From contig NZ_CP116413.1 in NCBI RefSeq assembly GCF_030064675.1, positions 6,232,001 to 6,296,000 of the forward strand: DNA of 64,000 nucleotides, in the 5' to 3' direction. The position numbers were made by a program, and so were the translations under genes. Below are positions 1 through 64,000 of the stretch, in pieces. The stretch comes from Crossiella sp. CA-258035 (GTDB lineage: Bacteria > Actinomycetota > Actinomycetes > Mycobacteriales > Pseudonocardiaceae). The notes under the pieces were generated by a model. It did not search any database. It was given only the letters and a program-made list of their open reading frames with translations, and was not told the DNA's origin. Each line of letters starts with the position of its first letter. Position 1 is the first letter of the stretch.

Positions 1-768
1 GACCTCCTGTTCCTGCTCCCGCCACCACTCGCTGCTGGTCAGCCCGGTGTCCTTGGTCGCGGCCAGCTCGGCGGAGTGCGCGAGGGCCACGCCGCGGACG
101 TAGGCGGGCAGGGTGATCGCCTCGCGCAGGCGCTCGGTCAGGCTCAGCTTGAGCCCGGCCAGCGCGGCCAGCGTCCACTCGGTGTGCGCCATGGCCTCCG
201 GCACCAGCCGCGGCCGGGTGATCGAGACCAGCTCGGCCAGCCAGGGGTGCGCGCGGTAGAGCGCCCACTGGGTGCGGGAGACCACGGTCAGCCGCGCCCG
301 CCAGCCGGGCGGCGGCGGCACCGGCAGCGGGCGGCCGGCGAAGACCCGGCGCATCATCAGGTACACCAGCTCGTCCTTGCCGGCCAGGTGCCGGTACAGC
401 GACATCGGCCCGGTGCCCAGCTCGGTGGCGAGGCGGCGCATGGACACCGCGTCCAGGCCCTCGGCGTCGGCCAGCCGGATCGCCGCGGTGGTGATCCGGA
501 CCCTGGTCAAGCTCGGTGCGACCGCGGAGGGCCGCCGGGGCGCACCGGCGGGAGCGCGGACCACGGTGCCCGCGCCCGGATGGGTCTCGACAAGTCCTTG
601 CTGCCGCAACAGGTCCAGCGCCTTGGCCGCGGTGGCCAGCGCGACCCCCCACTCGCGCATCACCGCGCGGGTGGACGGCACCCGGTCGCCTGGCCCCAGC
701 CCACCTGCGGTGATCCGCGCGGCAATGGCGGCGGCGATGCGCCGGAACGGTGCTTCGACCTCGCTCAC
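1..768 (-). CDS. GntR-TetR chimeric transcriptional regulator (3' end cut by window edge)
   Basis: Reading the minus strand from a GTG at 768 gives an open frame to the window edge. Residues 1-70 form a GntR-type winged helix (the segment VPSTRAVMREWGVALATAAK is the usual recognition region). From about residue 85 a second, TetR-type helix-turn-helix follows (AVSMRRLATELGTGPMSLYR), then a TetR C-terminal ligand domain. Regulators with both heads are a known actinobacterial architecture that usually represses a neighbouring efflux or resistance gene. Here the divergent neighbours are a GNAT acetyltransferase and a C45 acyltransferase, which could be the targets. A perfect palindrome lies 11 bases upstream of the start. 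The C-terminus is missing, so the ligand cannot be guessed. Confidence 0.85.
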   Translation of the reverse strand, partial: MSEVEAPFRRIAAAIAARITAGGLGPGDRVPSTRAVMREWGVALATAAKALDLLRQQGLVETHPGAGTVVRAPAGAPRRPSAVAPSLTRVRITTAAIRLADAEGLDAVSMRRLATELGTGPMSLYRHLAGKDELVYLMMRRVFAGRPLPVPPPPGWRARLTVVSRTQWALYRAHPWLAELVSITRPRLVPEAMAHTEWTLAALAGLKLSLTERLREAITLPAYVRGVALAHSAELAATKDTGLTSSEWWREQEQEV

Positions 769-778
769 GCGGCTAAGT

Positions 779-788
779 GTACTAGTAC
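779..788. promoter_or_regulatory. Candidate operator GTACTAGTAC between divergent genes
   Basis: GTACTAGTAC is a perfect 10-base palindrome placed 11 bases upstream of the GntR-TetR start and about 75 bases upstream of the acetyltransferase start. Its position suits autorepression and control of the divergent gene. This is inference from symmetry and position only. Confidence 0.45.
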
Positions 789-862
789 GCCCTGGTGGAG
801 TTATCTCCCCTGTTCGCCCGATTTCGTTGCCGTGGCGTACGTGCTCTCGGCACAGTTCAGCC

Positions 863-1417
863 ATGGCACCGATACAGCGTACGCAAGACGCCGTCGACAT
901 CCTGTGCGACGTCTTCCTGGAGGAGGCGCTGACGCGGTGGATGTTCCCTGCTCCGCCCGAGCAGCGGCGGGTCAGCGCGAGCAGGCTGTTCGAGCAGGCG
1001 GTGGCGGAGTCGGCGAAGGCCGGAACCCTGGACGTCTCCGGGGCGGACGCGGCCGCGGTGTGGCTGCCGGTCCCGGCTGACGCGCGGATCGCCCCGCCGC
1101 CGGAGGTCGAACTGCCCGCCCGGCTGCGGATCCTGGTGGACCTGTTGGCACAGCGGCATCCCATCGAGCAACCGCACCTGTACCTGGCGTTCCTGGGGGT
1201 GACGCCAGGCAAGCAGGGACTCGGTCTCGGCGGGGCGCTGCTGGCCGAGGGCCTGCGCCGCGCGGACACCGAGGGACTGCCCGCGTACCTGGAGGCCAGC
1301 TCGAGCCGGAACCTGCCGCTGTACGAGCGGCACGGCTTCCGGCGACTGGGGAACCCGATCGAACTGCCCGACGGCCCGAGCGTGTGGCCGATGTGGCGCG
1401 ACACCAAGGAGAACTGA
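863..1417 (+). CDS. GNAT family N-acetyltransferase
   Basis: The 184-residue protein has a GNAT fold ending. The acetyl-CoA loop is visible as VTPGKQGLGLGGALLAEGL (R/Q-x-x-G-x-G/A type), followed by PAYLEASSSRNLPLYERHGF, the usual beta5-alpha4 segment with the conserved Tyr and GF. It would move an acetyl group from acetyl-CoA to an amine of unknown identity. The ATG at 863 is chosen because the frame further upstream overlaps the divergent regulator promoter and carries no acetyltransferase sequence. One base separates its stop from the next start, so both genes form an operon. Substrate unknown; resistance or detoxification is possible. Confidence 0.85.
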   Translation: MAPIQRTQDAVDILCDVFLEEALTRWMFPAPPEQRRVSASRLFEQAVAESAKAGTLDVSGADAAAVWLPVPADARIAPPPEVELPARLRILVDLLAQRHPIEQPHLYLAFLGVTPGKQGLGLGGALLAEGLRRADTEGLPAYLEASSSRNLPLYERHGFRRLGNPIELPDGPSVWPMWRDTKEN

Positions 1418-1418
1418 C

Positions 1419-2546
1419 ATGTCGAACACGATCGTCGCCGGTGGCGGCGGCTCGGACTTCCTGACCCTGCGCCAGGTGAGCGCCAGTGGCGACCAGGCCG
1501 CGATCGGCGGCGCGCTGGCCACTGCCGCGCAGCAGACCTACGGCTGGCGGCCGGTCCCGGCGGACCGGCGCAAGGAGCTGGCCCGGCGGCGCTGGTTCCA
1601 GCTGAACTGGCCGCAGCACCACGAGCGGATGCGGGGCGCGGCAACGGCTCTCGGCCTGGACTTCGACGCGGCTGAGTACTATGTGGACGGTCTGAGCCCG
1701 GTGCCGAACGGCTCGGCCTGCTCGGCGACGCACGTGCCGCCGAACCTGACCGAGGAGGGTCGCGGGCTGCTCGCCCGCAACTACGACTTCTTCACCACCA
1801 GCCAGGCCGAGCTGTTCGCGATGATGACCGGCGCCCCGGTGCCGCCCTCGACCGAGCCGCCGATGGCCTCCCGGCCGACCCTGGTGCACAGCAGGCCGGT
1901 CGACGGCCCGGCCACGCTGGTGCTGACCATGGACACCCTGGACGGCTGCATGGACGGCATCAACGAGCACGGCCTCGCGGTGGTGCTGCTGATCGCCGAC
2001 GCGGAGAACGTCACCGCCCCGGTGGACGAGGGCCCGCAGGTCGGCGTGAACAGCGTGCAGCTGCCCCGGTTCCTGCTGGACACCTGCCGGACCGCCGAGG
2101 AGGCCCGCGCCGCGCTGCTGCACGCCAAGCAGTACGACATGGGCACTCCCCTGCACTACCTGGTCGCCGACGCCGGCGGGGACGCCTTCGTCTGGGAGCG
2201 CGGGCCGGGCGGGAACGAGCACATCACCGACGGCGACGGCGCGCTGTGCGTGACCAACCACCTGCTGCACCGGCACCCCAGCGCGGAGAACCTGCCGGAG
2301 GACAACGTCGAGACGCTGTTCACCTTCCAGCGCTACCGGCAGCTGACCAAGAGCACCGGGACGACCATGTCCGCGGACTCGCTGCGCGCCGCGCTGGCCG
2401 ACATCGGCTTCGACGCCAGCTCCCCCACCGGCTACCCGGTCCGCACCCTGTGGCGCACGGTGTTCGACCTGGGCGCGGGCACCATGTCGGCGAAGTTCTA
2501 CCTCGCCGACGGCCGCTACACCGAGGAGCTGGTCTTCTCGGTGTAG
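1419..2546 (+). CDS. C45-family autoproteolytic acyltransferase/hydrolase
   Basis: This 375-residue protein resembles the acyl-CoA:6-aminopenicillanic acid acyltransferase (C45) branch of the Ntn hydrolases. Known members cut themselves before a Cys, which becomes the N-terminal nucleophile. The candidate nucleophile is Cys101 (PNGSACSATHV), followed by the family motif ARNYDF (Arg120, Asn121, Asp123) and by SRPVDGPATLVLTMDTLDG. The ribosome site AAGGAG sits 9 bases before the ATG at 1419, which starts one base after the acetyltransferase stop. The native substrate of most bacterial members is unknown; amide hydrolysis or acyl transfer onto amino acids or peptides is likely. Its 3' end lies 9 bases from the convergent transporter ATPase gene. 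Confidence 0.82.
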   Translation: MSNTIVAGGGGSDFLTLRQVSASGDQAAIGGALATAAQQTYGWRPVPADRRKELARRRWFQLNWPQHHERMRGAATALGLDFDAAEYYVDGLSPVPNGSACSATHVPPNLTEEGRGLLARNYDFFTTSQAELFAMMTGAPVPPSTEPPMASRPTLVHSRPVDGPATLVLTMDTLDGCMDGINEHGLAVVLLIADAENVTAPVDEGPQVGVNSVQLPRFLLDTCRTAEEARAALLHAKQYDMGTPLHYLVADAGGDAFVWERGPGGNEHITDGDGALCVTNHLLHRHPSAENLPEDNVETLFTFQRYRQLTKSTGTTMSADSLRAALADIGFDASSPTGYPVRTLWRTVFDLGAGTMSAKFYLADGRYTEELVFSV

Positions 2547-2555
2547 CAACCGGGT

Positions 2556-3860
2556 TCACAACCGCACCACCCGGTCGGCCATCCGGTCCACCACCGCCTG
2601 GTCGTGGCTGATCAGCACGATGGCCAGGCCGAGGGTGTCGCGCAGCTCGTCGAGCAGGTCCAGGATCGCGGTCCTGGTGCCGGGGTCCAGCGCCGAGGTG
2701 ATCTCGTCGCACACCAGCACTTCCGGACCCGCGGCCAGCGCCCTGGCCAGGTTGACCCGCTGGCGTTCCCCGCCGGAGAGCCGGGCCGGGCGGTGCTCGG
2801 CCAGTCCCGGGTCCAGGTGCACCCGGCGCAGCAGCCGGGTCACCTCGGCCGCGCGGTCGGCCCTGGGCAGGCGCAGCGGGCGGGACAGGGCGGTGCGCAC
2901 GGGTTCGCGGGGGTTCAGCGCGCCGAGGGAGTCCTGCGCCACCAGGGCGATCGCGCGGCGGCGCGGGGCCGGGCTGTGCAGGGTGATGCGGCCGTGGCTG
3001 GGGCGGTGCAGGCCGACCAGGCAGCGGGCGGCAGTGGTCTTGCCGGAGCCGGAAGGTCCGGTGAGGGCAAGGCATTCGCCCGCTGCCAGGTCGAAGGAGA
3101 GATCGCGGAGGACCGGGGTGCGGTCGTGAGTGGCGGAGAGCTCGCGGACGCTGAGCAGCGGCCGCCCCGGTGTCCGGACGACCGCTGCCGCCTGCGCGAC
3201 GGACTGCGCGGCTGGGGCTCGGTCCAGCGACACCACCTTCCGCGCCAGGTCCCGCACCAGGTTCGCGTCGTGGCTGATCACCACCGCCGCGGCCTTGGTG
3301 CGGCGCAGGTGGTCCTTGAGCACCGCGCGGAACTCCACCGCCAGCCGGGTGTCCAGCCCGCTGGTCGGCTCGTCCAGCACCAGCAGCCTCGGCATCGCGG
3401 CCAGCGCGATGGCCAGCGCGATCCGCTGCGCCTGCCCGCCGGAGACCTGGTGCGGGTAGCGGCGCAGGAACCCGGGATCGGCGGGCAGGTTCAGCCGGTG
3501 CAGCAACGCGGTGGTCTCGGCCGGGTCCCGGGCGGTGTCGGCGAGCTGGTTGCGCAGGCGGCGGGCGGGGTTGAGGCCCGCCTTGGGGTCTTGGCCGAGG
3601 TAGCTGATCACCTGGCCGCGCAGGTCGGGTGCCGTGAGGTCGGCGAACATGTCGGTGCCGGCCACCTTGACTAGTCCACTGTGGACGGAAAGGCCGGGGC
3701 GGAGGTGGCCGAGCAGGGCGAGTGCGGCGGTGGTCTTGCCCGAGCCGGAGCGGCCGACCAGCGCGACCACCTCGCCCTCGGCCACCGTGAAGGACAACCC
3801 GTCGACCAGGCGGCGACCGGCAGGGCCGGTGATCACCAGGTCGGTCACCGAGGCGATCAC
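2556..3860 (-). CDS. Peptide/nickel-type ABC transporter, two fused ATPase domains
   Basis: A 434-residue protein holds two complete ABC ATPases in tandem, equivalent to DppD plus DppF. The first has GRSGSGKTT, the signature VSGGQAQR and LLVLDEPTSGLD. The second has GPSGSGKTT, LSGGERQR and VLVCDEITSALD. It would power the two membrane subunits encoded just upstream. The GTG at 3860 overlaps the permease TGA in a GTGA junction and matches the pattern of the whole operon; an in-frame upstream alternative at 3878 lacks that logic. It is the last gene of the metallophore operon. Transport direction (uptake, given the binding protein) is inferred from family. Confidence 0.9.
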   Translation of the reverse strand: MIASVTDLVITGPAGRRLVDGLSFTVAEGEVVALVGRSGSGKTTAALALLGHLRPGLSVHSGLVKVAGTDMFADLTAPDLRGQVISYLGQDPKAGLNPARRLRNQLADTARDPAETTALLHRLNLPADPGFLRRYPHQVSGGQAQRIALAIALAAMPRLLVLDEPTSGLDTRLAVEFRAVLKDHLRRTKAAAVVISHDANLVRDLARKVVSLDRAPAAQSVAQAAAVVRTPGRPLLSVRELSATHDRTPVLRDLSFDLAAGECLALTGPSGSGKTTAARCLVGLHRPSHGRITLHSPAPRRRAIALVAQDSLGALNPREPVRTALSRPLRLPRADRAAEVTRLLRRVHLDPGLAEHRPARLSGGERQRVNLARALAAGPEVLVCDEITSALDPGTRTAILDLLDELRDTLGLAIVLISHDQAVVDRMADRVVRL

Positions 3861-4639
3861 GTGGCTACCCTGCCCCACTGGTCGGCCAGCAGGTTGACCG
3901 CGATCACGAAGGCCGCCAGCAACATCGCGGGCGCGAGCACCGGCCAGGCGGTCAGCGACAGCCCGGCCAGGTTCTCCGCGACCATCTGGCCCCAGTTCGG
4001 CGCGGGCGCGCCGTGGCCGAGGCCGAGGAAGCCCGCGGTGGAGCTGAGGTAGATCGCGGCCACGAAGCGCACTCCCGCGTCGGCGAGCAGCTGGCCGCGG
4101 ATGTTGGGCAGGATGTCGTGCCGCAGCAGGGAAAACACGCTGTCGCCCCGGGCGCGGGCCACCTCGACGTAGCCCTGGGCGGCCACCGTGCTGGTCGCCG
4201 CGCGCACCACCCTGGCGCTCATCGGCGCGGTGGTGAGCACCACGGCCAGCACGATCACCAGGTCACAGCCGGGAAAACCGGCCGCCAGCACCAGCAGCAC
4301 CAGCAGCGGCGGGGCCACGGTGAGCGCGTCCAGCACCCGGATCGCCGCCCGGCCCCAGCGGTTCGGGTACAGCCCGGCGAGCATCCCGGCCAGCCCGCCG
4401 AGCGCGGTGGAGACCACGGTGGCCAGCGCGGACAGGCCGAGCACCAGGTAACCGCCGTGCAGCAGCCGGGTCAGCACGTCCCGGCCGAGCTTGTCGGTGC
4501 CCAGCAGGCAGTGGTGGTCCGGCGGCTGGAACGGCGCGCCGACCGGGGTGGTCGGCGATCCGACCGCCAGGAACGGGCCGAGCAGCGCCACCGCGACCAC
4601 CAGCGCGCACACCGAGAACGCGGTCCAGCGGCGGATCAC
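3857..4639 (-). CDS. Peptide/nickel-type ABC transporter permease (DppC-like)
   Basis: The 260-residue integral membrane protein has the DppC/NikC layout: one N-terminal membrane helix (VIRRWTAFSVCALVVAVALLG), the typical HCLLGTDKLGRDVLTRLLHG segment, then about five further helices. The cytoplasmic EAA-type loop (YVEVARARGDSVFSLLRHDILPN) contacts the ATPase. The GTG at 4639 forms a GTGA overlap with the preceding permease stop. It pairs with the next gene upstream to make the membrane channel for the substrate delivered by the lipoprotein at 5580-7181. Substrate inferred from context: the metal-loaded siderophore, or a free metal or peptide. Confidence 0.9.
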   Translation of the reverse strand: MIRRWTAFSVCALVVAVALLGPFLAVGSPTTPVGAPFQPPDHHCLLGTDKLGRDVLTRLLHGGYLVLGLSALATVVSTALGGLAGMLAGLYPNRWGRAAIRVLDALTVAPPLLVLLVLAAGFPGCDLVIVLAVVLTTAPMSARVVRAATSTVAAQGYVEVARARGDSVFSLLRHDILPNIRGQLLADAGVRFVAAIYLSSTAGFLGLGHGAPAPNWGQMVAENLAGLSLTAWPVLAPAMLLAAFVIAVNLLADQWGRVAT

Positions 4640-5583
4640 GAGGCCGCCCACGGGGTGAGCAACCGGGTGCACACATCGCCCAAGAGCAGCGCCAGCAAGG
4701 TGATCGCGCACAGCAGCAGCGCGACCCCTTGCAGGGTGGGCACATCGCGCAGGGTCACCGCGGTGGTCAGCGCCGAGCCCAGCCCCGGGTAGTTGAACAC
4801 CGTCTCCACCACCACCGCGCCGCCGAGCAGGCCGCCCGCGCCGGTGGCCAGCACCTGCACCGCGGGCGCGAGGGTGTTCGGCAGGATGTGCCGCAGCACC
4901 AGGCGCCGACCGCGGATCCCGTTGAGCCGCGCGGCTTCCAGGTACGGCGCGGCCAGGATCCCGGCCACCGCGGCCCGGATCAGCCGGGTGGTGGCGGCCA
5001 GGCTGAGCAGCAGCAGGGTGAGCACCGGCAGGACCAGCGTCTCCGGGGCGTCCAGCGCGGAACCGCCCAGTGGCACCACCGCCACCCCCGGCACCAGGCC
5101 CAGGGTGTGGGTGAGCAGGGCCAGCAGCAGCCCGGCGGTGAGGAACTCGGGCACGCCGACGCCGAGCAGGGTCGCGCCGGAGATCAGCCGGTCCCGCACG
5201 CTGCCCGGCCGCAGCCCCGCGGTGACCCCGAGCAGCAGCGCCAGCGGGATCAGCAGCGCGTACACCATCCCGGCCAGCAGCAGGCTGTTGGGCAGGCTGT
5301 CACCGAGGATGTCGGCCACCGGCCGGCCGCCGATCAGCGAACGGCCCAGATCCCCGTGCAGCGCACCACCGGCCCACTCCAGGTACCGGTCCACCGCGGG
5401 GCGGTCCAGGCCCAGCTCGGCCCGGACGCGCGCCAGCTGCACGGGGGTGGCGTTCGGTCCGGCGACCACGCCGACCGCGTCGCCGGGCAGCACCTCGGTG
5501 GCGGCGAACACCGCGACCGAGAGCGCCACCATGGTCAGCGCGGCGGGCAGCAACCGGTGCAGCACATAGCGGAACGCGCTCAC
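4636..5583 (-). CDS. Peptide/nickel-type ABC transporter permease (DppB-like)
   Basis: The 315-residue protein is a DppB/NikB-type permease with six predicted membrane helices. It has the N-terminal helix typical of the family (RYVLHRLLPAALTMVALSVAVFAATEVLPGD), the conserved RAELGLDRPAVDRYLEWAGGALHGDLG stretch, and the ATPase-docking loop YLEAARLNGIRGRRLVLRHILPN near residue 210. The GTG at 5583 overlaps the binding-protein stop by four bases (GTGA); the frame continues upstream inside the binding-protein gene but carries no permease sequence there. It forms the heterodimeric pore with the DppC-like subunit. Confidence 0.9.
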   Translation of the reverse strand: MSAFRYVLHRLLPAALTMVALSVAVFAATEVLPGDAVGVVAGPNATPVQLARVRAELGLDRPAVDRYLEWAGGALHGDLGRSLIGGRPVADILGDSLPNSLLLAGMVYALLIPLALLLGVTAGLRPGSVRDRLISGATLLGVGVPEFLTAGLLLALLTHTLGLVPGVAVVPLGGSALDAPETLVLPVLTLLLLSLAATTRLIRAAVAGILAAPYLEAARLNGIRGRRLVLRHILPNTLAPAVQVLATGAGGLLGGAVVVETVFNYPGLGSALTTAVTLRDVPTLQGVALLLCAITLLALLLGDVCTRLLTPWAAS

Positions 5584-7181
5584 CGCAGACCGGTGTGCAG
5601 GAAGCCGGGATACTGCTCCAGCAACCCGTCGCCGGGGGCCACACTGGGGTTGGCCGCGCACAGCATCGGCCGGAACGCGGGCACGATGGTGTTGCCCTCG
5701 GCCCACAGCAGGCGCTGCGCGGCCACCGCGGCCGCCTTGCTCCGGCCCGCGTCCGCGGTGCCCCTGGCCTGCACGACCAGCGCGTCCACATCGGGCCGGT
5801 TCCAGCCGAACCCGCTGGGCGAGCCCGCGGTGAACAGCGACTGGTAGTACAGCATCGCGGGCACCGCCACCGAGTAGCTGCCCGCGAACGGCAGCTGGGT
5901 GTAGGCCATGTAGTCGGTGAACAGCTGCCCCGGCGGGCGGGCGTCCAGCTTCGCGCGCACCCCGACCTTGCTCAGGTGCTCCACCACCAGGGTCGCCGCC
6001 TCCACCATGCCCGCGGTCTCCGGGCCGGTGGTCAGGGTGATCGGCAGGTTCGCCGCGCCGGCCTCGCGCAGCAGCGCGCGGGCGCGGTCCGGGTCGTAGT
6101 TGAGCTGCTCCACCTCGCCCGCGTAGTCGGGGAAGCCAAGGGAGAACAGGTCGTTGCCGATGTGCCCACGCCCGAACAGCACGTTGTCCACAATGGACCG
6201 ACGGTCGATGGCGTACTTGAACGCCTGCCGCACCCGCAGGTCCTGGAACGGCTGGTGGCCCAGGTTCAGCTCGAAGACCAGGCCGGTGGACAGCGCCATC
6301 GCCGACTCCAGCACCCGGACGCTGTTGTCGGTGGCCAGCACCTTGGCCTGCACCGGGGTCAGGTCGTGCACGAAGTCGACCTGGTGGCCGCGCAGGGCGT
6401 TCAGCCGCGCCTCGGGGTCGGCGATGGACAGCAGCTCCACGCCGTCCAGCCGGGGCGGGCTGAGGTCGTCACCGGCGAACCCGTCGTGCCTGGCCAGCTT
6501 GCTGCCCCGGCCGGGCTCGAACTCGATGAGCTTGAACGGCCCGCAGGTGGGCAGGTCCTTGGTCACGTTGGTGGTGCCCGCCTTGAGCACGTAGGCGGTG
6601 CCCATGCACAGCACCAGGTGCCCGTCCGCGATGGGCTTGCGGGTGGGCAGCAGCACCTTGTCGTCCCCGTCCGCCCTGGCGCGGTCGAGGTCGAAGTCGG
6701 CCAGCAGCCGCACGTAGTGCCCGGTGCCGGTGCTCGCGGCCAGCGCGAGCGAGGCGAGCACGTCGCGGGCGGTGACCGGGCTGCCGTCGGTGAACTTCAG
6801 GCCCTTGCGCACGCGCAGGGTGTAGCTGGACAGGTCGGCGGCCCGGTCGATCCCGGTCAGCACCTGGTAGCGCACGCCGTCGGGGGCGTTCGGGTCCAGG
6901 GTGCCGAGCACGCCGTGCAGGGCCTTGGCGCGCGCGGTGTCCAGGGTGCTGGACTGCTGGAACGGTTGCAGCGTCTCGGCCGCGCCGGAGCCGACCAGCG
7001 CGGCGCGCAGGGTGCCGCCGGGCTTGGCCGGGCCAGCGGTGGTCGTCGGCGCGGTGGCCGGGCCACCGGAGCAACCGGCCAGCACCGACCCACCGGCCAC
7101 CCCCGCGGCAGCCACGGCCAAGCCGCGTAACACCGTGCGCCGACTCAGGTTCCTGTCCACCGTGAAGCTCCTGTCGTTCAT
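5580..7181 (-). CDS. Peptide/nickel-type ABC transporter substrate-binding lipoprotein
   Basis: The 533-residue family 5 extracellular solute-binding protein begins with a twin-arginine lipoprotein signal: LSRRTVLRGLAVAAAG, then the lipobox SVLAGC with the lipidated Cys near residue 37. The mature part shows family 5 signatures such as YTLRVRKGLKFTDGSPVTARDV and RVRQAFKYAIDRRSIVDNVLFGRG. A Tat signal implies export in folded form, unusual for simple sugar binders but common for redox or metal-linked proteins. The ATG at 7181 overlaps the reductase stop (ATGA). Family 5 proteins bind peptides, nickel complexes or opine metallophores; binding of the thiazoline metallophore complex is inference from the operon. 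Confidence 0.9.
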   Translation of the reverse strand: MNDRSFTVDRNLSRRTVLRGLAVAAAGVAGGSVLAGCSGGPATAPTTTAGPAKPGGTLRAALVGSGAAETLQPFQQSSTLDTARAKALHGVLGTLDPNAPDGVRYQVLTGIDRAADLSSYTLRVRKGLKFTDGSPVTARDVLASLALAASTGTGHYVRLLADFDLDRARADGDDKVLLPTRKPIADGHLVLCMGTAYVLKAGTTNVTKDLPTCGPFKLIEFEPGRGSKLARHDGFAGDDLSPPRLDGVELLSIADPEARLNALRGHQVDFVHDLTPVQAKVLATDNSVRVLESAMALSTGLVFELNLGHQPFQDLRVRQAFKYAIDRRSIVDNVLFGRGHIGNDLFSLGFPDYAGEVEQLNYDPDRARALLREAGAANLPITLTTGPETAGMVEAATLVVEHLSKVGVRAKLDARPPGQLFTDYMAYTQLPFAGSYSVAVPAMLYYQSLFTAGSPSGFGWNRPDVDALVVQARGTADAGRSKAAAVAAQRLLWAEGNTIVPAFRPMLCAANPSVAPGDGLLEQYPGFLHTGLR

Positions 7182-8257
7182 GTCGTGCACCCCAGTTGTT
7201 CGTGCGCGGTGACCGGATCGGGAGCCTGGCCGCGCACCAGGTCAGGCTGGCCGAGCCGGCCGGTGAGGTCCTGCCAGGCCCGGACCGCGCCCAGCGCGAA
7301 CTGCCCGTGCCGCAACGGGTCCCGGTCCGCCTCGACCGCGGCGGCCAGCTCGCGCACGGCGGCGGTCGCGGCGGCCGGCCAGGTCTGGCGGAAGACGTCC
7401 TGGTAGCTGCCGGGACTGACCGGTCCGAGCAGGGCGCCGGTGGGCAGCGCGAGCTGTGGTCCGTCCAGCTCCAGCGCGCCGTGGGCGTCCCGGTCGGCGT
7501 GCAGCCGCGGGGTCCAGACCACCGGGCCGTGCGTGTCGGCCAGGGTGAGCACGCCGCCGGGCAGGCCCAAGGCGATGCGGTGCAGGAAATGTCCGTGGTT
7601 GTCCGGGTCGTCCGGGTTGATCTGGTTCTGCACCCGCAGCGTCACCGGCACCCCGCCGAGCACGCCCTGCGCCAGGCGGAACGGCGGGTCCTGCCGGGTC
7701 AGCGCACGCAGCTCGGCAGCGGGCTGCGGTAGCGCCTCCCAGGCCCAGGGGCGCAGCGTGCCCAGGGTGCGGCCGAGCAGCTCGACCATCGGGTAGCTGA
7801 CCTGCACGCTGCACGCGGCGTCCAGGAACACCGGCTCCTGGACCGCGCGCAGCCGGGCCGCGGCAGCCAAGAAGCGGGCGACCGGCTCGACGTGCGGGTA
7901 GAAGGCGTTGAGCTGGTACTGCACCTTGTTGGCCCGCGCCAGTTTCAGGCAGGCGGTCAGCTCGTCCTGGTGCACCGGCTGCTCCTGCAGCACGTGCGTG
8001 CCCCTGGCCAGGAACTCCTGCGTGAGCTCGGTGCCGCGCCCGCCGACCACGCCGGAGCGCACCACCACACAGGCGATCCGCACCTCAGCGGGCACCTCGG
8101 CCACGCTGCGGTAGAGCGGCACGCCGAACTCTTCGGCGGTGGCCGTGGACTGCGGCCCGCCCCTGCCCAGGATCCCGGCCAGCTCGAGTTCCGGGGCGAG
8201 CCGGATGCCGCGGGCGTAGAAGCGGCCGAAGGAGCCGCCTGCCACCACGACCTTCAC
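7178..8257 (-). CDS. Thiazolinyl imide reductase (Irp3/PchG family)
   Basis: The 359-residue Gfo/Idh/MocA-like NADPH enzyme matches the family that reduces one thiazoline ring of pyochelin and yersiniabactin intermediates to a thiazolidine while the chain is bound to the NRPS. Visible features are the Rossmann start VVVAGGSFGRFYARGI and the family hallmark ARGTHVLQEQPVHQDELTACL, followed by YQLNAFYPHVEPV. It starts with GTG at 8257 inside the stop of the upstream gene. In this pathway the reduction would create the ring nitrogen that the methyltransferase of the second synthetase can N-methylate. Which of the three rings is reduced cannot be read from sequence. Confidence 0.9.
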   Translation of the reverse strand: MKVVVAGGSFGRFYARGIRLAPELELAGILGRGGPQSTATAEEFGVPLYRSVAEVPAEVRIACVVVRSGVVGGRGTELTQEFLARGTHVLQEQPVHQDELTACLKLARANKVQYQLNAFYPHVEPVARFLAAAARLRAVQEPVFLDAACSVQVSYPMVELLGRTLGTLRPWAWEALPQPAAELRALTRQDPPFRLAQGVLGGVPVTLRVQNQINPDDPDNHGHFLHRIALGLPGGVLTLADTHGPVVWTPRLHADRDAHGALELDGPQLALPTGALLGPVSPGSYQDVFRQTWPAAATAAVRELAAAVEADRDPLRHGQFALGAVRAWQDLTGRLGQPDLVRGQAPDPVTAHEQLGCTT

Positions 8258-9357
8258 AGCACGCCCTCCTCGTCCTCGGCTCCGGTGTCGATGATCGCCT
8301 CCAGCACGGTGACCGCGCCAGCGGAACGAACCCGCTCGACCAGGACTTCCGGTTCCAGCGCCTGGGCGGCGAAGTGCACTCCCGGCGGGATGGCGCCGGC
8401 CAGCACCTGTTCCACCGCGGCGACCGCGACGGTGGCGGTGAGCCGGTAGCTGTCCTCGGTGCGTAGCACGGCGGTGGCCCGGTGCGGGGCGCCGTCGGCG
8501 GCGCGGCCCTCGGCGCGCACGGTGATCACGTAGTACGGGTTGCGCCCAGCCAGGTCCACCTCGGCCGCGGTGACCAGGTCAGCGGTGGCGATGTCCACTG
8601 TGGATGGTGAGGTCGGCGGTTCGGCGCGCCAGCGGGCCAGCGACATCCGGGCGCGGGGGCCGGGGAAGACGGTGTGCCACTCCACCCTGGCCGCACCGAG
8701 GGTGCGGGCCAGGCGCTGGGCCTCGGTGCTGAGGTAGGGCTGGACGGTGACCGGGTCCGGGAAGAACGGCAGCCGGGCGTCCTCGGTGACCCGCAATGCC
8801 CCTGGCCGCACCGCCCCGTCCTGCCAGGCGGCCAATGCCTGCCCGTAGGAGCCACCCGCGCCGTCGGTGCCGGTCACGCTGAGCAGCATGTCGGCCGCGG
8901 CGGCTGGGGTGCAGCGTTCCAGCCCGCCGGCGTGCGCCGACACCCGGTCAAGGCTGGCAATACCTCTGCGGGTCAACCAAATCGGCAGCACGCCGGACAG
9001 ACCTGGCACGGTGCCAGCGGACAGCACCGCGATGAAGTCCACTGGGAGAACAGCGGACCGGAGAGCTTCGTGCACCACGTCATCACCAAAAGCGTCCACA
9101 TAGGACGCGCCGGCGACCAGTGCGGCCCTGGCGACCCGGTCCCCGAGGATGGCGGACGGGCCAGCGCAGTTGAGGACTACCGTACACCCTCGGCAGAACT
9201 CGGCCAGCCGGGCCTCGTCCGTGATGTCCGTCTCCACCACCTCCGCACCCGGCCTGACCTGCGCCGGACGCCGCCGCGATCCCAGGCGCAGCGGCAACGG
9301 CAGCATCGCGGCCGCGGCCGAGCCGACCGCGCCGGAGGCGCCGAGCAGCCCGATCAC
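8254..9357 (-). CDS. Saccharopine dehydrogenase-like NAD(P)-binding protein of the metallophore operon
   Basis: The 367-residue protein opens with a Rossmann motif GLLGASGAVGSAAAAML and carries VVLNCAGPSAILGDRVARAALVAGASYVDAFGDD, characteristic of the saccharopine dehydrogenase NADP-binding family. The catalytic half is divergent. It starts with GTG at 9357 in a GTGA overlap with the synthetase stop and is co-translated with the imide reductase. It may be a tailoring oxidoreductase or enoyl-type reductase acting on the metallophore, or may make an opine-like linkage as related folds do in opine metallophore pathways; neither is proven. It is not needed in the classical pyochelin or yersiniabactin schemes, so it marks this cluster as different. 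Confidence 0.75.
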   Translation of the reverse strand: MIGLLGASGAVGSAAAAMLPLPLRLGSRRRPAQVRPGAEVVETDITDEARLAEFCRGCTVVLNCAGPSAILGDRVARAALVAGASYVDAFGDDVVHEALRSAVLPVDFIAVLSAGTVPGLSGVLPIWLTRRGIASLDRVSAHAGGLERCTPAAAADMLLSVTGTDGAGGSYGQALAAWQDGAVRPGALRVTEDARLPFFPDPVTVQPYLSTEAQRLARTLGAARVEWHTVFPGPRARMSLARWRAEPPTSPSTVDIATADLVTAAEVDLAGRNPYYVITVRAEGRAADGAPHRATAVLRTEDSYRLTATVAVAAVEQVLAGAIPPGVHFAAQALEPEVLVERVRSAGAVTVLEAIIDTGAEDEEGVL

Positions 9358-12300
9358 CGGCCCGCCCCCGGCAGCAGGGCGAGCACACCGGCGGCGTTGG
9401 CCGGGCCGAGGCAGGTGAAGTGGTCGCCGGGGATCTCCTCGATCCGCAGCTCACCGAGGCACAGCTCCTGCCAGTACGCGGTCATCCCGGCATGCAGGTC
9501 GGGCACGAAGTGCACGTCACCCCGGTCCATCAGGAAGGTGATGTCCCCGGCGTAGGGCTCGGCCTCGAAGGTGGTGACCGCCCGGAGGCTGTGCGCGAAC
9601 ACCGCGAAGCTCGCCGCCAGGTCGACCGGCTCGGCCAGCAGCGCGCCGATCGCGGCCAGCCGCTGCTCGCGCGGGCGCAGGGCCAGCGCGCCGAACCGGG
9701 CGGCGACATCGGCGAACTCGCCGTCCAGCGCGGCGAAGCAGCCGTCGGGCAGCAGGCCGGGGCTGTGCCGGAGCACGGCCTGCACGGCCGCGCCGAGCCG
9801 CTGCTCGTCCCCGGCGTAGCCGAGCCGGGCCGGGTCGACCTCCAGCAGCCTGGCGAAGGCATATTCCAGCAGCAGCTCATCCTCGATGCGGTAGGGCATG
9901 CGGTAGCAGCTGATCACGGTGAGGCTGTCCACCTCGGCCCCGGACTCGGTGAGGGTGCGGGCCAGCTCGGTGGCCAGCAGGCCGCCCATGCAGTAGCCGA
10001 CCACGTCCACGCGGTTGTGCCCGGCGGCACGCAACTCCTTGGCGTAGTCGGCAGCCAGTCTCGGCAGCAGCACCTCCGCCGGAATGTCCACATAGGACAC
10101 TGTCGGTTCCAGCCCGAGCACCGTGCGGCCACTGCGGCGCAGCTGCTCGACCATGGCGCGGTAGGGCGCGAGGGTGCCGCTGCCGTCGTGCACCAGCACC
10201 AGCGCGGGTTCCTCGTTGCCCGGCACCAGCTCGACCAGTGAGCTGCCGCCGCCGTGCTGGCCAGTGGTGGCCGGCGCGGCGCGGAGATGGTCGGCGTAGT
10301 CGGCCACGGTGGTGCCGCGCAGCACGATCCGCAGCTGGGTCTCCCAGTCCAGGGCGGCGGCCTCGGGGACCTGCTCGCGCATCCGGCCGACCACCTTGGC
10401 GGCCAGCAGCGAGTCACCACCCAGGGCGAAGAAGTCCTCGTCCCGGCCGACCCGGTCCCGGTTGAGCAGTTCGGCCCACACCTGGGCCAGCGCGGTCTCC
10501 AGCTCGTCGCGCGGCGGTTCGGCGCTGGCCTCCGGCGCACCGGACTCCACCGGCAGCCGGGACTTCAGCGCGGCGCGGTCGAGCTTGCCGTTGGCGGACA
10601 ACGGCAGCTCGTCCACGATGTGCAACTGGGCGGGCAGCATGTGCTCGGGCAGCCGCTCAGCGAGGTGGCGGCGCAGCGCGGTCTCGGTGACCGGCTGCCG
10701 GTCGGTTTTCACCCTGGCCACGAACACGTGCTGGCCCACCTCGGGGAAGTGGTCCTGCGGCCGGGGCAGGCGAGCCAGGACCTCCGCGCCCACGCCGTCG
10801 AGCTGGTCACGCCACTCCGGCGCGGAGAGGAAGACCCGGTGGTCGTGCCGCCGCAGGTCCTCGTAGCCGCTCAGACCCTCGTGGAACTCCTTGGAGATCA
10901 GCAGCGGGTGGTTGTCGCCGGTGGCGTCGATGAACACCAGGTGCCCGCCGGGCCGCAGCACCTCGCGGAGCCGGGCCAGCACGGTCGGGATGTGCTTGGC
11001 GTTGTGCAGCACGTTGGCGCACAGCACCACGTCCACCGAGTTCGGCCGCACGTCCTGCCGGACCAGGTCCACGTTGAGGTCGAAGATCCCGTAGTCCACC
11101 CAGGGGTAGTCGGCATAGCGCTTGCTCGCCTCGGTGAGGAAGAACTGGGACAGGTCGGTGAACCGGTAGCGCACGTCGAACCCGGCCAGCGCCGGGATGA
11201 GGTCGGTGCTGGTGCCACCGATGCCCGCGCCGACCTCCAGGATCCGCAGCGGTTCCGGCCCCTGGTGCGCGGCGGCGATCTCGCGGACCGCGCCCACCAC
11301 GAACTGGTTGATGTACCGTCCGATCAGGTTGGTCTGGTAGATCGCCTCCGCCACGGTGAGCTGCCCCTGCGGGAACAGCAGGGTGAGCGGGTCGATCTCG
11401 TCCCGGAACAGCGCGGGCAGGTGCGCGGCACTGTCCCGCACGTAGTCGAGCAGCTCGCGGCCGTACCGGAGCTCGGCCTGTAGTTCGTCCACAGTGGACC
11501 AGAGAGCGTCGGTCTCCCCGTCGATGCGCAGGCCGTGGTAGCGCTCGCCGTCGCGGTGCAGCAGCCCAGCTGTGGTGAGCGCGTGCAGCCAGCGGTGCAC
11601 CAGACCGTGATGCCTGGGCACCGCGCCGAGCGCCTCGATCACCTCGGCCGCGGTGTGCCTTGCCCCAGCGGCGAACAATCCGGCGTCGTGCAGCGTCCCG
11701 GCCATGATGCGCAGGGTGACCCGGTCGAAGGCGGCGGTGAACGCGGCGTAGCGGTCCGGGTCGCGGTCGGCGACCACCGCGTTCGCCTTGGCCGCGGCCC
11801 GGTCAGCCAGCTCCGCAGGCGACTCACTGTCCGATGTGGACTTCGCGGCCGGGGTGGCGAAGGCGACCAGCCTGCGGTCCAGGGTGGTCTCGCCGACGAC
11901 CAGCGCGGCGGCCGAGCCCACGGCCGGATGGGTGGTCAGCGCGGACTCCACCTCGGCCAGCTCGATCCGGTGGCCGCGGATCTTGACCTGGTTGTCCTCC
12001 CGGCCGAGGAACTCGATCACGCCCTGTTCCCGGTAGCGGCCGAGGTCGCCGGTGCGGTACAGGCGTTCCCCGGTCACCGGGTGCCGCAGGAAACGTTCCG
12101 CGGTGCGCTCGGCGTCGCCGAGGTAGCCGAGGGCGAGGCCGTGGCCGCCGATGTACAGCTCACCGGGCACCCAGTCCGGGCAGGGCCGCAGGGCGTGGTC
12201 GAGCACGTGGAAGGTCTGGTTGGTCAGCGGGGTGCCGTAGGGGATGCTGCGCGCCCCGGCCTGGACCTCGCCGATGGGGTGGTGGATGGACCAGATGGCC

Positions 12301-14789
12301 GCCTCGGTGGCACCGCCCAGGCTGGTCAACTGGAGCTGGGGGATGCGGGCGCGCACCCGGTCCGGCAGGGTGACCGGGATCCAGTCGCCGGAGAGCAGCG
12401 CGGTGCGCAGGCTGGGCAGCTCGACCCCCGGTTCGGCCTCCAGGTAGTGCTGGAGCATCTCCAGCTGCGCGGGCACCGAGTTCCACACCGTGACACCGTG
12501 CCTGGCGACGAGTTCCGCCCAGTGCGAGGGGTCGCCCCTGCGGTCGGCGGCGGGCAGCACCAGCGCGCCACCGGCGCCGAGCACGCCGAAGATGTCGTAG
12601 ACGGACAGGTCGAAGCCGAGGTTGGCCAGGCCGAGCACCCGGTCCGCGCCAGTCACCGCGAAGCGCTGGTTGATGTCGCGCAGGGTGTTGAGCACGGCGC
12701 GGTGGCTCATCATGACGCCCTTGGGCGTGCCGGTGGAGCCGGAGGTGTAGATCACGTAGGCCAGCTCGTCCGGGTCCGTGTCCAGTTGCGGCAGCACGGA
12801 TCCCGCCGGTTCGAGCGCGTCGACCGCGACCACGCGGACGGTCTCGGGCCAGGTGCCGGCGGCGAGCCAGGACTGGGTGAGCACCAGGCGGCAGCCCGCG
12901 TCGGCCAGCACCAGGTCGCGGCGGGCGGCGGGCTGGTTGGTGTCCACCGGCACGTACGCGCCGCCGCCGAGCAGCACGCCGAGCACGGCGGCGACCTGCT
13001 CGATCCCCTTGTCCATCACCACCGCGACCCGGCCGCCCCCGGCCGCGTGCACGGTCCCGGCGACCGCGGCAGCCTGGCGCAGCAGCTCGCCGAAGCTGAC
13101 CACCCGCTCGCCTGCCAGCAGCGCCGGGGCGTCCGGTGTGGACAGTGCGGCGCGCAGGAAGTCCTCGTGCAGCAGTCCTTCCGGCAGCGGGGCCGTCGTG
13201 GCGTTGACCCGCTCGCGGACCGCACGCTGACGCGCGGGCAGGGCCACCGGGTCGGCGGCGGTCCAGGCGGTCTCCTCGGCGGCCAGGCCGCGGAGCAGGT
13301 CGGCGAAGGTGGTGAAGGCGTCCTCGACCAGGCCGTCCGGGAACAGGCCGGTGCGCACGTCCCAGTTCAGCAGCAGCTGCCCCTTGGCCTCCATGGCCTG
13401 GCAGTCGATCCACACCTGCGGGGTCTGGGTGATGCCGAAACCCAGGTCTCCCAAGGCGAGCAGGCCGTTGGCGTGCGCCTCGTCGGAGTCGTCGCCAAGG
13501 CCGATCATGCTGGTGAACACCACCGGCATCAGCGCGGCGGCCCGGCCGCGGCGGCGGGCCAGCTCGCGGAGCACCTCCACGCCGGTGCACAGCCGGTGGT
13601 CCATGTCCGCCCACAGCCTGGCTTGCAGAGCCTGGGTGAGCCCGGCCAGGTCGCGGGGTTCGGTGCGGTCGACCTCCAGCAGATTGACCGAGGTGAAGTC
13701 GCCGATCAGCTGGTCCACCTGCGGGTGCAGCGGCAGCCGGTTGAGCAGGGTGACGTTGAGGGTGAACCGGGGGTTGCGGCTCCACCGGCCGATCACCTCG
13801 GCGAACACCGAGAGCACCGCGGCCGAGGCGGTGACCCCGTGCCGGGCGGCCAGGCCGCGCAGCGCGGACCATTCCACTGTGGACAGTGTGATCCGGTGCC
13901 TGGTGAACTCGGCCCGGCCACGGCTGCGGGCGTTGTGTGCCAGAGGCAGCTCGGGCGCGCCGGGCAGGCTGTCGATGCGGTCCCACCAGTAGGCGTGGTC
14001 GCGGGCGCGAGCCGCGGCGTGCGCGGAGCCGCCGTCGCCGAGGGCACGTTCGGCCAGCACGTAGTCCCGGAAGGTGATCTCCAGCTCGGGCAGCGGCCGG
14101 TCCGGGTGGTGGTAGAGCCTGCCCAGCTCGGTGAGCAGCCGGTTGACACTGAGGTAGTCGGCGATGAGCAGGTCAACCGAGATGTGCAGCACCGCGCGGT
14201 CGTCGGCGCGGGTGAGCCGCAGGTCGTAGAGCGGCCACTGGTCGGGCTGGTAGATGTGGTCGGCCAGGGCCGTCCTGGTGCGCTCGATCGCCTCGGCCAC
14301 CTCGGTCTCCGGCCTGCCACGCAGGTCGTCTGTCCTGATCGGACGGTCCGGCACCTCGGCCAGCACCTGCTGGTAGCCGCCGGGGTGCACGACCGCGCGG
14401 AGCATGCCGTGGCGGCGCACCAGGATCGCCCAGGCGACGGAGAGCCGGTCCGGGTCCAGGTCGGGGAAGGTCAGCTCCAGGTAGCCGTGGCAGGACACGC
14501 CGCCGTAGTCGAAGGCGTCCTGGCGGCCGAGCAGGTAGGCGGCCTGGATGTCGGTGAGCGGGAAGGGTTCGGTGCGCTCCTCGGGCCGGGCGGTGAGCGC
14601 GGCCGCGCCTGCCTGCTCGGTGAGGTGCGCGAGCACGGTGCTCTTGTGCGCCTTCAGCCGGGCGAGCAGATCGCCGGTGAGCACTCCGGCGGGGGCCCGG
14701 TAGCGCAGCTGCCCCTCGTCGGCCCACAGCCGGACGCCCAGGGCGCCGAGCTCGGCGAGCAGTGCGGCAACTGGCTGGCGTGCGGTCAC
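9354..14789 (-). CDS. Nonribosomal peptide synthetase: docking-Cy-A(MT)-PCP-TE
   Basis: The 1811-residue terminal synthetase starts with a TubC-type docking domain (about 1-50). A heterocyclisation domain follows (about 75-490; DLLIADYLS fits DxxxxDxxS, and TPQVWIDCQ). The A domain (about 515-980) has the residues D, L, Y, N, L, S, L, I at specificity positions (FDLSVYD, VWNSV, LLSGDW, LGGATEAAIW), the code for cysteine. A methyltransferase is inserted near the end of the A domain (ILEVGAGIGGTS, about 985-1330), as in PchF, then PCP (FFALGGDSLL) and thioesterase. The thioesterase nucleophile motif reads GYCMGG, Cys in place of the usual Ser. It would add and cyclise the third cysteine, methylate it and release the product. 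GTG at 14789 overlaps the upstream stop. Confidence 0.93.
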   Translation of the reverse strand: MTARQPVAALLAELGALGVRLWADEGQLRYRAPAGVLTGDLLARLKAHKSTVLAHLTEQAGAAALTARPEERTEPFPLTDIQAAYLLGRQDAFDYGGVSCHGYLELTFPDLDPDRLSVAWAILVRRHGMLRAVVHPGGYQQVLAEVPDRPIRTDDLRGRPETEVAEAIERTRTALADHIYQPDQWPLYDLRLTRADDRAVLHISVDLLIADYLSVNRLLTELGRLYHHPDRPLPELEITFRDYVLAERALGDGGSAHAAARARDHAYWWDRIDSLPGAPELPLAHNARSRGRAEFTRHRITLSTVEWSALRGLAARHGVTASAAVLSVFAEVIGRWSRNPRFTLNVTLLNRLPLHPQVDQLIGDFTSVNLLEVDRTEPRDLAGLTQALQARLWADMDHRLCTGVEVLRELARRRGRAAALMPVVFTSMIGLGDDSDEAHANGLLALGDLGFGITQTPQVWIDCQAMEAKGQLLLNWDVRTGLFPDGLVEDAFTTFADLLRGLAAEETAWTAADPVALPARQRAVRERVNATTAPLPEGLLHEDFLRAALSTPDAPALLAGERVVSFGELLRQAAAVAGTVHAAGGGRVAVVMDKGIEQVAAVLGVLLGGGAYVPVDTNQPAARRDLVLADAGCRLVLTQSWLAAGTWPETVRVVAVDALEPAGSVLPQLDTDPDELAYVIYTSGSTGTPKGVMMSHRAVLNTLRDINQRFAVTGADRVLGLANLGFDLSVYDIFGVLGAGGALVLPAADRRGDPSHWAELVARHGVTVWNSVPAQLEMLQHYLEAEPGVELPSLRTALLSGDWIPVTLPDRVRARIPQLQLTSLGGATEAAIWSIHHPIGEVQAGARSIPYGTPLTNQTFHVLDHALRPCPDWVPGELYIGGHGLALGYLGDAERTAERFLRHPVTGERLYRTGDLGRYREQGVIEFLGREDNQVKIRGHRIELAEVESALTTHPAVGSAAALVVGETTLDRRLVAFATPAAKSTSDSESPAELADRAAAKANAVVADRDPDRYAAFTAAFDRVTLRIMAGTLHDAGLFAAGARHTAAEVIEALGAVPRHHGLVHRWLHALTTAGLLHRDGERYHGLRIDGETDALWSTVDELQAELRYGRELLDYVRDSAAHLPALFRDEIDPLTLLFPQGQLTVAEAIYQTNLIGRYINQFVVGAVREIAAAHQGPEPLRILEVGAGIGGTSTDLIPALAGFDVRYRFTDLSQFFLTEASKRYADYPWVDYGIFDLNVDLVRQDVRPNSVDVVLCANVLHNAKHIPTVLARLREVLRPGGHLVFIDATGDNHPLLISKEFHEGLSGYEDLRRHDHRVFLSAPEWRDQLDGVGAEVLARLPRPQDHFPEVGQHVFVARVKTDRQPVTETALRRHLAERLPEHMLPAQLHIVDELPLSANGKLDRAALKSRLPVESGAPEASAEPPRDELETALAQVWAELLNRDRVGRDEDFFALGGDSLLAAKVVGRMREQVPEAAALDWETQLRIVLRGTTVADYADHLRAAPATTGQHGGGSSLVELVPGNEEPALVLVHDGSGTLAPYRAMVEQLRRSGRTVLGLEPTVSYVDIPAEVLLPRLAADYAKELRAAGHNRVDVVGYCMGGLLATELARTLTESGAEVDSLTVISCYRMPYRIEDELLLEYAFARLLEVDPARLGYAGDEQRLGAAVQAVLRHSPGLLPDGCFAALDGEFADVAARFGALALRPREQRLAAIGALLAEPVDLAASFAVFAHSLRAVTTFEAEPYAGDITFLMDRGDVHFVPDLHAGMTAYWQELCLGELRIEEIPGDHFTCLGPANAAGVLALLPGAGR

Positions 14790-17700
14790 AGGGCACCTTC
14801 TTCGAAGGACAGCTCGGGGTCGGGCTGCTGGGTCTGGGTGAGTGCCGCGAGCGCGGCGATGGTGGGGGCGGCGAAGAGCTGGCGCAGGCTCAGCTCGAGG
14901 CCGAACTCGTTGTGCACCATGGCGACCAGCTTCATGGCCAGCACCGAGTCGCCGCCGAGGGCGAAGAAGTTCTCCTGCCGACCCAGGCCGGGCAGGCCGA
15001 GCAGCCTGGCCCACAACGCGGCCAGCCGGGTCTCCAGCTCGCCCCTCGGCTCGTCCCCGTCCTGGTCGCCGGTGGCCTCGGCCAGCTGGGCCAGTGCCTT
15101 GCGGTCGACCTTTCCGTTGGCGGTCAACGGGAACTCGGCGACCCGGTCGATCCGCGGTGGCACCGCGTAGGCGGGCAGGCGTTCGCCGAGGAAGGCGTGC
15201 ATGCCGGTGGTGTCCAGGTTCTCCTGCTCCAGCACAAAAGCGTGCAGGCGCTGGTGCCCACGTTCGCCCAGGGCGATGGCCACCGCTTGACGCACCAGCG
15301 GGTGCGCCTCGATCGCGGCCTCCACCTCGCCGAGCTCGATCCGGTGACCGCGGATCTTGACCTGGTGATCGACCCGGCCGAGGAACTCCAGGGTGCCGTC
15401 CGGCCAGTACCGGCCCAGGTCACCGGTGCGGTACCAGCGCTGCCCGTCGTGCTCGACGAACCGGGCCGCGGTGCGCTCGGGATCGCCGCGGTAGCCGGTG
15501 GCCACGCCCACACCGCCGATCCAGAGTTCGCCGGTCGCCCAGTCCGGGCGGTCCCGGCCGCGTTCGTCGACCACCCGGTAGCGCTGGTTGCGCAGCGGGA
15601 AGCCGTAGGGCACCGACGTCCAGTGCCGTGGCACCTCGCGCACGGTCAGCGCGTTGGACCAGATGGCCGCCTCGGTCGCGCCGCCGAGCGCGACCAGCCG
15701 GCAGTCGGGGGTGGCCGCGCGCAGCCGCGCGGGCAGGTCGAGGCCGACCCAGTCACCGCTGAGCAGGGCCAGCCGCAGCGGCGGGAAATCAGCCGTTTCC
15801 CCTGCGGAGAGCAGCATGTCCAGCAGCGCGGGCACCGTGTTCCACACCGTGACCCGGTGCTCGCGGCACAGCTGGAGCCAGCACCCGGCCTCGCGGCGCT
15901 CCTCCTCGCCGATGAGCACCAGCGCGCCACCGGCGGCGAGCAGGCCGAAGATGTCGTAGACGGACAGGTCGAAGTCCAGCGCGGACACCGCGAGCACCCG
16001 GTCCTGCGGGCCGACGCCGAAGCGCTCGTTGATGTCCTCAACGGTGTTGACCGCGGCCCGGTGCGAGACCTCGACGCCCTTGGGCTCCCCGGTGGAACCG
16101 GAGGTGGCGATCATGTACGCGGTGCTCGCGCGGTCCACCCTGATCGGCGCGGCCAGCGGCGCGGCCCGCTGAGCGTCCACAATGGACTCAGTGTCCAGAC
16201 TGGTGACCACGTTGGCGATCCGCCGGATCCGCTCCCGGCGCCCTGCCGGGTGGTCCACGCCGATCGGCACGTAACAGCCACCGGCGGCGAGCGCGCCGAG
16301 CACGGCGGTGATCTGTTCCGGCCCCTTGGGCAGGGTGATCGCCACCGAGTCGCCGGGCTGGACGCCTGCCGCGACCAGGTGCCCGGCCACCCGCAGCGCA
16401 CGTTCGGCCAGCTCGCGGTAGGTCAGCTCGCCGCCGTCCCAGCACAGCGCGATCCGCTCCGGCGCTTCGGCGGCCGTGGCGAAGAAACCCTCGTGCAGCA
16501 ACCGGTCCGGCTCCGGACCGTCGGTCTGGTTGACCCGCCGCCGCACGGCCTGCTGGTCGGCGGGCAGCAGCTCCGGCAGCGGCTGCTCCCACGCCGCCGG
16601 ATCCTCGGCCAGCCGCCACACCAGGTCCCGGTAGGCGGCGAACATCGCGTTCAGCAGCCCCGCCGGGAACAGCTCGGCCACCGCGTCCCAGTGAAAGACC
16701 AGATCGCCCGCGGCCTCGTAGACCTGCTGGTCCAGCCACACCTGCGGGGTCTGCGAGATGGCCCAGACCTGTTCCAGCCGGGCCGCGGCCAGGTTCTCCC
16801 ACATGGACTGGTCGAGGCCGAGCGCGCTGGTGAACACCACCGGCATCGCGGCCGCGGCCACACTGCCCAGCCGCTTGGCCAGTTCGCGCTGCACCCGCAC
16901 CGCGGAGAAGTCCCGATGTTCCAGGTCCTTGGCCAGCTGCCCCTGGGTGCGGCGCACCGCGGCGACCCAGCTCTCCCCGGGTTCGGGCCGGTGGGCGAAC
17001 AGGGCCAGCGAGGTGAAGTCGCCGACGATGTTGGCCAGGTCGGGGTGCAGGTCCCTGCGGTCGAACAGGGTCAGGTTGACCGTCAGCTCCTGCTGCGCGC
17101 TCCAGGCCGCCAGCACCTCGGCGTAGCAGTGCAGCAGCACCGCGGACGGGGTGAGGCGGTGCGCGCGGGCGAGGTCCTTGATCCGCTGCCAGTCCCGCGC
17201 GGGCAGCCGGGCGGAGCGGCGGGTGAAGTGCGGTCGCACCACGGTCGCCGGGTCCACGGCCAACGGCAGCTGCGGAGCGGCCGGCAGTGTGGGCAGCCGG
17301 TCCAGCCAGTAGTCCACAGAGGACTTCCTGGCCAGGTCCACGCCTTCCACCGCGAGCAGGTAGTCCCGGAAGGATACGTCCACTGTGGACAGTTCGGCGT
17401 CCGGGTCGACGTAGAGGCGGGCGGCCTCGGAGAGCACGATGAAGGTGCTCAGGCCGTCGAAGACGATGTTGTCCAGGCTGATGCCGATGCGCAGCCGGTT
17501 GCCGCCGTGCCGGACCGCGCGGATGTCGAACAGCGGCCAGGTCGACAGGTCGGTGACCCGGTGCGACAGCTCCTCGCGCAACGCGGCCAGCGCGGCCTGC
17601 TCGTCGGCCCCGGCCTCGGTGACCTCGATGGTGAAGCGGGGCACCTCGGCCAGGATGCGCTGGCGGCCGTCGGCATCGAAGACCGCGCGCAGCATCTCGT

Positions 17701-20700
17701 GCCGCCGGATCAGCCGGTTCCACACCTGGGCCAGGCGTTCGGGGTCCACGTCCACGCCGTCGAACTCGAAGTAGGAGTGCGCGCCGACCCCGCCGAGCAC
17801 GAACTCGCCACTGCGGCCGAGCAGGTAGGCGCGCTGCACATCGGTGCACGGGAAGGGTTCGTGCCGGTTGGCCGGATCGGGCCGCAGTGCCACCGAGGGC
17901 TCGTCCTCGGTCCGGCCACTGTGGACGGTGGCGGCGAAGTCGGCGAGCCGGGGGTTGCCGAAGAGCCGGTCCAGTCCGGCGTCGGCGAACCCGGCCGCGG
18001 CCAGCCGGGCGATCAGCCGGGTGGCGACCAGGCTGTCCCCGCCGAGCAGGAAGAAGTCGGACTCGCGGCCGATCGCGCCGACCCCGAGCACCTCGGCCCA
18101 CACCGCGGCCACCGCGATCTCGGTCTCACCCCGCGGCGGGGTGAGGACCTGCGCCGGCGCGGCGTGCTCGGTGAGCTCGCGGCACACCCGGGCGCGGTCG
18201 ATCTTCCCGTTGCCGGTGAGCGGGATCTCCGGCAGCAGCACCAGCAGGTCGGGCACCATGTGCGCGGGCAGCCGTTCGGCCACCGCGGCCAGCACCTCAG
18301 CGGTGTCCACTTCGGACGCCGCGGTGATCGCGGCGAGCAGGCGGTGACGTTCCGCGCTCGGGGCCACCACCGCGCGCCGCACCCCGGCGCACTGCTCCAG
18401 GGCGTGTTCGACCTCGCCCAGCTCGATCCGGTGGCCGCGGATCTTGACCTGATGGTCGGCCCGGCCGAGGAACTCCAGGGTGCCGTCCGGCCAGTACCGG
18501 CCCAGGTCACCGGTGCGGTACCAGCGTCCTCCGTCATATTCCACAAAGGACCGCGCGGTCAGCTCGGCATCGCCGCGGTAGCCGGTGGCCACCCCCACGC
18601 CGCCGATCCACAGCTCACCGGGCACCCAGTCCGGGCGGTCCCGGCCGCTCTCGTCGACCACCCGGTAGCGCTGGTTGCGCAACGGGAAGCCGTAGGGCAC
18701 CGACACCCACTCGGCGGGCACGCGCTCGATCTCCAGCGCGTTGGACCAGATCGCCGCCTCCGTCGCGCCGCCGAGGGCGACCAGCAGGCAGTGCCCGTCG
18801 CTGGCCGCGCTCAGCCGGGGCTGGAGGTCCAGGCCCACCCAGTCCCCGGATACCAGGGCGAGGCGCAAACTGTCTCGCAGGCCGCGCTCCCCCGCCGCGA
18901 CCAGCAGCATGTCCAGCAGCGCGGGCACCGTGTTCCACACCGTGATCCCGTGCCGTCGCACCAGTTCCGCCCAGCGGGCGGCGTCCCGGCGTTCGTCCTC
19001 GGTGATGGTCACGATCGAGCCACCGGCGGCGAGCGGCCCGAAGATGTCGTACACGGAGAGGTCGAAGTCCAGCGCGGACACCGCGAGCACCCGGTCACCG
19101 GGACCGATGTCAAAGCGCTCGTTGACCTCCTCGACGGTGTTCACCGCGGCCCGGTGCGACACCTCGACGCCCTTGGGTTCCCCGGTCGAGCCGGAGGTGA
19201 AGATCACGTACGCGGAGGCATCCACGGCCAGTCCGACCGGCGCGGGCAGCGGCGTGCACCCGGCGGCGGCGGTGAGCGCGGCGGCGTCCACGGTGGCGGA
19301 AACCCCGGCCCTGGCCAGGATTCGCGCACGGCGCAGCGGCGGCTGATCCACCCCGATCGGCACGTACATGCCGCCCGCGGCGAGCACGCCGAGCACCGCG
19401 ACGATCTGGTCCGCGCCCTTGGGCAGGGTCACCGCGACCGGGTCGCCGACGCGCACGCCGGTGGCGGTCAGCCAGGCGGCCAGGCGCAGAGCGCGGGCGG
19501 CGACCGTGCCGTAGTCCAGGTCACCGTCCGCGCCGCGGATCGCGGTCCGGCGCGGATCCCGTTGGGCCCAGGCGAAGAAGTCCTCGTGCAGCAGCTTGCC
19601 GGACTCGACCCGGGTGCTCGCGTTGACGGCCTGGCGCACCGCTCGCTGCGCGGCAGGCAGCTCCAGCGGGGCCGGTAGGTCCCAGGTGTCGGCCCCGGCG
19701 GCGAGGTGGCCGACCAGGCGGGTGTAGCCGTCGAACAGGTCGTCGACAAGGCCCTCCGGGAACAGTTCGTCCACCGCGTCCCAGGCCAGCAGCAGCTCGC
19801 CGTTGTCCTCGTAGACCTGGTGGTCCAGCCAGACCTGCGGGGTCTGGGACAGCATCCAGCTCCACTCCCCCAGCTCCGCGCGCACCCGGGGCGGGATGAA
19901 CTCGCCGCCCAGGTTGCAGGCGAAGACCACCGGCGCGCTGCGCTCCCGCCCGGTGTCGGCCCTGGCCAGGTCGCGCAGCACCTCGATGCCGGAGTAGTCG
20001 GCGTGCTCGGCGTTGCGCCGCAAGGTGGTCTGCACGGCTTTTGCTCGGTCCACAAAGGACTGTGACGTGGAGACGTCGACGGGTAACAGCACCAGGTTGG
20101 TGAAGTCGGCGACCAGGTGCGGGACCTGGGCGTGCAGCTGCTGCCGGTCGAACAGCGGCAGGTTGAGCAGGAACCGCGGCGCGGCGCTCCACCGGCCCAG
20201 CGCCTCGGCGTAGGCGGTGGCCAGCGCCATGGCCGCGGTGATCCCCCGGGCGCGCGCCCGCTCCTGGAACCGCTGCCAGTCCGTTGTGGACAGTCGATGG
20301 ACGCGGCGGCGGAACCGCGGCCGGTGCACGGTTTCCGGGGCTACGGCCAGTGGCAGCTGTGGCCCGCCCGGCAGCTCGTCCAGCTGGTCCTGCCAGTAGG
20401 CCTTGGCACGCTCGCGGTCGGCGGCGCGGGTGGCCTCGCGCTGGGCGAGGTACTGCGAGAAGCTGAAGTCCAGCGGCGGCAGGGCTTCGCCGCGGTACAG
20501 CTCGGCCAGGTCGGCCAACAGGATCTGGATGCTGAGCACGTCGGCGACCAGCAGGTCGATGTTGAGGTGCAGCACCGAGCCGCCGTCGAACTGGGTGAGC
20601 TGGACATCGAACACCTCACCCCGCTGCACCGCCAGCCGCCGGTGCCCGAGCTGCTCACGCACCTCCGCCAGCCGAAGCGCCGCAACGGGTTCAGCCAGCC

Positions 20701-21226
20701 CGGTGAGATCACGCACGGTCAGCCCCGGCCACGGGCTCTCCGGCAGCACCTGCTGGGTGCCGTCGGCGTGGAACCGCGCCCGCAGCATCGGATGTCGCGC
20801 CGCCAGCGCCCGCACTGCCGCCTCCAGGCGTCCGGCATCCAGCGGTGATCCGGTCAGCTCCACGCAGGCGTGGCAGCCGACTCCGCCGAGCCGCTGGTCA
20901 TCCCGCCGCCCGATCCAGTACGCGTGCTGCACCGGAGTTAGGCCGAACGGCGCAGTGGGATCAACCTCGGGCACCACGGCCGGAGTGGCCACTTCCTGAC
21001 TCTCACCCAGGCGTCGGCACCACTCCCCGAGCGTCGGGTGCTCGGCCAGCTCCGCGGCCGAGACCCGGATTCCGGCCCGCCGCCAGCGCCCGACCAGCTG
21101 CATCAGCCGGATCGAGTCCAGCCCCAGCACCAGCAGATCGTCCTGCTCCGCCAGGCTCTCCGGCGCCACCCCCAGCACCGCGGCGACCGTCTCTCGGACC
21201 GCATCGCGCGTCAACGCCCCGCCCAC
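14786..21226 (-). CDS. Nonribosomal peptide synthetase: ArCP-Cy-A-PCP-Cy-A-PCP
   Basis: This 2146-residue synthetase begins with an aryl carrier domain (phosphopantetheine Ser38 in LGLDSIRLM). It continues with Cy1 (about 90-520, DLLVADVLS), A1 (about 540-1025), PCP1 (FFLLGGDSLVA), Cy2 (about 1125-1560, DNIVFDGLS), A2 (about 1575-2040) and PCP2 (FFALGGDSVLA). Both Cy domains carry TPQVWLD. Both A domains show FDLSVYD, VWNTV, L-x-SGDW and LGGATEAAIW, giving the cysteine code DLYNLSLI. Each module has its own A domain and neither contains an epimerase insert, unlike PchE and HMWP2. It would condense an aryl acid with two cysteines to a bis-thiazoline. The GTG at 21226 is the first gene of the operon. 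No aryl-AMP ligase or salicylate synthase lies in the window. Confidence 0.93.
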   Translation of the reverse strand: MGGALTRDAVRETVAAVLGVAPESLAEQDDLLVLGLDSIRLMQLVGRWRRAGIRVSAAELAEHPTLGEWCRRLGESQEVATPAVVPEVDPTAPFGLTPVQHAYWIGRRDDQRLGGVGCHACVELTGSPLDAGRLEAAVRALAARHPMLRARFHADGTQQVLPESPWPGLTVRDLTGLAEPVAALRLAEVREQLGHRRLAVQRGEVFDVQLTQFDGGSVLHLNIDLLVADVLSIQILLADLAELYRGEALPPLDFSFSQYLAQREATRAADRERAKAYWQDQLDELPGGPQLPLAVAPETVHRPRFRRRVHRLSTTDWQRFQERARARGITAAMALATAYAEALGRWSAAPRFLLNLPLFDRQQLHAQVPHLVADFTNLVLLPVDVSTSQSFVDRAKAVQTTLRRNAEHADYSGIEVLRDLARADTGRERSAPVVFACNLGGEFIPPRVRAELGEWSWMLSQTPQVWLDHQVYEDNGELLLAWDAVDELFPEGLVDDLFDGYTRLVGHLAAGADTWDLPAPLELPAAQRAVRQAVNASTRVESGKLLHEDFFAWAQRDPRRTAIRGADGDLDYGTVAARALRLAAWLTATGVRVGDPVAVTLPKGADQIVAVLGVLAAGGMYVPIGVDQPPLRRARILARAGVSATVDAAALTAAAGCTPLPAPVGLAVDASAYVIFTSGSTGEPKGVEVSHRAAVNTVEEVNERFDIGPGDRVLAVSALDFDLSVYDIFGPLAAGGSIVTITEDERRDAARWAELVRRHGITVWNTVPALLDMLLVAAGERGLRDSLRLALVSGDWVGLDLQPRLSAASDGHCLLVALGGATEAAIWSNALEIERVPAEWVSVPYGFPLRNQRYRVVDESGRDRPDWVPGELWIGGVGVATGYRGDAELTARSFVEYDGGRWYRTGDLGRYWPDGTLEFLGRADHQVKIRGHRIELGEVEHALEQCAGVRRAVVAPSAERHRLLAAITAASEVDTAEVLAAVAERLPAHMVPDLLVLLPEIPLTGNGKIDRARVCRELTEHAAPAQVLTPPRGETEIAVAAVWAEVLGVGAIGRESDFFLLGGDSLVATRLIARLAAAGFADAGLDRLFGNPRLADFAATVHSGRTEDEPSVALRPDPANRHEPFPCTDVQRAYLLGRSGEFVLGGVGAHSYFEFDGVDVDPERLAQVWNRLIRRHEMLRAVFDADGRQRILAEVPRFTIEVTEAGADEQAALAALREELSHRVTDLSTWPLFDIRAVRHGGNRLRIGISLDNIVFDGLSTFIVLSEAARLYVDPDAELSTVDVSFRDYLLAVEGVDLARKSSVDYWLDRLPTLPAAPQLPLAVDPATVVRPHFTRRSARLPARDWQRIKDLARAHRLTPSAVLLHCYAEVLAAWSAQQELTVNLTLFDRRDLHPDLANIVGDFTSLALFAHRPEPGESWVAAVRRTQGQLAKDLEHRDFSAVRVQRELAKRLGSVAAAAMPVVFTSALGLDQSMWENLAAARLEQVWAISQTPQVWLDQQVYEAAGDLVFHWDAVAELFPAGLLNAMFAAYRDLVWRLAEDPAAWEQPLPELLPADQQAVRRRVNQTDGPEPDRLLHEGFFATAAEAPERIALCWDGGELTYRELAERALRVAGHLVAAGVQPGDSVAITLPKGPEQITAVLGALAAGGCYVPIGVDHPAGRRERIRRIANVVTSLDTESIVDAQRAAPLAAPIRVDRASTAYMIATSGSTGEPKGVEVSHRAAVNTVEDINERFGVGPQDRVLAVSALDFDLSVYDIFGLLAAGGALVLIGEEERREAGCWLQLCREHRVTVWNTVPALLDMLLSAGETADFPPLRLALLSGDWVGLDLPARLRAATPDCRLVALGGATEAAIWSNALTVREVPRHWTSVPYGFPLRNQRYRVVDERGRDRPDWATGELWIGGVGVATGYRGDPERTAARFVEHDGQRWYRTGDLGRYWPDGTLEFLGRVDHQVKIRGHRIELGEVEAAIEAHPLVRQAVAIALGERGHQRLHAFVLEQENLDTTGMHAFLGERLPAYAVPPRIDRVAEFPLTANGKVDRKALAQLAEATGDQDGDEPRGELETRLAALWARLLGLPGLGRQENFFALGGDSVLAMKLVAMVHNEFGLELSLRQLFAAPTIAALAALTQTQQPDPELSFEEGAL

Positions 21227-21270
21227 ACAGGCACCCCATCCCCATCGACGTCACCCACCAGAGTGAGTAC

Positions 21271-21308
21271 TTAGGGCAGCCTAACCTGAGCTTTTGTTCG
21301 TTGTTCAA
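21271..21308 (-). promoter_or_regulatory. Iron box (IdeR/DtxR-type) and likely promoter of the metallophore operon
   Basis: On the minus strand, bases 21289 to 21271 read TCAGGTTAGGCTGCCCTAA, which agrees with the DtxR/IdeR consensus TTAGGTTAGGCTAACCTAA at 16 of 19 positions. It lies 45 bases upstream of the first synthetase start. A TTGAAC (21308-21303) spaced 19 bases from TAGGCT (21283-21278) gives plausible -35 and -10 elements, with the -10 inside the iron box, so binding of the iron-loaded repressor would block transcription. Iron repression of the operon is therefore expected. Confidence 0.8.
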
Positions 21309-21414
21309 ACCGGTTTCGATTTTATGATGACGATCACGGCCCCGATCGCTCCGGTGCTAGCGAAGCTCGTCGTCACCAAGGTTCGCCTGCCCGCCCGTAC
21401 TGTGCCGGATTCCC

Positions 21415-22264
21415 CTACGACTTGGACAGCCCTTCCACATAGACACCTTTGCGCTTGAGTTGACGAGCACCACGCACGTCTGCCCAGCCGTCGGTGATCA
21501 CTGAGCGCAACCGGGTCAACCCGGTCAGCGGTGTCAGGTCGAGCGTGTGCCTGCCGTGGTCGTCGAGCAGGACGAGCACTTCCAGCGACTCGGCCGCGGC
21601 CAGCGCGCTCAGGTCCATGGTCAGAGTTCCAGCCGGGGCAGCAGCGGGTGAAGCACGGCCAGCCTGCCGAGCGCGATCGCGCCGCGCAGCACCAGCGTGC
21701 GCAGCGCGGGCAGCCCGGTCAGGCAGGGGCTCGCGCGGTCAGCTGCGCCAGGTTGGGCAGGTCGCCGTGGACGCACAGCGCACAGGCCACCGCGGTCTCC
21801 TCGGGGTGAATGGCGATGCTGGGCGGCAGGTGGTCCAGCACCGCCTCGCCGACCACCGTCAGCTCGGTCGCGGCCTTGGTGTCCTTGGGCGGCAACAGTT
21901 TCTCCGTGGCCAGCCGCACCCGCTCCAGCAGCTCGGGACTGCGCTCGGCCCGGCTGAGCAGGCCGCGGATCAGCTCGGTGCGCTGTGCCAGGTTGGCCTG
22001 GCCGGTGGTCATCAGCACCACCTCCCGCCAGGCCACCACAGCATGGCGCACAGCAGCGGGCTGGTGGCCAGCTGGGCGAGGTAGGTGCTGGGTGTCCAGC
22101 TTGCGCAGCAGTTCCGCTTGGCAGGCGGGCAGTTCGGTTTCCAGGTCGGGCGGAGCGAGGGTGGTCATGGCCTCGTGCCACTGTCGGATGAAGGCGCGGA
22201 TGTCCGCGCGCGCCATGGGTTCCACGGTCACGGTGTGGGTTTGGCCGCCTTGAGGGCAGACCAC
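21415..22264 (-). pseudogene. Decayed NACHT-LRR protein gene
   Basis: Fragments in three frames resemble the intact NACHT-LRR protein at 24024-27041. One frame has MARADIRAFIRQWHEAM (compare MGEEEVEVFVRRWHEAI), then a shifted frame reads LAQLATSPLLCAML, then the first frame resumes at WREVVLMTTGQANLAQRTELIRGLL (compare WREVLLMTPGQATNPQRVELFSGLL). The roughly 200 residues that should lie between LLCAML and WREV are deleted. LRR-like pieces follow in two more frames (LTGLPALRTLVLRG; LEVLVLLDDHGRHTLDLTPLTGLTRLRSV), the last ending at 21415. The N-terminal domain and P-loop are absent. This is a relic of a duplicated NACHT gene. Confidence 0.75.
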
Positions 22265-22301
22265 CCAGGTCGGTCATGACAGGCCAGCGTAAGGACCCCG
22301 G

Positions 22302-23201
22302 TCAGCGCGGGTAGCGGATTCCGTTGAAGTTGACTCGAATCGAGTACACTGAGCTGGTCGCGCAGATGTACAGGTTGTTCCTCTTGGGACCGCCAAAAGT
22401 GAGGTTGGCGCAGACCTCGGGCACTCGCAGTTTGCCGATCAGCGTGCCGTCCGGGGCGAAGCAGTGCAGCCCGTCCCCCGCGGCCAGCCAGACCCGCCCC
22501 AGCTCGTCCAGCCGGACGCCGTCCGGGTTGCCAGTGGCGCACTCGGCGAAGACCTCACCGCCGCTGAGGGTTCCGTTGTCCAGCACGGTGAATCGGCGGA
22601 TGTGCCGGTGCCGGGTGTCGGCCACGTACAGCTGCTGCTCGTCGGCGGAGAAGGCCAAACCGTTGGGGCGCGCGAAATCGTCGGCGACCCTGGTGACCTC
22701 GCCGCCGGGGTCGATGCGGTAGACGTGGCAGCCGTCGGTCTCGCTCTCGCCCCGGTTGCCCTCGTAGTCGCTGTCGATGCCGTAGCTGGGATCGGTGAAC
22801 CAGAGCGACCCGTCCGATCGTTGGACGATGTCGTTGGGACTGTTGAGCTTCCGCCCCTGCCACTGGTCGGCGAGCACGGTGACGGTCCCGTCCGGTTCGG
22901 TCCGGGTGACCCGCCGCGCGCCCTGCTCACAGCTGACCAGCCGGCCCTGCCGGTCCACGGTGTGGCCGTTGCTGTAGTTGGCGGGCTGCCGGAAAACCCC
23001 GACCGCGCCGGTGGTCTCGTCCCAGCGCATCATGCGGTCGTTGGGGATGTCGCTGAACACCAGGTACCGCCCGGCCGGGAAGTAGGCGGGTCCTTCCAGC
23101 CAGCGCCCACCGTCGAACAGGACCTCCAGGTAGTCATCCCCCGCGACCCGCTGGAACCGCTCGTCCAGCACCTCGAACACAGCCCGCACTCGGTCAGCCA
23201 T
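22302..23201 (-). CDS. SMP-30/gluconolactonase family protein
   Basis: The 299-residue protein is a six-bladed propeller of the SMP-30/gluconolactonase/LRE family, which hydrolyses lactones using a divalent metal. Likely metal ligands are the Glu of LEGPAYF, the Asn of NSPNDIV and the Asp of GNPDGVRLD; further blades show LWFTDPSYG and QLYVADTRHRHIRRF. No signal peptide is seen, so it is cytoplasmic. The ATG at 23201 is preceded by GAGGCGGAG. It is divergent from the AsnC-type regulator with only 60 bases between the starts, so that regulator probably controls it. The specific lactone is unknown. Confidence 0.85.
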   Translation of the reverse strand: MADRVRAVFEVLDERFQRVAGDDYLEVLFDGGRWLEGPAYFPAGRYLVFSDIPNDRMMRWDETTGAVGVFRQPANYSNGHTVDRQGRLVSCEQGARRVTRTEPDGTVTVLADQWQGRKLNSPNDIVQRSDGSLWFTDPSYGIDSDYEGNRGESETDGCHVYRIDPGGEVTRVADDFARPNGLAFSADEQQLYVADTRHRHIRRFTVLDNGTLSGGEVFAECATGNPDGVRLDELGRVWLAAGDGLHCFAPDGTLIGKLRVPEVCANLTFGGPKRNNLYICATSSVYSIRVNFNGIRYPR

Positions 23202-23262
23202 CTCCGCCTCTTCCTGAATCAGGTTCGGCGGTAAGCTAGCATGACCACATGAGGTTCTGTCG

Positions 23263-23736
23263 ATGATGGATGACACAGATCGCACTCTGCTCGCCGAGCT
23301 ACAGCGGGACGCCACCCAGTCCTATGCCGCACTGGGCGCCGCGGTGGGCCTGTCCGCAGGCGCGGCACACGAGCGAGTCCGGAAACTGAAGGAACGTGGG
23401 ATCATCCGCCGCACCACGGTCGAGGTCGACCCGGCCGCAGTCGGCGCGGGCGTGCTGTCCTTCGTACTGGTGGAGTCCAAGGCCTGGATGGGCGAAGCGG
23501 CCACCCGGAAGGCCTTCGCGGCGATACCGGAGGTTCAGGAAGCGCACATCGTGGCGGGCGCGGCCTCGGTGATGCTGAAGGTGCGCACCGGCACCACGGA
23601 ACAGTTGCAGGACGTGCTGCGCCGCGTCTTCGCGGTCAAAGGAGTCTCCGGCACCCAGACTGTGATGTCGCTGGAGACGATGTTCGAGCGGTCAGTCCAC
23701 TGTGGACACCCTGGACCCGTGGGCGCGCCGGGCTGA
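23263..23736 (+). CDS. Lrp/AsnC family transcriptional regulator
   Basis: The 157-residue protein has an AsnC-type helix-turn-helix at the N-terminus (DRTLLAELQRDATQSYAALGAAVGLSAGAAHERVRKLKERGII) and a RAM ligand domain at residues 65-140. Lrp-like proteins form octamers that respond to amino acids or other small metabolites. It sits back to back with the SMP-30 gene and probably regulates it and itself. The last 20 residues overlap a GC-rich hairpin that can act as terminator. Confidence 0.9.
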   Translation: MMDDTDRTLLAELQRDATQSYAALGAAVGLSAGAAHERVRKLKERGIIRRTTVEVDPAAVGAGVLSFVLVESKAWMGEAATRKAFAAIPEVQEAHIVAGAASVMLKVRTGTTEQLQDVLRRVFAVKGVSGTQTVMSLETMFERSVHCGHPGPVGAPG

Positions 23737-23755
23737 CAGACGACGCGCCCACGGG
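23716..23755. terminator. Bidirectional hairpin between convergent genes
   Basis: A perfect 12-base stem, CCCGTGGGCGCG (23716-23727) and CGCGCCCACGGG (23744-23755), with a 16-base loop. It covers the last codons of the AsnC gene and precedes the convergent small membrane protein gene, so it can end transcripts from both sides. There is no U-tract, as is common in high-GC actinomycetes. Confidence 0.6.
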
Positions 23756-23767
23756 AGATCAAGGACG

Positions 23768-23923
23768 TCAGTACCAATGCGGCCGGCCGCCCACGGCTCG
23801 GCCGGTTCCGCCGAGGACCGCCAGGACCAGCCCGATCACGACCAGCACCATGCCGATCGTCCACAGGACGGAGATGTCGGCAAGAAATCCAATGAGGAGC
23901 AGGATCGCACCGAGAATGATCAC
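23768..23923 (-). CDS. Small membrane protein, DUF6131-like
   Basis: A 51-residue protein consists of two membrane helices (IILGAILLLIGFLAD and LWTIGMVLVVIGLVLAVLGG) followed by a short polar tail GRAVGGRPHWY. The GTG at 23923 is preceded by GGGAGG seven bases upstream, which decides the start over the longer upstream reading. The two-helix pattern and tail resemble the DUF6131 family of small actinobacterial membrane proteins, whose role is unknown. It stands alone between convergent AsnC and the NACHT gene. Confidence 0.75.
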   Translation of the reverse strand: MIILGAILLLIGFLADISVLWTIGMVLVVIGLVLAVLGGTGRAVGGRPHWY

Positions 23924-24023
23924 TGTTGCCTCCCTTTCTGGTGGGGACGCTTCGGGGATTACCGGCCCCACATCTGGCCAAACCTGCCGCGCCGGGGTGC
24001 CGCCGTTCGGCCCAGCGCGACTG

Positions 24024-27000
24024 CTAGTCCCGGATCAGCGACCCGATCCTGGGCGTGACGGCCAGCTTCACCCCTCTTCTCAGCAACGGCCGGAGGTCCT
24101 GGTCATCGCTTTTGTTGTTGGTGTGGACCGTTTCCAACAGTGGCAATGCGAGCAGGGGGCTGAGGTCGGTGTCAGGCGCGAGGTTCCACAAGGTCAAGGA
24201 ACGAAGGTTGCCGCACCGTGCCAAGGGAGCCAGATCAAGTGAGTCGAGACCACCTTCGAGCCCGAAGTGCTCCAGCTTCTTCGCGCGCTGGAGCACTTCA
24301 AGAGCCTGCGGCTCGCGGAGGCCGAACACCATCAGGTCGCGCAGCTTCGGCAACTCGGCGACCAACTGGAGGTCCATACCCGTACACCTGTGCCCCAGGG
24401 TCAGCACCTCCAGTCCACGCAGTTGCTTGAGTGGGGCCAAGCTCGGCAGGACATCCGGACTAAGGAGTGTCAAGACACGAAGGTTCGGCAGCCGAGTCAG
24501 CGCGGGGATGCCGGTGACCCGCCGGGCGTTGACGAGCGCCACGGTGTCGAGAACCGGAAATTGATCCACGAGCCGATCCAGATCAACCTTCCTGGCCCTG
24601 GCGAGTTGAAGGCCGGTCAGCAGCGGCAAGGGAGGTAGGCCCTTGGTGTCAGTAGTCCGGAGTCGCCGGAGCCTCCGGAGAAGCGGTAGGTGGGGATACA
24701 TGTCCGGGCCTTCGACACTGACCCAGCCTGGATGAAGTGGCGCGTCGGCAAGAATTTCTCGGGCGTACCGACCAGGGTCGAAGCTACTCCAGCCGGCCAC
24801 CAACTCGAACTGGACTCCCGCACGCGTGTCAGCCACGTAGCCGGCCAGCAGTCGCTGCGCTCTCGGCCCGCCGATCATGACAGCCAGTTCGACACAGTTT
24901 GCCGCACCCGAGCTGTCCAGGGGCTCGGATCGAGTGGGCATGAAGTCCAGCAGCCATTCTCCCGCAGCAGCCAGCTCCCTGATCTCATCCGGCAGCACGG
25001 GAGGCAGCAACTCCATCGCGACCTGTTCGATCCGCCGCCGCAACTCCTCCCGGATCGGTCTGGGGTTGGCCATGGCCGTGATCACCAACAGTCGCAGCTT
25101 GCGCGCGAGGTCCGGAGCTTCCCGGTCGGCCCGGTCGAGCAGACCGCTGAACAGCTCGACGCGCTGCGGGTTGGTCGCCTGTCCCGGTGTCATCAGCAGA
25201 ACCTCGCGCCAGGAAGGTTCGTGCGCCTCCTTCACCAGCCGCGGGATGTGGTTCTCCTCCACGATCTCCTTCGCGGCCAGGAACTCTTGCAGGGTCAGGT
25301 GCACGAAGTCGATCCGGCCGACCACCGGCTCGCGGATCACTCCGCTGCGCTCGATCAGGTAGTTGAGGATGGTCTCGCCGCTGAGCTCCTTGCCTGCCAG
25401 TCGGATCATCGCCTTGGCGGCTTCGGTGAACTTCTGCTCGACCTGCTTTCTGTCCACTTCGGACAGTTCGTTGAGCGTCAGGTGCCAGGCAAGCCGTTGC
25501 AACAGGGTCTGTTTGGCTTGCAGATCCAGCAGCTGGTCCAGGTCGGTTCGGATGTTCCGGCTCTGGTCCCGGTTCACCAGCAGCATCTCCAGGGCCGCCT
25601 GGTACAGGCTGGTGCGGTCCTTGGGCAGCTGGGTCTCCCGGTCCAGGTTGAGCGCGCACAACATGGCGCACAGCAGGGGGCTGACGGCCAGCGCCCGGAG
25701 ATGGCCTTGGACTGAGAGCTGGCGCAACAGCTCGTCCTGGAACGCGGGGAGTTCGTCGTCGGCGCAGCCCGCCCGGCCGCGGATGGCCTCGTGCCAGCGG
25801 CGGACGAAGACTTCCACCTCCTCCTCCCCCATCGGCTGGACCGCGGCCGAGTGGAACTCCAGCCCGCTGAGCCAGTCCTGGGCAGCCGCCGCAGGCCGCG
25901 AGGTGATGACGTACCGGGCATGCGGATAGGTGCGCACGAGTCCTTGGAGCCAGGACCGGACCAGATCCCTGCGCTGGTGCGGCAGCTCGTCCACCCCGTC
26001 GATCAACAGGATCGCTTGACCGCCCAGCAGTTGGCGGTGCACCCAGCCTGCCGGGAGGAGCTGGAACAGTGGATCGGCCTCCTTGGCGAAGAACTCGTCC
26101 GGCCGCGGCAGCCGCTCCACCTCTGCGAAGCTGCGCAACTTGACCAGCAACGGGACCTGGCCGTTCCAGTGCTCCAACTCCTCCCGGAACCGGCTGCCCG
26201 CCGCCGTCACCGCCAGCCACCGCAGCAACGTGCTCTTGCCGCAACCGGCCTCGCCACGGATGAAGGTCCGGCGATGTGCGCCCAGCACTTTCGAGAGACG
26301 GCTCTCCCTGCCGCCATCGGCGCGCAGGTTCAGGTAGGCCACGCTGAGCCGGACCGAGGACCGCTGGCTGACCGGAACGCCGAGCAGATCCAGCCGATCC
26401 ATCGTCGAGGTGACGAATTCCAGGTAACGAAACCGGAAATCCTCGTCTTTCTCCGCCCCCTCCGGCGCATCCAAGCTGGTGAAGGGCAGCCGATCAAGCA
26501 CCCGCTCGACGTCATCAGCCAGCGTGGTGAGCCGGGCCAGCATCTCCACCGAAGCCCGGGACTGGAATGGTTCCAGTTGGATGACCAGGCGGACCAAGCA
26601 CAGGCAGGCAATGTCCAGGAGTCGGGAGTAGACGGTCTCCGCGTCAGCGGACAAGCCATCCGGCGGAGTCGTGCGGTCCCGGACCGACCTGGCCAGCTTG
26701 CGGTGATCCAAGTCAACCTTGAACAGCGCCTCATCCGTCAACTCATGCCCTGACAACGCTTCGCTAACAGCCGCCAGAGCCGCCGCGATCTCGTGTTCCG
26801 GCAAATGGCGGAACTCCTGCTCCGCCCGAGCTTGGAACCGCGCGAAGACATCCGTGACCATCCGCTCCAACTGCTCGCGCACCTTCCGACGGGTCAAGAA
26901 GTCCCCGACACTGGCGTTGACCAGCTCCGACAGCTCAGCGAAGCGCTGTTTGCGGGCCTTCAGATCCGGCAGCAGCGGCCGGATCACCTGGATGACCGTC

Positions 27001-27041
27001 TGGGTGGCCACGCGCAGCAGGGAGGTTTCGAGGGCGATCAC
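24024..27041 (-). CDS. NACHT-LRR STAND ATPase
   Basis: The 1005-residue protein has an all-helical N-terminal region (1-255), a NACHT ATPase (about 258-560) and leucine-rich repeats (about 780-985). In the NACHT part are the P-loop RGEAGCGKSTLLRW, Walker B AILLIDGVDEL, the sensor YVITSRP, then the winged-helix region ending FVHLTLQEFLAAKEI. LRR units appear as LPNLRVLTLLSPDV, LRGLEVLTLGH, LPKLRDLMVFGL and CGNLRSLTLWNL. Bacterial NACHT proteins of this build have been shown to defend against phages; the N-terminal domain is probably the signalling or effector part. No recognisable nuclease or protease motif is present. A broken relative sits at 21415-22264. The start is GTG at 27041, divergent from the histidine kinase gene. 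Confidence 0.88.
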   Translation of the reverse strand: MIALETSLLRVATQTVIQVIRPLLPDLKARKQRFAELSELVNASVGDFLTRRKVREQLERMVTDVFARFQARAEQEFRHLPEHEIAAALAAVSEALSGHELTDEALFKVDLDHRKLARSVRDRTTPPDGLSADAETVYSRLLDIACLCLVRLVIQLEPFQSRASVEMLARLTTLADDVERVLDRLPFTSLDAPEGAEKDEDFRFRYLEFVTSTMDRLDLLGVPVSQRSSVRLSVAYLNLRADGGRESRLSKVLGAHRRTFIRGEAGCGKSTLLRWLAVTAAGSRFREELEHWNGQVPLLVKLRSFAEVERLPRPDEFFAKEADPLFQLLPAGWVHRQLLGGQAILLIDGVDELPHQRRDLVRSWLQGLVRTYPHARYVITSRPAAAAQDWLSGLEFHSAAVQPMGEEEVEVFVRRWHEAIRGRAGCADDELPAFQDELLRQLSVQGHLRALAVSPLLCAMLCALNLDRETQLPKDRTSLYQAALEMLLVNRDQSRNIRTDLDQLLDLQAKQTLLQRLAWHLTLNELSEVDRKQVEQKFTEAAKAMIRLAGKELSGETILNYLIERSGVIREPVVGRIDFVHLTLQEFLAAKEIVEENHIPRLVKEAHEPSWREVLLMTPGQATNPQRVELFSGLLDRADREAPDLARKLRLLVITAMANPRPIREELRRRIEQVAMELLPPVLPDEIRELAAAGEWLLDFMPTRSEPLDSSGAANCVELAVMIGGPRAQRLLAGYVADTRAGVQFELVAGWSSFDPGRYAREILADAPLHPGWVSVEGPDMYPHLPLLRRLRRLRTTDTKGLPPLPLLTGLQLARARKVDLDRLVDQFPVLDTVALVNARRVTGIPALTRLPNLRVLTLLSPDVLPSLAPLKQLRGLEVLTLGHRCTGMDLQLVAELPKLRDLMVFGLREPQALEVLQRAKKLEHFGLEGGLDSLDLAPLARCGNLRSLTLWNLAPDTDLSPLLALPLLETVHTNNKSDDQDLRPLLRRGVKLAVTPRIGSLIRD

Positions 27042-27170
27042 CGGCCGAGGCTATGCCGGTTAGTTCGACCGTTGTGTGCGTTGCCGCACGGTGGTACGCC
27101 ATTCGGCGACTTGCCCCGGACCAGGTGACTGGCATGGAATCTGGGTTCAGGGGCGAGGTAGGGGAGTGCG

Positions 27171-28421
27171 GTGGCGGTGCATCCGCGGACTGAGGCACAG
27201 CAGGAACCCGGCGAGACCAAACGCAGGCGGTGGGCCTGGCTTGATCCGCGGTACATGCTCGCGGAGAACGGGGAGCAGCGGACGCGGTGGTTCATCGCGG
27301 TCATCTTGTTCGTGCAGCGGGCCTCCTACCTGATCCCGGCCTCGATCGCGATGGCCAGCGCCGACCTGCACCGGCACTCCAGCCCGGCGCTCAACGGGGC
27401 GCTGCTCGGGCTGGCCTGGGGGTGGCAGGGCTATCTCGGCTACCACGTGCGCAAGCACGGCTGGTTCACCTACCGGCATGTCGGCGTGGACATCGTGCTG
27501 GCCTGCGCGCTGATGACCGTGGTGACCTCCAACGTGCAAGCCGGGTTCGAGTTCACCACGGTCAACTGGGCGCCGAAGTACGCCCTGGGCACCGCGGCGC
27601 TGATCGGGGCGGTGCTGCCGCTGCGCTGGGCGGTGGCGCTCAACGCGGTGCCGATGGCCTGGTACGTGCTCACCCTCAGCGCGGAGACCCAGCCGGGTCA
27701 GCCGCTGCTGCCCGCGGTGGTCGGGCACCTCAACTCGTGCATCTTCTTCGGCGCGATCCTCTACTTCATGACCCGGTACCTGACCGCGCAGGCCCAGTAC
27801 CTGGACGAGCAGACCGAGGCACGCCTGCGAGCGGAGACGAGGCAGGCCGCCGAGCGGGCCCGGTTCGAGACCAGGACGCGGCACTACCGGGCCCTGCACG
27901 ACAACGCGCTGGCCACGCTGACCGCGATCTCCATGGGCGGGCTGGACCACCGGTCGGAGGAGGTGCGCAGGCGCTGTGGCAAGGACGCCGAGTACGTGCG
28001 GCGGCTGATCGCGGCCGACACCACCAACTCCTTCACCGGGCTCGGTGACCGGCTGGCCGAGGTGGTCACCGACGCCGAAGCCCTCGACCTGCGGGTGCGC
28101 TACATCCCGGACACCGTGCCGGGTCACCTGCCGCACCACGTGGTGGAGGCGGTGGCCGACGCCTGCCGGGAGGCGCTGAACAACGTGGCCAAGCACGCCG
28201 GCACCGACCAGGCCTGGGTGACCGTGTCCTGGGTGGAGGGCACCCTGAGTGTGCGGGTGGTGGACCGCGGCCGGGGGTTCGACCCGATCCGCACCCCGCG
28301 CGGGCAGGGGCTGACCTCCTCCATCGGCGGGCGGATGCGGGAGATCGGCGGGAGTGTGCAGGTCGACTCGATGGCCGACAGCGGGACCTGCGTGGAGCTG
28401 GTCTGGTCGCATTCGAGTTGA
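27171..28421 (+). CDS. Membrane sensor histidine kinase (NarL/DesK type)
   Basis: The 416-residue protein has about five membrane helices in residues 40-190 and a coiled linker (AQAQYLDEQTEARLRAETRQAAERARFETR). The phospho-acceptor region is HYRALHDNALATLTAISMGG, and the ATPase domain shows EALNNVAKHAGTDQAWVTV (N box) and VVDRGRGFDP (G1). This is the HisKA_3 class, which normally pairs with a LuxR/NarL response regulator. No such partner is adjacent, so it is an orphan here. The GTG at 27171 has GGGGAG six bases upstream. The signal is unknown. Confidence 0.87.
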   Translation: MAVHPRTEAQQEPGETKRRRWAWLDPRYMLAENGEQRTRWFIAVILFVQRASYLIPASIAMASADLHRHSSPALNGALLGLAWGWQGYLGYHVRKHGWFTYRHVGVDIVLACALMTVVTSNVQAGFEFTTVNWAPKYALGTAALIGAVLPLRWAVALNAVPMAWYVLTLSAETQPGQPLLPAVVGHLNSCIFFGAILYFMTRYLTAQAQYLDEQTEARLRAETRQAAERARFETRTRHYRALHDNALATLTAISMGGLDHRSEEVRRRCGKDAEYVRRLIAADTTNSFTGLGDRLAEVVTDAEALDLRVRYIPDTVPGHLPHHVVEAVADACREALNNVAKHAGTDQAWVTVSWVEGTLSVRVVDRGRGFDPIRTPRGQGLTSSIGGRMREIGGSVQVDSMADSGTCVELVWSHSS

Positions 28422-28551
28422 CCTTCTGTCCACACCGGACCTTTGCGACGAAAGTCGTGACCGGGGGCTGCCTTCTCCGGTGGCCGGTGCGCGGGCGGGG
28501 GTGTTGGCTTGGTGGACAACCCTCCTACTGCCGCCGATTGGGGAGTCCACC

Positions 28552-29559
28552 ATGAGGAGACGACTTCGGCTGCTGCTCGCCGCGACCGCTGTCGCGGCCC
28601 TGCCCCTGGGAACCGCGGCCGCGGAACCGGCCGCGGTCCGGGTGATCGCGCAGAACCTGGCCTACACCTGGGGCGTCGGCTTCCTGCCCGACGGCTCCGC
28701 GCTGGTGACCGAGCGCAACAGCGCGCGGGTGCTCTCGATCAAGGGCACCGCGGTCAGCACCGCCGCCACCATTCCCGGGGTGCGCCCGGGCGGTGAGGGC
28801 GGGCTGATGGGCATCGCGGTGTCGCCGAACTACGCCAGTGACGGCTGGATCTTCGTCTACTACACCTCGGCCAGTGACAACCGGATCGCCCGGTTCAAGC
28901 TCGGCCAGGCGCCGCAGCCCATCGTCACCGGCATCCCGAAGGCCAACATCCACAACGGCGGGCGGCTGGCCTTCGGGCCCGACGGCCACCTCTACGCCGG
29001 CACCGGCGACGCGGCCAACACCGCCAACTCGCAGAACCCGAACTCCCTCGGCGGCAAGATCCTGCGGATGACCCTGGACGGCAAACCCGCGCCGGGCAAC
29101 CCCTCCGGCACCCTGGTCTACACGCTGGGGCACCGCAACGTGCAGGGACTGGCCTGGGACAGCAAGGGTCGGATGTTCGCCTCCGAGCTGGGCCAGAACC
29201 GGCAGGACGAGCTGAACCAGATCGTGGCCGGGTCCAACTACGGCTGGCCGACCTGTGAGGGCCGCTGCAACGACACCCGGTTCCGCAACCCGCTGCTGAC
29301 CTGGACCACGGCGGAGGCCTCGCCGAGTGGGATCGCGGTCTACAACAACAACGTCTACGTGACCGCGCTGCGCGGGCAGCGGCTGTGGAAGGTGCCGCTG
29401 ACCGACTCCGGCGTGGGCAACCCGACCTCGCTCTACCAGGGCACTTACGGCCGACTGCGGGACGCGGCGGTGGCGCCGGACCGGACGCTGTGGGTGCTGA
29501 CCTCCAACGGCCCCAGCGGGGTCGCCGGTGGTGACAAGGTGCTCAGCACCGACGGCTAG
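28552..29559 (+). CDS. Secreted sorbosone/glucose dehydrogenase-like beta-propeller protein
   Basis: The 335-residue protein has a Sec signal peptide (MRRRLRLLLAATAVAALPLGTAAAE) and the six-bladed propeller of PQQ-dependent soluble sugar dehydrogenases. Markers are WGVGFLPDGSALVTERNSARVLSI, GGEGGLMGIAVSPNYASDGWIFVYYT, the PQQ-pocket segment NIHNGGRLAFGPDGHLYAGTGDA, LGHRNVQGLAWD and ELGQNRQDELNQIVAGSNYGWP. It would oxidise sugars or aldoses outside the cell if PQQ is available; no PQQ genes lie in the window. The ATG at 28552 is used because the signal peptide begins there. Confidence 0.88.
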   Translation: MRRRLRLLLAATAVAALPLGTAAAEPAAVRVIAQNLAYTWGVGFLPDGSALVTERNSARVLSIKGTAVSTAATIPGVRPGGEGGLMGIAVSPNYASDGWIFVYYTSASDNRIARFKLGQAPQPIVTGIPKANIHNGGRLAFGPDGHLYAGTGDAANTANSQNPNSLGGKILRMTLDGKPAPGNPSGTLVYTLGHRNVQGLAWDSKGRMFASELGQNRQDELNQIVAGSNYGWPTCEGRCNDTRFRNPLLTWTTAEASPSGIAVYNNNVYVTALRGQRLWKVPLTDSGVGNPTSLYQGTYGRLRDAAVAPDRTLWVLTSNGPSGVAGGDKVLSTDG

Positions 29560-29721
29560 ACCAATCAGGCGCAACCGGAGCACCGAAAGCCCGCGAATCC
29601 GGCCAGATTCGGGTGTCTTCTTGACCACCGGGAACCGTGCAGGCGGTTACGGTGAGGGGCCAGACGCCACGCGTGGACCGCCGCCCTGCGCAAACTGACC
29701 TGAGCCCGTCAAGGAGTACTC

Positions 29722-32466
29722 GTGTTGGTGGAGCGGTCATCCGAGCTGTCCGCACTTCGGGCCGCGGTGCACAGTGCCCAGTCCGGCGTGGGCCGGACCG
29801 TGGTCATCGAAGGACCCAGCGGGATCGGCAAGACGGCGCTGCTGGACGCGGCGGCCGAGCACGCCGTCACCGCGGGCTGTCACGTGCTGCGCGGCGGGTG
29901 CCGGGCGGCGGAGCAGGACACCGAGCTGGGGCTGGCCGCGCAGCTGGTGGCGCCGCTGCTCCGGGAAGGGGAGAACGGGCTGGAGTTGTTCTCCGGCCCC
30001 GATGTCACGGTGTGGAGCCGGTTGTGCCACCTGCTGGCCGGACCGGCCGCGCCCGGCCCGCTGTGCGTCTTCGCCGACGACGTGCAGTGGGCCGACCGCG
30101 CGTCACTGGACCTGCTGGTGCGCTGCGCCGGGCACACCGCGGCGCTGCCGATCGCGCTGGTGGTCACCGCGCGGGCGGGCAGCGGCGAGGCGCGCGCGCC
30201 GGAGGCGGCCGAACTGCTCGAGGCCACGGGCGGCGAGCCGATCCGGCCGGAGCCGCTGACCGAGCGCGGGGTCGGCCTGCTGCTGCGCAACCGGCTCAAC
30301 CAGCAGCCAGCCGAGGCCTTCACCTCGGCCTGTCACCGGTTGACCGGCGGCGAGCCGCAGCTGCTCACCTCGGTGCTGGACGCGGTGCAGCGCAAGGGGA
30401 TCGAGCCGCAGCCCGAGCAGCTGTTCGCGCTGCGCGCCGTCGTCGGCCAGCTGCGCACCGGGCTCGCGGTGGCCCGGTTGCGCGCGGAGTCCCGCGCGGT
30501 GCGGCGGCTGGCCGAGGTGATCGCGCTGCTGGGCGAGTCCACCAGCCTGGCCGTGGTGGGCGAGCTGATCGGGCTGGCACCCGAGCAGGCGGAACGGGCC
30601 GCGGCCCGGCTGCGGCAGCTGTCCATCTTCGGCAAGGGCAGGCGGCTGACCGTCAGCGATCCGAAGGTGCGCCAGACCGTGCTGCGCTGGCTGCCCTCGC
30701 ACGACCACCACCGGCTGCGGGTGCAGGCGGCGAAACTGTTGCGGGAGCACGGGGAGTCGCCCGACCTGATCGCGCCGCACCTGGTCTCGGCGCGGCCGGA
30801 GGGCGATCAGCAGGCGGTGGACGTGCTGCGCACCGCGGCCGGGAACGCGTTGCGGCGCGGGGACCACCGCTCGGCCACCGGCTACCTGCGGCGAGCTTTG
30901 GCTGAGCCGCCAACGGGTTCGCTGCGGGCCACGGTGCTCACCGAGCTGTCCGCGGCGCGCTACCACACCGATCCTGGCGCGGCCGCGGACAGCCTGCTGG
31001 ACGCCCTCGCGCTGGCGCCGACCCCGCACGCGCAGGCCGCGCTGCTGACCAACTACCCGCATCCCAGCGTGATCAGCTCGACGCCGGCGCTGGTGGGCGT
31101 GGTCAAGCGGATCGTGCCGCAGCTGTGGCCGGGTGAGGGCAGTGTGGAGCCCTCGCCGCTGCTGACCGCGGCGCGGCTGCTGGCGCTGGTGCCGGCCACC
31201 GATCCGCAGGACGCGGACACACGTTACGGCTCGGTGCGGCGGAGTGTGCACCAGCAGTGGAACAACCTCAAGGCCACCAGGGCCGGCCGGCAGCTGCTCG
31301 CGGTGGAGGCCTACAACCAGGCCATCCGGTGTTCCGGGGAGATCGAGCAGATCCGGGCGCTGGCCAGGCTTTCCCTCACCGACGCGCCGGACACCGCGGA
31401 GTTCCTGACCTCGCCGCTGCTCTACGGCGGGGTCGCGCTGGCGCTGACCGACGACCTGCCGGAGGCGTTGGCCGCGCTGGACTCGCCGATCGTGGACGCC
31501 CAGCGCAAGGGGTCCACCGCGCCCCTGGTGACCGGGTTGAGCTACCGGGCGATGATGCTGATCCGGCAGGGCCGGGTGCAGGACGCGATCGGCGAGGCGC
31601 GGATGGCCGCGCGGCTGCTGCGCACGGTGCCGGAGCACCCGAACCGGGGCGCGGTGGTGCTCGCGCTGGGCGGCGCGCTGCTGGAGAACGGGCGGCCGGA
31701 GCGGGCCGCGGCGGTGGTGCACAAGTACGTCACCGGGCGCGGGGGCGGATTCCGGGAGTGGGACCAGGTTTTCGCCCTCTCCGGCCGGATCCGCCTGGTG
31801 CAGAAGGACGCCACCGGCGCGCTGCGGGACGCGCTGGACTGCGGGCGGCGGCTGGCCGAGGTTGGCTGGACCTATCCCGGTTGTGTGCCGTGGCGTTCGG
31901 TGGCCGCGATCGCGCACCTGATGATGGACCAGTCCCGGGATGCCTGGCCGCTGGTGGAGGAGGAGCTGGCGCTGACCCGCAGCTGGGGTTCGCCGGAGCC
32001 GCTGGGCGTGGCGCTGTGCACGGCGGCGCGGCTGACCGGGGAGCGGGCCGGGTTGCGGTACCTGGACGAGGCGGTGACGGTGCTGCGCGGGCGGACCAGT
32101 CGGCTGGAGCTGGCGCGGGCGCTGATCCAGCGCGGCAAGGCGCGGCAGCGGCTCGGCGTGGCCGGTGCGGACGAATCACTGCGCGAGGCGCTGCGGCTGG
32201 GCGAGCGCTGCGCCGCGCCGCGGGTGGTGACCAGGGCGCGGACCCTGTTGCGGGAGTACGGTTTCCGGGCCGACGGCAGTGGTGAGCTCAGCCGCACCGA
32301 GCTGCGGGTGGCCGCGCTGGCCGCCGAGGGGCACACCAACCAGGAGATCGCCGAACGCTTCCACGTCGGCCTGCGCACGGTGGAGATCCACCTGACCCAC
32401 GCCTACCGCAAGCTCGGCATCCGCGGCCGCACCCAGCTAGCCGAAGCCCTGGCCAAAGCGAACTGA
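29722..32466 (+). CDS. Large LuxR-family ATPase regulator (LAL)
   Basis: The 914-residue protein has a P-loop ATPase at the N-terminus (GPSGIGKTALLDAAAEHAV, Walker B-like LCVFADDVQWAD), a long helical TPR-like middle, and a C-terminal LuxR helix-turn-helix (LSRTELRVAALAAEGHTNQEIAERFHVGLRTVEIHLTHAYRKLGIRGRTQLAEAL). LAL regulators activate antibiotic or sugar-use genes in actinomycetes. The GTG at 29722 has AAGGAG five bases upstream. It follows the dehydrogenase gene after 162 bases and is transcribed alone. Its 3' end runs directly into the first convergent repeat cluster. Confidence 0.9.
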   Translation: MLVERSSELSALRAAVHSAQSGVGRTVVIEGPSGIGKTALLDAAAEHAVTAGCHVLRGGCRAAEQDTELGLAAQLVAPLLREGENGLELFSGPDVTVWSRLCHLLAGPAAPGPLCVFADDVQWADRASLDLLVRCAGHTAALPIALVVTARAGSGEARAPEAAELLEATGGEPIRPEPLTERGVGLLLRNRLNQQPAEAFTSACHRLTGGEPQLLTSVLDAVQRKGIEPQPEQLFALRAVVGQLRTGLAVARLRAESRAVRRLAEVIALLGESTSLAVVGELIGLAPEQAERAAARLRQLSIFGKGRRLTVSDPKVRQTVLRWLPSHDHHRLRVQAAKLLREHGESPDLIAPHLVSARPEGDQQAVDVLRTAAGNALRRGDHRSATGYLRRALAEPPTGSLRATVLTELSAARYHTDPGAAADSLLDALALAPTPHAQAALLTNYPHPSVISSTPALVGVVKRIVPQLWPGEGSVEPSPLLTAARLLALVPATDPQDADTRYGSVRRSVHQQWNNLKATRAGRQLLAVEAYNQAIRCSGEIEQIRALARLSLTDAPDTAEFLTSPLLYGGVALALTDDLPEALAALDSPIVDAQRKGSTAPLVTGLSYRAMMLIRQGRVQDAIGEARMAARLLRTVPEHPNRGAVVLALGGALLENGRPERAAAVVHKYVTGRGGGFREWDQVFALSGRIRLVQKDATGALRDALDCGRRLAEVGWTYPGCVPWRSVAAIAHLMMDQSRDAWPLVEEELALTRSWGSPEPLGVALCTAARLTGERAGLRYLDEAVTVLRGRTSRLELARALIQRGKARQRLGVAGADESLREALRLGERCAAPRVVTRARTLLREYGFRADGSGELSRTELRVAALAAEGHTNQEIAERFHVGLRTVEIHLTHAYRKLGIRGRTQLAEALAKAN

Positions 32467-32637
32467 CCCCGCACGCCGTGTTGGCCGATCTCGCACGCCG
32501 TGTTGGCCGAAGTCGTAGGCCGTGTTGGCCGAAGTCGTACCCCGTGTTGGCCGAACGGATGCCGAGTTCGGCCAACACGGGGTACCAGAACGGCCAACAC
32601 ACCGTCCAACTACGGCCAACACGGCGTGCGGGAGCGG
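32467..32637. repeat. Convergent-gap inverted repeat cluster A (22-base units)
   Basis: The whole 171-base gap between two convergent stops is made of 22-base units around the core GTGTTGGCCGA: four in the forward direction (from 32471), then three inverted (to about 32632). Units 4 and 5 form a perfect 20-base stem (32537-32556 with 32566-32585, 9-base loop), and the outermost units also pair (GCACGCCGTGTTGGCCG with its complement near 32630). It can fold as one long hairpin in RNA from either strand, so it probably acts as a bidirectional terminator. Related clusters lie at 37520-37677 and 43465-43631. Confidence 0.85.
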
Positions 32638-34167
32638 TCAGCTGGTGCGGCGGCGGCGGAGCTGGCGGGAGATGCCGTTGGCGGGGGCGTCGAGCTCGGC
32701 GGGTTCGGTGAAGGACCACTGGCGGGTCGGGGGTTTGGGGGCCATCCGCGGGATCGGGCGGGCCGGGGGCATCGGGATGGGGCCGGAGGCCGGGCCGCCG
32801 GGGCGGGGTGCGGCCACCGGGACCGGGATGCCTTGCGGTGGCGGGAACGGCGGCGGGGTGGGCTGGCCGAGGGTGGGTGCCGGGAACGGCGGGGGTGTGA
32901 CCGGTCCCGGCACCCGGCCCCGCGCGGCGGGAGGGCGCGCGGGGGTGATGGTGGCGACCGAGGCGGGCGCGGGGGCGTGCAGGCGCGGCCTGGTCTGGCG
33001 GTCCAGCTCGGCGGTCCAGGTGAGCAGGGCCTGCGGGCTGTTCAGCGCGACCAGGCCGACCAGGCGGCCGCCGGAGACGAAGCCGGTCACGCTCTGGTCC
33101 GGCCGGGACGACGGCAGCAGCTGGACGGTGTCCTCGCCGAGGGCGGGCAGGCCAGCGCCCTGGATGCGCATGCCGTGCTGCTCGGACCAGAACCTGGGGA
33201 TCGGGGTGAACGGCTTGGCCGCGGCCCGGCCCGCCAGCAGGCTTTCCGCGGCGTGGCGGCCCATCTCGATCGCGTTGAGCCAGTGTTCGACCCGGCGGGG
33301 GCGGGCGTCGAAGCGCAGGTTGGGCCAGCGGGCCACGTCCCCGGCGGCCACGATGTCACCACGGCCGAGCACGTGGCAGGTCGGCTCGCAGAGCGCGCCG
33401 TCGTCGATGGTCAGGCCGGAGCCGCGCAGCCAGTTGACCGCGGGCACCGAACCGGCGCACACCACCACCGCGCCGGCCACGATCACCTGGCCGCTGGAGA
33501 GGTTGAGCACCACGCCCTGCTGCTGCGGCAGCCAGTGCAGCACCCGCTCCCCCAGCGCCAGGTCGACCCCGTTGCCGCGGTGCAGCTCGGTGATCCGCTC
33601 GGCCAGCTGCGGGCCGACGGCCTTGCCCAGCAACGACTTCGACCGGCCGACGATGGTGACCTCACCGCCGAGGTGGTGCGCGGTGGAGGCCAGCTCGCAG
33701 CCGATGAACCCGGCGCCGAGCACCACCAGCGGACGGCGGGTCCGCTGCAGGTTCTGCCGCAGGGCCAGCGCCTCCTCGACGGTGTGCAGGAAGTGCACCC
33801 TGGGGTCGTGCACCGGAACCCCTGGCAGGTGGCGGGGTTCCACGCCGGTGGCGATCACCAGGCCGTCGTAGCGCAGTTCCTCGCCGCCGGGCAGGTGCAC
33901 CACCTGGCGGCGCGGGTCCAGGCCCAGCACCGGGGTGGCCAGCCGCCACACCGCGTCCAGCTCGGTGTAGCTGGGCAGCAGCAGGTCACTGGGCCGCAGC
34001 TTGCCGCAGAGCAGCTGCTTGGACAGCGGCGGCCGGTGGTACGGCGGGGTCTGCTCGGCGCCGACCAGGACGATCTCGTCGGCGTAGCCCAGCTCCCGCA
34101 GGCGTTCCGCGGTGCGCAGCCCGGCCACACCGGCGCCGACCACCACCACGCGTTCCTTCTTCCTCAC
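32638..34167 (-). CDS. FAD-dependent NAD(P)H ferredoxin reductase-like protein with Pro-rich tail
   Basis: The 509-residue protein has the pyridine nucleotide-disulfide oxidoreductase fold: FAD motif VVVVGAGVAGLRTAERLRELG, PPYHRPPLSKQLL, NAD motif LVVLGAGFIGCELAS, and the second FAD motif DIVAAGDVARWPN. These are typical of single-domain ferredoxin and rubredoxin reductases. After about residue 400 comes an unusual 100-residue tail, very rich in Pro, Ala and Gly and ending QLRRRRTS, which may bind a partner or the membrane. The GTG at 34167 overlaps the stop of the ferredoxin-cytochrome gene (GTGA), so it is likely the electron donor to that protein. Confidence 0.85.
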   Translation of the reverse strand: MRKKERVVVVGAGVAGLRTAERLRELGYADEIVLVGAEQTPPYHRPPLSKQLLCGKLRPSDLLLPSYTELDAVWRLATPVLGLDPRRQVVHLPGGEELRYDGLVIATGVEPRHLPGVPVHDPRVHFLHTVEEALALRQNLQRTRRPLVVLGAGFIGCELASTAHHLGGEVTIVGRSKSLLGKAVGPQLAERITELHRGNGVDLALGERVLHWLPQQQGVVLNLSSGQVIVAGAVVVCAGSVPAVNWLRGSGLTIDDGALCEPTCHVLGRGDIVAAGDVARWPNLRFDARPRRVEHWLNAIEMGRHAAESLLAGRAAAKPFTPIPRFWSEQHGMRIQGAGLPALGEDTVQLLPSSRPDQSVTGFVSGGRLVGLVALNSPQALLTWTAELDRQTRPRLHAPAPASVATITPARPPAARGRVPGPVTPPPFPAPTLGQPTPPPFPPPQGIPVPVAAPRPGGPASGPIPMPPARPIPRMAPKPPTRQWSFTEPAELDAPANGISRQLRRRRTS

Positions 34168-35033
34168 TTGACACGCTCCTGAACGGTGATCGCGCGCATC
34201 GGGCAGCAGCGCGCCGCGGCCTTGGCCTGGGTGGCGAACTGCGCGTGCGGGCTGGTGTCGTAGCGCAGCCGCCCGTCCTCCACCAGCTGGAACACCTCCG
34301 GCGCCGCGGTCTCACAGATCCCGTACCGCTGGCACCGCTCGTTGTCCACGCTGACCCCGACCTTCCCGGCGCGCGGGTTGGGCGGCGCGGCCGGGTCCTG
34401 GTGCACCGGCTGGACCGCCGGTTCGGCCGAGACCAACCCGACCTTGGTGAGCAGCCTCGGCGGCAGGAAGCGCAGCGCGGTCAACGTGATCACCGGCACC
34501 ACCAGGGTGATCCCGGCGGTCTGCAGCAGCGCGAGGTTGCCGTTGGCGGCCGCGCCCAGCCAGGCGTGGATCACGGTCAGCCCGACCGCGAGGTAGCCGA
34601 GCTGGTGGAAGCGCAGCCAGTGCCGGTAGACCAGCCACCGGCGCACCGTCACCGAGATGGCCACCGCGGTCATCAGCTGCAGCCCGATGATCCCGGCCGC
34701 GTGCCGGGCCAGGCCGCCTTCGGCAAACGGGACCAGGACCTTGAACAGGCCGAAGTCGATGTCGGTGACGAAGACGAAGGCGAAGCCGTGCAGGGAGCCG
34801 AAGGCGATGGTCATCACCGCCAGCATCATGTGGCCGCTGCGCAGGGCCTGTCTGCTGGTGGTGCGCCGCACCCACCCGGTGGCGGTCAGCACGCCCCAGA
34901 CCAGGGTGAAGCACATCATGGCGTAGGCCAGCCTCGCGGAGAGCGCGGCCACCTGACGGACGCCGGTGTCGTGCGGGGAGATCTGGGCGAGAATCGCGTC
35001 CAACGCGGTGATGTCGGCGAGTGGGCTCAACAC
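34164..35033 (-). CDS. Membrane b-type cytochrome/ferric reductase-like protein fused to a 3Fe-4S ferredoxin
   Basis: The 289-residue protein has about five or six membrane helices (residues 20-215) with His residues suited to haem ligation (SGHMM, GSLHGF, RHAAGI, RFHQLGYL, IHAWLG), as in ferric reductase-like membrane domains. At the C-terminus is a small ferredoxin: VSVDNERCQRYGICETAAPEVF, then AARCCPMRAI, the Cys pattern of P450-type 3Fe-4S ferredoxins. The GTG at 35033 has GGAGG seven bases upstream, so the longer frame is rejected. Electrons could pass from NAD(P)H via the downstream flavoprotein to the ferredoxin and on to haem and an acceptor across the membrane. That route is inference. 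Confidence 0.82.
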   Translation of the reverse strand: MLSPLADITALDAILAQISPHDTGVRQVAALSARLAYAMMCFTLVWGVLTATGWVRRTTSRQALRSGHMMLAVMTIAFGSLHGFAFVFVTDIDFGLFKVLVPFAEGGLARHAAGIIGLQLMTAVAISVTVRRWLVYRHWLRFHQLGYLAVGLTVIHAWLGAAANGNLALLQTAGITLVVPVITLTALRFLPPRLLTKVGLVSAEPAVQPVHQDPAAPPNPRAGKVGVSVDNERCQRYGICETAAPEVFQLVEDGRLRYDTSPHAQFATQAKAAARCCPMRAITVQERVK

Positions 35034-35098
35034 CGGATGCCTCCAGCGACTCGGGAGAAAATGGGGCGAGGCGAAACCCGGGCGGCGTGGTGGGCGCC

Positions 35099-35135
35099 TG
35101 CCCGGCCGTGGCGAACGGGGAGGCACGGCCGGGCA
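35099..35135 (-). terminator. Hairpin downstream of the DUF4142 gene
   Basis: TGCCCGGCCGTG (35099-35110) pairs perfectly with CACGGCCGGGCA (35124-35135) around a 13-base loop. It lies between the DUF4142 gene and the ferredoxin-cytochrome gene on the minus strand and should limit read-through. The rest of the 35034-35267 gap holds no recognisable gene. Confidence 0.6.
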
Positions 35136-35267
35136 GTGCGAATGAGAGTCAATACCTCCCCTCTTTCAGCAGCTCGATTACCTCGTGGGCGCACTGAACG
35201 AATTGCGGAGGCGAGCTCGACTGGAACAACTCCATTGTTGGACTCGCTCCAGACAATGCCGGGTTGC

Positions 35268-36269
35268 CTATCTGGACTGCACGAACCGGACCACCCCGAT
35301 GGTGGCCGCGGCCAGCCCGGTGCACAGCAGCAGCACCAGCAGGATCATCCCGCCGCCACCGGCGTCGTCGGCCCAGGAGGAGGAGCTGGCGTTGGCCACG
35401 TCCCGCTGCTGCGGCGGCTCCACCGGCTCGCCGGCCGGCGCGGCCGGGGTCGGCTTGGCCCGCACCGAGGGCTTGGGCGCGGCCGGCGCCTTGGTGGTGT
35501 CCGGCGGCGCGGCGGCCCCGGCACTGGAACTGGGCGCGGCCGAGGGCGGTGGCGCGGCGCCGGGGTTGGGCGGCAGTGGCAGCTCCTGGAAGTTGACCAG
35601 CCTGGTGCTCTCCAGCAGCGTCATGTGCCGCATCACCGCGTTGATGCCCTCCTGGGCGAACTCGCGGACCAGGTTGTTGCGACTGCCGGAGCGGACCGCG
35701 GCGACCACGGTGAAGACCTTGCCGTGCGCGGCGCGCAGCCGGTCGGCGAAGAGCTGGTCGAACGCCTCGCCGGTGGCCCCGCGCAGCTCGGCCATCCAGC
35801 CCTGCTGGTCGGGACTGGCCTCATCGGGCAGCGGGACGCCGAGGGTGGCGGCCACCTTCTTGACCCTGGTGTCCAGCACCTCGTGGTCCTTCATGATCAG
35901 CCTGCCCACCTCCTTCACCCGCGGTGCCGCCGCCCTGACCTGGGCTTCATCGCCCATGGGCATCTCCCAGAGGCCGGCCTGGCGCACCTTGACCAGCAGG
36001 TCGCGGTCGGCGGGCCCGAGCGGGCCGTAGTTGGTCTGCTCCCAGCCGGGCCCGGAGGTCTCGTCGTCCGGCTGGGTGACCGGCTGGGTGGGCGCCGGTT
36101 TGGCCGATGGCGGTGGTGCGGCCGGTTTGGAGCTGGCGGGGGGTGGCGGCGCCCCGGTGGTCTCGTCGGCCAGCGCGGCCCCCGCGGGGGCGAGCGCGAC
36201 GGCCGCGGCGGCGACGGTGAGCGCGCTGCCCCGTAGGAGCCGGGTGCGGACGGATCGGTCAGTTGCCAC
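35268..36269 (-). CDS. Secreted, membrane-anchored DUF4142 protein
   Basis: The 333-residue protein has a Sec signal (LLRGSALTVAAAAVALAPAGAALADE), a Pro/Ala-rich spacer, a DUF4142 helical bundle (about 75-225, e.g. DRDLLVKVRQAGLWEMPMGDEAQ, VKEVGRLIMKDHEVLDTRVKKVAATLGVPLP), a second Pro-rich spacer and a C-terminal membrane helix (GGGMILLVLLLCTGLAAATIGVVRF). DUF4142 has a ferritin-like fold of unknown function. It is displayed outside the membrane on flexible arms. The GTG at 36269 is favoured because GGAGG lies eight bases upstream; an in-frame ATG at 36284 has no such site. It overlaps the lipoprotein gene and is co-transcribed with it. Confidence 0.85.
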   Translation of the reverse strand: MATDRSVRTRLLRGSALTVAAAAVALAPAGAALADETTGAPPPPASSKPAAPPPSAKPAPTQPVTQPDDETSGPGWEQTNYGPLGPADRDLLVKVRQAGLWEMPMGDEAQVRAAAPRVKEVGRLIMKDHEVLDTRVKKVAATLGVPLPDEASPDQQGWMAELRGATGEAFDQLFADRLRAAHGKVFTVVAAVRSGSRNNLVREFAQEGINAVMRHMTLLESTRLVNFQELPLPPNPGAAPPPSAAPSSSAGAAAPPDTTKAPAAPKPSVRAKPTPAAPAGEPVEPPQQRDVANASSSSWADDAGGGGMILLVLLLCTGLAAATIGVVRFVQSR

Positions 36270-36798
36270 TTGCGTTGCCTCCATTCGCCGGTGCCGCCGC
36301 CTTCTTGCCGTCGGGGGTGGCCGCGTGCCAGGTGCCGCCCTTGCCGTGTCCGTTGGACTCGCCGGGCCTGGCGTCCTTGGCGAAGCGGTACAGCGGCCAG
36401 CCGCCCACGGTGACCTGCTGTTCGCCGTCGGCGCGCAGGATCGTGTTGACCAGCGCCGGATCGATCCCCTCGACCTGGAAGTTGCCGTTGGCGAGCACGG
36501 GTGGCCACTGCGCGGCGCAGGCGTCGACGCAGTTGGACTTCGCCGGTTTGGCGGTGTCCTTGTCGAATCGGTACAGGGTGTAGCCCTCGTGGTCGGTGAT
36601 TACCGAACCAAGTCCGGCGACCTGCCTGGCGTGCATCAACGAGCTTTCGTGGCCGGGCTGGAAACTCGCCGGGACCTCGCCGGAATCGCCGCTGCCGCCG
36701 GCCCTGGGGGCGCCGTCCCCGCCACAGGCGGCGGTGGACAATGCGGCGGCGAAGGCTATCGCCGCCAACGCGGGGGCCTTACTGCCGCTGATTTTCAT
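36259..36798 (-). CDS. COG4315-type secreted repeat lipoprotein
   Basis: The 179-residue protein has a lipoprotein signal ending ALSTAACGG (lipidated Cys near residue 26). It has two copies of the COG4315 secreted repeat: GSVITDHEGYTLYRFDKDTAKPAKSNCVDACAAQWPPVL and VTVGGWPLYRFAKDARPGESNGHGKGGTWHAA. The family is common beside ECF sigma factors and redox proteins, but its function is unknown. The second repeat lacks the Cys pair seen in the first. The ATG at 36798 with AAAGG upstream is preferred to a GTG at 36816. It is divergent from the ECF sigma factor gene. Confidence 0.87.
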   Translation of the reverse strand: MKISGSKAPALAAIAFAAALSTAACGGDGAPRAGGSGDSGEVPASFQPGHESSLMHARQVAGLGSVITDHEGYTLYRFDKDTAKPAKSNCVDACAAQWPPVLANGNFQVEGIDPALVNTILRADGEQQVTVGGWPLYRFAKDARPGESNGHGKGGTWHAATPDGKKAAAPANGGNASGN

Positions 36799-36937
36799 CT
36801 CGGTCACCTTTCCCACTGCACATCACGCCCAACGCCCTGGACTACGGATCTCCCTCAGGGGTGGTTCAGGACCAAATCCGCGATTACCGAAAAAAGGTGA
36901 TCTGGGTCACATACGAGGTATGAAACTACGCTGGGTC

Positions 36938-37519
36938 ATGCCCGGGGCACAGCACGATGTCGCCATGCCAGAGCAACTTCGCGTCCACCACCGCAGAGCC
37001 CACGGCCCCGCGCATCCGGGCGCGGAACTCCTCGAGTGGCTCGACCTGAACTTCGGCAGGCGGCTGCTGCGGTTCACCACCGCACTCACCGGCGGCGACC
37101 GCCAGTGGGCCGAGGACGTGGTTCAGGAGACCTGGCTGCGCGCCTGGCGCAACGCCGGGAAGCTGCGCCCGGAGGCCGATGAGGTGCTGCCGTGGCTGTT
37201 CACCGTGGCCAGGCGGATCGTGGTGGACGGGGTCCGCCACCGCAAAGCCCGGCCCACCGAGGTGGACCTGACCCAGCTGGGCGAGGCCACCGTGCGGGAT
37301 GAGGCCGAGCACGTGGTCATCAGCATCACCGTGGCCGACGCGCTCAACCAGCTGAGCAAGGAGCACCGGGAGGCCATCCGGGAGACCTACCTGCGCGACC
37401 GCACGGTCAACGAGGCGGCCCGCATCCTCGGCGTGCCACCGGGAACGGTGAAGTCCCGGGTCTACTACGGCCTGCGCATGCTCAACCAACTGCTCCAGGA
37501 GCGAGGCGTCACCCGGTGA
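36938..37519 (+). CDS. ECF-type RNA polymerase sigma factor
   Basis: The 193-residue protein shows sigma region 2 (FGRRLLRFTTALTGGDRQWAEDVVQETWLRAWRNAG), the following LPWLFTVARRIVVDGVRHRKARP, and region 4 (LSKEHREAIRETYLRDRTVNEAARILGVPPGTVKSRVYYGLRML). It directs transcription of a small regulon in response to an envelope signal. No anti-sigma gene is adjacent, so control may come from the divergent lipoprotein and DUF4142 proteins or from elsewhere; this is a guess. The start is uncertain: ATGs at 36920, 36938 and 36965 are in frame and none has a clear ribosome site. Confidence 0.88.
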   Translation: MPGAQHDVAMPEQLRVHHRRAHGPAHPGAELLEWLDLNFGRRLLRFTTALTGGDRQWAEDVVQETWLRAWRNAGKLRPEADEVLPWLFTVARRIVVDGVRHRKARPTEVDLTQLGEATVRDEAEHVVISITVADALNQLSKEHREAIRETYLRDRTVNEAARILGVPPGTVKSRVYYGLRMLNQLLQERGVTR

Positions 37520-37677
37520 CCCCACCCCGCGTGTTGGCCGATCTCGCACGGTGTGTTGGCCGATCTCGTACCGTGTGTTGGCCGAAGTCGCACGGTGTGT
37601 TGGCCGGTGTGGACCGGGCTGGTGGGATCCAGCCGTCCACAACGGCCAACACCGCGTACGACTTCGGCCAACACTCG
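37520..37677. repeat. Convergent-gap inverted repeat cluster B (22-base units)
   Basis: The 158-base gap between the convergent sigma factor and GH1 stops holds four forward 22-base units around GTGTTGGCCGA (from about 37528), a spacer, and two inverted units (CGGCCAACACC near 37643 and CGGCCAACACT near 37665). It belongs to the same family as clusters A and C and is likely a bidirectional terminator. The GH1 stop codon abuts the last unit. Confidence 0.85.
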
Positions 37678-39111
37678 CTAGTCGGTGGGGACCGCGTTGT
37701 CGGTGACGACCTTGGCGTAGGCGTGTGCGGAGTCCTTGAGGGTGCGGGCCTGGGTGGCGAAGTCGACGTGCACCAGGCCGAAGCGCTTGTCGTAGCCGAA
37801 GGCCCACTCGAAGTTGTCCAGCAGCGACCAGGCCAGGTAGCCGCGCACGTCCACGCCGGCCTGGATGGCGGCGTGCACCGCGCGCAGGTGCGCCAGCAGG
37901 TAGGCGGTGCGCTCGGGGTCGTGCACCTGGCCGTCCGGGCTTACCTCGTCGGGGAAGGCCGAGCCGTTCTCGGTGACCAGCAACGGCATGCCCGGCGCCT
38001 GCTCGGCCAGCCAGCGCAGCAGGTCGGTCAGCGCGGCGGCCTCCTGCTCCCAGCCGGTGTGGGTCAGCGGGCCCTCCGGCGGCAGGATCTCCACCCCGCG
38101 CAGGCCCGGCAGCGCGCCGGGGGTCTCGAACAGCGGGTCGGCGGCGGGGGCCACCCTGGTGGGGTTGTAGTAGTTCACGCCGAGCCAGTCGATCGGCGCG
38201 GCGATCTCGGCCAGGTCGCCGTCCCGGATGGCCGGGGCCAGCGCGTTGAGGTGGGCCACCTCGGAGAGCACGTCGGCCGGGTAGTCCCCGCGCAGCACCG
38301 GTTCCAGGAACAGCCTGCCGGAGAGGCCCTCGACCTTGCGCGCGGCCGCCAGGTGCGCCTCGTCGGCCACCGCGGGCCTGGCCGTGCTGAAGTTGAGCAC
38401 CAGCGAGAACTGCTGGCCCGGCCGGGCCTGCGCGCGCATCGCGGTGGTCGCCCGCCCGTGCGCCAGCAGCAGGTGGTGCGCGGCCACCAGCGCCGAGGCC
38501 GGGTCGGCGATGCCGGGGGCGTGGATGCCGATGCCGTAGCCCAGGTAGGCCGGGCAGAACGGCTCGTTGAGCGTGGTCCACTGCTTGACCCGGTCGCCGA
38601 GGTGGGCGTGCGCGATCCGGGCGTACTCGGTGAAGTGGTCCACGGTGTCCCGGTTGACCCAGCCGCCCTTGTCCTGCAACGCCTGCGGCAGGTCCCAGTG
38701 GTAGAGCGTCACCATCGGCTCGATGCCGGCTTCCAGCAGGGCGTCCACCAGCCGGTCGTAGAAGGCCAGTCCGCGCGGCTCGGCCGGGCCGGTGCCGGTG
38801 GGCTGGATGCGGGGCCAGGCAAGGGAGAACCGGTAGCTGGACACGCCGAGCCGCTTCATCAGCGCGATGTCCTCGGGGTACCGGGTGTAGTGCTCGCAGG
38901 CGGGTTCGCCGGTGTCACCACCCTCCACCTTGCCGGGAGTGGCCGCGAAGGTGTCCCAGATGGACGGTCCTCGACCGTCCACTGTGGTCGCTCCCTCGAT
39001 CTGGAACGCCGAGGTCGCGGTGCCCCAGACGAATCCCGGCGGGAAGGCCAGCGGTGCTCGGCTGGCGGCCGGCGCGGCGACGGAGCGGTCGGCAGAGTCG
39101 GTTGTGGTCAA
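37678..39111 (-). CDS. GH1 beta-glucosidase
   Basis: The 477-residue glycoside hydrolase family 1 enzyme shows FPPGFVWGTATSAFQIEGA (the N-terminal family signature), the acid/base motif TLNEP and the nucleophile motif LLVTENGSAF, plus SLLDNFEWAFGYDKRFGLVHVDF near the end. No signal peptide is present, so it cleaves cellobiose or other beta-glucosides inside the cell after import. A TTG at 39111 is the start; GAGGGG overlapping the stop of the upstream permease is the ribosome site. It is the last gene of a four-gene ABC operon, matching the cebEFG-bglC arrangement of streptomycetes. Confidence 0.92.
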   Translation of the reverse strand: MTTTDSADRSVAAPAASRAPLAFPPGFVWGTATSAFQIEGATTVDGRGPSIWDTFAATPGKVEGGDTGEPACEHYTRYPEDIALMKRLGVSSYRFSLAWPRIQPTGTGPAEPRGLAFYDRLVDALLEAGIEPMVTLYHWDLPQALQDKGGWVNRDTVDHFTEYARIAHAHLGDRVKQWTTLNEPFCPAYLGYGIGIHAPGIADPASALVAAHHLLLAHGRATTAMRAQARPGQQFSLVLNFSTARPAVADEAHLAAARKVEGLSGRLFLEPVLRGDYPADVLSEVAHLNALAPAIRDGDLAEIAAPIDWLGVNYYNPTRVAPAADPLFETPGALPGLRGVEILPPEGPLTHTGWEQEAAALTDLLRWLAEQAPGMPLLVTENGSAFPDEVSPDGQVHDPERTAYLLAHLRAVHAAIQAGVDVRGYLAWSLLDNFEWAFGYDKRFGLVHVDFATQARTLKDSAHAYAKVVTDNAVPTD

Positions 39112-39118
39112 GTTCCCC

Positions 39119-39955
39119 TCATCCCTTGACGGCGCCCTGCATGATCCCGCCGACGATGTGCCGGGCGAGCAGCAGGAACAGCGCGATCACCGGCAGCACA
39201 CCCAGTGTGGCCCCGGTCAGCATCAGCGAGTAGTCGGTGTAGTAGCCGCTGGCCAGCGTGGACACCGCGACCTGCACGGTCGGGCTGTCGTTGGGGTCCA
39301 GCACGATCAGCGGCCAGAAGTAGTCGTTCCAGGCGGTCATGAAGGTGAGCATGCCCAGCACCGCGGCCTGCGGGCGGATCGCGGGCAGGGCGACGGTGAA
39401 GAAGGTGCGCAGCACCGAGCAGCCGTCCACCCTGGCCGCCTCGATCAGCTCGTGCGGCACGGTCTCCTCGCAGGCCTGGCGCATCATGAACACGCCGAGC
39501 GCGCCCACCAGCGCGGGCAGGATGACCGCTTGGAGCTGGCCGTACCAGTCCAGCTCGGACATCAGCATGTACAGCGGGATCACGCCCAGCTGGGTGGGCA
39601 CCATCGCGGTGCCGACCACCACCAGGAACAGCGAGTCCCGGCCACGGAAACGCAGGCGGGCGAAGGCGAACCCGGCCAGCGAGGACAACAGCACGTTGGC
39701 CACCGCCACGGTGGAGGCGATGATCAGCGAGTTCTGGATGGCCAGCCAGAAGTCCACGGTGTCGAAGACCCTGGCGATGTTGGCGAACAGGTTCCCGCCG
39801 GGGATCAGCGGCGGCACCTTGTCGCCGATCGCGGAGTTGTCCTTGGAGGCCACCACGAAGGAGAAGTACAGCGGGAACACCGAGGCGAGCAGGAACGCCG
39901 AGAGCAGGCCGTAGACCAGGAAACCCGGCCGTCGAGTGGTCGGCACCGGCCTCAC
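39119..39955 (-). CDS. Cellobiose-type ABC transporter permease (CebG/MalG-like)
   Basis: The 278-residue permease has six predicted membrane helices and the binding-protein-dependent transport signature EAARVDGCSVLRTFFTVALPAIRP, with the C-terminal RHIVGGIMQGAVKG typical of MalG-like subunits. The GTG at 39955 overlaps the stop of the MalF-like gene by four bases. It forms the membrane pore with that protein. No ATPase is encoded in the operon; in streptomycetes the shared ATPase MsiK serves such systems, and the same is likely here. Confidence 0.92.
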   Translation of the reverse strand: MRPVPTTRRPGFLVYGLLSAFLLASVFPLYFSFVVASKDNSAIGDKVPPLIPGGNLFANIARVFDTVDFWLAIQNSLIIASTVAVANVLLSSLAGFAFARLRFRGRDSLFLVVVGTAMVPTQLGVIPLYMLMSELDWYGQLQAVILPALVGALGVFMMRQACEETVPHELIEAARVDGCSVLRTFFTVALPAIRPQAAVLGMLTFMTAWNDYFWPLIVLDPNDSPTVQVAVSTLASGYYTDYSLMLTGATLGVLPVIALFLLLARHIVGGIMQGAVKG

Positions 39956-40917
39956 CCCTTGGACGCGATACGCCGCGCCAGCGTGAAGTTGACCAGGGCG
40001 AAGACCAGCACCACCAGGAACAACACCCAGGCGATGGCGGCGGCGTACCCGGCGTCGAACAACCGGAAACCCTTCTCGTACAGGTACATCGTCAGCGTCT
40101 GGAACTGCCGGTCGCTGCCGCCGACGCCGGAGGCGCCCTTGGGGTCGAACAGGGTCGGCTCGACGAACAGTTGCATGCCGCCGATGGTGGAGACCACGAT
40201 GGTGAACAGGATCGTGGGCCGGATGCTGGGCACGGTGATGGACCAGAACATCCGCCACCGGGAGGCGCCGTCCACGGTGGCCGCCTCGTACAGCTCCCGT
40301 GGCACCGACTGCATCGCGGCCAGGTAGAGCAGCGCGTTGTAGCCGGTCCAGCGCCACATCACCATCGCGCTGACCGCCAGGTGCGAGGACCAGGAGTCGG
40401 CCTGCCAGTTGACCCGGTCCAGGCCGATGAGCTCCAGCAGGTAGTTCACGATGCCGAAGTCGCGGCCGAAGATCTGGGTGAACACCAGCGCGACCGCGAC
40501 CACCGAGACCACGTTGGGCAGCAGCAGCCCGGCCCGCCAGAAGGTCCGCCCGCGCAGCCCCCGGTCCAGCAGCGCGGCCAGGCCCAGCGCGGCCAGCAGC
40601 TGGGGCACGGTGGAGAGCAGGAACATGCTCACCGTGTTGCCCAGCGCGTTGTAGAAGTTCGGGTCGCCGAACAGGGCGGTGTAGTTGTCCAGGCCGACGA
40701 AGCCCTGCTCGCCGTCCACCAGCTGCCAGTCGTGCAGCGACACCCACGCGGTGTAGAGCAGCGGGAACAGCCCGAAGGCCCCGAAGATCAGGAAGAACGG
40801 GCTGACGAACAGGTACGGGGTGAACTTGGCGTCCACACGGGCCAGCGGCCACCGCCGCCTGCGCGACGACGGCTGCTGGGGTGTCCGAAGTGGACGGTCG
40901 GTGACCGGGGCCGCCAT
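39952..40917 (-). CDS. Cellobiose-type ABC transporter permease (CebF/MalF-like)
   Basis: The 321-residue protein has six membrane helices (first YLFVSPFFLIFGAFGLFPLLYTAWVSL) and the coupling loop YEAATVDGASRWRMFWSITVPSIRP that contacts the ATPase. It pairs with the downstream MalG-like protein, with a four-base overlap, and follows the binding-protein gene by four bases. Its long Arg-rich N-terminus before the first helix is normal for the family. Confidence 0.92.
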   Translation of the reverse strand: MAAPVTDRPLRTPQQPSSRRRRWPLARVDAKFTPYLFVSPFFLIFGAFGLFPLLYTAWVSLHDWQLVDGEQGFVGLDNYTALFGDPNFYNALGNTVSMFLLSTVPQLLAALGLAALLDRGLRGRTFWRAGLLLPNVVSVVAVALVFTQIFGRDFGIVNYLLELIGLDRVNWQADSWSSHLAVSAMVMWRWTGYNALLYLAAMQSVPRELYEAATVDGASRWRMFWSITVPSIRPTILFTIVVSTIGGMQLFVEPTLFDPKGASGVGGSDRQFQTLTMYLYEKGFRLFDAGYAAAIAWVLFLVVLVFALVNFTLARRIASKG

Positions 40918-40921
40918 CGAG

Positions 40922-42196
40922 CTACTTCACCTCGTTGCGGGACTGGGTGACCGCCTCGCCGAAGCCCGCCTCCGGAGTGGCCTTGCCCTGCTCGATCCGG
41001 GCCAGCGCCTCGTTGAAGCGCGGGCGGACCTTGGAGTCCTTGGTGCCGCGGTAGTTCGGCTTGAGGCTGTCGGCGGAGGAGGCGAAGATCTGGCCGACCG
41101 GCGCGTCGTTGTAGTACGGGTCGACCTTGCCGAGCACCTCGGGGTCCTTGTAGACCGAGGGCTCACTGGGCAGGTTGCCGGTCTTGGCGAAGATCTTCTT
41201 CTGCTGCTCGGGCGCGGTGAGGTACTTGGCGACCTCGTAGGCTTCCTTGGTGTTCTTGCCCTGCTTGGGCACGGTCAGGAACGAGCCGCCCCAGTTGCCG
41301 CTGCCGCCGGGCACCGAGGTGACGTCCCACTTGTCCGCGGCTTCGTCACCGGCGCCGGACTTGATCTGGGCCAGCGCCCAGGCCGCGCAGGTCTCGGTGG
41401 CGAAGCTGCCCTGCTTGAGTGCCACGGTCCACTCCGGGGTGAACGGCTTGACGCCCGCGGTCAGGCCCTTGGCGCCCATCGCACCGGCCAGCAGGAAGGC
41501 GTCCTTGACCGCCGGGTTGGTGTCGGCGATGAAGCGGTCGTCTGCCTTGGCGAAGTAGCCTTCCTCGCTCTGGTTGAGCTTGGCGGTGAAGATGTTCTCC
41601 GCGGAGCCGGCAAACTTGGCCTTGGTGACCTTCTCCTTGAACCGCTCGCCGACCTTGGCGTAGTCGGCCCAGGTCGGCCACAGCTTGGCCACCTCGTTGC
41701 GCTCGGTGGGCAGACCGGCCTCGGCGAAGAGGTCCTTGCGGTAGCACAGCGCCAGGCTGCCCATGTCGGTGCCCAGGCCCATCACGAAGTTGCCGTCGTC
41801 GAGGATGCCCTGGTTCCACTTCCAGGACACCCACTGGTCCTTGAGGTCCTTGGCGCCCAGCTCGGCCAGGTTGACGAACTTGTCCTTGGAGGTGCGGAAC
41901 TGGGCCAGCCAGCCTTCCTCGATGGCGACCACGTCGGCCGCGCCCCTGCCCCCGGCGAGCTGGGTGGCCAGCTGCGAGTGGTGGGCGTCGAACTCCAGCT
42001 TGCGCGCCTCCAGCTTGATGTTGGGGTGCGCCTTCTCGTAGTCGGCGAACAGCGCCTCGTAGCCGAAGTCGCTGAACGTGCCCACGGTGATCTTGATCTT
42101 GCCGTCGTCCGCGGAACCACCACAGGCGGCGGTTCCGGTGGCCAGGACGGCGGCAGCCGCGAGCGCCACCGCCCGGCGCGTCGCGATGTTGGTCAT
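40922..42196 (-). CDS. Sugar ABC transporter substrate-binding lipoprotein (CebE-like)
   Basis: The 424-residue family 1 solute-binding protein has a lipoprotein signal (TRRAVALAAAAVLATGTAACGG, lipidated Cys near residue 25) and family segments such as FADYEKAHPNIKLEARKLEF and VVAIEEGWLAQF. Together with the permeases and the GH1 enzyme it should bring in cellobiose or short cello-oligosaccharides. The ATG at 42196 has GGAGG five bases upstream. Its promoter region carries a 20-base palindrome, the likely LacI-type operator. The exact sugar is inferred from the cluster layout. Confidence 0.9.
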   Translation of the reverse strand: MTNIATRRAVALAAAAVLATGTAACGGSADDGKIKITVGTFSDFGYEALFADYEKAHPNIKLEARKLEFDAHHSQLATQLAGGRGAADVVAIEEGWLAQFRTSKDKFVNLAELGAKDLKDQWVSWKWNQGILDDGNFVMGLGTDMGSLALCYRKDLFAEAGLPTERNEVAKLWPTWADYAKVGERFKEKVTKAKFAGSAENIFTAKLNQSEEGYFAKADDRFIADTNPAVKDAFLLAGAMGAKGLTAGVKPFTPEWTVALKQGSFATETCAAWALAQIKSGAGDEAADKWDVTSVPGGSGNWGGSFLTVPKQGKNTKEAYEVAKYLTAPEQQKKIFAKTGNLPSEPSVYKDPEVLGKVDPYYNDAPVGQIFASSADSLKPNYRGTKDSKVRPRFNEALARIEQGKATPEAGFGEAVTQSRNEVK

Positions 42197-42252
42197 TGGT
42201 CCTCCTCGACCGGGGTGTCGAGCTGTTGATCGGCAACTGGATCGGCGATACT

Positions 42253-42272
42253 GAGTGAGAGCGCTCTCACTC
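42253..42272. promoter_or_regulatory. LacI/CebR-type operator, perfect 20-base palindrome
   Basis: GAGTGAGAGCGCTCTCACTC is perfectly symmetric and centred on AGCGCT. Its inner 14 bases TGAGAGCGCTCTCA agree at 12 of 14 positions with the CebR operator TGGGAGCGCTCCCA known in streptomycetes. It lies 57 bases upstream of the binding-protein start, where a repressor would block transcription. Confidence 0.8.
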
Positions 42273-42358
42273 TTGGGTGGCCGGGGTCACATGTCAAGTC
42301 ACGACCGAAGATCCGACATCGTTCCGTGACCGGTTCCGCCCAGCTCACAGCCTCGGCA

Positions 42359-42372
42359 TGGGAGCGCTTCCG
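42359..42372. promoter_or_regulatory. Second CebR-like operator near the regulator gene
   Basis: TGGGAGCGCTTCCG matches the CebR consensus TGGGAGCGCTCCCA at 12 of 14 bases and sits 70 bases upstream of the LacI-type gene start. It suggests autoregulation. The two sites together explain most of the 42197-42441 gap. Confidence 0.6.
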
Positions 42373-42441
42373 CGCAGGTGGGCGGGCAAGTCGACCGGTT
42401 ACGCTTGGCGGGAACACGACAGCGGGAACAGGGGTGCGCAA

Positions 42442-43464
42442 GTGGCGGAACGACCGGCCCGGCCGACGCTGGAGGATGTCGCCGCGCACGCGGGCATCTC
42501 CAGGGCGACCGTCTCCCGCGTGGTCAACGGCGCGAGCCGGGTGAGCGCGCGGACCAGGGAGACCGTGCAGCGCGCGGTGGCCGAGCTGGGCTACCGGCCC
42601 AACCAGGCCGCGCGCTCGCTGGTCACCCGGCGCACCGGCACCCTGGCGGTGGTGCTCTCCGAACCGGGCGAGAAGCTGTTCGAGGACCCGTTCTTCGCCG
42701 CGGTGATCCGCGCCGCGCACCACGAACTGTCCACTGTGGACGCCCAGATGGCGCTGCTGATCGCCCGCTCCCCCGAGGAGGTCGAGCGGGTGGTGCGGTT
42801 CCTGGCCTCCGGGCACACCGACGGCGCGCTGCTGTTCACCCCGCGCCGCGGCGACCCGCTGCCGGATGCGGTTCGCTCGCTGGGCATCCCGGTGGTCTTC
42901 GGCGGCCGCCCGTGGCGCGGCGAGCAGGGCCTGGACGTGGTCACGGTGGACAACGAGGGCGGCGCCCGCGCGGCCACCGAACTGCTGATCGCCCAGGGTC
43001 GCAAGCGGATCGTGACGGTGTGCGGCCCCGCCGACCAGGCCGCCGCGGTGGACCGGCTCACCGGCTGGCGCACCGCACTGGGCCTGGCCGGAGCCGAGGC
43101 CGCACACTGCTCCGCCCCCGCGGAGTTCAACCTGGAGGGCGGCGAGCGCGCGATGACTGAACTGCTGGCCCGGGTGCCGGACCTGGACGGGGTGGTCGCG
43201 GCCAGCGACCTGATGGCGGTGGGCGCGCTGCGGGTGCTGCGCGCGGCCGGTCGCCGGGTGCCCGAGGACGTTGCGGTGGTGGGCTTCGACGACCTGCCCT
43301 CGGTGGTGCAGCAGGCCCAGCCGAGCCTGACCACCATCCGCCAGGACCCCGGCGCGCAGGTCCGCGAGATGGTCGCCATCCTGCGCGAACGCCTGCGCGG
43401 CAACGAGGTCGCCCATCCCAACCGCATGCTCCCGGTCGAGCTGGTCCGCCGGGACTCGGCCTAG
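42442..43464 (+). CDS. LacI-family repressor (CebR-like)
   Basis: The 340-residue protein has a LacI helix-turn-helix (PTLEDVAAHAGISRATVSRVVNGASRVSARTRETVQRAVAELGYRPNQAARSLV) and a periplasmic-binding-like sugar domain (TDGALLFTP, VVTVDNEGGARAATELLIAQG, VPEDVAVVGFDDLPSVVQQAQPSLTTIRQ). The GTG at 42442 has GGGG eight bases upstream, and the frame before it carries no protein signature. It should repress the divergent uptake and beta-glucosidase operon until cellobiose or a related sugar binds. Two matching operators lie between the genes. Confidence 0.92.
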   Translation: MAERPARPTLEDVAAHAGISRATVSRVVNGASRVSARTRETVQRAVAELGYRPNQAARSLVTRRTGTLAVVLSEPGEKLFEDPFFAAVIRAAHHELSTVDAQMALLIARSPEEVERVVRFLASGHTDGALLFTPRRGDPLPDAVRSLGIPVVFGGRPWRGEQGLDVVTVDNEGGARAATELLIAQGRKRIVTVCGPADQAAAVDRLTGWRTALGLAGAEAAHCSAPAEFNLEGGERAMTELLARVPDLDGVVAASDLMAVGALRVLRAAGRRVPEDVAVVGFDDLPSVVQQAQPSLTTIRQDPGAQVREMVAILRERLRGNEVAHPNRMLPVELVRRDSA

Positions 43465-43631
43465 CCCCCCACCCGAGTGTTGGCCGTTGTCGTACGGAGT
43501 GTTGGCCGAACTCGTACGGTGTGTTGGCCGGTTTCGCCGCACCGACGGACCCCTGCCGTCCACAACGGCCAACGACCCGTACGAGTTCGGCCAACACGGG
43601 GTACGAGAACGGCCAACACGGCGGGGGTGGG
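43465..43631. repeat. Convergent-gap inverted repeat cluster C (22-base units)
   Basis: The 167-base gap between convergent LacI and phytoene synthase stops holds three forward units around GTGTTGGCCG (from 43475), a spacer, and three inverted units ending near 43624. GAACTCGTACGGTGTGTTGG-type and its complement can pair to a long stem. The spacer end GCCGTCCACAACGGCCAAC is identical to that in cluster B. Probable bidirectional terminator of the same family. Confidence 0.85.
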
Positions 43632-44570
43632 TTAGGCCCATCGGGCCAGGACCGCTCGGCCGAACCCAGGGAGGGCCACGGCCAGGCGGCGGGCCTTGGG
43701 CACCACCACTCGGCGGTCCAGGACCCGGTAGTCGGCGGCCTCGATCTCGTCCAGGATGCCTTGGTAGAGCTCGAAAGCGGTCGCCACGCAGGGGCGGGAG
43801 ACCGGGGCCAGCATGGCGATGCCCGGTGCGGCGCGGCGGTAGGTGGCCCGGGTGCGGGAGACCAGGTGGGCCAGTGCGGCGCGCAGCGCGTGGTCGGTGT
43901 GGCCGCGCGCCCGGCAGTGCTGGAGCCGCTCGCGGTCCACGCCGAAGGCGGCCAGCTCCTCCAGCGGCAGGTAGACCCGGTCCCGGTCGAGGTCCTCGCC
44001 GACGTCGCGGAGGAAGTTGGTGAGCTGGAACGCCTCGCCCAGCGCGGCGGCGTGCGGTTCGGCCTCCGCCCTCGGCGTCACGGTGCCCAGCACCGGCAGC
44101 ACCTGCAGGCCGATCACCTCGGCCGAGCCGCGCACGTAGCGGGCCAGCTCGGCGAAGGTGGCGTACTCGCGGACCTCGGTGTCCATCCGCATCGAGGTGA
44201 GGAAGTCGGCGAAGTAGCCGCGGTCGATGTCGTAGCGCGCCACGGTGTCCACCACCGCGGCCAGCACCGGGTGCCTGCTGTGCCCCTGCGCGAACCCCTC
44301 GGCCAGATCCGCGCCCAGCTCGTCCAGCGCGGCCCGGCGCTGGGCCAGGGTGCGCCCGTCACCCTGGTCGTCGACGATCTCATCGGCCCAGCGGGCGAAG
44401 CCGTAGAGGGCGTGCACGGCGGGGCGCTGGGCCGGGGTGAGCATCCGGGTGGCCAGGAAGTAGGTGCGGCCGTAGCGGGCGTTGATCTCCCGGCAGCGGC
44501 GGTAGGCGGTGCGCAGCGACGGTTCGAGCACGCCTGCGGCGTCCAGTTCGGTGGTGGTCAGCGGGGACAC
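43632..44570 (-). CDS. Phytoene/squalene synthase family protein
   Basis: The 312-residue trans-isoprenyl diphosphate synthase has both Asp-rich motifs: DEIVD (in [13 protein letters not shown]) and DVGED (in [21 protein letters not shown]). It joins two prenyl diphosphates head to head to give phytoene or squalene-like products. No other carotenoid or hopanoid gene lies in the window, so the pathway is not fixed. The GTG at 44570 is chosen because conserved sequence begins soon after it. Confidence 0.88.
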
Positions 44571-44614
44571 GTCACGAGTCTGGCGGCTGCTCCGTTCGGC
44601 TGCACGCCGGGGCG

Positions 44615-46471
44615 TCACCTGCTGCCAAAACTGGCCGCGGCCCATCCCGTCAGCTCGATCTTGGCCTGGGCCAGCAAGGCGGGGTCGGTGGTGGCCGGGG
44701 CGATGAGCGCGGCGTGCAGGGTGCCAGCGGGTCCCCCTGGCAGCAGCAGCCGCGCGGCCCCGGCGTGCCGTTCCACGCCGATCCCGCTGCCGTTGTAGGC
44801 GGGCAGCGCGCCGGAGGTCCCGAGGTCCGAGACCAGTGCGCCCGCCGCCAGGTCCTCCGGCAGCTGCACCTCGGTGGGCGCGGCCGAGCCGGTGGACCGC
44901 CAGACCAGCACCGCGTGCCGCCGGTCCGCGGTCAGCCGCGCCATCGCGGGGTGTTCGGCCGGTACCCGCTGCCACTGCTGCACGGTGCCGCCGTCCCGGC
45001 TGAGGTCCTCGAAGCTGAAGGCCAGCGTGCGCCCGGCCACCGCGCGCGGGTAGGCCCGGTCGATCACCCGCCGATCCACCCTGGGCACCACGGCTCCGCT
45101 GTTGTCCTTGTGCACCGGGGAGAAGTCCTCGTCCATCCACGCGTCGGCCTCGGTGAGCACCTTGTCCGGGTTGCCGTTCATCAGCTCCCGGTGCCGCCCG
45201 CTGTTGGTGTCCCACTGCCACTGGGTGGCCGACATCGGCGGGGCGGCGTTGCGCGCCTCCCGCCACCAGTTCCTCCCGGCCAGCCCGGAGTCCAGGGACT
45301 GGTAGGCGGCCTTGAGGATGCTGGGCGTCTTGTCCGAGGTGAAGCCGGTGATCGGGTGGCCGAACTCGGTGAGGATCGGCGCGGTCCGGTGGTACTGCGC
45401 GCGTTCCCGCACCGCGCGGATGTCCGCGGTGTACTCGCCGTCACCGGCCTTGCCCGGCTTGAGGATGCCGGAGCGGGCCTTGGCGTCGTAGAAGTGCGCG
45501 TTGAACACGAACCGCTGGCCCAGCGGCGGGATCTCGGTCAGCCCGCCCGGCTCCTGGAAGATCGAGGTGTTGATGTTCCAGTACACCAGCGGTTCGGCGA
45601 ACAGCGGCTTGCCGATCCAGCCCGCGCGGTCCATGGCCGCGCGCACCCGGTGGTAGAACGGGGCCAGCAGGTCGCGCTCCCAGGCCGGTCCCTGCTGACC
45701 CTGGTCGTAGCGGCCGGCGTAGGGCTCGTTCAGCGGGTTGAAGCCGACGATCCGCCGGAACTCGGTGGCGCTCAAGGAGTTCCGCAGGTGGTTCAGCGCG
45801 GTCTCGGTCTGCGCCAGGAAGGCGTCCAGGATGCCGCGCGGGCCCGCCTCGGTCTCGATCCGCCGGTTGTGCCAGAAGTCGTAGGTGGCCATGGTGACCG
45901 CCTTGTTGTTCTTCATGTTCTGGCCCCAGTTGACGCAGGCCTCGCAGTGCTCCTTGGGATAGCCACCGGCCCGCACCACCCACTCCGGCGCGCCGTCCCC
46001 GGTGTACCAACTGTCCACAGTGAACAGATAGCGGGAGTAGAGGTCCTGGTGGTAGTCCAGGAAGACGAACAGCCCGGCGTTGAGGAACTCCTTGACCTGC
46101 GCGGCCACCCGGTCCAGGTAGCCCCGGTCGATCTGTCCCGCCCTTGGCTCGACCCGTTCCCAGGTGATCAGGAAGCGCACCGCGTTGGCCCCGGTCAGCC
46201 TGCGCAGGCTGCTCGCCGACACCGCGGCCTCGGCGGTGCTGGGGAAGGGCAGGCCGCCGTGCTCGGCCAACTTGGCGGTGCCGGAGACGTTGTAGCCGCG
46301 CAGCAGCACCTCGCGCCCGTGCCCGTCCCGGAAGGTGCCTTCCGGCGAGACGGTGACCACCTCGGCCCGGCCGTCGTCGAACCACCAGCGCGCGGGCTGG
46401 GCGGGTGCGCCGGGCACCGCCGCGAGTCCGAGCACCACTGCCAGCATCCCGGTGACCACGCTGCGCCACAT
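44615..46471 (-). CDS. Secreted GH5 glycosidase, endoglycoceramidase-like
   Basis: The 618-residue protein has a signal peptide ([27 protein letters not shown]) and a GH5 catalytic barrel. The acid/base Glu is in [11 protein letters not shown] and the nucleophile Glu in [25 protein letters not shown] and [13 protein letters not shown] are typical of the endoglycoceramidase branch, which removes glycans from glycolipids. A beta-sandwich domain follows from about residue 490. Its natural substrate in soil could be fungal or plant glucosylceramide. It follows the phytoene synthase upstream on the same strand with a 44-base gap and may be independent. Confidence 0.85.
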
Positions 46472-46504
46472 GCCTGTCGACGCTACGGCCCGGTCCGGCC
46501 GTCG

Positions 46505-47134
46505 TCACCCGCCGAATGAATGTTCTTCACGTTTCAGGTTGGCCTTGGCCCGCGCCTCCCAGCGCGCCCGCGCCGGCGCGCTCCGGTACAGCGGCTCCCG
46601 CGCGATCAGCCCGGCCAGCACCGCGCCCCGCCCGCGCTGCCAGTCCGGCTCGGACACGTGCGCGTACTCCGCCCGCACCGCCCGCGCGTAGCGGTCGTAC
46701 TCGGCCTCCGTGCCGCCCAGCACCGCGAGGTCGGCGTCCAGCAGCGCCAGGGTCAGCGGGTCCTCGCCGAGGTGGTCGATGGTCGCCAGCACCAGCCGCG
46801 CCACCGCCGACCGGTGCTCCTGCGCCACCCCCGCCGCGCCGAGCCGCTCGCGCGCCCACTCGGCGCTGCGCCGCTCGTCCTGGCCCGGCACGCCGTCGTA
46901 GACCACGTCGTGCGCGGCCGCTGCCAGTGCGAGCACCGCTATGTCCACTTCGGACAGTCCGAGCTCCGCGCCGAGCCAGGCCGAGTCGCGCAGCACCGCC
47001 TCGACGTGCGCGAGGTCGTGGTAGCGGCGGTGCGGCTCGCGGTAGCGCTCGATGAGCTCCACCCCGCTCCGCCGGGCCGTGTCCGAATCGCCGCCGAGCC
47101 TTGTCACCGCTGTCACCCACGCGTCCAGCACCAC
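46505..47134 (-). CDS. HD-domain metal-dependent phosphohydrolase (COG4339-like)
   Basis: The 209-residue protein has the HD-type motif set of predicted metal-dependent phosphohydrolases: YREPHRRYHDLAHVEAVL supplies the first His residues, AAAAHDVVYD the HD pair, and ATIDHL and DADLAVLGG the later ligands. The family is widespread in actinomycetes with no proven substrate; nucleotides are likely. GTG at 47134 (or 47131) follows a GAGGAGAGGAGA ribosome site. It is divergent from the SARP-type regulator gene. Confidence 0.82.
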   Translation of the reverse strand: MVLDAWVTAVTRLGGDSDTARRSGVELIERYREPHRRYHDLAHVEAVLRDSAWLGAELGLSEVDIAVLALAAAAHDVVYDGVPGQDERRSAEWARERLGAAGVAQEHRSAVARLVLATIDHLGEDPLTLALLDADLAVLGGTEAEYDRYARAVRAEYAHVSEPDWQRGRGAVLAGLIAREPLYRSAPARARWEARAKANLKREEHSFGG

Positions 47135-47279
47135 GGTGTCTCCTCTCCTCACCACCCAGTGTGACCGCCGGTCTCACAAGATCGGGGGACACGGCTCACG
47201 ACCACATCACGTGAATCCTGTGTCACACTCAGTGAAGACGCTCCGCTGCTGTCCTTCGACCGGCGAAGGGGGAACGCTG

Positions 47280-49457
47280 GTGGACTTCCGGATCCTCGGG
47301 CCTGTCTCAGTCTGGGTCGACGGTTGCCAAATCGGCATCGGTCACCCCGAACTGCGACGGCTGCTCGCGATCCTGCTGCTCGCCGACGGTCGCCCGGTGC
47401 CGAAGGAGCAGGTCATCGCCGACCTGTGGGACGGCGCGCCGCCGCTGCGGCCCGCTCGCGCGCTGCGCAGCCAGTTCGCCCAGCTCAGCCAGACCCTGCC
47501 GCTGACCGAGGCGCAGCTGCACAGCGCGCACGGCAAGCACCAGCTCCAGGTCGACCTGGAGCGGCTGGACTGGCACCGGTTCCGCCAGCTGGTCGGCCGG
47601 GGCCGCACCGCCGCCCGCAGCGGCCGCTACCAGGCCGCGGCGGACATCCTGGCCCAGGCCCTCTCGGAGTGGCAGGGGGACGCGCTGGCCGATGTGGACG
47701 GCGACTGGGCCCGCCGCTGCCGGGCACACCTGGAACGCCAGCGGCGCAGCGCGCGGCAGTGCCTGGTCGCGGCCAGACGGGCCTGCACCGGCCGCCAGAT
47801 CTTCGTGCCGATGCCCCGCCGCAGCGAGGTCGAACGCGGCCCGGTGCCCGCGCAGCTACCGCTGGGCATCGCGGATTTCATTGGCCGGGAACAGGAACTG
47901 ACCACACTGGGCACCGCGCTGCCCGGCACCGTCACGGTGATCAACGGCCCGCCCGGCAGCGGCAAGACCGCCCTCGCGCTGGCCTGGGCGCACCGGATCA
48001 GCGACCGGCACCCCGACGGCGCGCTGTTCGCCGAGCTGCGCGGGCACGGCCCCGGCGAGCCGGTGCCGCCGACCGAGCTGCTCGCCGACTTCCTGACCAG
48101 CCTCGGCGTGGCCCCGGCGAAGATCCCGGCGGCGGAGAGCTGCCGCGCGGAGCTGTTCCGCACCCTGCTGATCCGCCGCCGCCTGCTGCTGGTGCTCGAC
48201 GGCGCACGCGACCTGGCCCAGGTGGAACCGCTGCTGCCCGGCCTGCCGGGGGTGACCGTGGTGATCACCAGCCACGAGCCCCTGGACCTGCCGGGACGGC
48301 GGGTCACGCTCGGGCCGCTGTCCCCCGCGGATGCCACCGCGCTGCTCAAGGAGCTGATCGGGCCCGGCCGGGTGGCCAACCAGGCGGGCGCGCTGGCCGA
48401 TCTGGCCCGCTACTGCGGCTACCTGCCGCTGCCGCTGCGGATCGCCGGCCGCCGGGTGGCCGCCCGCCCGCACACCTACCTGGCCGACCTGGTCGGCGAG
48501 CTGCGCGAGGAACGCCAGCGCCTGGAGCGGATGGCCCCGGACACCGACGGCTCGGCCGCCATGCGCGGCACCTTCCGCTGGTCCTACCGCGCGCTGCCAC
48601 TGCCCGCGCAGCGGATGTTCCGGCTGCTGGGCCTCTACCAGGGCGTGGACATCGACGCGCCCGCCGCGGCCGCACTGTCCGGAATGGACACTGAGCAGGC
48701 GGCGGAGCTGTTGCAGGGCCTGGCCAAGGCGAACCTGCTGCAACCGAGTCCGCGCGGGGCGTTCCAGCTGCACGACCTGCTGCGCGGCTACGCCGGGGAG
48801 CGGGCGCTGCGCGAGGAGGGGGCGAACAACCGGCAGGCCGCGGTGCGCCGCCTGCTGGACTTCTACCGCGCCGCGGGCGCCGACCCGGGCCACGGCTGGT
48901 GCGACACCGAGCTGCTGAACCTGGTGGCCGCGGCGAACAGCGCGACCAGCACCGGTCACCACGAGGTGGCGGTGGACCTGCTGACCACCGCGGGCGCCAT
49001 CCACCGCTCGCGCGGCCAGCTGGACCGGGCGATCGCCCGCTACTACCAGGCCTGGGTGAGCGGGGACCGCACCGGCGACACCGACATCGCGCACCGCCTC
49101 GGCGAGGCGTACCTGGCCGCCGGGCGGTTGTGCGCGGCGGTGGAGGTGCTGGGCCGGGCCGCGCCGGACGCGCTGACCCTGGACCTGCTGGGCGGCTGCT
49201 TCCAGCGGCTGGGCCGCCCGGACGCGGCGATCCAGCACTTCCAGCGCGGCCTGCGCCTGGTCAACGAACCCTCAGGTGAGGCCCGGCTGCTGTCCAGCCT
49301 CGGTGAAGCGCTACGGCGGCTCGGCTCCTTGGCCCAGGCCAGGGAACACCTGACCCGCGCGCTGGAGCTGAGCCGCCGCATCGGCGATCACGGGGTGACC
49401 GCGCACTGCCTGCACAGCCTGAGTCAGCTGCCCAGCACGCTCACCACCCAACCCTGA
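47280..49457 (+). CDS. SARP-NB-ARC-TPR transcriptional regulator (AfsR-like)
   Basis: The 725-residue protein has a shortened OmpR-type DNA-binding domain and BTAD domain (1-165), an NB-ARC ATPase with P-loop NGPPGSGKTALALAWAH, LLLVLDGARDLAQV, VVITSHEPLDLPG and LARYCGYLPLPLRIAG, and C-terminal TPRs (ALTLDLLGGCFQRLGRPDAAIQHFQRGL). Such proteins activate secondary metabolism or sugar genes. The GTG at 47280 has GGGGGA seven bases upstream. Its last 17 bases overlap the convergent deacetylase gene. The neighbouring sugar operon or the window's NRPS operon could be targets, but nothing in the sequence proves it. Confidence 0.88.
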   Translation: MDFRILGPVSVWVDGCQIGIGHPELRRLLAILLLADGRPVPKEQVIADLWDGAPPLRPARALRSQFAQLSQTLPLTEAQLHSAHGKHQLQVDLERLDWHRFRQLVGRGRTAARSGRYQAAADILAQALSEWQGDALADVDGDWARRCRAHLERQRRSARQCLVAARRACTGRQIFVPMPRRSEVERGPVPAQLPLGIADFIGREQELTTLGTALPGTVTVINGPPGSGKTALALAWAHRISDRHPDGALFAELRGHGPGEPVPPTELLADFLTSLGVAPAKIPAAESCRAELFRTLLIRRRLLLVLDGARDLAQVEPLLPGLPGVTVVITSHEPLDLPGRRVTLGPLSPADATALLKELIGPGRVANQAGALADLARYCGYLPLPLRIAGRRVAARPHTYLADLVGELREERQRLERMAPDTDGSAAMRGTFRWSYRALPLPAQRMFRLLGLYQGVDIDAPAAAALSGMDTEQAAELLQGLAKANLLQPSPRGAFQLHDLLRGYAGERALREEGANNRQAAVRRLLDFYRAAGADPGHGWCDTELLNLVAAANSATSTGHHEVAVDLLTTAGAIHRSRGQLDRAIARYYQAWVSGDRTGDTDIAHRLGEAYLAAGRLCAAVEVLGRAAPDALTLDLLGGCFQRLGRPDAAIQHFQRGLRLVNEPSGEARLLSSLGEALRRLGSLAQAREHLTRALELSRRIGDHGVTAHCLHSLSQLPSTLTTQP

Positions 49458-52122
49458 CCCGGGAGGCGGCGACCTTCCCGTCCGGGGTCTCGAACCCGAG
49501 CAGCACCTCGGCCGGTCGCCCACCGGTCACCGGCACGGGCACCTCCCGCCAGCCCCTGGACAGCTCGACCGTCTTGCGCCCCAACAGTTTCCCGTCCTTG
49601 TCCAGCACGAACACGTGTGCCGTGCCGCGCGCGCCGAGCACACCGGCGGTCACCGTGTCGCCCTGCGCTCTGGCCGAACGCAGCCGCGCCGCCTCCCGGC
49701 TGCTGGCGATCGGCTTGCCGCCGAGGGAGATCCCGGTGCGCGCGGACTGGGCCACCGACTGAACTGAGTCCACAGAGGACAGAGCGATCAGCGGCAGCTT
49801 CGCCGGTGGCGGTTCCACCGGGCGGCCCGAGGGCGGGGTGTAGCCGTCGAACGTGGCGCGGCCCCAGCGGTACGGGTCGCCCTGCACGCCGCCCCAGGTG
49901 GACCAGCCGATCCGGGTCTGGCCGGTCTTGTCCTGGGTGTCGGAGTCGTAGACGAACAGGTTCAGCCCGACCTTGGCCGGGTCCAGTGCGCCGGGCACCG
50001 CGGGCAGCGGCAGCGCGAGCTCGATGGTGTAGCCGGTGTAGGGGCTGCTCACCTTGCTCGCGATCTTCAGCCCCGGCACGGTTTCTTCGGCCGGACCTTG
50101 GAAGTTGTCCGCGTCCCTGGCCGCGCAGGGCTTGCCTTCGGTGGTGGTCGGGAAGACGGCCAGTTTCAGCGTGGTGGAGGTGTTCTCGGACTTGCCGCGC
50201 GGGTCGATGGCCAGTTCCAGCGCGTCGGTGCGCCAGTGCCGCTTGCAGTCCGCGGCGGCCAGCACGCTGCCCAGCTTGTCGTCGGTGACGGTCACCGCCG
50301 CGTAGAGGGTGTCGTTGTGCCAGGCCAGCTTGGCCTTGGCCGAGCAGTCCGCGGCGGTGGCGCACTCATCGCCCTCCCAGCGGGTGGAGATGTCCAGCTC
50401 CGGTCCGGTGTACTCCCCCGGCGTGACCACCCCGTCCACCGTCGGCGCCGTGGCGGCCTTCGGGATTGTCGTGCGCGGCACCAGTTCCAGGGCCGGGGTG
50501 CTGCTGCTGACGCCGGTGACGGAGAGGGTGTACCGGTAGTCCCCGCCCTGCATGCCGGTGCGCAGGGTGGCGTCGGTGTTGGTCACCTTGCCGGTGAGTG
50601 TGGTGCTCGCCCCGGCCGCGAGTCCGCTGAACGGCAGGCTGGTGGTGGCGCTGAACCCGGTCGGCGGGGTGATGGTGACGGTGCCGGATCGGGTGGCGGA
50701 ACCGTTGTTGCGCACCAGAATCGGCAGTTCGCGGTCGCCGCCGGAGGGCAGGGTGAGCACCGGCGGCACCAGGTCGGCCAGCGCGGGCACCCCGCTGCGC
50801 TGCGCCCAGTCGCGGAACTGGGCGACCTGCGGCAGCGGCTGCTGCTCGGCGGTCAGCTCCGGCACCACGGCGACCACGGTCTCGGTGTAGCCGGTTCCGT
50901 TGCCACTGCTCAGCTCCACCGGGATCCGCGCCCGGCCGGGCTTGGCGGCCGAGGGCACGGTGACGGTGAGCTCGGCGGTGGCCGACCGTCCAGGAAGGAC
51001 AGTCCCGAGCCGTCCCGACCCGGTGACCCGCCACTCGGCGGGCAGCCCGAGCTTGGCGGAAGCCCTGGTCAGCGCCCGGTTCTCCGGCGCGGTGACGGTG
51101 ACCTTGACCGGCACCGAGGCGCCGGGCACCAGGCTGAACTTCCCGGCCTCGACCTCGGCCCCGGTGCCCAGCGGCAGCCCGCCGGGGGCCGGGACGAGCG
51201 CGCCGTGCAGGGGTCCGTCCGGGCCGTTCGCGGTCGGCGAGAACGGCACCCGGCTGGCCACCTGGGTGAACCAGTCGCAGCCGATCTGCTTCGGATCCGT
51301 TGGCACATCGGGGAACCCGGCCCAGCCCTGGGTCACGTACTCCCGCTGCGCGGACCGCTCCTCCTGCGCCCAGCTGCGACCGGCCACAGTGGACGGACGC
51401 CCGTCCCACACTCCGTACACCCGGTCGGTGGCCTCGGCCGGGGTGAACTTCGCCGCGCAGTCCGGCCCAGTGGGCTGCTGCCCGCGCGCTCCGCCGGTGA
51501 GCAGCCGCTTGACCGCCCACGGCCGCAGGCCCTCCTCGCGGAGCTGCTCCGGATAGGCAGCCGGGTCGGCGGCCACCCGGTAGGCCTCGATGGCCAGGCG
51601 GGCCGCGTACTGGTGGTTGCCGTGGTTGCCGGGCGTGGGCGCGGGGTCCATGGTGACCACCAGCTCCGGCCGGGTCTGCCGGATCGCGCGCACCAGCTTG
51701 CCCAGCACGTCCTTGTGCTGCCAGCCCTGTTCGGTCAGCGGCGAGCTCACCGTGTAGTAGAAGTCGGCCTCGTCGAGGTTGAGCACCTCGGTGATCCCGG
51801 CCCTGGCCACCGCCCTGCGCTCCTCGGCCTCGCGCAACCGGCCCAGTTCCGGGCCTTCCTCCGGTCCGGCCGCGTTGCCGCCGCCCTCGCCGCGGGTGAT
51901 GGTGACCACCCCGGCGCGGACCCGGTGGTCGGCGTGCCACTGCCCGAAGGTGGACAGCGCGAACGCCTCGTCGTCGGGGTGCGCGCCGACGAACAGCGCG
52001 TCCAGGTCCACCGCCGGGCGGGCCGCCCCCTCGGCCACCGCGGTGGCCGGATCTTCCATGGCCACCAACGCGACCAGCGCCGCGGCCACCGGCAGCAGCC
52101 CGGTCAGCCAAGCTCGCTTCAC
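49441..52122 (-). CDS. Secreted PIG-L deacetylase with NEW3 and CBM9-like domains
   Basis: The 893-residue exported protein has a signal peptide (1-32), a PIG-L/LmbE deacetylase domain (residues 38-310; zinc motif GAHPDDEAF, later GNHGNHQYAARLAIEAY), NEW3-type beta-sandwich domains (about 325-540) and a CBM9-like sugar-binding domain (about 560-745; PTVDGVVTPGEYTG, KLAWHNDTLYAAVTVTDD, WRTDALELAID). PIG-L enzymes remove N-acetyl groups from GlcNAc-type sugars. Located at the end of a sugar ABC operon, it probably processes an extracellular amino-sugar polymer before uptake. The GTG at 52122 has AGGAG six bases upstream. Its 3' end overlaps the SARP gene. Confidence 0.87.
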   Translation of the reverse strand: MKRAWLTGLLPVAAALVALVAMEDPATAVAEGAARPAVDLDALFVGAHPDDEAFALSTFGQWHADHRVRAGVVTITRGEGGGNAAGPEEGPELGRLREAEERRAVARAGITEVLNLDEADFYYTVSSPLTEQGWQHKDVLGKLVRAIRQTRPELVVTMDPAPTPGNHGNHQYAARLAIEAYRVAADPAAYPEQLREEGLRPWAVKRLLTGGARGQQPTGPDCAAKFTPAEATDRVYGVWDGRPSTVAGRSWAQEERSAQREYVTQGWAGFPDVPTDPKQIGCDWFTQVASRVPFSPTANGPDGPLHGALVPAPGGLPLGTGAEVEAGKFSLVPGASVPVKVTVTAPENRALTRASAKLGLPAEWRVTGSGRLGTVLPGRSATAELTVTVPSAAKPGRARIPVELSSGNGTGYTETVVAVVPELTAEQQPLPQVAQFRDWAQRSGVPALADLVPPVLTLPSGGDRELPILVRNNGSATRSGTVTITPPTGFSATTSLPFSGLAAGASTTLTGKVTNTDATLRTGMQGGDYRYTLSVTGVSSSTPALELVPRTTIPKAATAPTVDGVVTPGEYTGPELDISTRWEGDECATAADCSAKAKLAWHNDTLYAAVTVTDDKLGSVLAAADCKRHWRTDALELAIDPRGKSENTSTTLKLAVFPTTTEGKPCAARDADNFQGPAEETVPGLKIASKVSSPYTGYTIELALPLPAVPGALDPAKVGLNLFVYDSDTQDKTGQTRIGWSTWGGVQGDPYRWGRATFDGYTPPSGRPVEPPPAKLPLIALSSVDSVQSVAQSARTGISLGGKPIASSREAARLRSARAQGDTVTAGVLGARGTAHVFVLDKDGKLLGRKTVELSRGWREVPVPVTGGRPAEVLLGFETPDGKVAASRVRVGW

Positions 52123-52135
52123 CAGTACTCCTCAG

Positions 52136-52942
52136 TCAACCCTTGACCGCGCCGTCGAGCATGCCGCGGATGAAATGTCGTTGCAGGAACAGGTAGAGCA
52201 CCACCACCGGCAGCGCGACCAGCACCGATCCGGCCGCCAGCAGCGGCACGCTGGTGGTCGCCCTGCCCTGGAAGAACCGCAGTCCCAGCGGGGCCGTGCG
52301 CAGGCCCTCATCGGTGACCATGACCAGGGCGAGCAGGAACTCGTTCCAGGTCCACATGAACACCAGCACCACCAGGGTCAGCACCGCGGGCCGCCCCATC
52401 GGCAGCAGCACCCGCCACAGGATCTGCCAGTGCCCGGCCCCGTCCAGCCGGGCCGCCTCCACCACGCTGGCCGAGCTGGACCGGAAGTAGGCGCGCATCC
52501 AGAACACGCCGAAGGCCACCGACTGCGCGACCTGCGGCAGCACCAGCGCGGCGTAGGTGTCGAGCAGGCCGACGTCGCGCAGGTCGAAGTACAGCGGCAC
52601 CACCACGGCCTGGCTGGGAATGGTGACCCCGAGCAGCAGCAGGTAGAACAGCGCCCCCGAACCGCGGAAACGCATGGTGCCGAAGGCATATCCGGCCAGC
52701 ACGGACAGCAGCGTGGACAGCGCGACCACCGCGACCGCGACGATCAGGCTGGTGCCCAGGTAGTCGCCGAAGCGGCCCTGCGTCCAGGCGGTGAGGAAGT
52801 TCTCCGGATGCCAGCCGCCCTGGCCCGCGGTGTCCGAACGCAGTGCGGTGAACAGGATCCACAGCACCGGGTACAGCGCGTACCCGGCGAAGAGCAGCAG
52901 CACCAGGTAGGTCCCGGCCCGTTCCCAGCGGGAGACCGTCAT
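52136..52942 (-). CDS. Sugar ABC transporter permease (MalG-like)
   Basis: The 268-residue six-helix permease has the coupling loop EAARLDGAGHWQILWRVLLPMGRP and the C-terminal RHFIRGMLDGAVKG. The ATG at 52942 overlaps the stop of the MalF-like gene (ATGA). It works with that protein and the lipoprotein at 53798-55153. As in the cellobiose operon, no ATPase gene is present and a shared MsiK-type ATPase is likely. Confidence 0.92.
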   Translation of the reverse strand: MTVSRWERAGTYLVLLLFAGYALYPVLWILFTALRSDTAGQGGWHPENFLTAWTQGRFGDYLGTSLIVAVAVVALSTLLSVLAGYAFGTMRFRGSGALFYLLLLGVTIPSQAVVVPLYFDLRDVGLLDTYAALVLPQVAQSVAFGVFWMRAYFRSSSASVVEAARLDGAGHWQILWRVLLPMGRPAVLTLVVLVFMWTWNEFLLALVMVTDEGLRTAPLGLRFFQGRATTSVPLLAAGSVLVALPVVVLYLFLQRHFIRGMLDGAVKG

Positions 52943-53811
52943 CGCCTGCCTCCCGCCACCCGCAGCACCACCGCGCTCAGGGCGAACACCAGCGCGGTCA
53001 GCGTCACCCCGATCGCCGCGGCCGAACCCACCTGCCCGGCCTGGAAAGCCCGGTAGTAGATCTCGTAGGCCGGCACCGTGGTCGACTCGCCGGGCCCGCC
53101 CAGCGGGGTCATCACGTACACCAGGTCGAAGGTGCGCAGCGAGGCGATCACGGTCAGGGTCAGCGCGACCGCGATGTCCGGGCGCAGCGCGGGCAGCGTC
53201 ACCGAGCGGAACTCGCGGAACACCCCGGCCCCGTCCAGCCGCGCCGCCTCGTACAGCTCCCCGGAGATCCGGCCGATCCCGGCCAGGAACAGCACCACGG
53301 TCAGCCCGGTCTGCACCCAGGTGCCGACCAGCCCCACCGCGATCAGCGCGGTGCTCTCCTCGCCCAGCCAGTTGTGCGCCAGGGCATCAAGGCCGACCGC
53401 GCGCAACGCGGCGTTGAGCGGGCCGTCCGGGGCCAGGATCTGTTGCCAGGCAACGGCGACCACCACCATGGCCACCACCTGCGGCAGGAACACCACGGTG
53501 CGGAAGAAGGCCAGCCCGCGCACCCGGCTGCGGTGCAGCGCCGAGGCCAGCACCAGACCCAGGATGACCGGCAGCACCGCGAAGAACAGGATCAGCACCA
53601 GCGCGTGCCCGAACGCCGAGCGCAGCCCGTCCTCGGCGAAGAGGGTCAGGTAGTTGTCCAGCCCCGCCCAGGTGCCCAGGGTGAGGCCGTCCCACTCGAA
53701 CAGCGAGATCCACGCGCTGTGCAGCAACGGGAACAGCAGGAACGCGCCGTAGACGGCCAGGGCCGGCACCACGTACAGGTAGCCGACCCGGCGCGGTTCA
53801 CCGGCCGGCAC
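52939..53811 (-). CDS. Sugar ABC transporter permease (MalF-like)
   Basis: The 290-residue permease has six membrane helices (first VGYLYVVPALAVYGAFLLFPLLHSAWISL) and the loop YEAARLDGAGVFREFRSVTLPALRP. The GTG at 53811 overlaps the end of the binding-protein gene by 14 bases, which implies coupled translation. It forms the channel with the MalG-like subunit. Confidence 0.9.
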   Translation of the reverse strand: MPAGEPRRVGYLYVVPALAVYGAFLLFPLLHSAWISLFEWDGLTLGTWAGLDNYLTLFAEDGLRSAFGHALVLILFFAVLPVILGLVLASALHRSRVRGLAFFRTVVFLPQVVAMVVVAVAWQQILAPDGPLNAALRAVGLDALAHNWLGEESTALIAVGLVGTWVQTGLTVVLFLAGIGRISGELYEAARLDGAGVFREFRSVTLPALRPDIAVALTLTVIASLRTFDLVYVMTPLGGPGESTTVPAYEIYYRAFQAGQVGSAAAIGVTLTALVFALSAVVLRVAGGRR

Positions 53812-55153
53812 GGGAGGCGTCCACGTCGGCCTGCAGCTTGGCCAGGAACTCCTGCGGGCTCAACCCCTTGGCCAGCAACTGCTCCACCACGCTGGTGACC
53901 GTGTCGTAGGCGGTGGGGGTGGCGTAGTCCAGGAACGGCACCAGGCCACCGGTCTCCGAGGCGTGCGCCCAGGAGCTGAACACCTCGGCGCGCAACGCCG
54001 TCGGCGGCCGTTGGCTGGCCGCCTCCACCACCGGCAGGTTCGCGTGCTCGGCCATCAGCGCCATGCCCCGCGAGGAGGTCACGAAGTCGATGTAGGCCGC
54101 CGCCGCGTCCGGGTTCTTGCTGCGCGCGCTGACCGCGAACGGCACGCTCGTGCCCCCGGTCACCGCGACCTTGCCACTGTCGATCGGTGGCAGTCCGAAG
54201 CCCACCCCATCCCCCATCGCCGCCTCCAGATCGGCCATCAGCCAGGTGCCGCTGACCAGGAAAACCCCTTTGCCCTCGGCGAACTCCCGCCACGCCGCGT
54301 CCGAGCCGAGCCCGGAGAACCCCGGCGTCAGCATGCCCTGATCCGCCCAGCCCACCAGCAGTTCGGCCGCGGAGCGGGGGTTGGTGTCGGACCAGAACAC
54401 GCCCTGCCTGCCGGTGGCCAGCTTGAAGACGTCCTCGGTGGGCGCGAACCGGTTGAGCGCGAAGCCGAACAGGTGGATGCCCGCGCTCTTCTCCAGGTTG
54501 CCGAACTGGATCGGCACCTCGCGGGCGTCCTTGGCCTTGCGCAGCGCGGTGTTGAACTCCGCCCAGGTGCGCGGCGGGGAGATGCCGAGCCTGGCCAGCT
54601 TCTCCTTGTTGTAGAAGACGCCGACCAGCTCACCGCCCTGCGGCAGCCCGTACAGCTTGCCCTCGCCCAGCGGGTTGCCCGAGTTCGGGTAGCGGGCCAG
54701 CCGCAGCACCGAGTCCGGGAACCGCTGCTGCCAGCGGTATGCCTCGGCGTAGCCGTCCAGCGGCTGGAGCAGCCCGGCCTTGACGAAGGCGCCCATGTCC
54801 TGCCTGCCGTTGTTGACCTGCACGACATCGGGGGCCTGCACGCTGGTCAGGCCGAGCCTGGTGGTGTTGCGCAGGTCGTCGAAGGACCGCGGCACCCGGT
54901 TGATGGTGATGTTCGGGTACTTGCGCTGGAACTCCGCGTTCAGCGCGGTCATCTGCTTGTCCTGCCCGCCGCGGACCTCCTGGTCCCACACGGTCAGGGT
55001 CAGCTCGCCCAGGCTCGCCGGGTCGGTCCTGATGTCGCGGGCCTGGCGGTCGCTGGGCCGGGTGTTGGGCAGGTTCGAGCCGGGCACGCACCCGGCCAGC
55101 GCCACCAGCGCGGTCACCGCGGCCAGCGCGCTCCGCCATCGGGAGCCCGTCAT
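53798..55153 (-). CDS. Sugar ABC transporter substrate-binding lipoprotein
   Basis: The 451-residue family 1 binding protein has a lipoprotein signal (SALAAVTALVALAGCVPG, lipidated Cys near residue 22). Family segments include MTALNAEFQRKYPNITINRVPRSFDDL, APDVVQVNNGRQDMGAFVKAGLLQPLDGYA and WREFAEGKGVFLVSGTW. The ATG at 55153 has GGAGG ten bases upstream. It delivers an oligosaccharide to the two permeases; with a PIG-L deacetylase, PfkB kinase and GH4 enzyme nearby, an amino- or beta-linked sugar is a reasonable but unproven guess. Confidence 0.9.
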   Translation of the reverse strand: MTGSRWRSALAAVTALVALAGCVPGSNLPNTRPSDRQARDIRTDPASLGELTLTVWDQEVRGGQDKQMTALNAEFQRKYPNITINRVPRSFDDLRNTTRLGLTSVQAPDVVQVNNGRQDMGAFVKAGLLQPLDGYAEAYRWQQRFPDSVLRLARYPNSGNPLGEGKLYGLPQGGELVGVFYNKEKLARLGISPPRTWAEFNTALRKAKDAREVPIQFGNLEKSAGIHLFGFALNRFAPTEDVFKLATGRQGVFWSDTNPRSAAELLVGWADQGMLTPGFSGLGSDAAWREFAEGKGVFLVSGTWLMADLEAAMGDGVGFGLPPIDSGKVAVTGGTSVPFAVSARSKNPDAAAAYIDFVTSSRGMALMAEHANLPVVEAASQRPPTALRAEVFSSWAHASETGGLVPFLDYATPTAYDTVTSVVEQLLAKGLSPQEFLAKLQADVDASRAGR

Positions 55154-55175
55154 CCCCGTCCTCCCTCCGCCGGTG

Positions 55176-56213
55176 CTACGGCCTGCCCCGCAATCCGATC
55201 GTGGCACTTGCCCTGCGCACCGTGGCACAGCCATGAGTGGGAAGCAGGTCCTCCAGGAAGTGGTATCCGCGCAGCGCCTCGTCCTCGCGCCGGCCCAGGT
55301 GCCGCCACCAGGCGGCGATGTCGCACCAGCCGGGCGCGGACAGCGAGCCGCCGAAGTGCTGCACCGACAGCGCGGCGCACAGGTTGGCGAAGCGCACCCG
55401 GTCCACCAGCGGCCACCCGGCCAGGGTGCCGTAGGTGAACCCGGCGCCGAAGACGTCGCCGGCGCCGGTGGGGTCCATGGCGGCCACGTTGATGCCGCTC
55501 ACGTCGGCCTCCTCGCCGGTGGCCGAGTCCACCGCGTAGGCCCCGCCGCCTGCCCTGGTGACCACCACGGTTGGCACCACCTCCGACAGCTGCCGGGCGG
55601 CCACCCGAACGTCGTCCTGGCGGGTGTAGCGCAGCGCCTCCACCGTGTTCGGCAGGAACACGTCGTAGCCGTGCAGCTGCTGGATCAGCTCGGGCCGCCA
55701 CTGGTCGGTGGGGTCCCAGCCGACGTCGGCGAACAGCAGCGCGCCGTTGGCCTTGGCGGTGCGCACCCAGTTGTCGCTCTCGTGGTCGACGTGCACGAAG
55801 CAGGCGCGCACCTTGGGCGGTTCGGTGAGCAGCTCGTCCGCGGTGACCGGGGAGGGGTGGCCGTGGGTGACCATGCTGCGGTCGCGGTTGATGGCCAGGG
55901 AGACGGTGACCGGGGAGTGCCAGCCGTAGAAGCGGCGGGAGTGGCTGAGGTCGACCTGTTCCTGGTTGGCCAGGGTGTCCCAGCAGAAGTCGCCGTACAT
56001 GTCCTCGCCGAAGGCCGAGGCCAGGGTGGTGCGCAGCTGGAGGCGGGCCAGCGCGACGGCGAGGTTGGCGATGCCGCCGGGACTGGAGCCCAGGCCGCTG
56101 GCCCACACCTCGGTGCCGCTCTCGGGTAGCTGGGGCAGTCCGGTGAAGATCAGGTCCAGGAAGACCGGACCGGACAACAGGACGTCGAACTCGGTAGGCG
56201 GCTGGCTCGACAC
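55176..56213 (-). CDS. PfkB-family carbohydrate kinase
   Basis: The 345-residue ribokinase-like enzyme has GSSPGGIANLAVALARL near the N-terminus and the catalytic DPTGAGDVFGAGF motif (base Asp in GAGD) in the C-terminal third. It phosphorylates a sugar with ATP. The GTG at 56213 has GGGAGGG six bases upstream, so the longer frame is rejected. It is the first gene of the sugar operon, 22 bases before the binding protein, and is divergent from the GH4 gene. It could phosphorylate the monosaccharide freed after import, or the disaccharide before GH4 cleavage; the latter would explain how a phospho-glycosidase works without a PTS. Confidence 0.87.
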   Translation of the reverse strand: MSSQPPTEFDVLLSGPVFLDLIFTGLPQLPESGTEVWASGLGSSPGGIANLAVALARLQLRTTLASAFGEDMYGDFCWDTLANQEQVDLSHSRRFYGWHSPVTVSLAINRDRSMVTHGHPSPVTADELLTEPPKVRACFVHVDHESDNWVRTAKANGALLFADVGWDPTDQWRPELIQQLHGYDVFLPNTVEALRYTRQDDVRVAARQLSEVVPTVVVTRAGGGAYAVDSATGEEADVSGINVAAMDPTGAGDVFGAGFTYGTLAGWPLVDRVRFANLCAALSVQHFGGSLSAPGWCDIAAWWRHLGRREDEALRGYHFLEDLLPTHGCATVRRASATIGLRGRP

Positions 56214-56332
56214 CGTTTCCCTCCCCGCTGCGCGCATTGTTCGGGCTGACCCCGTTTCGATCAGGCGCAGAGTCTCCCCCGCCCGGACGACACTGACAAC
56301 CACGATCGGCCCCGGTGTGTTCCAGAGTGTTA

Positions 56333-57655
56333 ATGTCGGTGCGCGTGAGACTGGTGATCCTCGGCGGTGGCGGTTTCCGCGTTCCCCTGGTGCACGGCCG
56401 GTTGCTGGCCGATCCGGACCGGCTGGTCGACGAGCTGGTGCTGCACGACGTGTCCCAGGACCGCCTCAGCGCGGTGACCGCGGTGCTGGACGCCCAGGCC
56501 GCCGACGCGCCCTGGCGGCCCAAGCTGGTCACCCGAACCCACCTGGATGACGCCCTGCGCGGCGCGGACGTGGTCTTCTCCGCCATCCGCGTCGGCGGTC
56601 TGGCCGGCCGCAGCGCCGACGAACGCCACGCCATCGAAGCGGGCCTGCTCGGTCAGGAGACGGTGGGCGCGGGCGGCATCAGCTACGCGCTGCGCACCGT
56701 CCCGGTGGCCATGGACATCGCCGAACGCATCGCCCGCTACTGCCCCGACGCGTGGACGATCAACTTCACCAACCCCGCGGGCACCGTCACCGAGGCGATG
56801 TCCGCGGTGCTCGGCGACCGCGTCATCGGCATCTGCGACTCCCCCATCGGCCTGTGCCGCCGAGTCGCCGCGGCATTGGACATCCCGGTCGAGCAAGCCT
56901 GGTTCGACTACGCGGGCCTCAACCACCTCGGCTGGCTGCGCGGCGTCCAGGTCAACGGCCGCGACCGCCTGCCAGAGCTGTTGGCGGATGAGACCAAGCT
57001 CCGCTCCTTCGAGGAGGGCCGCCTGTTCGAGCCAGATTGGTTGCGAGCCCTGGGCGCCATTCCGAACGAATACCTGCACTATTACTACTACGCCCGCGAG
57101 ACCACCACCGAGATCGCGGCCAACCCCCAGCCCCGCGGCGAGTACCTCCGCCACCAGCAGGCGGCCTTCTACGAACGCGCCCTGGCCGACCCCAGCACTG
57201 CCCTGACGGCCTGGCAGGAAACCCGCGCCGAACGCGAACGCACCTACCTCGCCGAAGCCCGCCAGATCGCCGAAGCCGGCGACCGCGAAACCTGCGACAC
57301 CGACGGCGGCGGCTACGAACAAGTCGCCCTGGACCTGATGGCAGCGATCACCGCCAACCGCGCCGCCACGATGATCCTCAACGTCCGCAACCGGGGCGCG
57401 CTGCCGGGACTGGACGCGGACGCGGTGGTCGAGCTGCCGTGCCTGGTGGACTCCAACGGGGCGCGGCCGATCGCGGTGGATCCGCTGGACGGGCCCGCGT
57501 TGAGCTTGGTGCAGCGGGTGAAGGCGGTGGAGCGGGAGACGATCGCGGCGGCCCGGACGGGGAGCCGGGAGAAGGCGTTGCGGGCGCTGGCGGGGCATCC
57601 GCTGGTGGATTCGGTGCGGGCGGCGCGGGAGGTGCTGGGCGCGACCGAGTGGTGA
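56333..57655 (+). CDS. GH4 family glycosidase (6-phospho-beta-glucosidase-like)
   Basis: The 440-residue NAD-dependent GH4 enzyme has the Rossmann start RLVILGGGGFRVPLVHG, VVFSAIRVGGLAGRSADER, the metal-site segments TINFTNPAGTVTEAM and ICDSPIGLCRR (Cys ligand) and FDYAGLNHLGW (His ligand). GH4 enzymes cleave by an oxidation-elimination route needing NAD and a divalent metal, often on 6-phosphorylated disaccharides. Starts at ATG 56333, GTG 56339 or GTG 56345 are all possible; the 119-base divergent promoter with the kinase gene gives no clear operator. Whether its substrate is phosphorylated cannot be read here. Confidence 0.88.
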   Translation: MSVRVRLVILGGGGFRVPLVHGRLLADPDRLVDELVLHDVSQDRLSAVTAVLDAQAADAPWRPKLVTRTHLDDALRGADVVFSAIRVGGLAGRSADERHAIEAGLLGQETVGAGGISYALRTVPVAMDIAERIARYCPDAWTINFTNPAGTVTEAMSAVLGDRVIGICDSPIGLCRRVAAALDIPVEQAWFDYAGLNHLGWLRGVQVNGRDRLPELLADETKLRSFEEGRLFEPDWLRALGAIPNEYLHYYYYARETTTEIAANPQPRGEYLRHQQAAFYERALADPSTALTAWQETRAERERTYLAEARQIAEAGDRETCDTDGGGYEQVALDLMAAITANRAATMILNVRNRGALPGLDADAVVELPCLVDSNGARPIAVDPLDGPALSLVQRVKAVERETIAAARTGSREKALRALAGHPLVDSVRAAREVLGATEW

Positions 57656-58011
57656 CCGGTGGGCGGTTCGCGACGGGCTCGCCCCCAGCGAAGGCCACCG
57701 ACCCGCCGCCAGTCCACCCCGCCCAAACCACCGACCCCGCCAGTCCGCCCCAGCTAAACCGACCCGCCGCCAGCCCACCCCAGCCAGTACCCGCCATGTC
57801 GCGCCGGGTCCACCCAGCCGGTGCGACCGGTCCCCGGTCAGTCCAGTCCCAGCCACCGCGACCGGACGCGCCAAGTTCGCGCCCCCCGTGCTGCGCCCCG
57901 GGCACGTCTGGCCCGCCAAGCCGCGCCCGCCAAGCCGCGGCCGCACTCGCCCGGCCCACCCCGCGAACCTGATCTTCCGGACACAGCCCTTCGACCGACT
58001 AACTGTGATTG
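57656..58011. other. 356-base gap with degenerate C-rich repeat
   Basis: No convincing gene is seen. From about 57695 to 57790 a phrase of the type ACCGACCCGCCGCCAGTCC, CACCCC, AAACC recurs in degenerate form three times. The rest is C-rich on the plus strand with no codon-position bias. The last 60 bases must hold the promoter of the P450-like gene. Confidence 0.5.
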
Positions 58012-58710
58012 ATGAACCAGTCAGCCCCGCTGCACGTCGGTGGGGACATGTCTTTGTTCGCGGTGAGTGGGCGGCCCGGCCGGTTGCGGGCGCGGGTCAG
58101 GGTGCTGGTCGGCGGGGTGCTCGACGGGCTGCTGGCGCGGGGCGAGGCGGAGCTGGTCCGGGAGTTCGCCGAGCCGGTGGCGGCGGGCGTGGTGCTGGAG
58201 CTGGCTGGGGTGCCGGCGCCGGACCGGGGCGATGTGCGCCGCTGGGTGCGGGCGGCCTGTGCGGTCGAGGGGTCGGTGACGCCGCGGGTCTGGGCCGACC
58301 TTGACGGCTACCTGGCCGAGCTGGCCGCGCACCAGGGCACGGCGCGGGTGTCCGCGGTGGAGGTGGTCGCCGGGTACACCCGGATCGTGGACCTGATCAC
58401 CGGCGCGCTGCTCACGCTGCTCGGCTGCCCGCGACAGTTGGCGGTGCTGCGCCGCGATCCGCGGGTGCTGGCCGGGGTGGTCCGGGAGGTGCTGCACGGC
58501 GGGGCCGGGAGCACGGGAGTCGCGGGGGTGGTCGCGGAGGCGGCGGTCCGGGCGGTGCTGGCGTGTGATGTGCTGTTGGCCGGGGACGAGGACGAGCTGC
58601 GCTGGCGGGCTCGGCTGGGGATCCGCGAACTGCGTGCCGTTCCGGTGTCCCTTGCCGCGCCCGGCCGGACCAAGGACAGGAGGCCGGGTTGGCGGGCAAG
58701 GTCGCGGTGA
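58012..58710 (+). CDS. Cytochrome P450-derived protein lacking the haem-binding region
   Basis: The 232-residue protein resembles a P450 with its core removed. LVREFAEPVAAGVVLELAGVPAPDRGDVRRW matches the B/C-helix region, LITGALLTLLGCPRQLAVLRRDPRVLAGVVREVLH the I- to K-helix part, and DELRWRARLGIRELRAVPVSL the last strands. The K-helix ExxR pair and the FGxGxHxC haem loop are missing, so it cannot act as a monooxygenase. The frame is intact, which suggests a retained non-catalytic role or recent decay. Its end overlaps the next gene by 22 bases. The family assignment is by motif only. Confidence 0.6.
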   Translation: MNQSAPLHVGGDMSLFAVSGRPGRLRARVRVLVGGVLDGLLARGEAELVREFAEPVAAGVVLELAGVPAPDRGDVRRWVRAACAVEGSVTPRVWADLDGYLAELAAHQGTARVSAVEVVAGYTRIVDLITGALLTLLGCPRQLAVLRRDPRVLAGVVREVLHGGAGSTGVAGVVAEAAVRAVLACDVLLAGDEDELRWRARLGIRELRAVPVSLAAPGRTKDRRPGWRARSR

Positions 58711-59597
58711 TCGGTTTGGGCGACATCGCGCGGAAGGCGTACCTGCCCACGATCACGGCCCGGGCGGGACTGGACCTGCACCTGATGACCAGGAACCCGG
58801 CGCGGCTGGCCGACGTCGCCGATCAGTACCGGGTTCCCGAACCGCGGCGGTTCACCGATCTGGATGAGTTGCTGGCACACGGACTCGACGCGGCGTTCGT
58901 GCACGTGCCGACCACGGCGCACGCGGCAACGGTGCGCCGGTTGCTGGCGGCCGGGGTGCCGACCTATGTGGACAAGCCCCTCGACGACAGCTTGGCTGGG
59001 GCGCGGGCGCTGGTGGAGCTGGCCGAGCGGCTCGGGGTGCCGCTGATGGTCGGGTTCAACCGCCGTTACGTGCCCGCCTACGCCGAGGCGGCGCGCGGCG
59101 CGCGGGACCTGGTGGTGTTGCAGAAGAACCAGGACGGCGGAAGCGGCGGGGTGCGTGAGATCGTCTTCGACGACTTCATCCACGTGGTGGACACCCTGCG
59201 GTTCCTGGTGCCGGGCCCGATCGAGCGAACTTTCATCGGCGGTGTGGTCACCGAGGGCGAGCTCGAACAGGTCAGCCTGACCGTGGTAGGCGGCGGGTTC
59301 ACCGCGATCGGCACCATGCACCGGCGGGCCGGGGCCAAGCAGGAACGGCTGGAGGTCACCGGTGGCGGGGTGAAGGTCGAGGTGACGGACCTGGGCCAGG
59401 TGACCCGGCACGAGGGCGGGCGGGTGACCCGGCAGACGGAGGACGGGTGGGCGCCGGTGGCGCGGCGGCGCGGGATCGAGCAGGTGTGCACGGCGTTCCT
59501 GGCGGGGGAGCTGCCGGACCTGCGGGAGGCGCTGCGGACGCACGAGCTGTGCGAGCAGGTGGTGACGGAGCTGACGGAGGGCGGGGCGGTCGGCTAG
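58689..59597 (+). CDS. Gfo/Idh/MocA family oxidoreductase
   Basis: The 302-residue NAD(P)-dependent enzyme has the Rossmann start KVAVIGLGDIARKAYLPTI and the family motif YVDKPLDDSLAGARALVELAERLGVPLMVGFNRRYVPAY, with the catalytic Lys in DKP. The C-terminal domain is short. A TTG at 58689 is the start; a perfect AGGAGG (58678-58683) five bases upstream decides it. The gene overlaps the P450-like gene and is co-transcribed. The substrate, probably a sugar or cyclitol, is unknown. Confidence 0.88.
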   Translation: MAGKVAVIGLGDIARKAYLPTITARAGLDLHLMTRNPARLADVADQYRVPEPRRFTDLDELLAHGLDAAFVHVPTTAHAATVRRLLAAGVPTYVDKPLDDSLAGARALVELAERLGVPLMVGFNRRYVPAYAEAARGARDLVVLQKNQDGGSGGVREIVFDDFIHVVDTLRFLVPGPIERTFIGGVVTEGELEQVSLTVVGGGFTAIGTMHRRAGAKQERLEVTGGGVKVEVTDLGQVTRHEGGRVTRQTEDGWAPVARRRGIEQVCTAFLAGELPDLREALRTHELCEQVVTELTEGGAVG

Positions 59598-59614
59598 ACG
59601 GCGCGCGCGGGCAG

Positions 59615-59700
59615 GCGGCGCGGGCGGTCGGCGCGGGCGGGCGGTCGGTCAGTCGGTCAGTCGGGCGGGCGGTCAGGCAGCCGGTCGGCCGGGCGGCGGT
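59615..59700. repeat. Low-complexity GGTC-type repeat between convergent genes
   Basis: A G-rich tract built from GCGGGCGGTC and GGTCAGTC phrases (for example GGTCGGTCAGTCGGTCAGTC) fills the gap between the oxidoreductase and the convergent MBL gene. Slippage-prone; not related to the 22-base repeat family. Confidence 0.6.
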
Positions 59701-60387
59701 TCAGCCAGCCAGCCCCGCCGCCAGCTCGCGGAGCCGATCAGCCCCACCCGACCGCAACGCCGGCCCGTGCCCAAAACAGACCACATCGAACTCCAGCCCG
59801 CTCAACCCCACCACCGACCGCGCCGCCAACCGACTGTCCACATTGAACACCCCAACGCTCAGCTCCCCCACGTTCGCCACCACGTCCCCCACGAACACCA
59901 CCCCGCCCGGCAGCCACACCGCGATGCTGCCCGGCGTGTGCCCCGGCATCCCCACCACCCGCGCCCCGCCGCCGAACGCCAGCACGTCCCCGTCCTCCAC
60001 CTCCCGGTCCACCCGGCACGCCTCGTGCGCGGGCACCCCTGGCGAGATCTGCCCGTGCAGCTCCCGCTCCCACTCCCCGGTGAACACCGGCGGCAACCCC
60101 GCCGCCTCTCCCCGGATCACCGCCGCGTCCGCCCGGTGCGCGATCACCTCGGCCCCGCTCCAGGCCACGATCTCCGCGGCGCTGCCGGCGTGGTCGCCGT
60201 GCCAGTGCGTCAACACGATCCGCCGCAGCGTGGCCCCCAGCCCGGTCACCACCGCGCGCACCCGCTCGCCGTACCCGGCCAGCCCCGTGTCGATCAGGGT
60301 CGCCTCGTCCCCGTCGCGCCACAGGTACGCCTGGCCCACCGGGAAGGTCAGCTGGGTCAGGTTGGGCAGCAGGTGTTCGGTCTCCAT
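59701..60387 (-). CDS. MBL-fold metallo-hydrolase
   Basis: The 228-residue protein has the metallo-beta-lactamase fold with the metal motif THWHGDHAGS, later ligands in GMPGHTPGSIAVWL, GDVV and CFGHGPAL, and the start LTFPVGQAYLWRDGDEATLIDTGL. It hydrolyses an ester, thioester or lactone of unknown identity in the cytoplasm. The start is ATG at 60387. It stands between the MocA-type gene (convergent) and the M55 peptidase (same strand, 104 bases upstream). Confidence 0.88.
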   Translation of the reverse strand: METEHLLPNLTQLTFPVGQAYLWRDGDEATLIDTGLAGYGERVRAVVTGLGATLRRIVLTHWHGDHAGSAAEIVAWSGAEVIAHRADAAVIRGEAAGLPPVFTGEWERELHGQISPGVPAHEACRVDREVEDGDVLAFGGGARVVGMPGHTPGSIAVWLPGGVVFVGDVVANVGELSVGVFNVDSRLAARSVVGLSGLEFDVVCFGHGPALRSGGADRLRELAAGLAG

Positions 60388-60491
60388 GGGGGTCAGCCTG
60401 GCAGCGGGGCGGGGGCGCGGACGCCGTGTTCGCCCATGGCGGAGCGGGGTTCTCCAGGAGCGAACGTGGAACTACCGGCTGGCCGCTCGGG

Positions 60492-61310
60492 TCACAGGCG
60501 GCCCAGCAGGGCGATGAGCTGGATGACCCGGTAGGCGGTCGGGAAGTCCTCGGCCTCGTAGGCCAGGGTGCGCTCGCCGACCAGCTCGATGCCCGGCACC
60601 AGCAGGGCGTGCTCGGCCATGCCCGGGGTCAGCACGTCCACCTCCAGGTCGACCTCCCCTGCGAAGCGCAGCGGCCGCACCCTGGACCGCCGCCGCAGCG
60701 CCTGGGGCACCGCCGCGCGGATCCGGGCGCAGGCCTCCTCCGGGTGCAGGTTCTCCGCGGCCCGCGCGCCCAGCGCGCGCTTGACCACCACCGACCAGAT
60801 CCCCCGCGCTACCCCGGTGGCCTCGGTGGCCACCGTCTCGTCCCCCGCGACCAGGATCGGCGCCGCGCCGTGCGCGGCGGCCAGTGCCGCGTTGAGGCCC
60901 AGCTCGCCGAGGACCCGGTCGTTGCAGCGGACCTCGGCGACCACCGAGCCGTTGATGGTGTGCGAGAGCACCGAATGGGCCAGCCCGGCCCGGCCGTGGT
61001 AGCCGATGAAGATCACCGCGTGCACGTCCTCGGCGATCCCGGCCATCATGCCGAAGGACTTGGGCGTGCCGCGCAGCAGCGTGGCCCGCCGGTCCAGCCG
61101 CTCGGGCAGCAGGTTGCGGAACTGGGCGTGCGCGTCGGAGACCAGCACCTCGGCGTCGGGTTCGGCGTCGTAGACCCCGAGCACCGCGGCGTTGGCCTCC
61201 GCGGTCATCAGCGCCCGGTTGCGCTCGTACTCCCGTTCCCCAGGGCGGACGTCCTCGACGTCGACAATCCCGGCGATGCCCTCCATGTCCACCGACACGA
61301 GAACCCGCAT
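60492..61310 (-). CDS. M55 family D-aminopeptidase (DppA-like)
   Basis: The 272-residue zinc peptidase shows VSVDMEGIAGI at the N-terminus (metal ligands Asp and Glu), VLVSDAHAQFRNLLPERL, IFIGYHGRAGLAHSVLSHTINGS (His ligands) and LVAGDETVATEA. DppA of Bacillus is a D-aminopeptidase that helps use D-amino acid peptides from cell walls. Length and motifs match the family. In this setting, beside a secreted protease and a penicillin-binding protein, a role in wall-peptide turnover is possible. Confidence 0.9.
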   Translation of the reverse strand: MRVLVSVDMEGIAGIVDVEDVRPGEREYERNRALMTAEANAAVLGVYDAEPDAEVLVSDAHAQFRNLLPERLDRRATLLRGTPKSFGMMAGIAEDVHAVIFIGYHGRAGLAHSVLSHTINGSVVAEVRCNDRVLGELGLNAALAAAHGAAPILVAGDETVATEATGVARGIWSVVVKRALGARAAENLHPEEACARIRAAVPQALRRRSRVRPLRFAGEVDLEVDVLTPGMAEHALLVPGIELVGERTLAYEAEDFPTAYRVIQLIALLGRL

Positions 61311-61334
61311 ACCACGCCCCTTAACCCCGGAAGC

Positions 61335-61372
61335 AAAGCTGGCGGCGACCCCGGAGGGTCACCGCCAGCTTT
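61335..61372 (-). terminator. Hairpin after the S8 protease gene
   Basis: AAAGCTGGCGG (61335-61345) pairs with CCGCCAGCTTT (61362-61372), extended inward by GACC/GGTC pairs around CCGGAG. It lies 12 bases past the protease stop on the minus strand and is a strong intrinsic terminator with a flanking T-run on one side. Confidence 0.75.
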
Positions 61373-61383
61373 CCCCATCCGAG

Positions 61384-63417
61384 TTACTTGGTGACAACCA
61401 GGGCGTAGTCCGCGTCGGTCTCCGGGGTTTCCGGGTGACCGTCCGCGTTCACCTGGTCGGCCAGCACCTCGACCTTCCAGGTGCCCTTGGCCGCCTTCTC
61501 CAAGATCACGTTCTCCACGGTGTCCACCGCGTTCGGCGAGCCGCCGGGGGTGGAGTAGTTGCCCGCGGTGAGGCCGTTGTTGCCCCAGTACACGGTGCCG
61601 TCGGGCGCGGTGACCTTCAGCGTCAGGTCGTTGACCCGCGAGACCGCCGCGGTCGGCGAACCGGCCGGGTCGGTGTAGGCCAGGGTCGCCTTGAACGGCG
61701 TGGAGCCGTCGGCCTCCACCGTGTAAGCCTTGGACGCGCCGGCCTTGAGCAGGTCGGTCTCGTTCACCAGCACCGGCAGCTTCCAACTGTTGCCCTTGGC
61801 CTGGTTGTACAGGTTGCCGACGCTGGCGGTGCCCCAGCCCTGGTGCACCCTGGTCAGGTCGTGGTTCTCACCGGTGAAGGCGTACTGGTTCGCGGTGTTG
61901 ACCAGCAGCGCCTTGACCGTGGCCGCGTGCGGCCTGCTGGCGAAGACGTCCCGCTTCTTGCCGGGCGCGCCGTCGAAGACGCCGTCGGCCCACATCTGGA
62001 ACACCAGGCCGGCGTTGCCGCAGGTGATCGGGGTGGCGCCGCTGGTGCCGCCGAAGCTGGGCGTGTAGGCGGTGTCGCTGGTGGAGGTGGTGGTGTCGAT
62101 GGCGTCGTAGTAGTTGGAGATCTCCGGCTTGATCCGGCCGTCGGCCGCCGGGCCGATGCTGGCGCCGCGGTTCCAGGTGTCATCGGTGCGGCTGAGCGTG
62201 TTCTTGTGGTACTGCGCGCCCACCGAGAGCACGTTCTTCGCCCACGCCTCCGGCCGCGACTGGCGCGAGCCGGCGTTGCTCTGCGACTGGCAGATGAACA
62301 GGTCCAGATCGAAGACGATCTTGTCCATGGCCGCGGAGATCGTGGTGTAGGAGGTGGTCAGCGCGTTGCCCCAGCTGTTGGTCTGGAACACCGCCTTGTA
62401 CTTGCCGTTGGGGTCGACCAGCTCCTTGGAGTGGGCGTACCGGTCGGGCACGTTGTAGCCGGAGTGGATGCCCTGGCCCTCGGGCAGCAGCCCGCGGTGC
62501 TTGGGGCTGACGCCGGTGGCGAAGATCTGGCCGTAGGTGGAGGTGCCGTGGCTGGGGCTGGTGCCCGCGGCGCCGTGGATGATCGGCGGCTTGGCCCGGA
62601 ACTCCTGGTGCGTGGTGCGCAGGCCGGAGTCCATCACCTCGCCGACCACGCCCTGGCCCTTGTAGCCACCGGCGGACTCGATGGTGTTCGCGCCGCCGTC
62701 GATGCGCGCGTTGTCCATGTCGGTCTCCGGCGCGGAGGCCGCGTCGACCGCCAGGACCTGGTCCAGGTGCGCGGTGGCGCGCAGCTGCTGCGGGCTGAGG
62801 GTGGCCTCCAGGTGCTGGGCGCTCTGCGAGACCACGTGCACCTGCCCGCCCGCGCGGGTGATCGCCTCGGCGGCGGCCTGCTGCCCGGCGGCGTCGGCCT
62901 CGACCAGGGTCACCACGTAGCGCACGGTCCTGGTCTCGGCGATGGCGGCCGGGGCCAGCTTGTCGCCGGGCTGGTAGGCGCCGACCCAGCGGACGTAGCC
63001 GAGCTTGGCCACCCGCTCCTTGGTGGCCGGGCTCATCCGCACCACGTAGGCGTAGTCGGGGATGAACGCGCCGACGCGCGCGCCCAGCCTGGCCAGCTCA
63101 CGGCGCTGGGCGTCCAGCGGCGCGGCCTTGAACTGCACCAGGTAGGCCCCGCCCTGGCGGGCCCGCAGGTCCTCCGGCGTCGCGGTCCCGGCCTGGGTGG
63201 TCGGGTCGAAGCTGCGGTTGGCCAGCCGGATCTGGCTGGCCTGCGGCAGCTCCCTGCTCCAGGTGCGGCCGCCGTCCAGGCTGATGGTGAACTTGTCCGC
63301 GCCGACCATGCGGACCTGCTCGTCCTCGGCCGCGCCGTTCGCGCTCATCGCGCCCGCGCTCAAGACCAGTGAACTGGCGGTGATGGCCACCAGGAAAACG
63401 CGACTCCTTCGCCGCAT
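61384..63417 (-). CDS. Secreted S8 (subtilisin-like) serine protease with C-terminal beta domain
   Basis: The 677-residue protein has a signal peptide (MRRRSRVFLVAITASSLVLSAGAMSANGAA), a propeptide-like region (about 30-230) and a subtilisin domain. The triad is Asp in GEVMDSGLRTTHQ, His in SPSHGTSTYGQ and Ser in FGGTSGATPITCG; the oxyanion Asn is in TNSWGN. After about residue 555 a beta-rich domain follows (TPFKATLAYTDPAG, NDLTLKVTAPDGTVYWGNN, GTWKVEVLADQV), like the P-domain-type caps of actinobacterial S8 enzymes. It is transcribed alone and ends in a strong hairpin. The 63418-63702 gap upstream is AT-richer and holds its promoter. Confidence 0.92.
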   Translation of the reverse strand: MRRRSRVFLVAITASSLVLSAGAMSANGAAEDEQVRMVGADKFTISLDGGRTWSRELPQASQIRLANRSFDPTTQAGTATPEDLRARQGGAYLVQFKAAPLDAQRRELARLGARVGAFIPDYAYVVRMSPATKERVAKLGYVRWVGAYQPGDKLAPAAIAETRTVRYVVTLVEADAAGQQAAAEAITRAGGQVHVVSQSAQHLEATLSPQQLRATAHLDQVLAVDAASAPETDMDNARIDGGANTIESAGGYKGQGVVGEVMDSGLRTTHQEFRAKPPIIHGAAGTSPSHGTSTYGQIFATGVSPKHRGLLPEGQGIHSGYNVPDRYAHSKELVDPNGKYKAVFQTNSWGNALTTSYTTISAAMDKIVFDLDLFICQSQSNAGSRQSRPEAWAKNVLSVGAQYHKNTLSRTDDTWNRGASIGPAADGRIKPEISNYYDAIDTTTSTSDTAYTPSFGGTSGATPITCGNAGLVFQMWADGVFDGAPGKKRDVFASRPHAATVKALLVNTANQYAFTGENHDLTRVHQGWGTASVGNLYNQAKGNSWKLPVLVNETDLLKAGASKAYTVEADGSTPFKATLAYTDPAGSPTAAVSRVNDLTLKVTAPDGTVYWGNNGLTAGNYSTPGGSPNAVDTVENVILEKAAKGTWKVEVLADQVNADGHPETPETDADYALVVTK

Positions 63418-63702
63418 CGACTACCTCCAGCGAAATGCAGGGGTGACCTCGGACATGCGTGATCCGAGCCGTGATGCGGACAGTAACGACGGTTTACTAA
63501 TTCATCACCCGACAGAAGTTGGTTTGTGTTGCGACGTTCGGGTGAGACAAAACCGCTGGACAGACAAGTAGTCGCGACCCGAGGTACTGCACTGAATACG
63601 GGCCGCGACGACTTATTGAGTTATTTACTCAGCTGTCCCCAACCGGCGAAAAATACGGCCATTCGGCACTGGCACCGCGGGTTCGCCGGTGGTAAGTCCG
63701 CC

Positions 63703-64000
63703 TCACATGTACTGGCCGTCCCCCTGCGGGAGCTGCCTGGTCTCCTGACCCTGGTGAATGGGCTTCATCGCCTCGAACCAGGTGCGGGCCGGCACCTTGC
63801 CGCCGTAGATGTTGCCGCTGGGGCACAGCCGGGGCTGGGCGCCGTCGCAGATCGGCTTCGGGGTGGGGCTGTCGGAGAAGGTGAGCACCGCGCCGGAGAA
63901 GTTCGGGGTGGCCCCGACGAACCCGGCGGACTGGTGGTTCTGCGTGGTGCCGGTCTTGCCGATCATCGGCCGGCTCCAGCCGGAGTCCCGGGCGGCCTTG
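63703..64000 (-). CDS. Class A penicillin-binding protein, C-terminal end (cut by window edge)
   Basis: The visible 98 codons end a transpeptidase domain: the KTG motif appears in WSRPMIGKTGTTQNHQSAGFVGATPNFSGAVLTF, followed by IYGGKVPARTWFEAMKP, typical of bifunctional transglycosylase/transpeptidases. The C-terminus is short (QLPQGDGQYM), without the long Pro/Gly tail of many actinobacterial homologues. The N-terminal part, including the glycosyltransferase domain, lies beyond the window. Confidence 0.88.
   Translation of the reverse strand, partial: KAARDSGWSRPMIGKTGTTQNHQSAGFVGATPNFSGAVLTFSDSPTPKPICDGAQPRLCPSGNIYGGKVPARTWFEAMKPIHQGQETRQLPQGDGQYM

Follow-up and report, generated by a model that had tools for sequence, protein, structure and literature searches.

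We analyzed a window of 64,000 nucleotides from the soil actinomycete Crossiella sp. CA-258035 and detected a run of eight minus-strand genes (21226 to 2556), whose overlaps suggest a single operon. By domain and motif search, the first gene codes for NRPS1 (14786–21226; 2146 residues), with the order ArCP-Cy-A(Cys)-PCP-Cy-A(Cys)-PCP, and the second for NRPS2 (9354–14786; 1810 residues), in which a TubC docking domain precedes Cy, an A(Cys) domain with an internal MT, PCP and TE. NRPS2 most likely starts at a GTG at 14786 that overlaps the NRPS1 stop, the mechanically called ORF starting at 15014. These are followed by a second reductase of saccharopine-reductase fold (8254–9357; domain search, model and homologues), SrbE/MchE-like by description; a thiazolinyl imine reductase (TIR, 7178–8257; TIGR01761 and an Irp3-like C-terminal domain); a family 5 solute-binding protein (SBP, 5580–7190; SBP_bac_5 domain and model); two Opp/Nik-type ABC permeases with BPD_transp_1 domains (4636–5706 and 3857–4711), each probably starting inside its ORF; and a fused dual ABC ATPase of 440 residues (2556–3878), in which both ATPase domains are complete, with Walker A, signature and Walker B in each half. 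An iron box of DmdR/IdeR type (TCAGGTTAGGCTGCCCTAA, 21271–21289, minus strand, by consensus match) lies upstream of the NRPS1 start. No frame of the eight is interrupted, and every catalytic motif examined is intact.

The sequence-only reading had placed both synthetases, TIR and a peptide/nickel/opine-type importer (SBP, two permeases and a dual ATPase) in one iron-regulated operon. Every part it named is present there, the domain search confirmed the importer, and the box at the promoter supports the predicted iron regulation. It overlooked the second reductase, the Cys nucleophile of the TE and the absence of any aryl-acid gene from the operon. An AAT-like gene on the plus strand (1419–2546) was considered as a member of the system and is treated as a neighbor. 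Such a gene also adjoins the clusters of G082 and G083 and occurs in G081, G185 and G187; it is regarded as a neighbor because in the last two it lies far from TIR (3 Mb in G185, a contig away in G187).

Synthetases, reductases and starter unit

The carrier-protein serines of NRPS1 lie in LGLDSIR, LGGDSLV and LGGDSVL, and its Cy motifs are DLLVADVLS and DNIVFDGLS. The corresponding Cy motif of NRPS2 is DLLIADYLS, and the MT motif interrupting its A domain is EVGAGIG. A1 and A2 have the code DLYNLSLIWK, which we take to specify cysteine, and A3 has DLYNLSLIW, the tenth position being lost through the MT insertion; the extracted codes thus bear out the earlier assignment of a cysteine code to all three A domains. 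The A1 code was also read in related clusters (51 of the 52 compared below; G046, cut by a contig end, was left out, and for G379 we read the first A domain encountered, which has no ArCP match ahead of it). In 38 of these 51 it is divergent, with G in the sixth and H in the ninth place, whereas A1 of the operon is of the Cys type. The divergent code may specify serine, by analogy with SrbC of sorangibactin as described rather than compared in sequence. In the parts of the sorangibactin report used here, cysteine was predicted for SrbC A1 and serine, giving an oxazole, was taken as used (PMC10127202), in contrast to the Cys-type A1 of the operon; therefore, cysteine predictions can mislead in the coelibactin/sorangibactin-type family.

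In the TE-bearing terminal part of NRPS2 (9357–10241, minus strand, bounds set by hand), the nucleophile is Cys (GYCMGG, codon at about 9992). The motif was GYCxGG in 42 of the 52 clusters and GYS in two; it was not found in five, and three had no TE match passing the filter. A Cys nucleophile is a rare feature, described also for SrbD (PMC10127202, section 2.3). TIR scored 315 bits against TIGR01761 in the profile search (cut-off 188.8). The second reductase (367 residues; model pLDDT 92.6) had saccharopine and carboxyspermidine dehydrogenases as its best PDB matches, and 46/52 clusters contained a homolog. The product had been proposed to be an aryl bis-thiazoline with an N-methyl thiazolidine end. 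The analysis supports an aryl-Cys3 thiazoline, but because a second reductase is present, ring 2 may be reduced as well, and the SrbD-like Cys nucleophile of the TE means that an added nucleophile may take part in release.

At a distance of 3.6 Mb from the operon, the genome has a second siderophore locus with its one salicylate synthase over the cut-off (2605550–2606884) and, some 37 kb from it, its one strong match to an aryl-AMP ligase. The ArCP of the operon may be loaded in trans from there, but its 52% identity to the ArCP of this locus does not stand out, since values of 36–55% were obtained against most of the ArCPs in related clusters. DHB was rejected as the starter in favor of salicylate, with no DhbA over the cut-off in G000, G186 or G188.

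Comparison with related clusters

Pyochelin and yersiniabactin are assembled with aryl-Cys modules and TIR, and yersiniabactin also has a polyketide part. To place the operon among its relatives, we collected clusters by TIGR01761 matches over the cut-off, which 47 of the 390 family genomes contained, at 49 places in total; clusters lacking TIR are not seen, as TIGR01761 was the finder. The 48 places besides that of the window were taken as 40-kb stretches, except for two that a contig end made shorter. Three plasmid clusters from Streptomyces, chosen for matching both TIR and SBP, brought the set to 52. These clusters are related by descent and include near-duplicates (e.g., G350/G364b and G099/G110). 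The TIR tree covers 51 of them (the fragmentary G300 was left out). Accessory genes were sought by tblastn with SAT1-cluster proteins, and absence means no match passing the filter within about 20 kb (57 kb in all for the operon's own cluster, 20 kb further for group A). Five clusters (G338, G355, G344, G006 and G021) share TIR and aryl-Cys modules with the operon but have only two Cys modules, and none of the five has an SrbE-like reductase.

The layout had been thought new. However, in synthetase order and both reductases the operon matches sorangibactin (srb, Sorangiineae MSr11367), as described in the cited parts of its report (PMC10127202): SrbC has seven domains and SrbD five in the same order, SrbE is a saccharopine-DH-domain protein and SrbI is a TIR. 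Sorangibactin production is iron-repressed, as the iron box predicts for the operon. Deletion of srbI, or replacement of srbE/F/G, abolished sorangibactin A. Unlike the operon, srb has its own genes for a salicylate synthase, a salicyl ligase, a P450, the trans-methyltransferases SrbF/G and a VOC protein (PMC10127202); P450, ligase, salicylate synthase and trans-MT genes were sought near the operon and not found. Mupirochelin (mch, Pseudomonas sp. NCIMB 10586), in the portions of its report cited here, likewise has two synthetases, a saccharopine dehydrogenase and TIR, but differs in having TonB receptors, a different set of ABC genes, genes for a P450, methyltransferases and a VOC protein, salicylate-type genes and a predicted oxazoline first ring (PMC10080011).

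Coelibactin (SCO7676-92 of S. coelicolor, with the Streptomyces plasmid clusters L155–L157 of like gene order) resembles the operon in its two synthetases, saccharopine-DH-like protein, TIR and SBP-permease-permease-ATPase importer, and the SBPs of L155–L157 are 49–51% identical to that of the operon. A known cluster with the same order, reductase and Opp-type importer is therefore nearly at hand, the S. coelicolor sequences being set against the operon by description. The coelibactin clusters just named differ in Zur control and in the A1 code DLWQLGLVHK, and they have a P450, an aryl ligase, a methyltransferase, a TE II, two ABC proteins, a salicylate synthase and a ferredoxin, which were not found by tblastn at the operon. 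Thus, the operon has the synthetase pair, the Cys-nucleophile TE and both reductases (TIR and the SrbE-like saccharopine-DH protein) of coelibactin/sorangibactin-type clusters, and the importer of coelibactin proper. Their divergent A1 code with an oxazoline/oxazole first ring is absent, and of coelibactin proper it lacks the CYP105N1-type P450, the in-cluster aryl ligase and salicylate synthase, and a Zur box at the promoter.

Metal control and reduced gene content

The iron box has three mismatches to the consensus; no second match occurs in the 64 kb, and 100 shuffles gave none. In the genome, iron-box matches occurred at 11 places (0 for a control pattern), including one beside the salicylate synthase (2607027) and one at 2623586; four other places have two mismatches versus three for the operon box. 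The genome also has two DtxR-family C-terminal-domain matches. The iron box of the operon is also present in G188, and G186 has a site with five mismatches at the corresponding place. Zur-like sites (TGAAAATGATTTTCA, ≤3 mismatches) were not detected in the 64 kb, nor were sites of a second motif variant in positions 1–40000. One Zur-like site with three mismatches was seen in the 17 kb that precede the window.

We consider it most probable (roughly three in four) that the eight genes form a compact siderophore operon related in type to the coelibactin, sorangibactin and mupirochelin clusters, whose product would be a salicyl-capped Cys3 chain with a starter from the second locus, re-imported by an Opp-type ABC system. 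At low iron, a DtxR-family repressor would leave the box and the eight genes would be transcribed together. Salicylate, made and activated by the second locus, would be loaded in trans onto the ArCP, and the three Cy-A modules would add and cyclize three cysteines. By comparison with relatives, TIR and the SrbE-like reductase might reduce one thiazoline or two, giving thiazolidines, and the last ring might be N-methylated by the MT of A3. The Cys-type TE would free the chain, either as the acid or by transfer to an added nucleophile, the route taken in sorangibactin, and the ferric complex would be taken up again by the importer. The calculated [M+H]+ would be 410.0661 for an N-methylated acid with a single reduced ring and 412.0818 with a second ring reduced, or 509.0804 and 511.0961 if the chain ends in a homocysteine thiolactone.

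Alternatively, the product may, like coelibactin, be a zincophore, or a broad carrier of Zn and Fe, and the iron box would be secondary. In the parts of the coelibactin work cited here, coelibactin is Zur-repressed and predicted to prefer zinc, and the mupirochelin report, as far as cited, describes repression of its genes by both Fe and Zn and binding of Fe, Ga and Zn, not Ni (PMC10080011). Outside the Crossiella lineage, the SBPs closest to that of the operon belong to G212, G379 and clusters of the coelibactin-P450 group (47–53% identity, versus 30–33% for groups A/B). However, the iron box sits at the operon promoter, and Zur-like sites were found near 0/3 operons of the lineage versus 11/11 coelibactin-P450 clusters (≤3 mismatches), which have no iron box. 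We therefore regard a zinc carrier as unlikely, and control in the Crossiella lineage looks iron-only from its predicted sites.

In group A, both boxes occur in 9/14 clusters, 50–141 bp apart, some at the limit (iron, four mismatches in G110, G171, G185 and G187; Zur, three in G145, G185 and G187). When the published Zur consensus of 15 bases was applied at ≤1 mismatch, the counts of Zur boxes fell to 6/11 for coelibactin-P450, 8/14 for group A and 1/14 for the others. Promoter-like windows were set by hand; of 12 permuted Zur motifs used as a control, one was the motif itself (23/52) and was left out. Metal box and A1 code were not strictly linked, as all 13 iron-boxed group A clusters have the divergent A1.

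It is possible, with somewhat less than even odds, that the coelibactin-type family switched its metal control in the course of evolution, with Zur only in P450-bearing clusters, Zur plus iron in the promoters of nine clusters, and iron only in the Crossiella lineage, which would also have dropped accessory genes and have a Cys-type first ring and borrowed salicylate. If so, one scaffold was re-assigned between zinc and iron, and ligand changes could be read against regulator changes. Coelibactin was named a zincophore with no isolated product in the cited coelibactin work; an iron-boxed relative with the smallest gene set of the 52 and a Cys-coded first module offers a tractable case for structural features that separate zinc from iron ligands. 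The roles of the SrbE-like reductase and Cys TE could be approached separately because other tailoring genes are absent, and sister clusters with tandem boxes allow a direct test of whether one metallophore is under dual control.

The reduced gene content could also mean that the operon is what remains of a larger coelibactin-type cluster and is decaying or already non-functional. Of the 52 clusters, the three of the Crossiella lineage are the only ones with none of the usual accessory genes in a range of about 20 kb. In addition, G186 has kept its SBP, next to which neither a permease nor an ATPase was matched, and the sequence upstream of the promoter resembles, by eye, broken genes. Against this, besides the open frames and intact motifs, seven of the eight proteins match those of Crossiella sp. 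SN42 at 95–99% and the ATPase at 86% (the SN42 locus holds part of NRPS1), and the parts retained in G186 match at 62–81%; decay is judged slightly less plausible still than a zinc carrier.

The importer and its ligand

The SBP model (pLDDT 83.1) matched DppA, YliB, AapF, AgaA, NikA, NikZ and AccA in the PDB, a range over peptide, opine, sialic acid, nickel and metal-complex binders, and its fold is common to binders of chelated metals (a Ni-thiazolidine complex, 4xkr; Fe-EDTA, 1zlq). It identifies neither ligand nor metal. Every listed Nik/Cnt family model fell below its curated cut-off (for the ATPase, among the best 25 of 195 families). The pairing of thiazoline chemistry with a Nik/Opp importer had been read as a hint of nickel or copper; this is unsupported because the SBP fold is non-diagnostic, the sole box found is of the iron type and mupirochelin showed no Ni binding, and we rejected a nickel/copper ligand as the default.

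Such an importer is an ordinary part of the coelibactin-type family: its genes lie near 32/52 related clusters (not 32 independent cases, given their common descent), including three coelibactin-type ones from Streptomyces. That it carries something else, such as a peptide or nickel-histidine, and merely shares the operon would fit the breadth of SBP family 5 but is improbable, as the same four genes recur around related clusters although their order and orientation vary, a pattern that points to a functional link with the siderophore genes. Elsewhere in the genome, two adjacent YbtPQ-like places (2269769–2271571 and 2271553–2273247), with no iron box listed near them in the genome search, are 53% and 39% identical to a SAT1 ABC protein, and another place (3886594–3888357) is 47% identical to a SAT1 ABC protein.

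Gene content of the operon and its relatives

Eight genes with overlapping ends occupy 21226 to 2556 of the window on the minus strand, in the order NRPS1, NRPS2, a second reductase, thiazolinyl imine reductase (TIR), solute-binding protein (SBP), permease, permease and fused dual ATPase. The genome (G000) is a single contig of 9,170,171 bases. We read these genes, with a probability of about 0.77, as a compact siderophore operon of the coelibactin/sorangibactin type. NRPS2 most likely starts at the GTG at 14786, overlapping the NRPS1 stop. The motifs of all four carrier proteins are intact, as are those of the three Cy domains, MT and TE. Both halves of the fused ATPase are complete, and its linker is shorter than in Crossiella sp. 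SN42, the closest named relative (TIR identity 96%). The parts named in the sequence-only reading were present; the second reductase (8254-9357) and the Cys nucleophile of the TE had been overlooked.

Of 390 genomes of the family, 47 carry TIGR01761 matches above cut-off, at 49 places in all. Genes were mapped by tblastn in 52 clusters: the 48 of these places outside the window, the window cluster itself and three from Streptomyces plasmids. All four importer genes lay near 32 of the 52; in another genome (G003), SBP and one permease were found at the stretch edge. In the three Streptomyces clusters, the genes are arranged as ferredoxin, SBP, permease, permease, ATPase, aryl-AMP ligase, NRPS, NRPS, then saccharopine-DH protein, TIR, P450, hydrolase/TE, methyltransferase, two ABC proteins and salicylate synthase, an order which fits the legend for the coelibactin cluster SCO7676-92 (PMC3430247, legend). 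The pairing of thiazoline chemistry with an Opp/Nik-type importer, previously singled out as notable, is therefore ordinary in this family. G186, a genome of the window's Crossiella lineage, keeps SBP alone (L109, 17854-19419), with no adjoining permease or ATPase match.

Genes for aryl ligase, salicylate synthase, P450, trans-methyltransferase, TE II and YbtPQ-like ABC proteins are missing within ~20 kb of the clusters of G000 and the same-lineage genomes G188 and G186, and only these three among the 52 lack all six types. In the TIR tree they group as a single clade (100/100), with G211 and G379 as a weakly placed sister (83/88).

Adenylation codes, second reductase and thioesterase

Aligned to window A1, the code of A1 and A2 is DLYNLSLIWK and that of A3 is DLYNLSLIW, its last position being lost to the MT insertion. 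We take this type to be a cysteine code, and the three cysteine codes claimed earlier are borne out. S in the sixth and W in the ninth A1 position, as in the window, occurred in 13 of the 51 clusters read, and G and H in 38; among 46 clusters with at least three modules, A1 was divergent in 38 and window-like in 8. The divergent code was present in all 11 clusters whose P450 is >45% identical to that of SAT1, the cluster supplying query proteins; G185 and G187, though congeners, carry another cluster kind with divergent A1. Because A1 of SrbC (sorangibactin), predicted to use Cys, is yet taken to use Ser (PMC10127202), we infer that the divergent code may specify Ser. In G211 (L069/L070) and G272 (L151/L152), clusters combine a TIR with four cysteine-coded A domains; an aryl-Cys4 product is possible for these.

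The structure model of the second reductase (367 aa, pLDDT 92.6) matches saccharopine reductase, carboxyspermidine dehydrogenase and lysine dehydrogenase, enzymes that act on C-N/C=N bonds. Homologs were detected by tblastn in 46/52 clusters and were absent from all five two-module clusters and from one of 47 with at least three modules, a correlation among related clusters that fits action on an additional ring. By their descriptions, SrbE of sorangibactin (PMC10127202) and MchE of mupirochelin (PMC10080011, in excerpt) are its counterparts. The TE of NRPS2 has the motif GYCMGG with a Cys nucleophile; Cys is essential in the SrbD TE, for whose release an addition of homocysteine or methionine and a thiolactone end have been proposed (PMC10127202).

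Iron and Zur-like boxes

Promoter-like windows were searched for iron boxes (≤4 mismatches) and Zur-like boxes (≤3), which were found in 17/52 and 23/52 clusters, respectively. Twelve permuted iron motifs and eleven true Zur permutations each occurred in at most 1/52, and when all stretches were shuffled twice by mononucleotide, 0 iron sites and 1 Zur-like site appeared. The coelibactin-P450 group had Zur-like boxes in 11/11 (stricter published consensus 6/11) and iron boxes in 0/11. Group A had iron boxes in 13/14, Zur-like boxes in 9/14 (stricter 8/14) and both in 9/14, where they lie 50-141 bp apart, several sites being at the mismatch limit. These dual-box operon heads are L101 (G145), L103 (G110), L111 (G370), L145 (G236), L122 (G185), L126 (G171), L132 (G187), L134 (G105) and L142 (G233). 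In the window's Crossiella lineage, iron boxes were found in 2/3 and Zur-like boxes in 0/3 (stricter 0/3), and the third cluster (G186) has a 5-mismatch iron site in the same place. Iron, Zur-like and stricter Zur counts were 1/5, 0/5 and 0/5 in the split-NRPS group, 0/5 for each in the two-module group, and 1/14, 3/14 and 1/14 in other clusters.

In S. coelicolor, the SCO7676 and SCO7681/7682 promoters are bound by Zur (PMC5472717, in excerpt); according to the excerpted PMC12161575, the coelibactin cluster yielded no recovered DmdR1 sites. A switch of metal control within the family is conceivable, at somewhat under even odds. Among the open-licence papers listed, no title or opening of an abstract describes the window operon or dual boxes, which is weak evidence of absence; the excerpted Crossiella genome paper had 0 occurrences of "coelibactin" and "thiazol".

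Predicted product, candidate salicylate supply and neighboring genes

Salicylate and three cysteines with three cyclisations give a calculated C16H15N3O3S3. With one N-methyl, calculated [M+H]+ values are 410.0661 (one reduction) and 412.0818 (two) for the acid, and 509.0804 and 511.0961 with homocysteine thiolactone. By calculation, the formula of sorangibactin C is accounted for by a salicylate, one Ser and two Cys units, two methyl groups, a thiolactone and two reductions; thus, two of its rings are reduced. By our count, sorangibactin D, the TIR-deletion product, matches in formula the acid with both reductions missing. The structure proposed from sequence, a bis-thiazoline ending in an N-methyl thiazolidine, is one option but not the favoured one. 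The mupirochelin ion, m/z 509.1345 (PMC10080011, in excerpt), equals the value calculated for sorangibactin C (C22H28N4O4S3), printed as 509.1332 (PMC10127202). Although they are drawn with a terminal carboxyl and a thiolactone, respectively, the two could be isomers or a single compound.

In G000, a single salicylate synthase scores over cut-off, and a single aryl-AMP ligase match is strong (675 bits, below the 723.55 cut-off of the DHB-specific model; next match 233 bits). About 37 kb separates the two, which belong to a second siderophore locus (2.60-2.65 Mb; 2596000-2655999, L054-L056) along with SBP5-type transporter genes, an ornithine/lysine N-oxygenase, a further ArCP-Cy-A protein, two long NRPS frames, two Peripla_BP_2 proteins and two iron boxes, one beside the salicylate synthase and the other at 2623586. 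In each of the five genomes of the genus, the one salicylate synthase that passes cut-off shares its contig with a 659-683-bit ligase. An additional second ligase and DhbA over cut-off were detected in G185 and G187 and not in G000, G186 or G188. The two G000 ArCPs are 52% identical over 75 residues, no higher than the identities to the ArCPs of many related clusters, so this likeness does not by itself establish shared loading. Other metallophore clusters have been reported whose starter genes lie elsewhere in the genome (PMC12971057, in excerpt).

Before the operon promoter, 21.3-22.3 kb resembles broken-gene pieces by eye. An AAT/choloylglycine-hydrolase-like gene (1419-2546, plus strand) is convergent with the operon; such a gene also adjoins a different TIR cluster in G082/G083 but, in G185 and G187, occurs apart from clusters of this sort. 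A NACHT protein with an NNH1 N-terminal domain is encoded at 24024-27041 (minus strand). At 32638-35126 (minus strand), a pyridine nucleotide-disulphide oxidoreductase adjoins a protein that has a ferredoxin-like match and, below cut-off, a ferric-reductase-like one.
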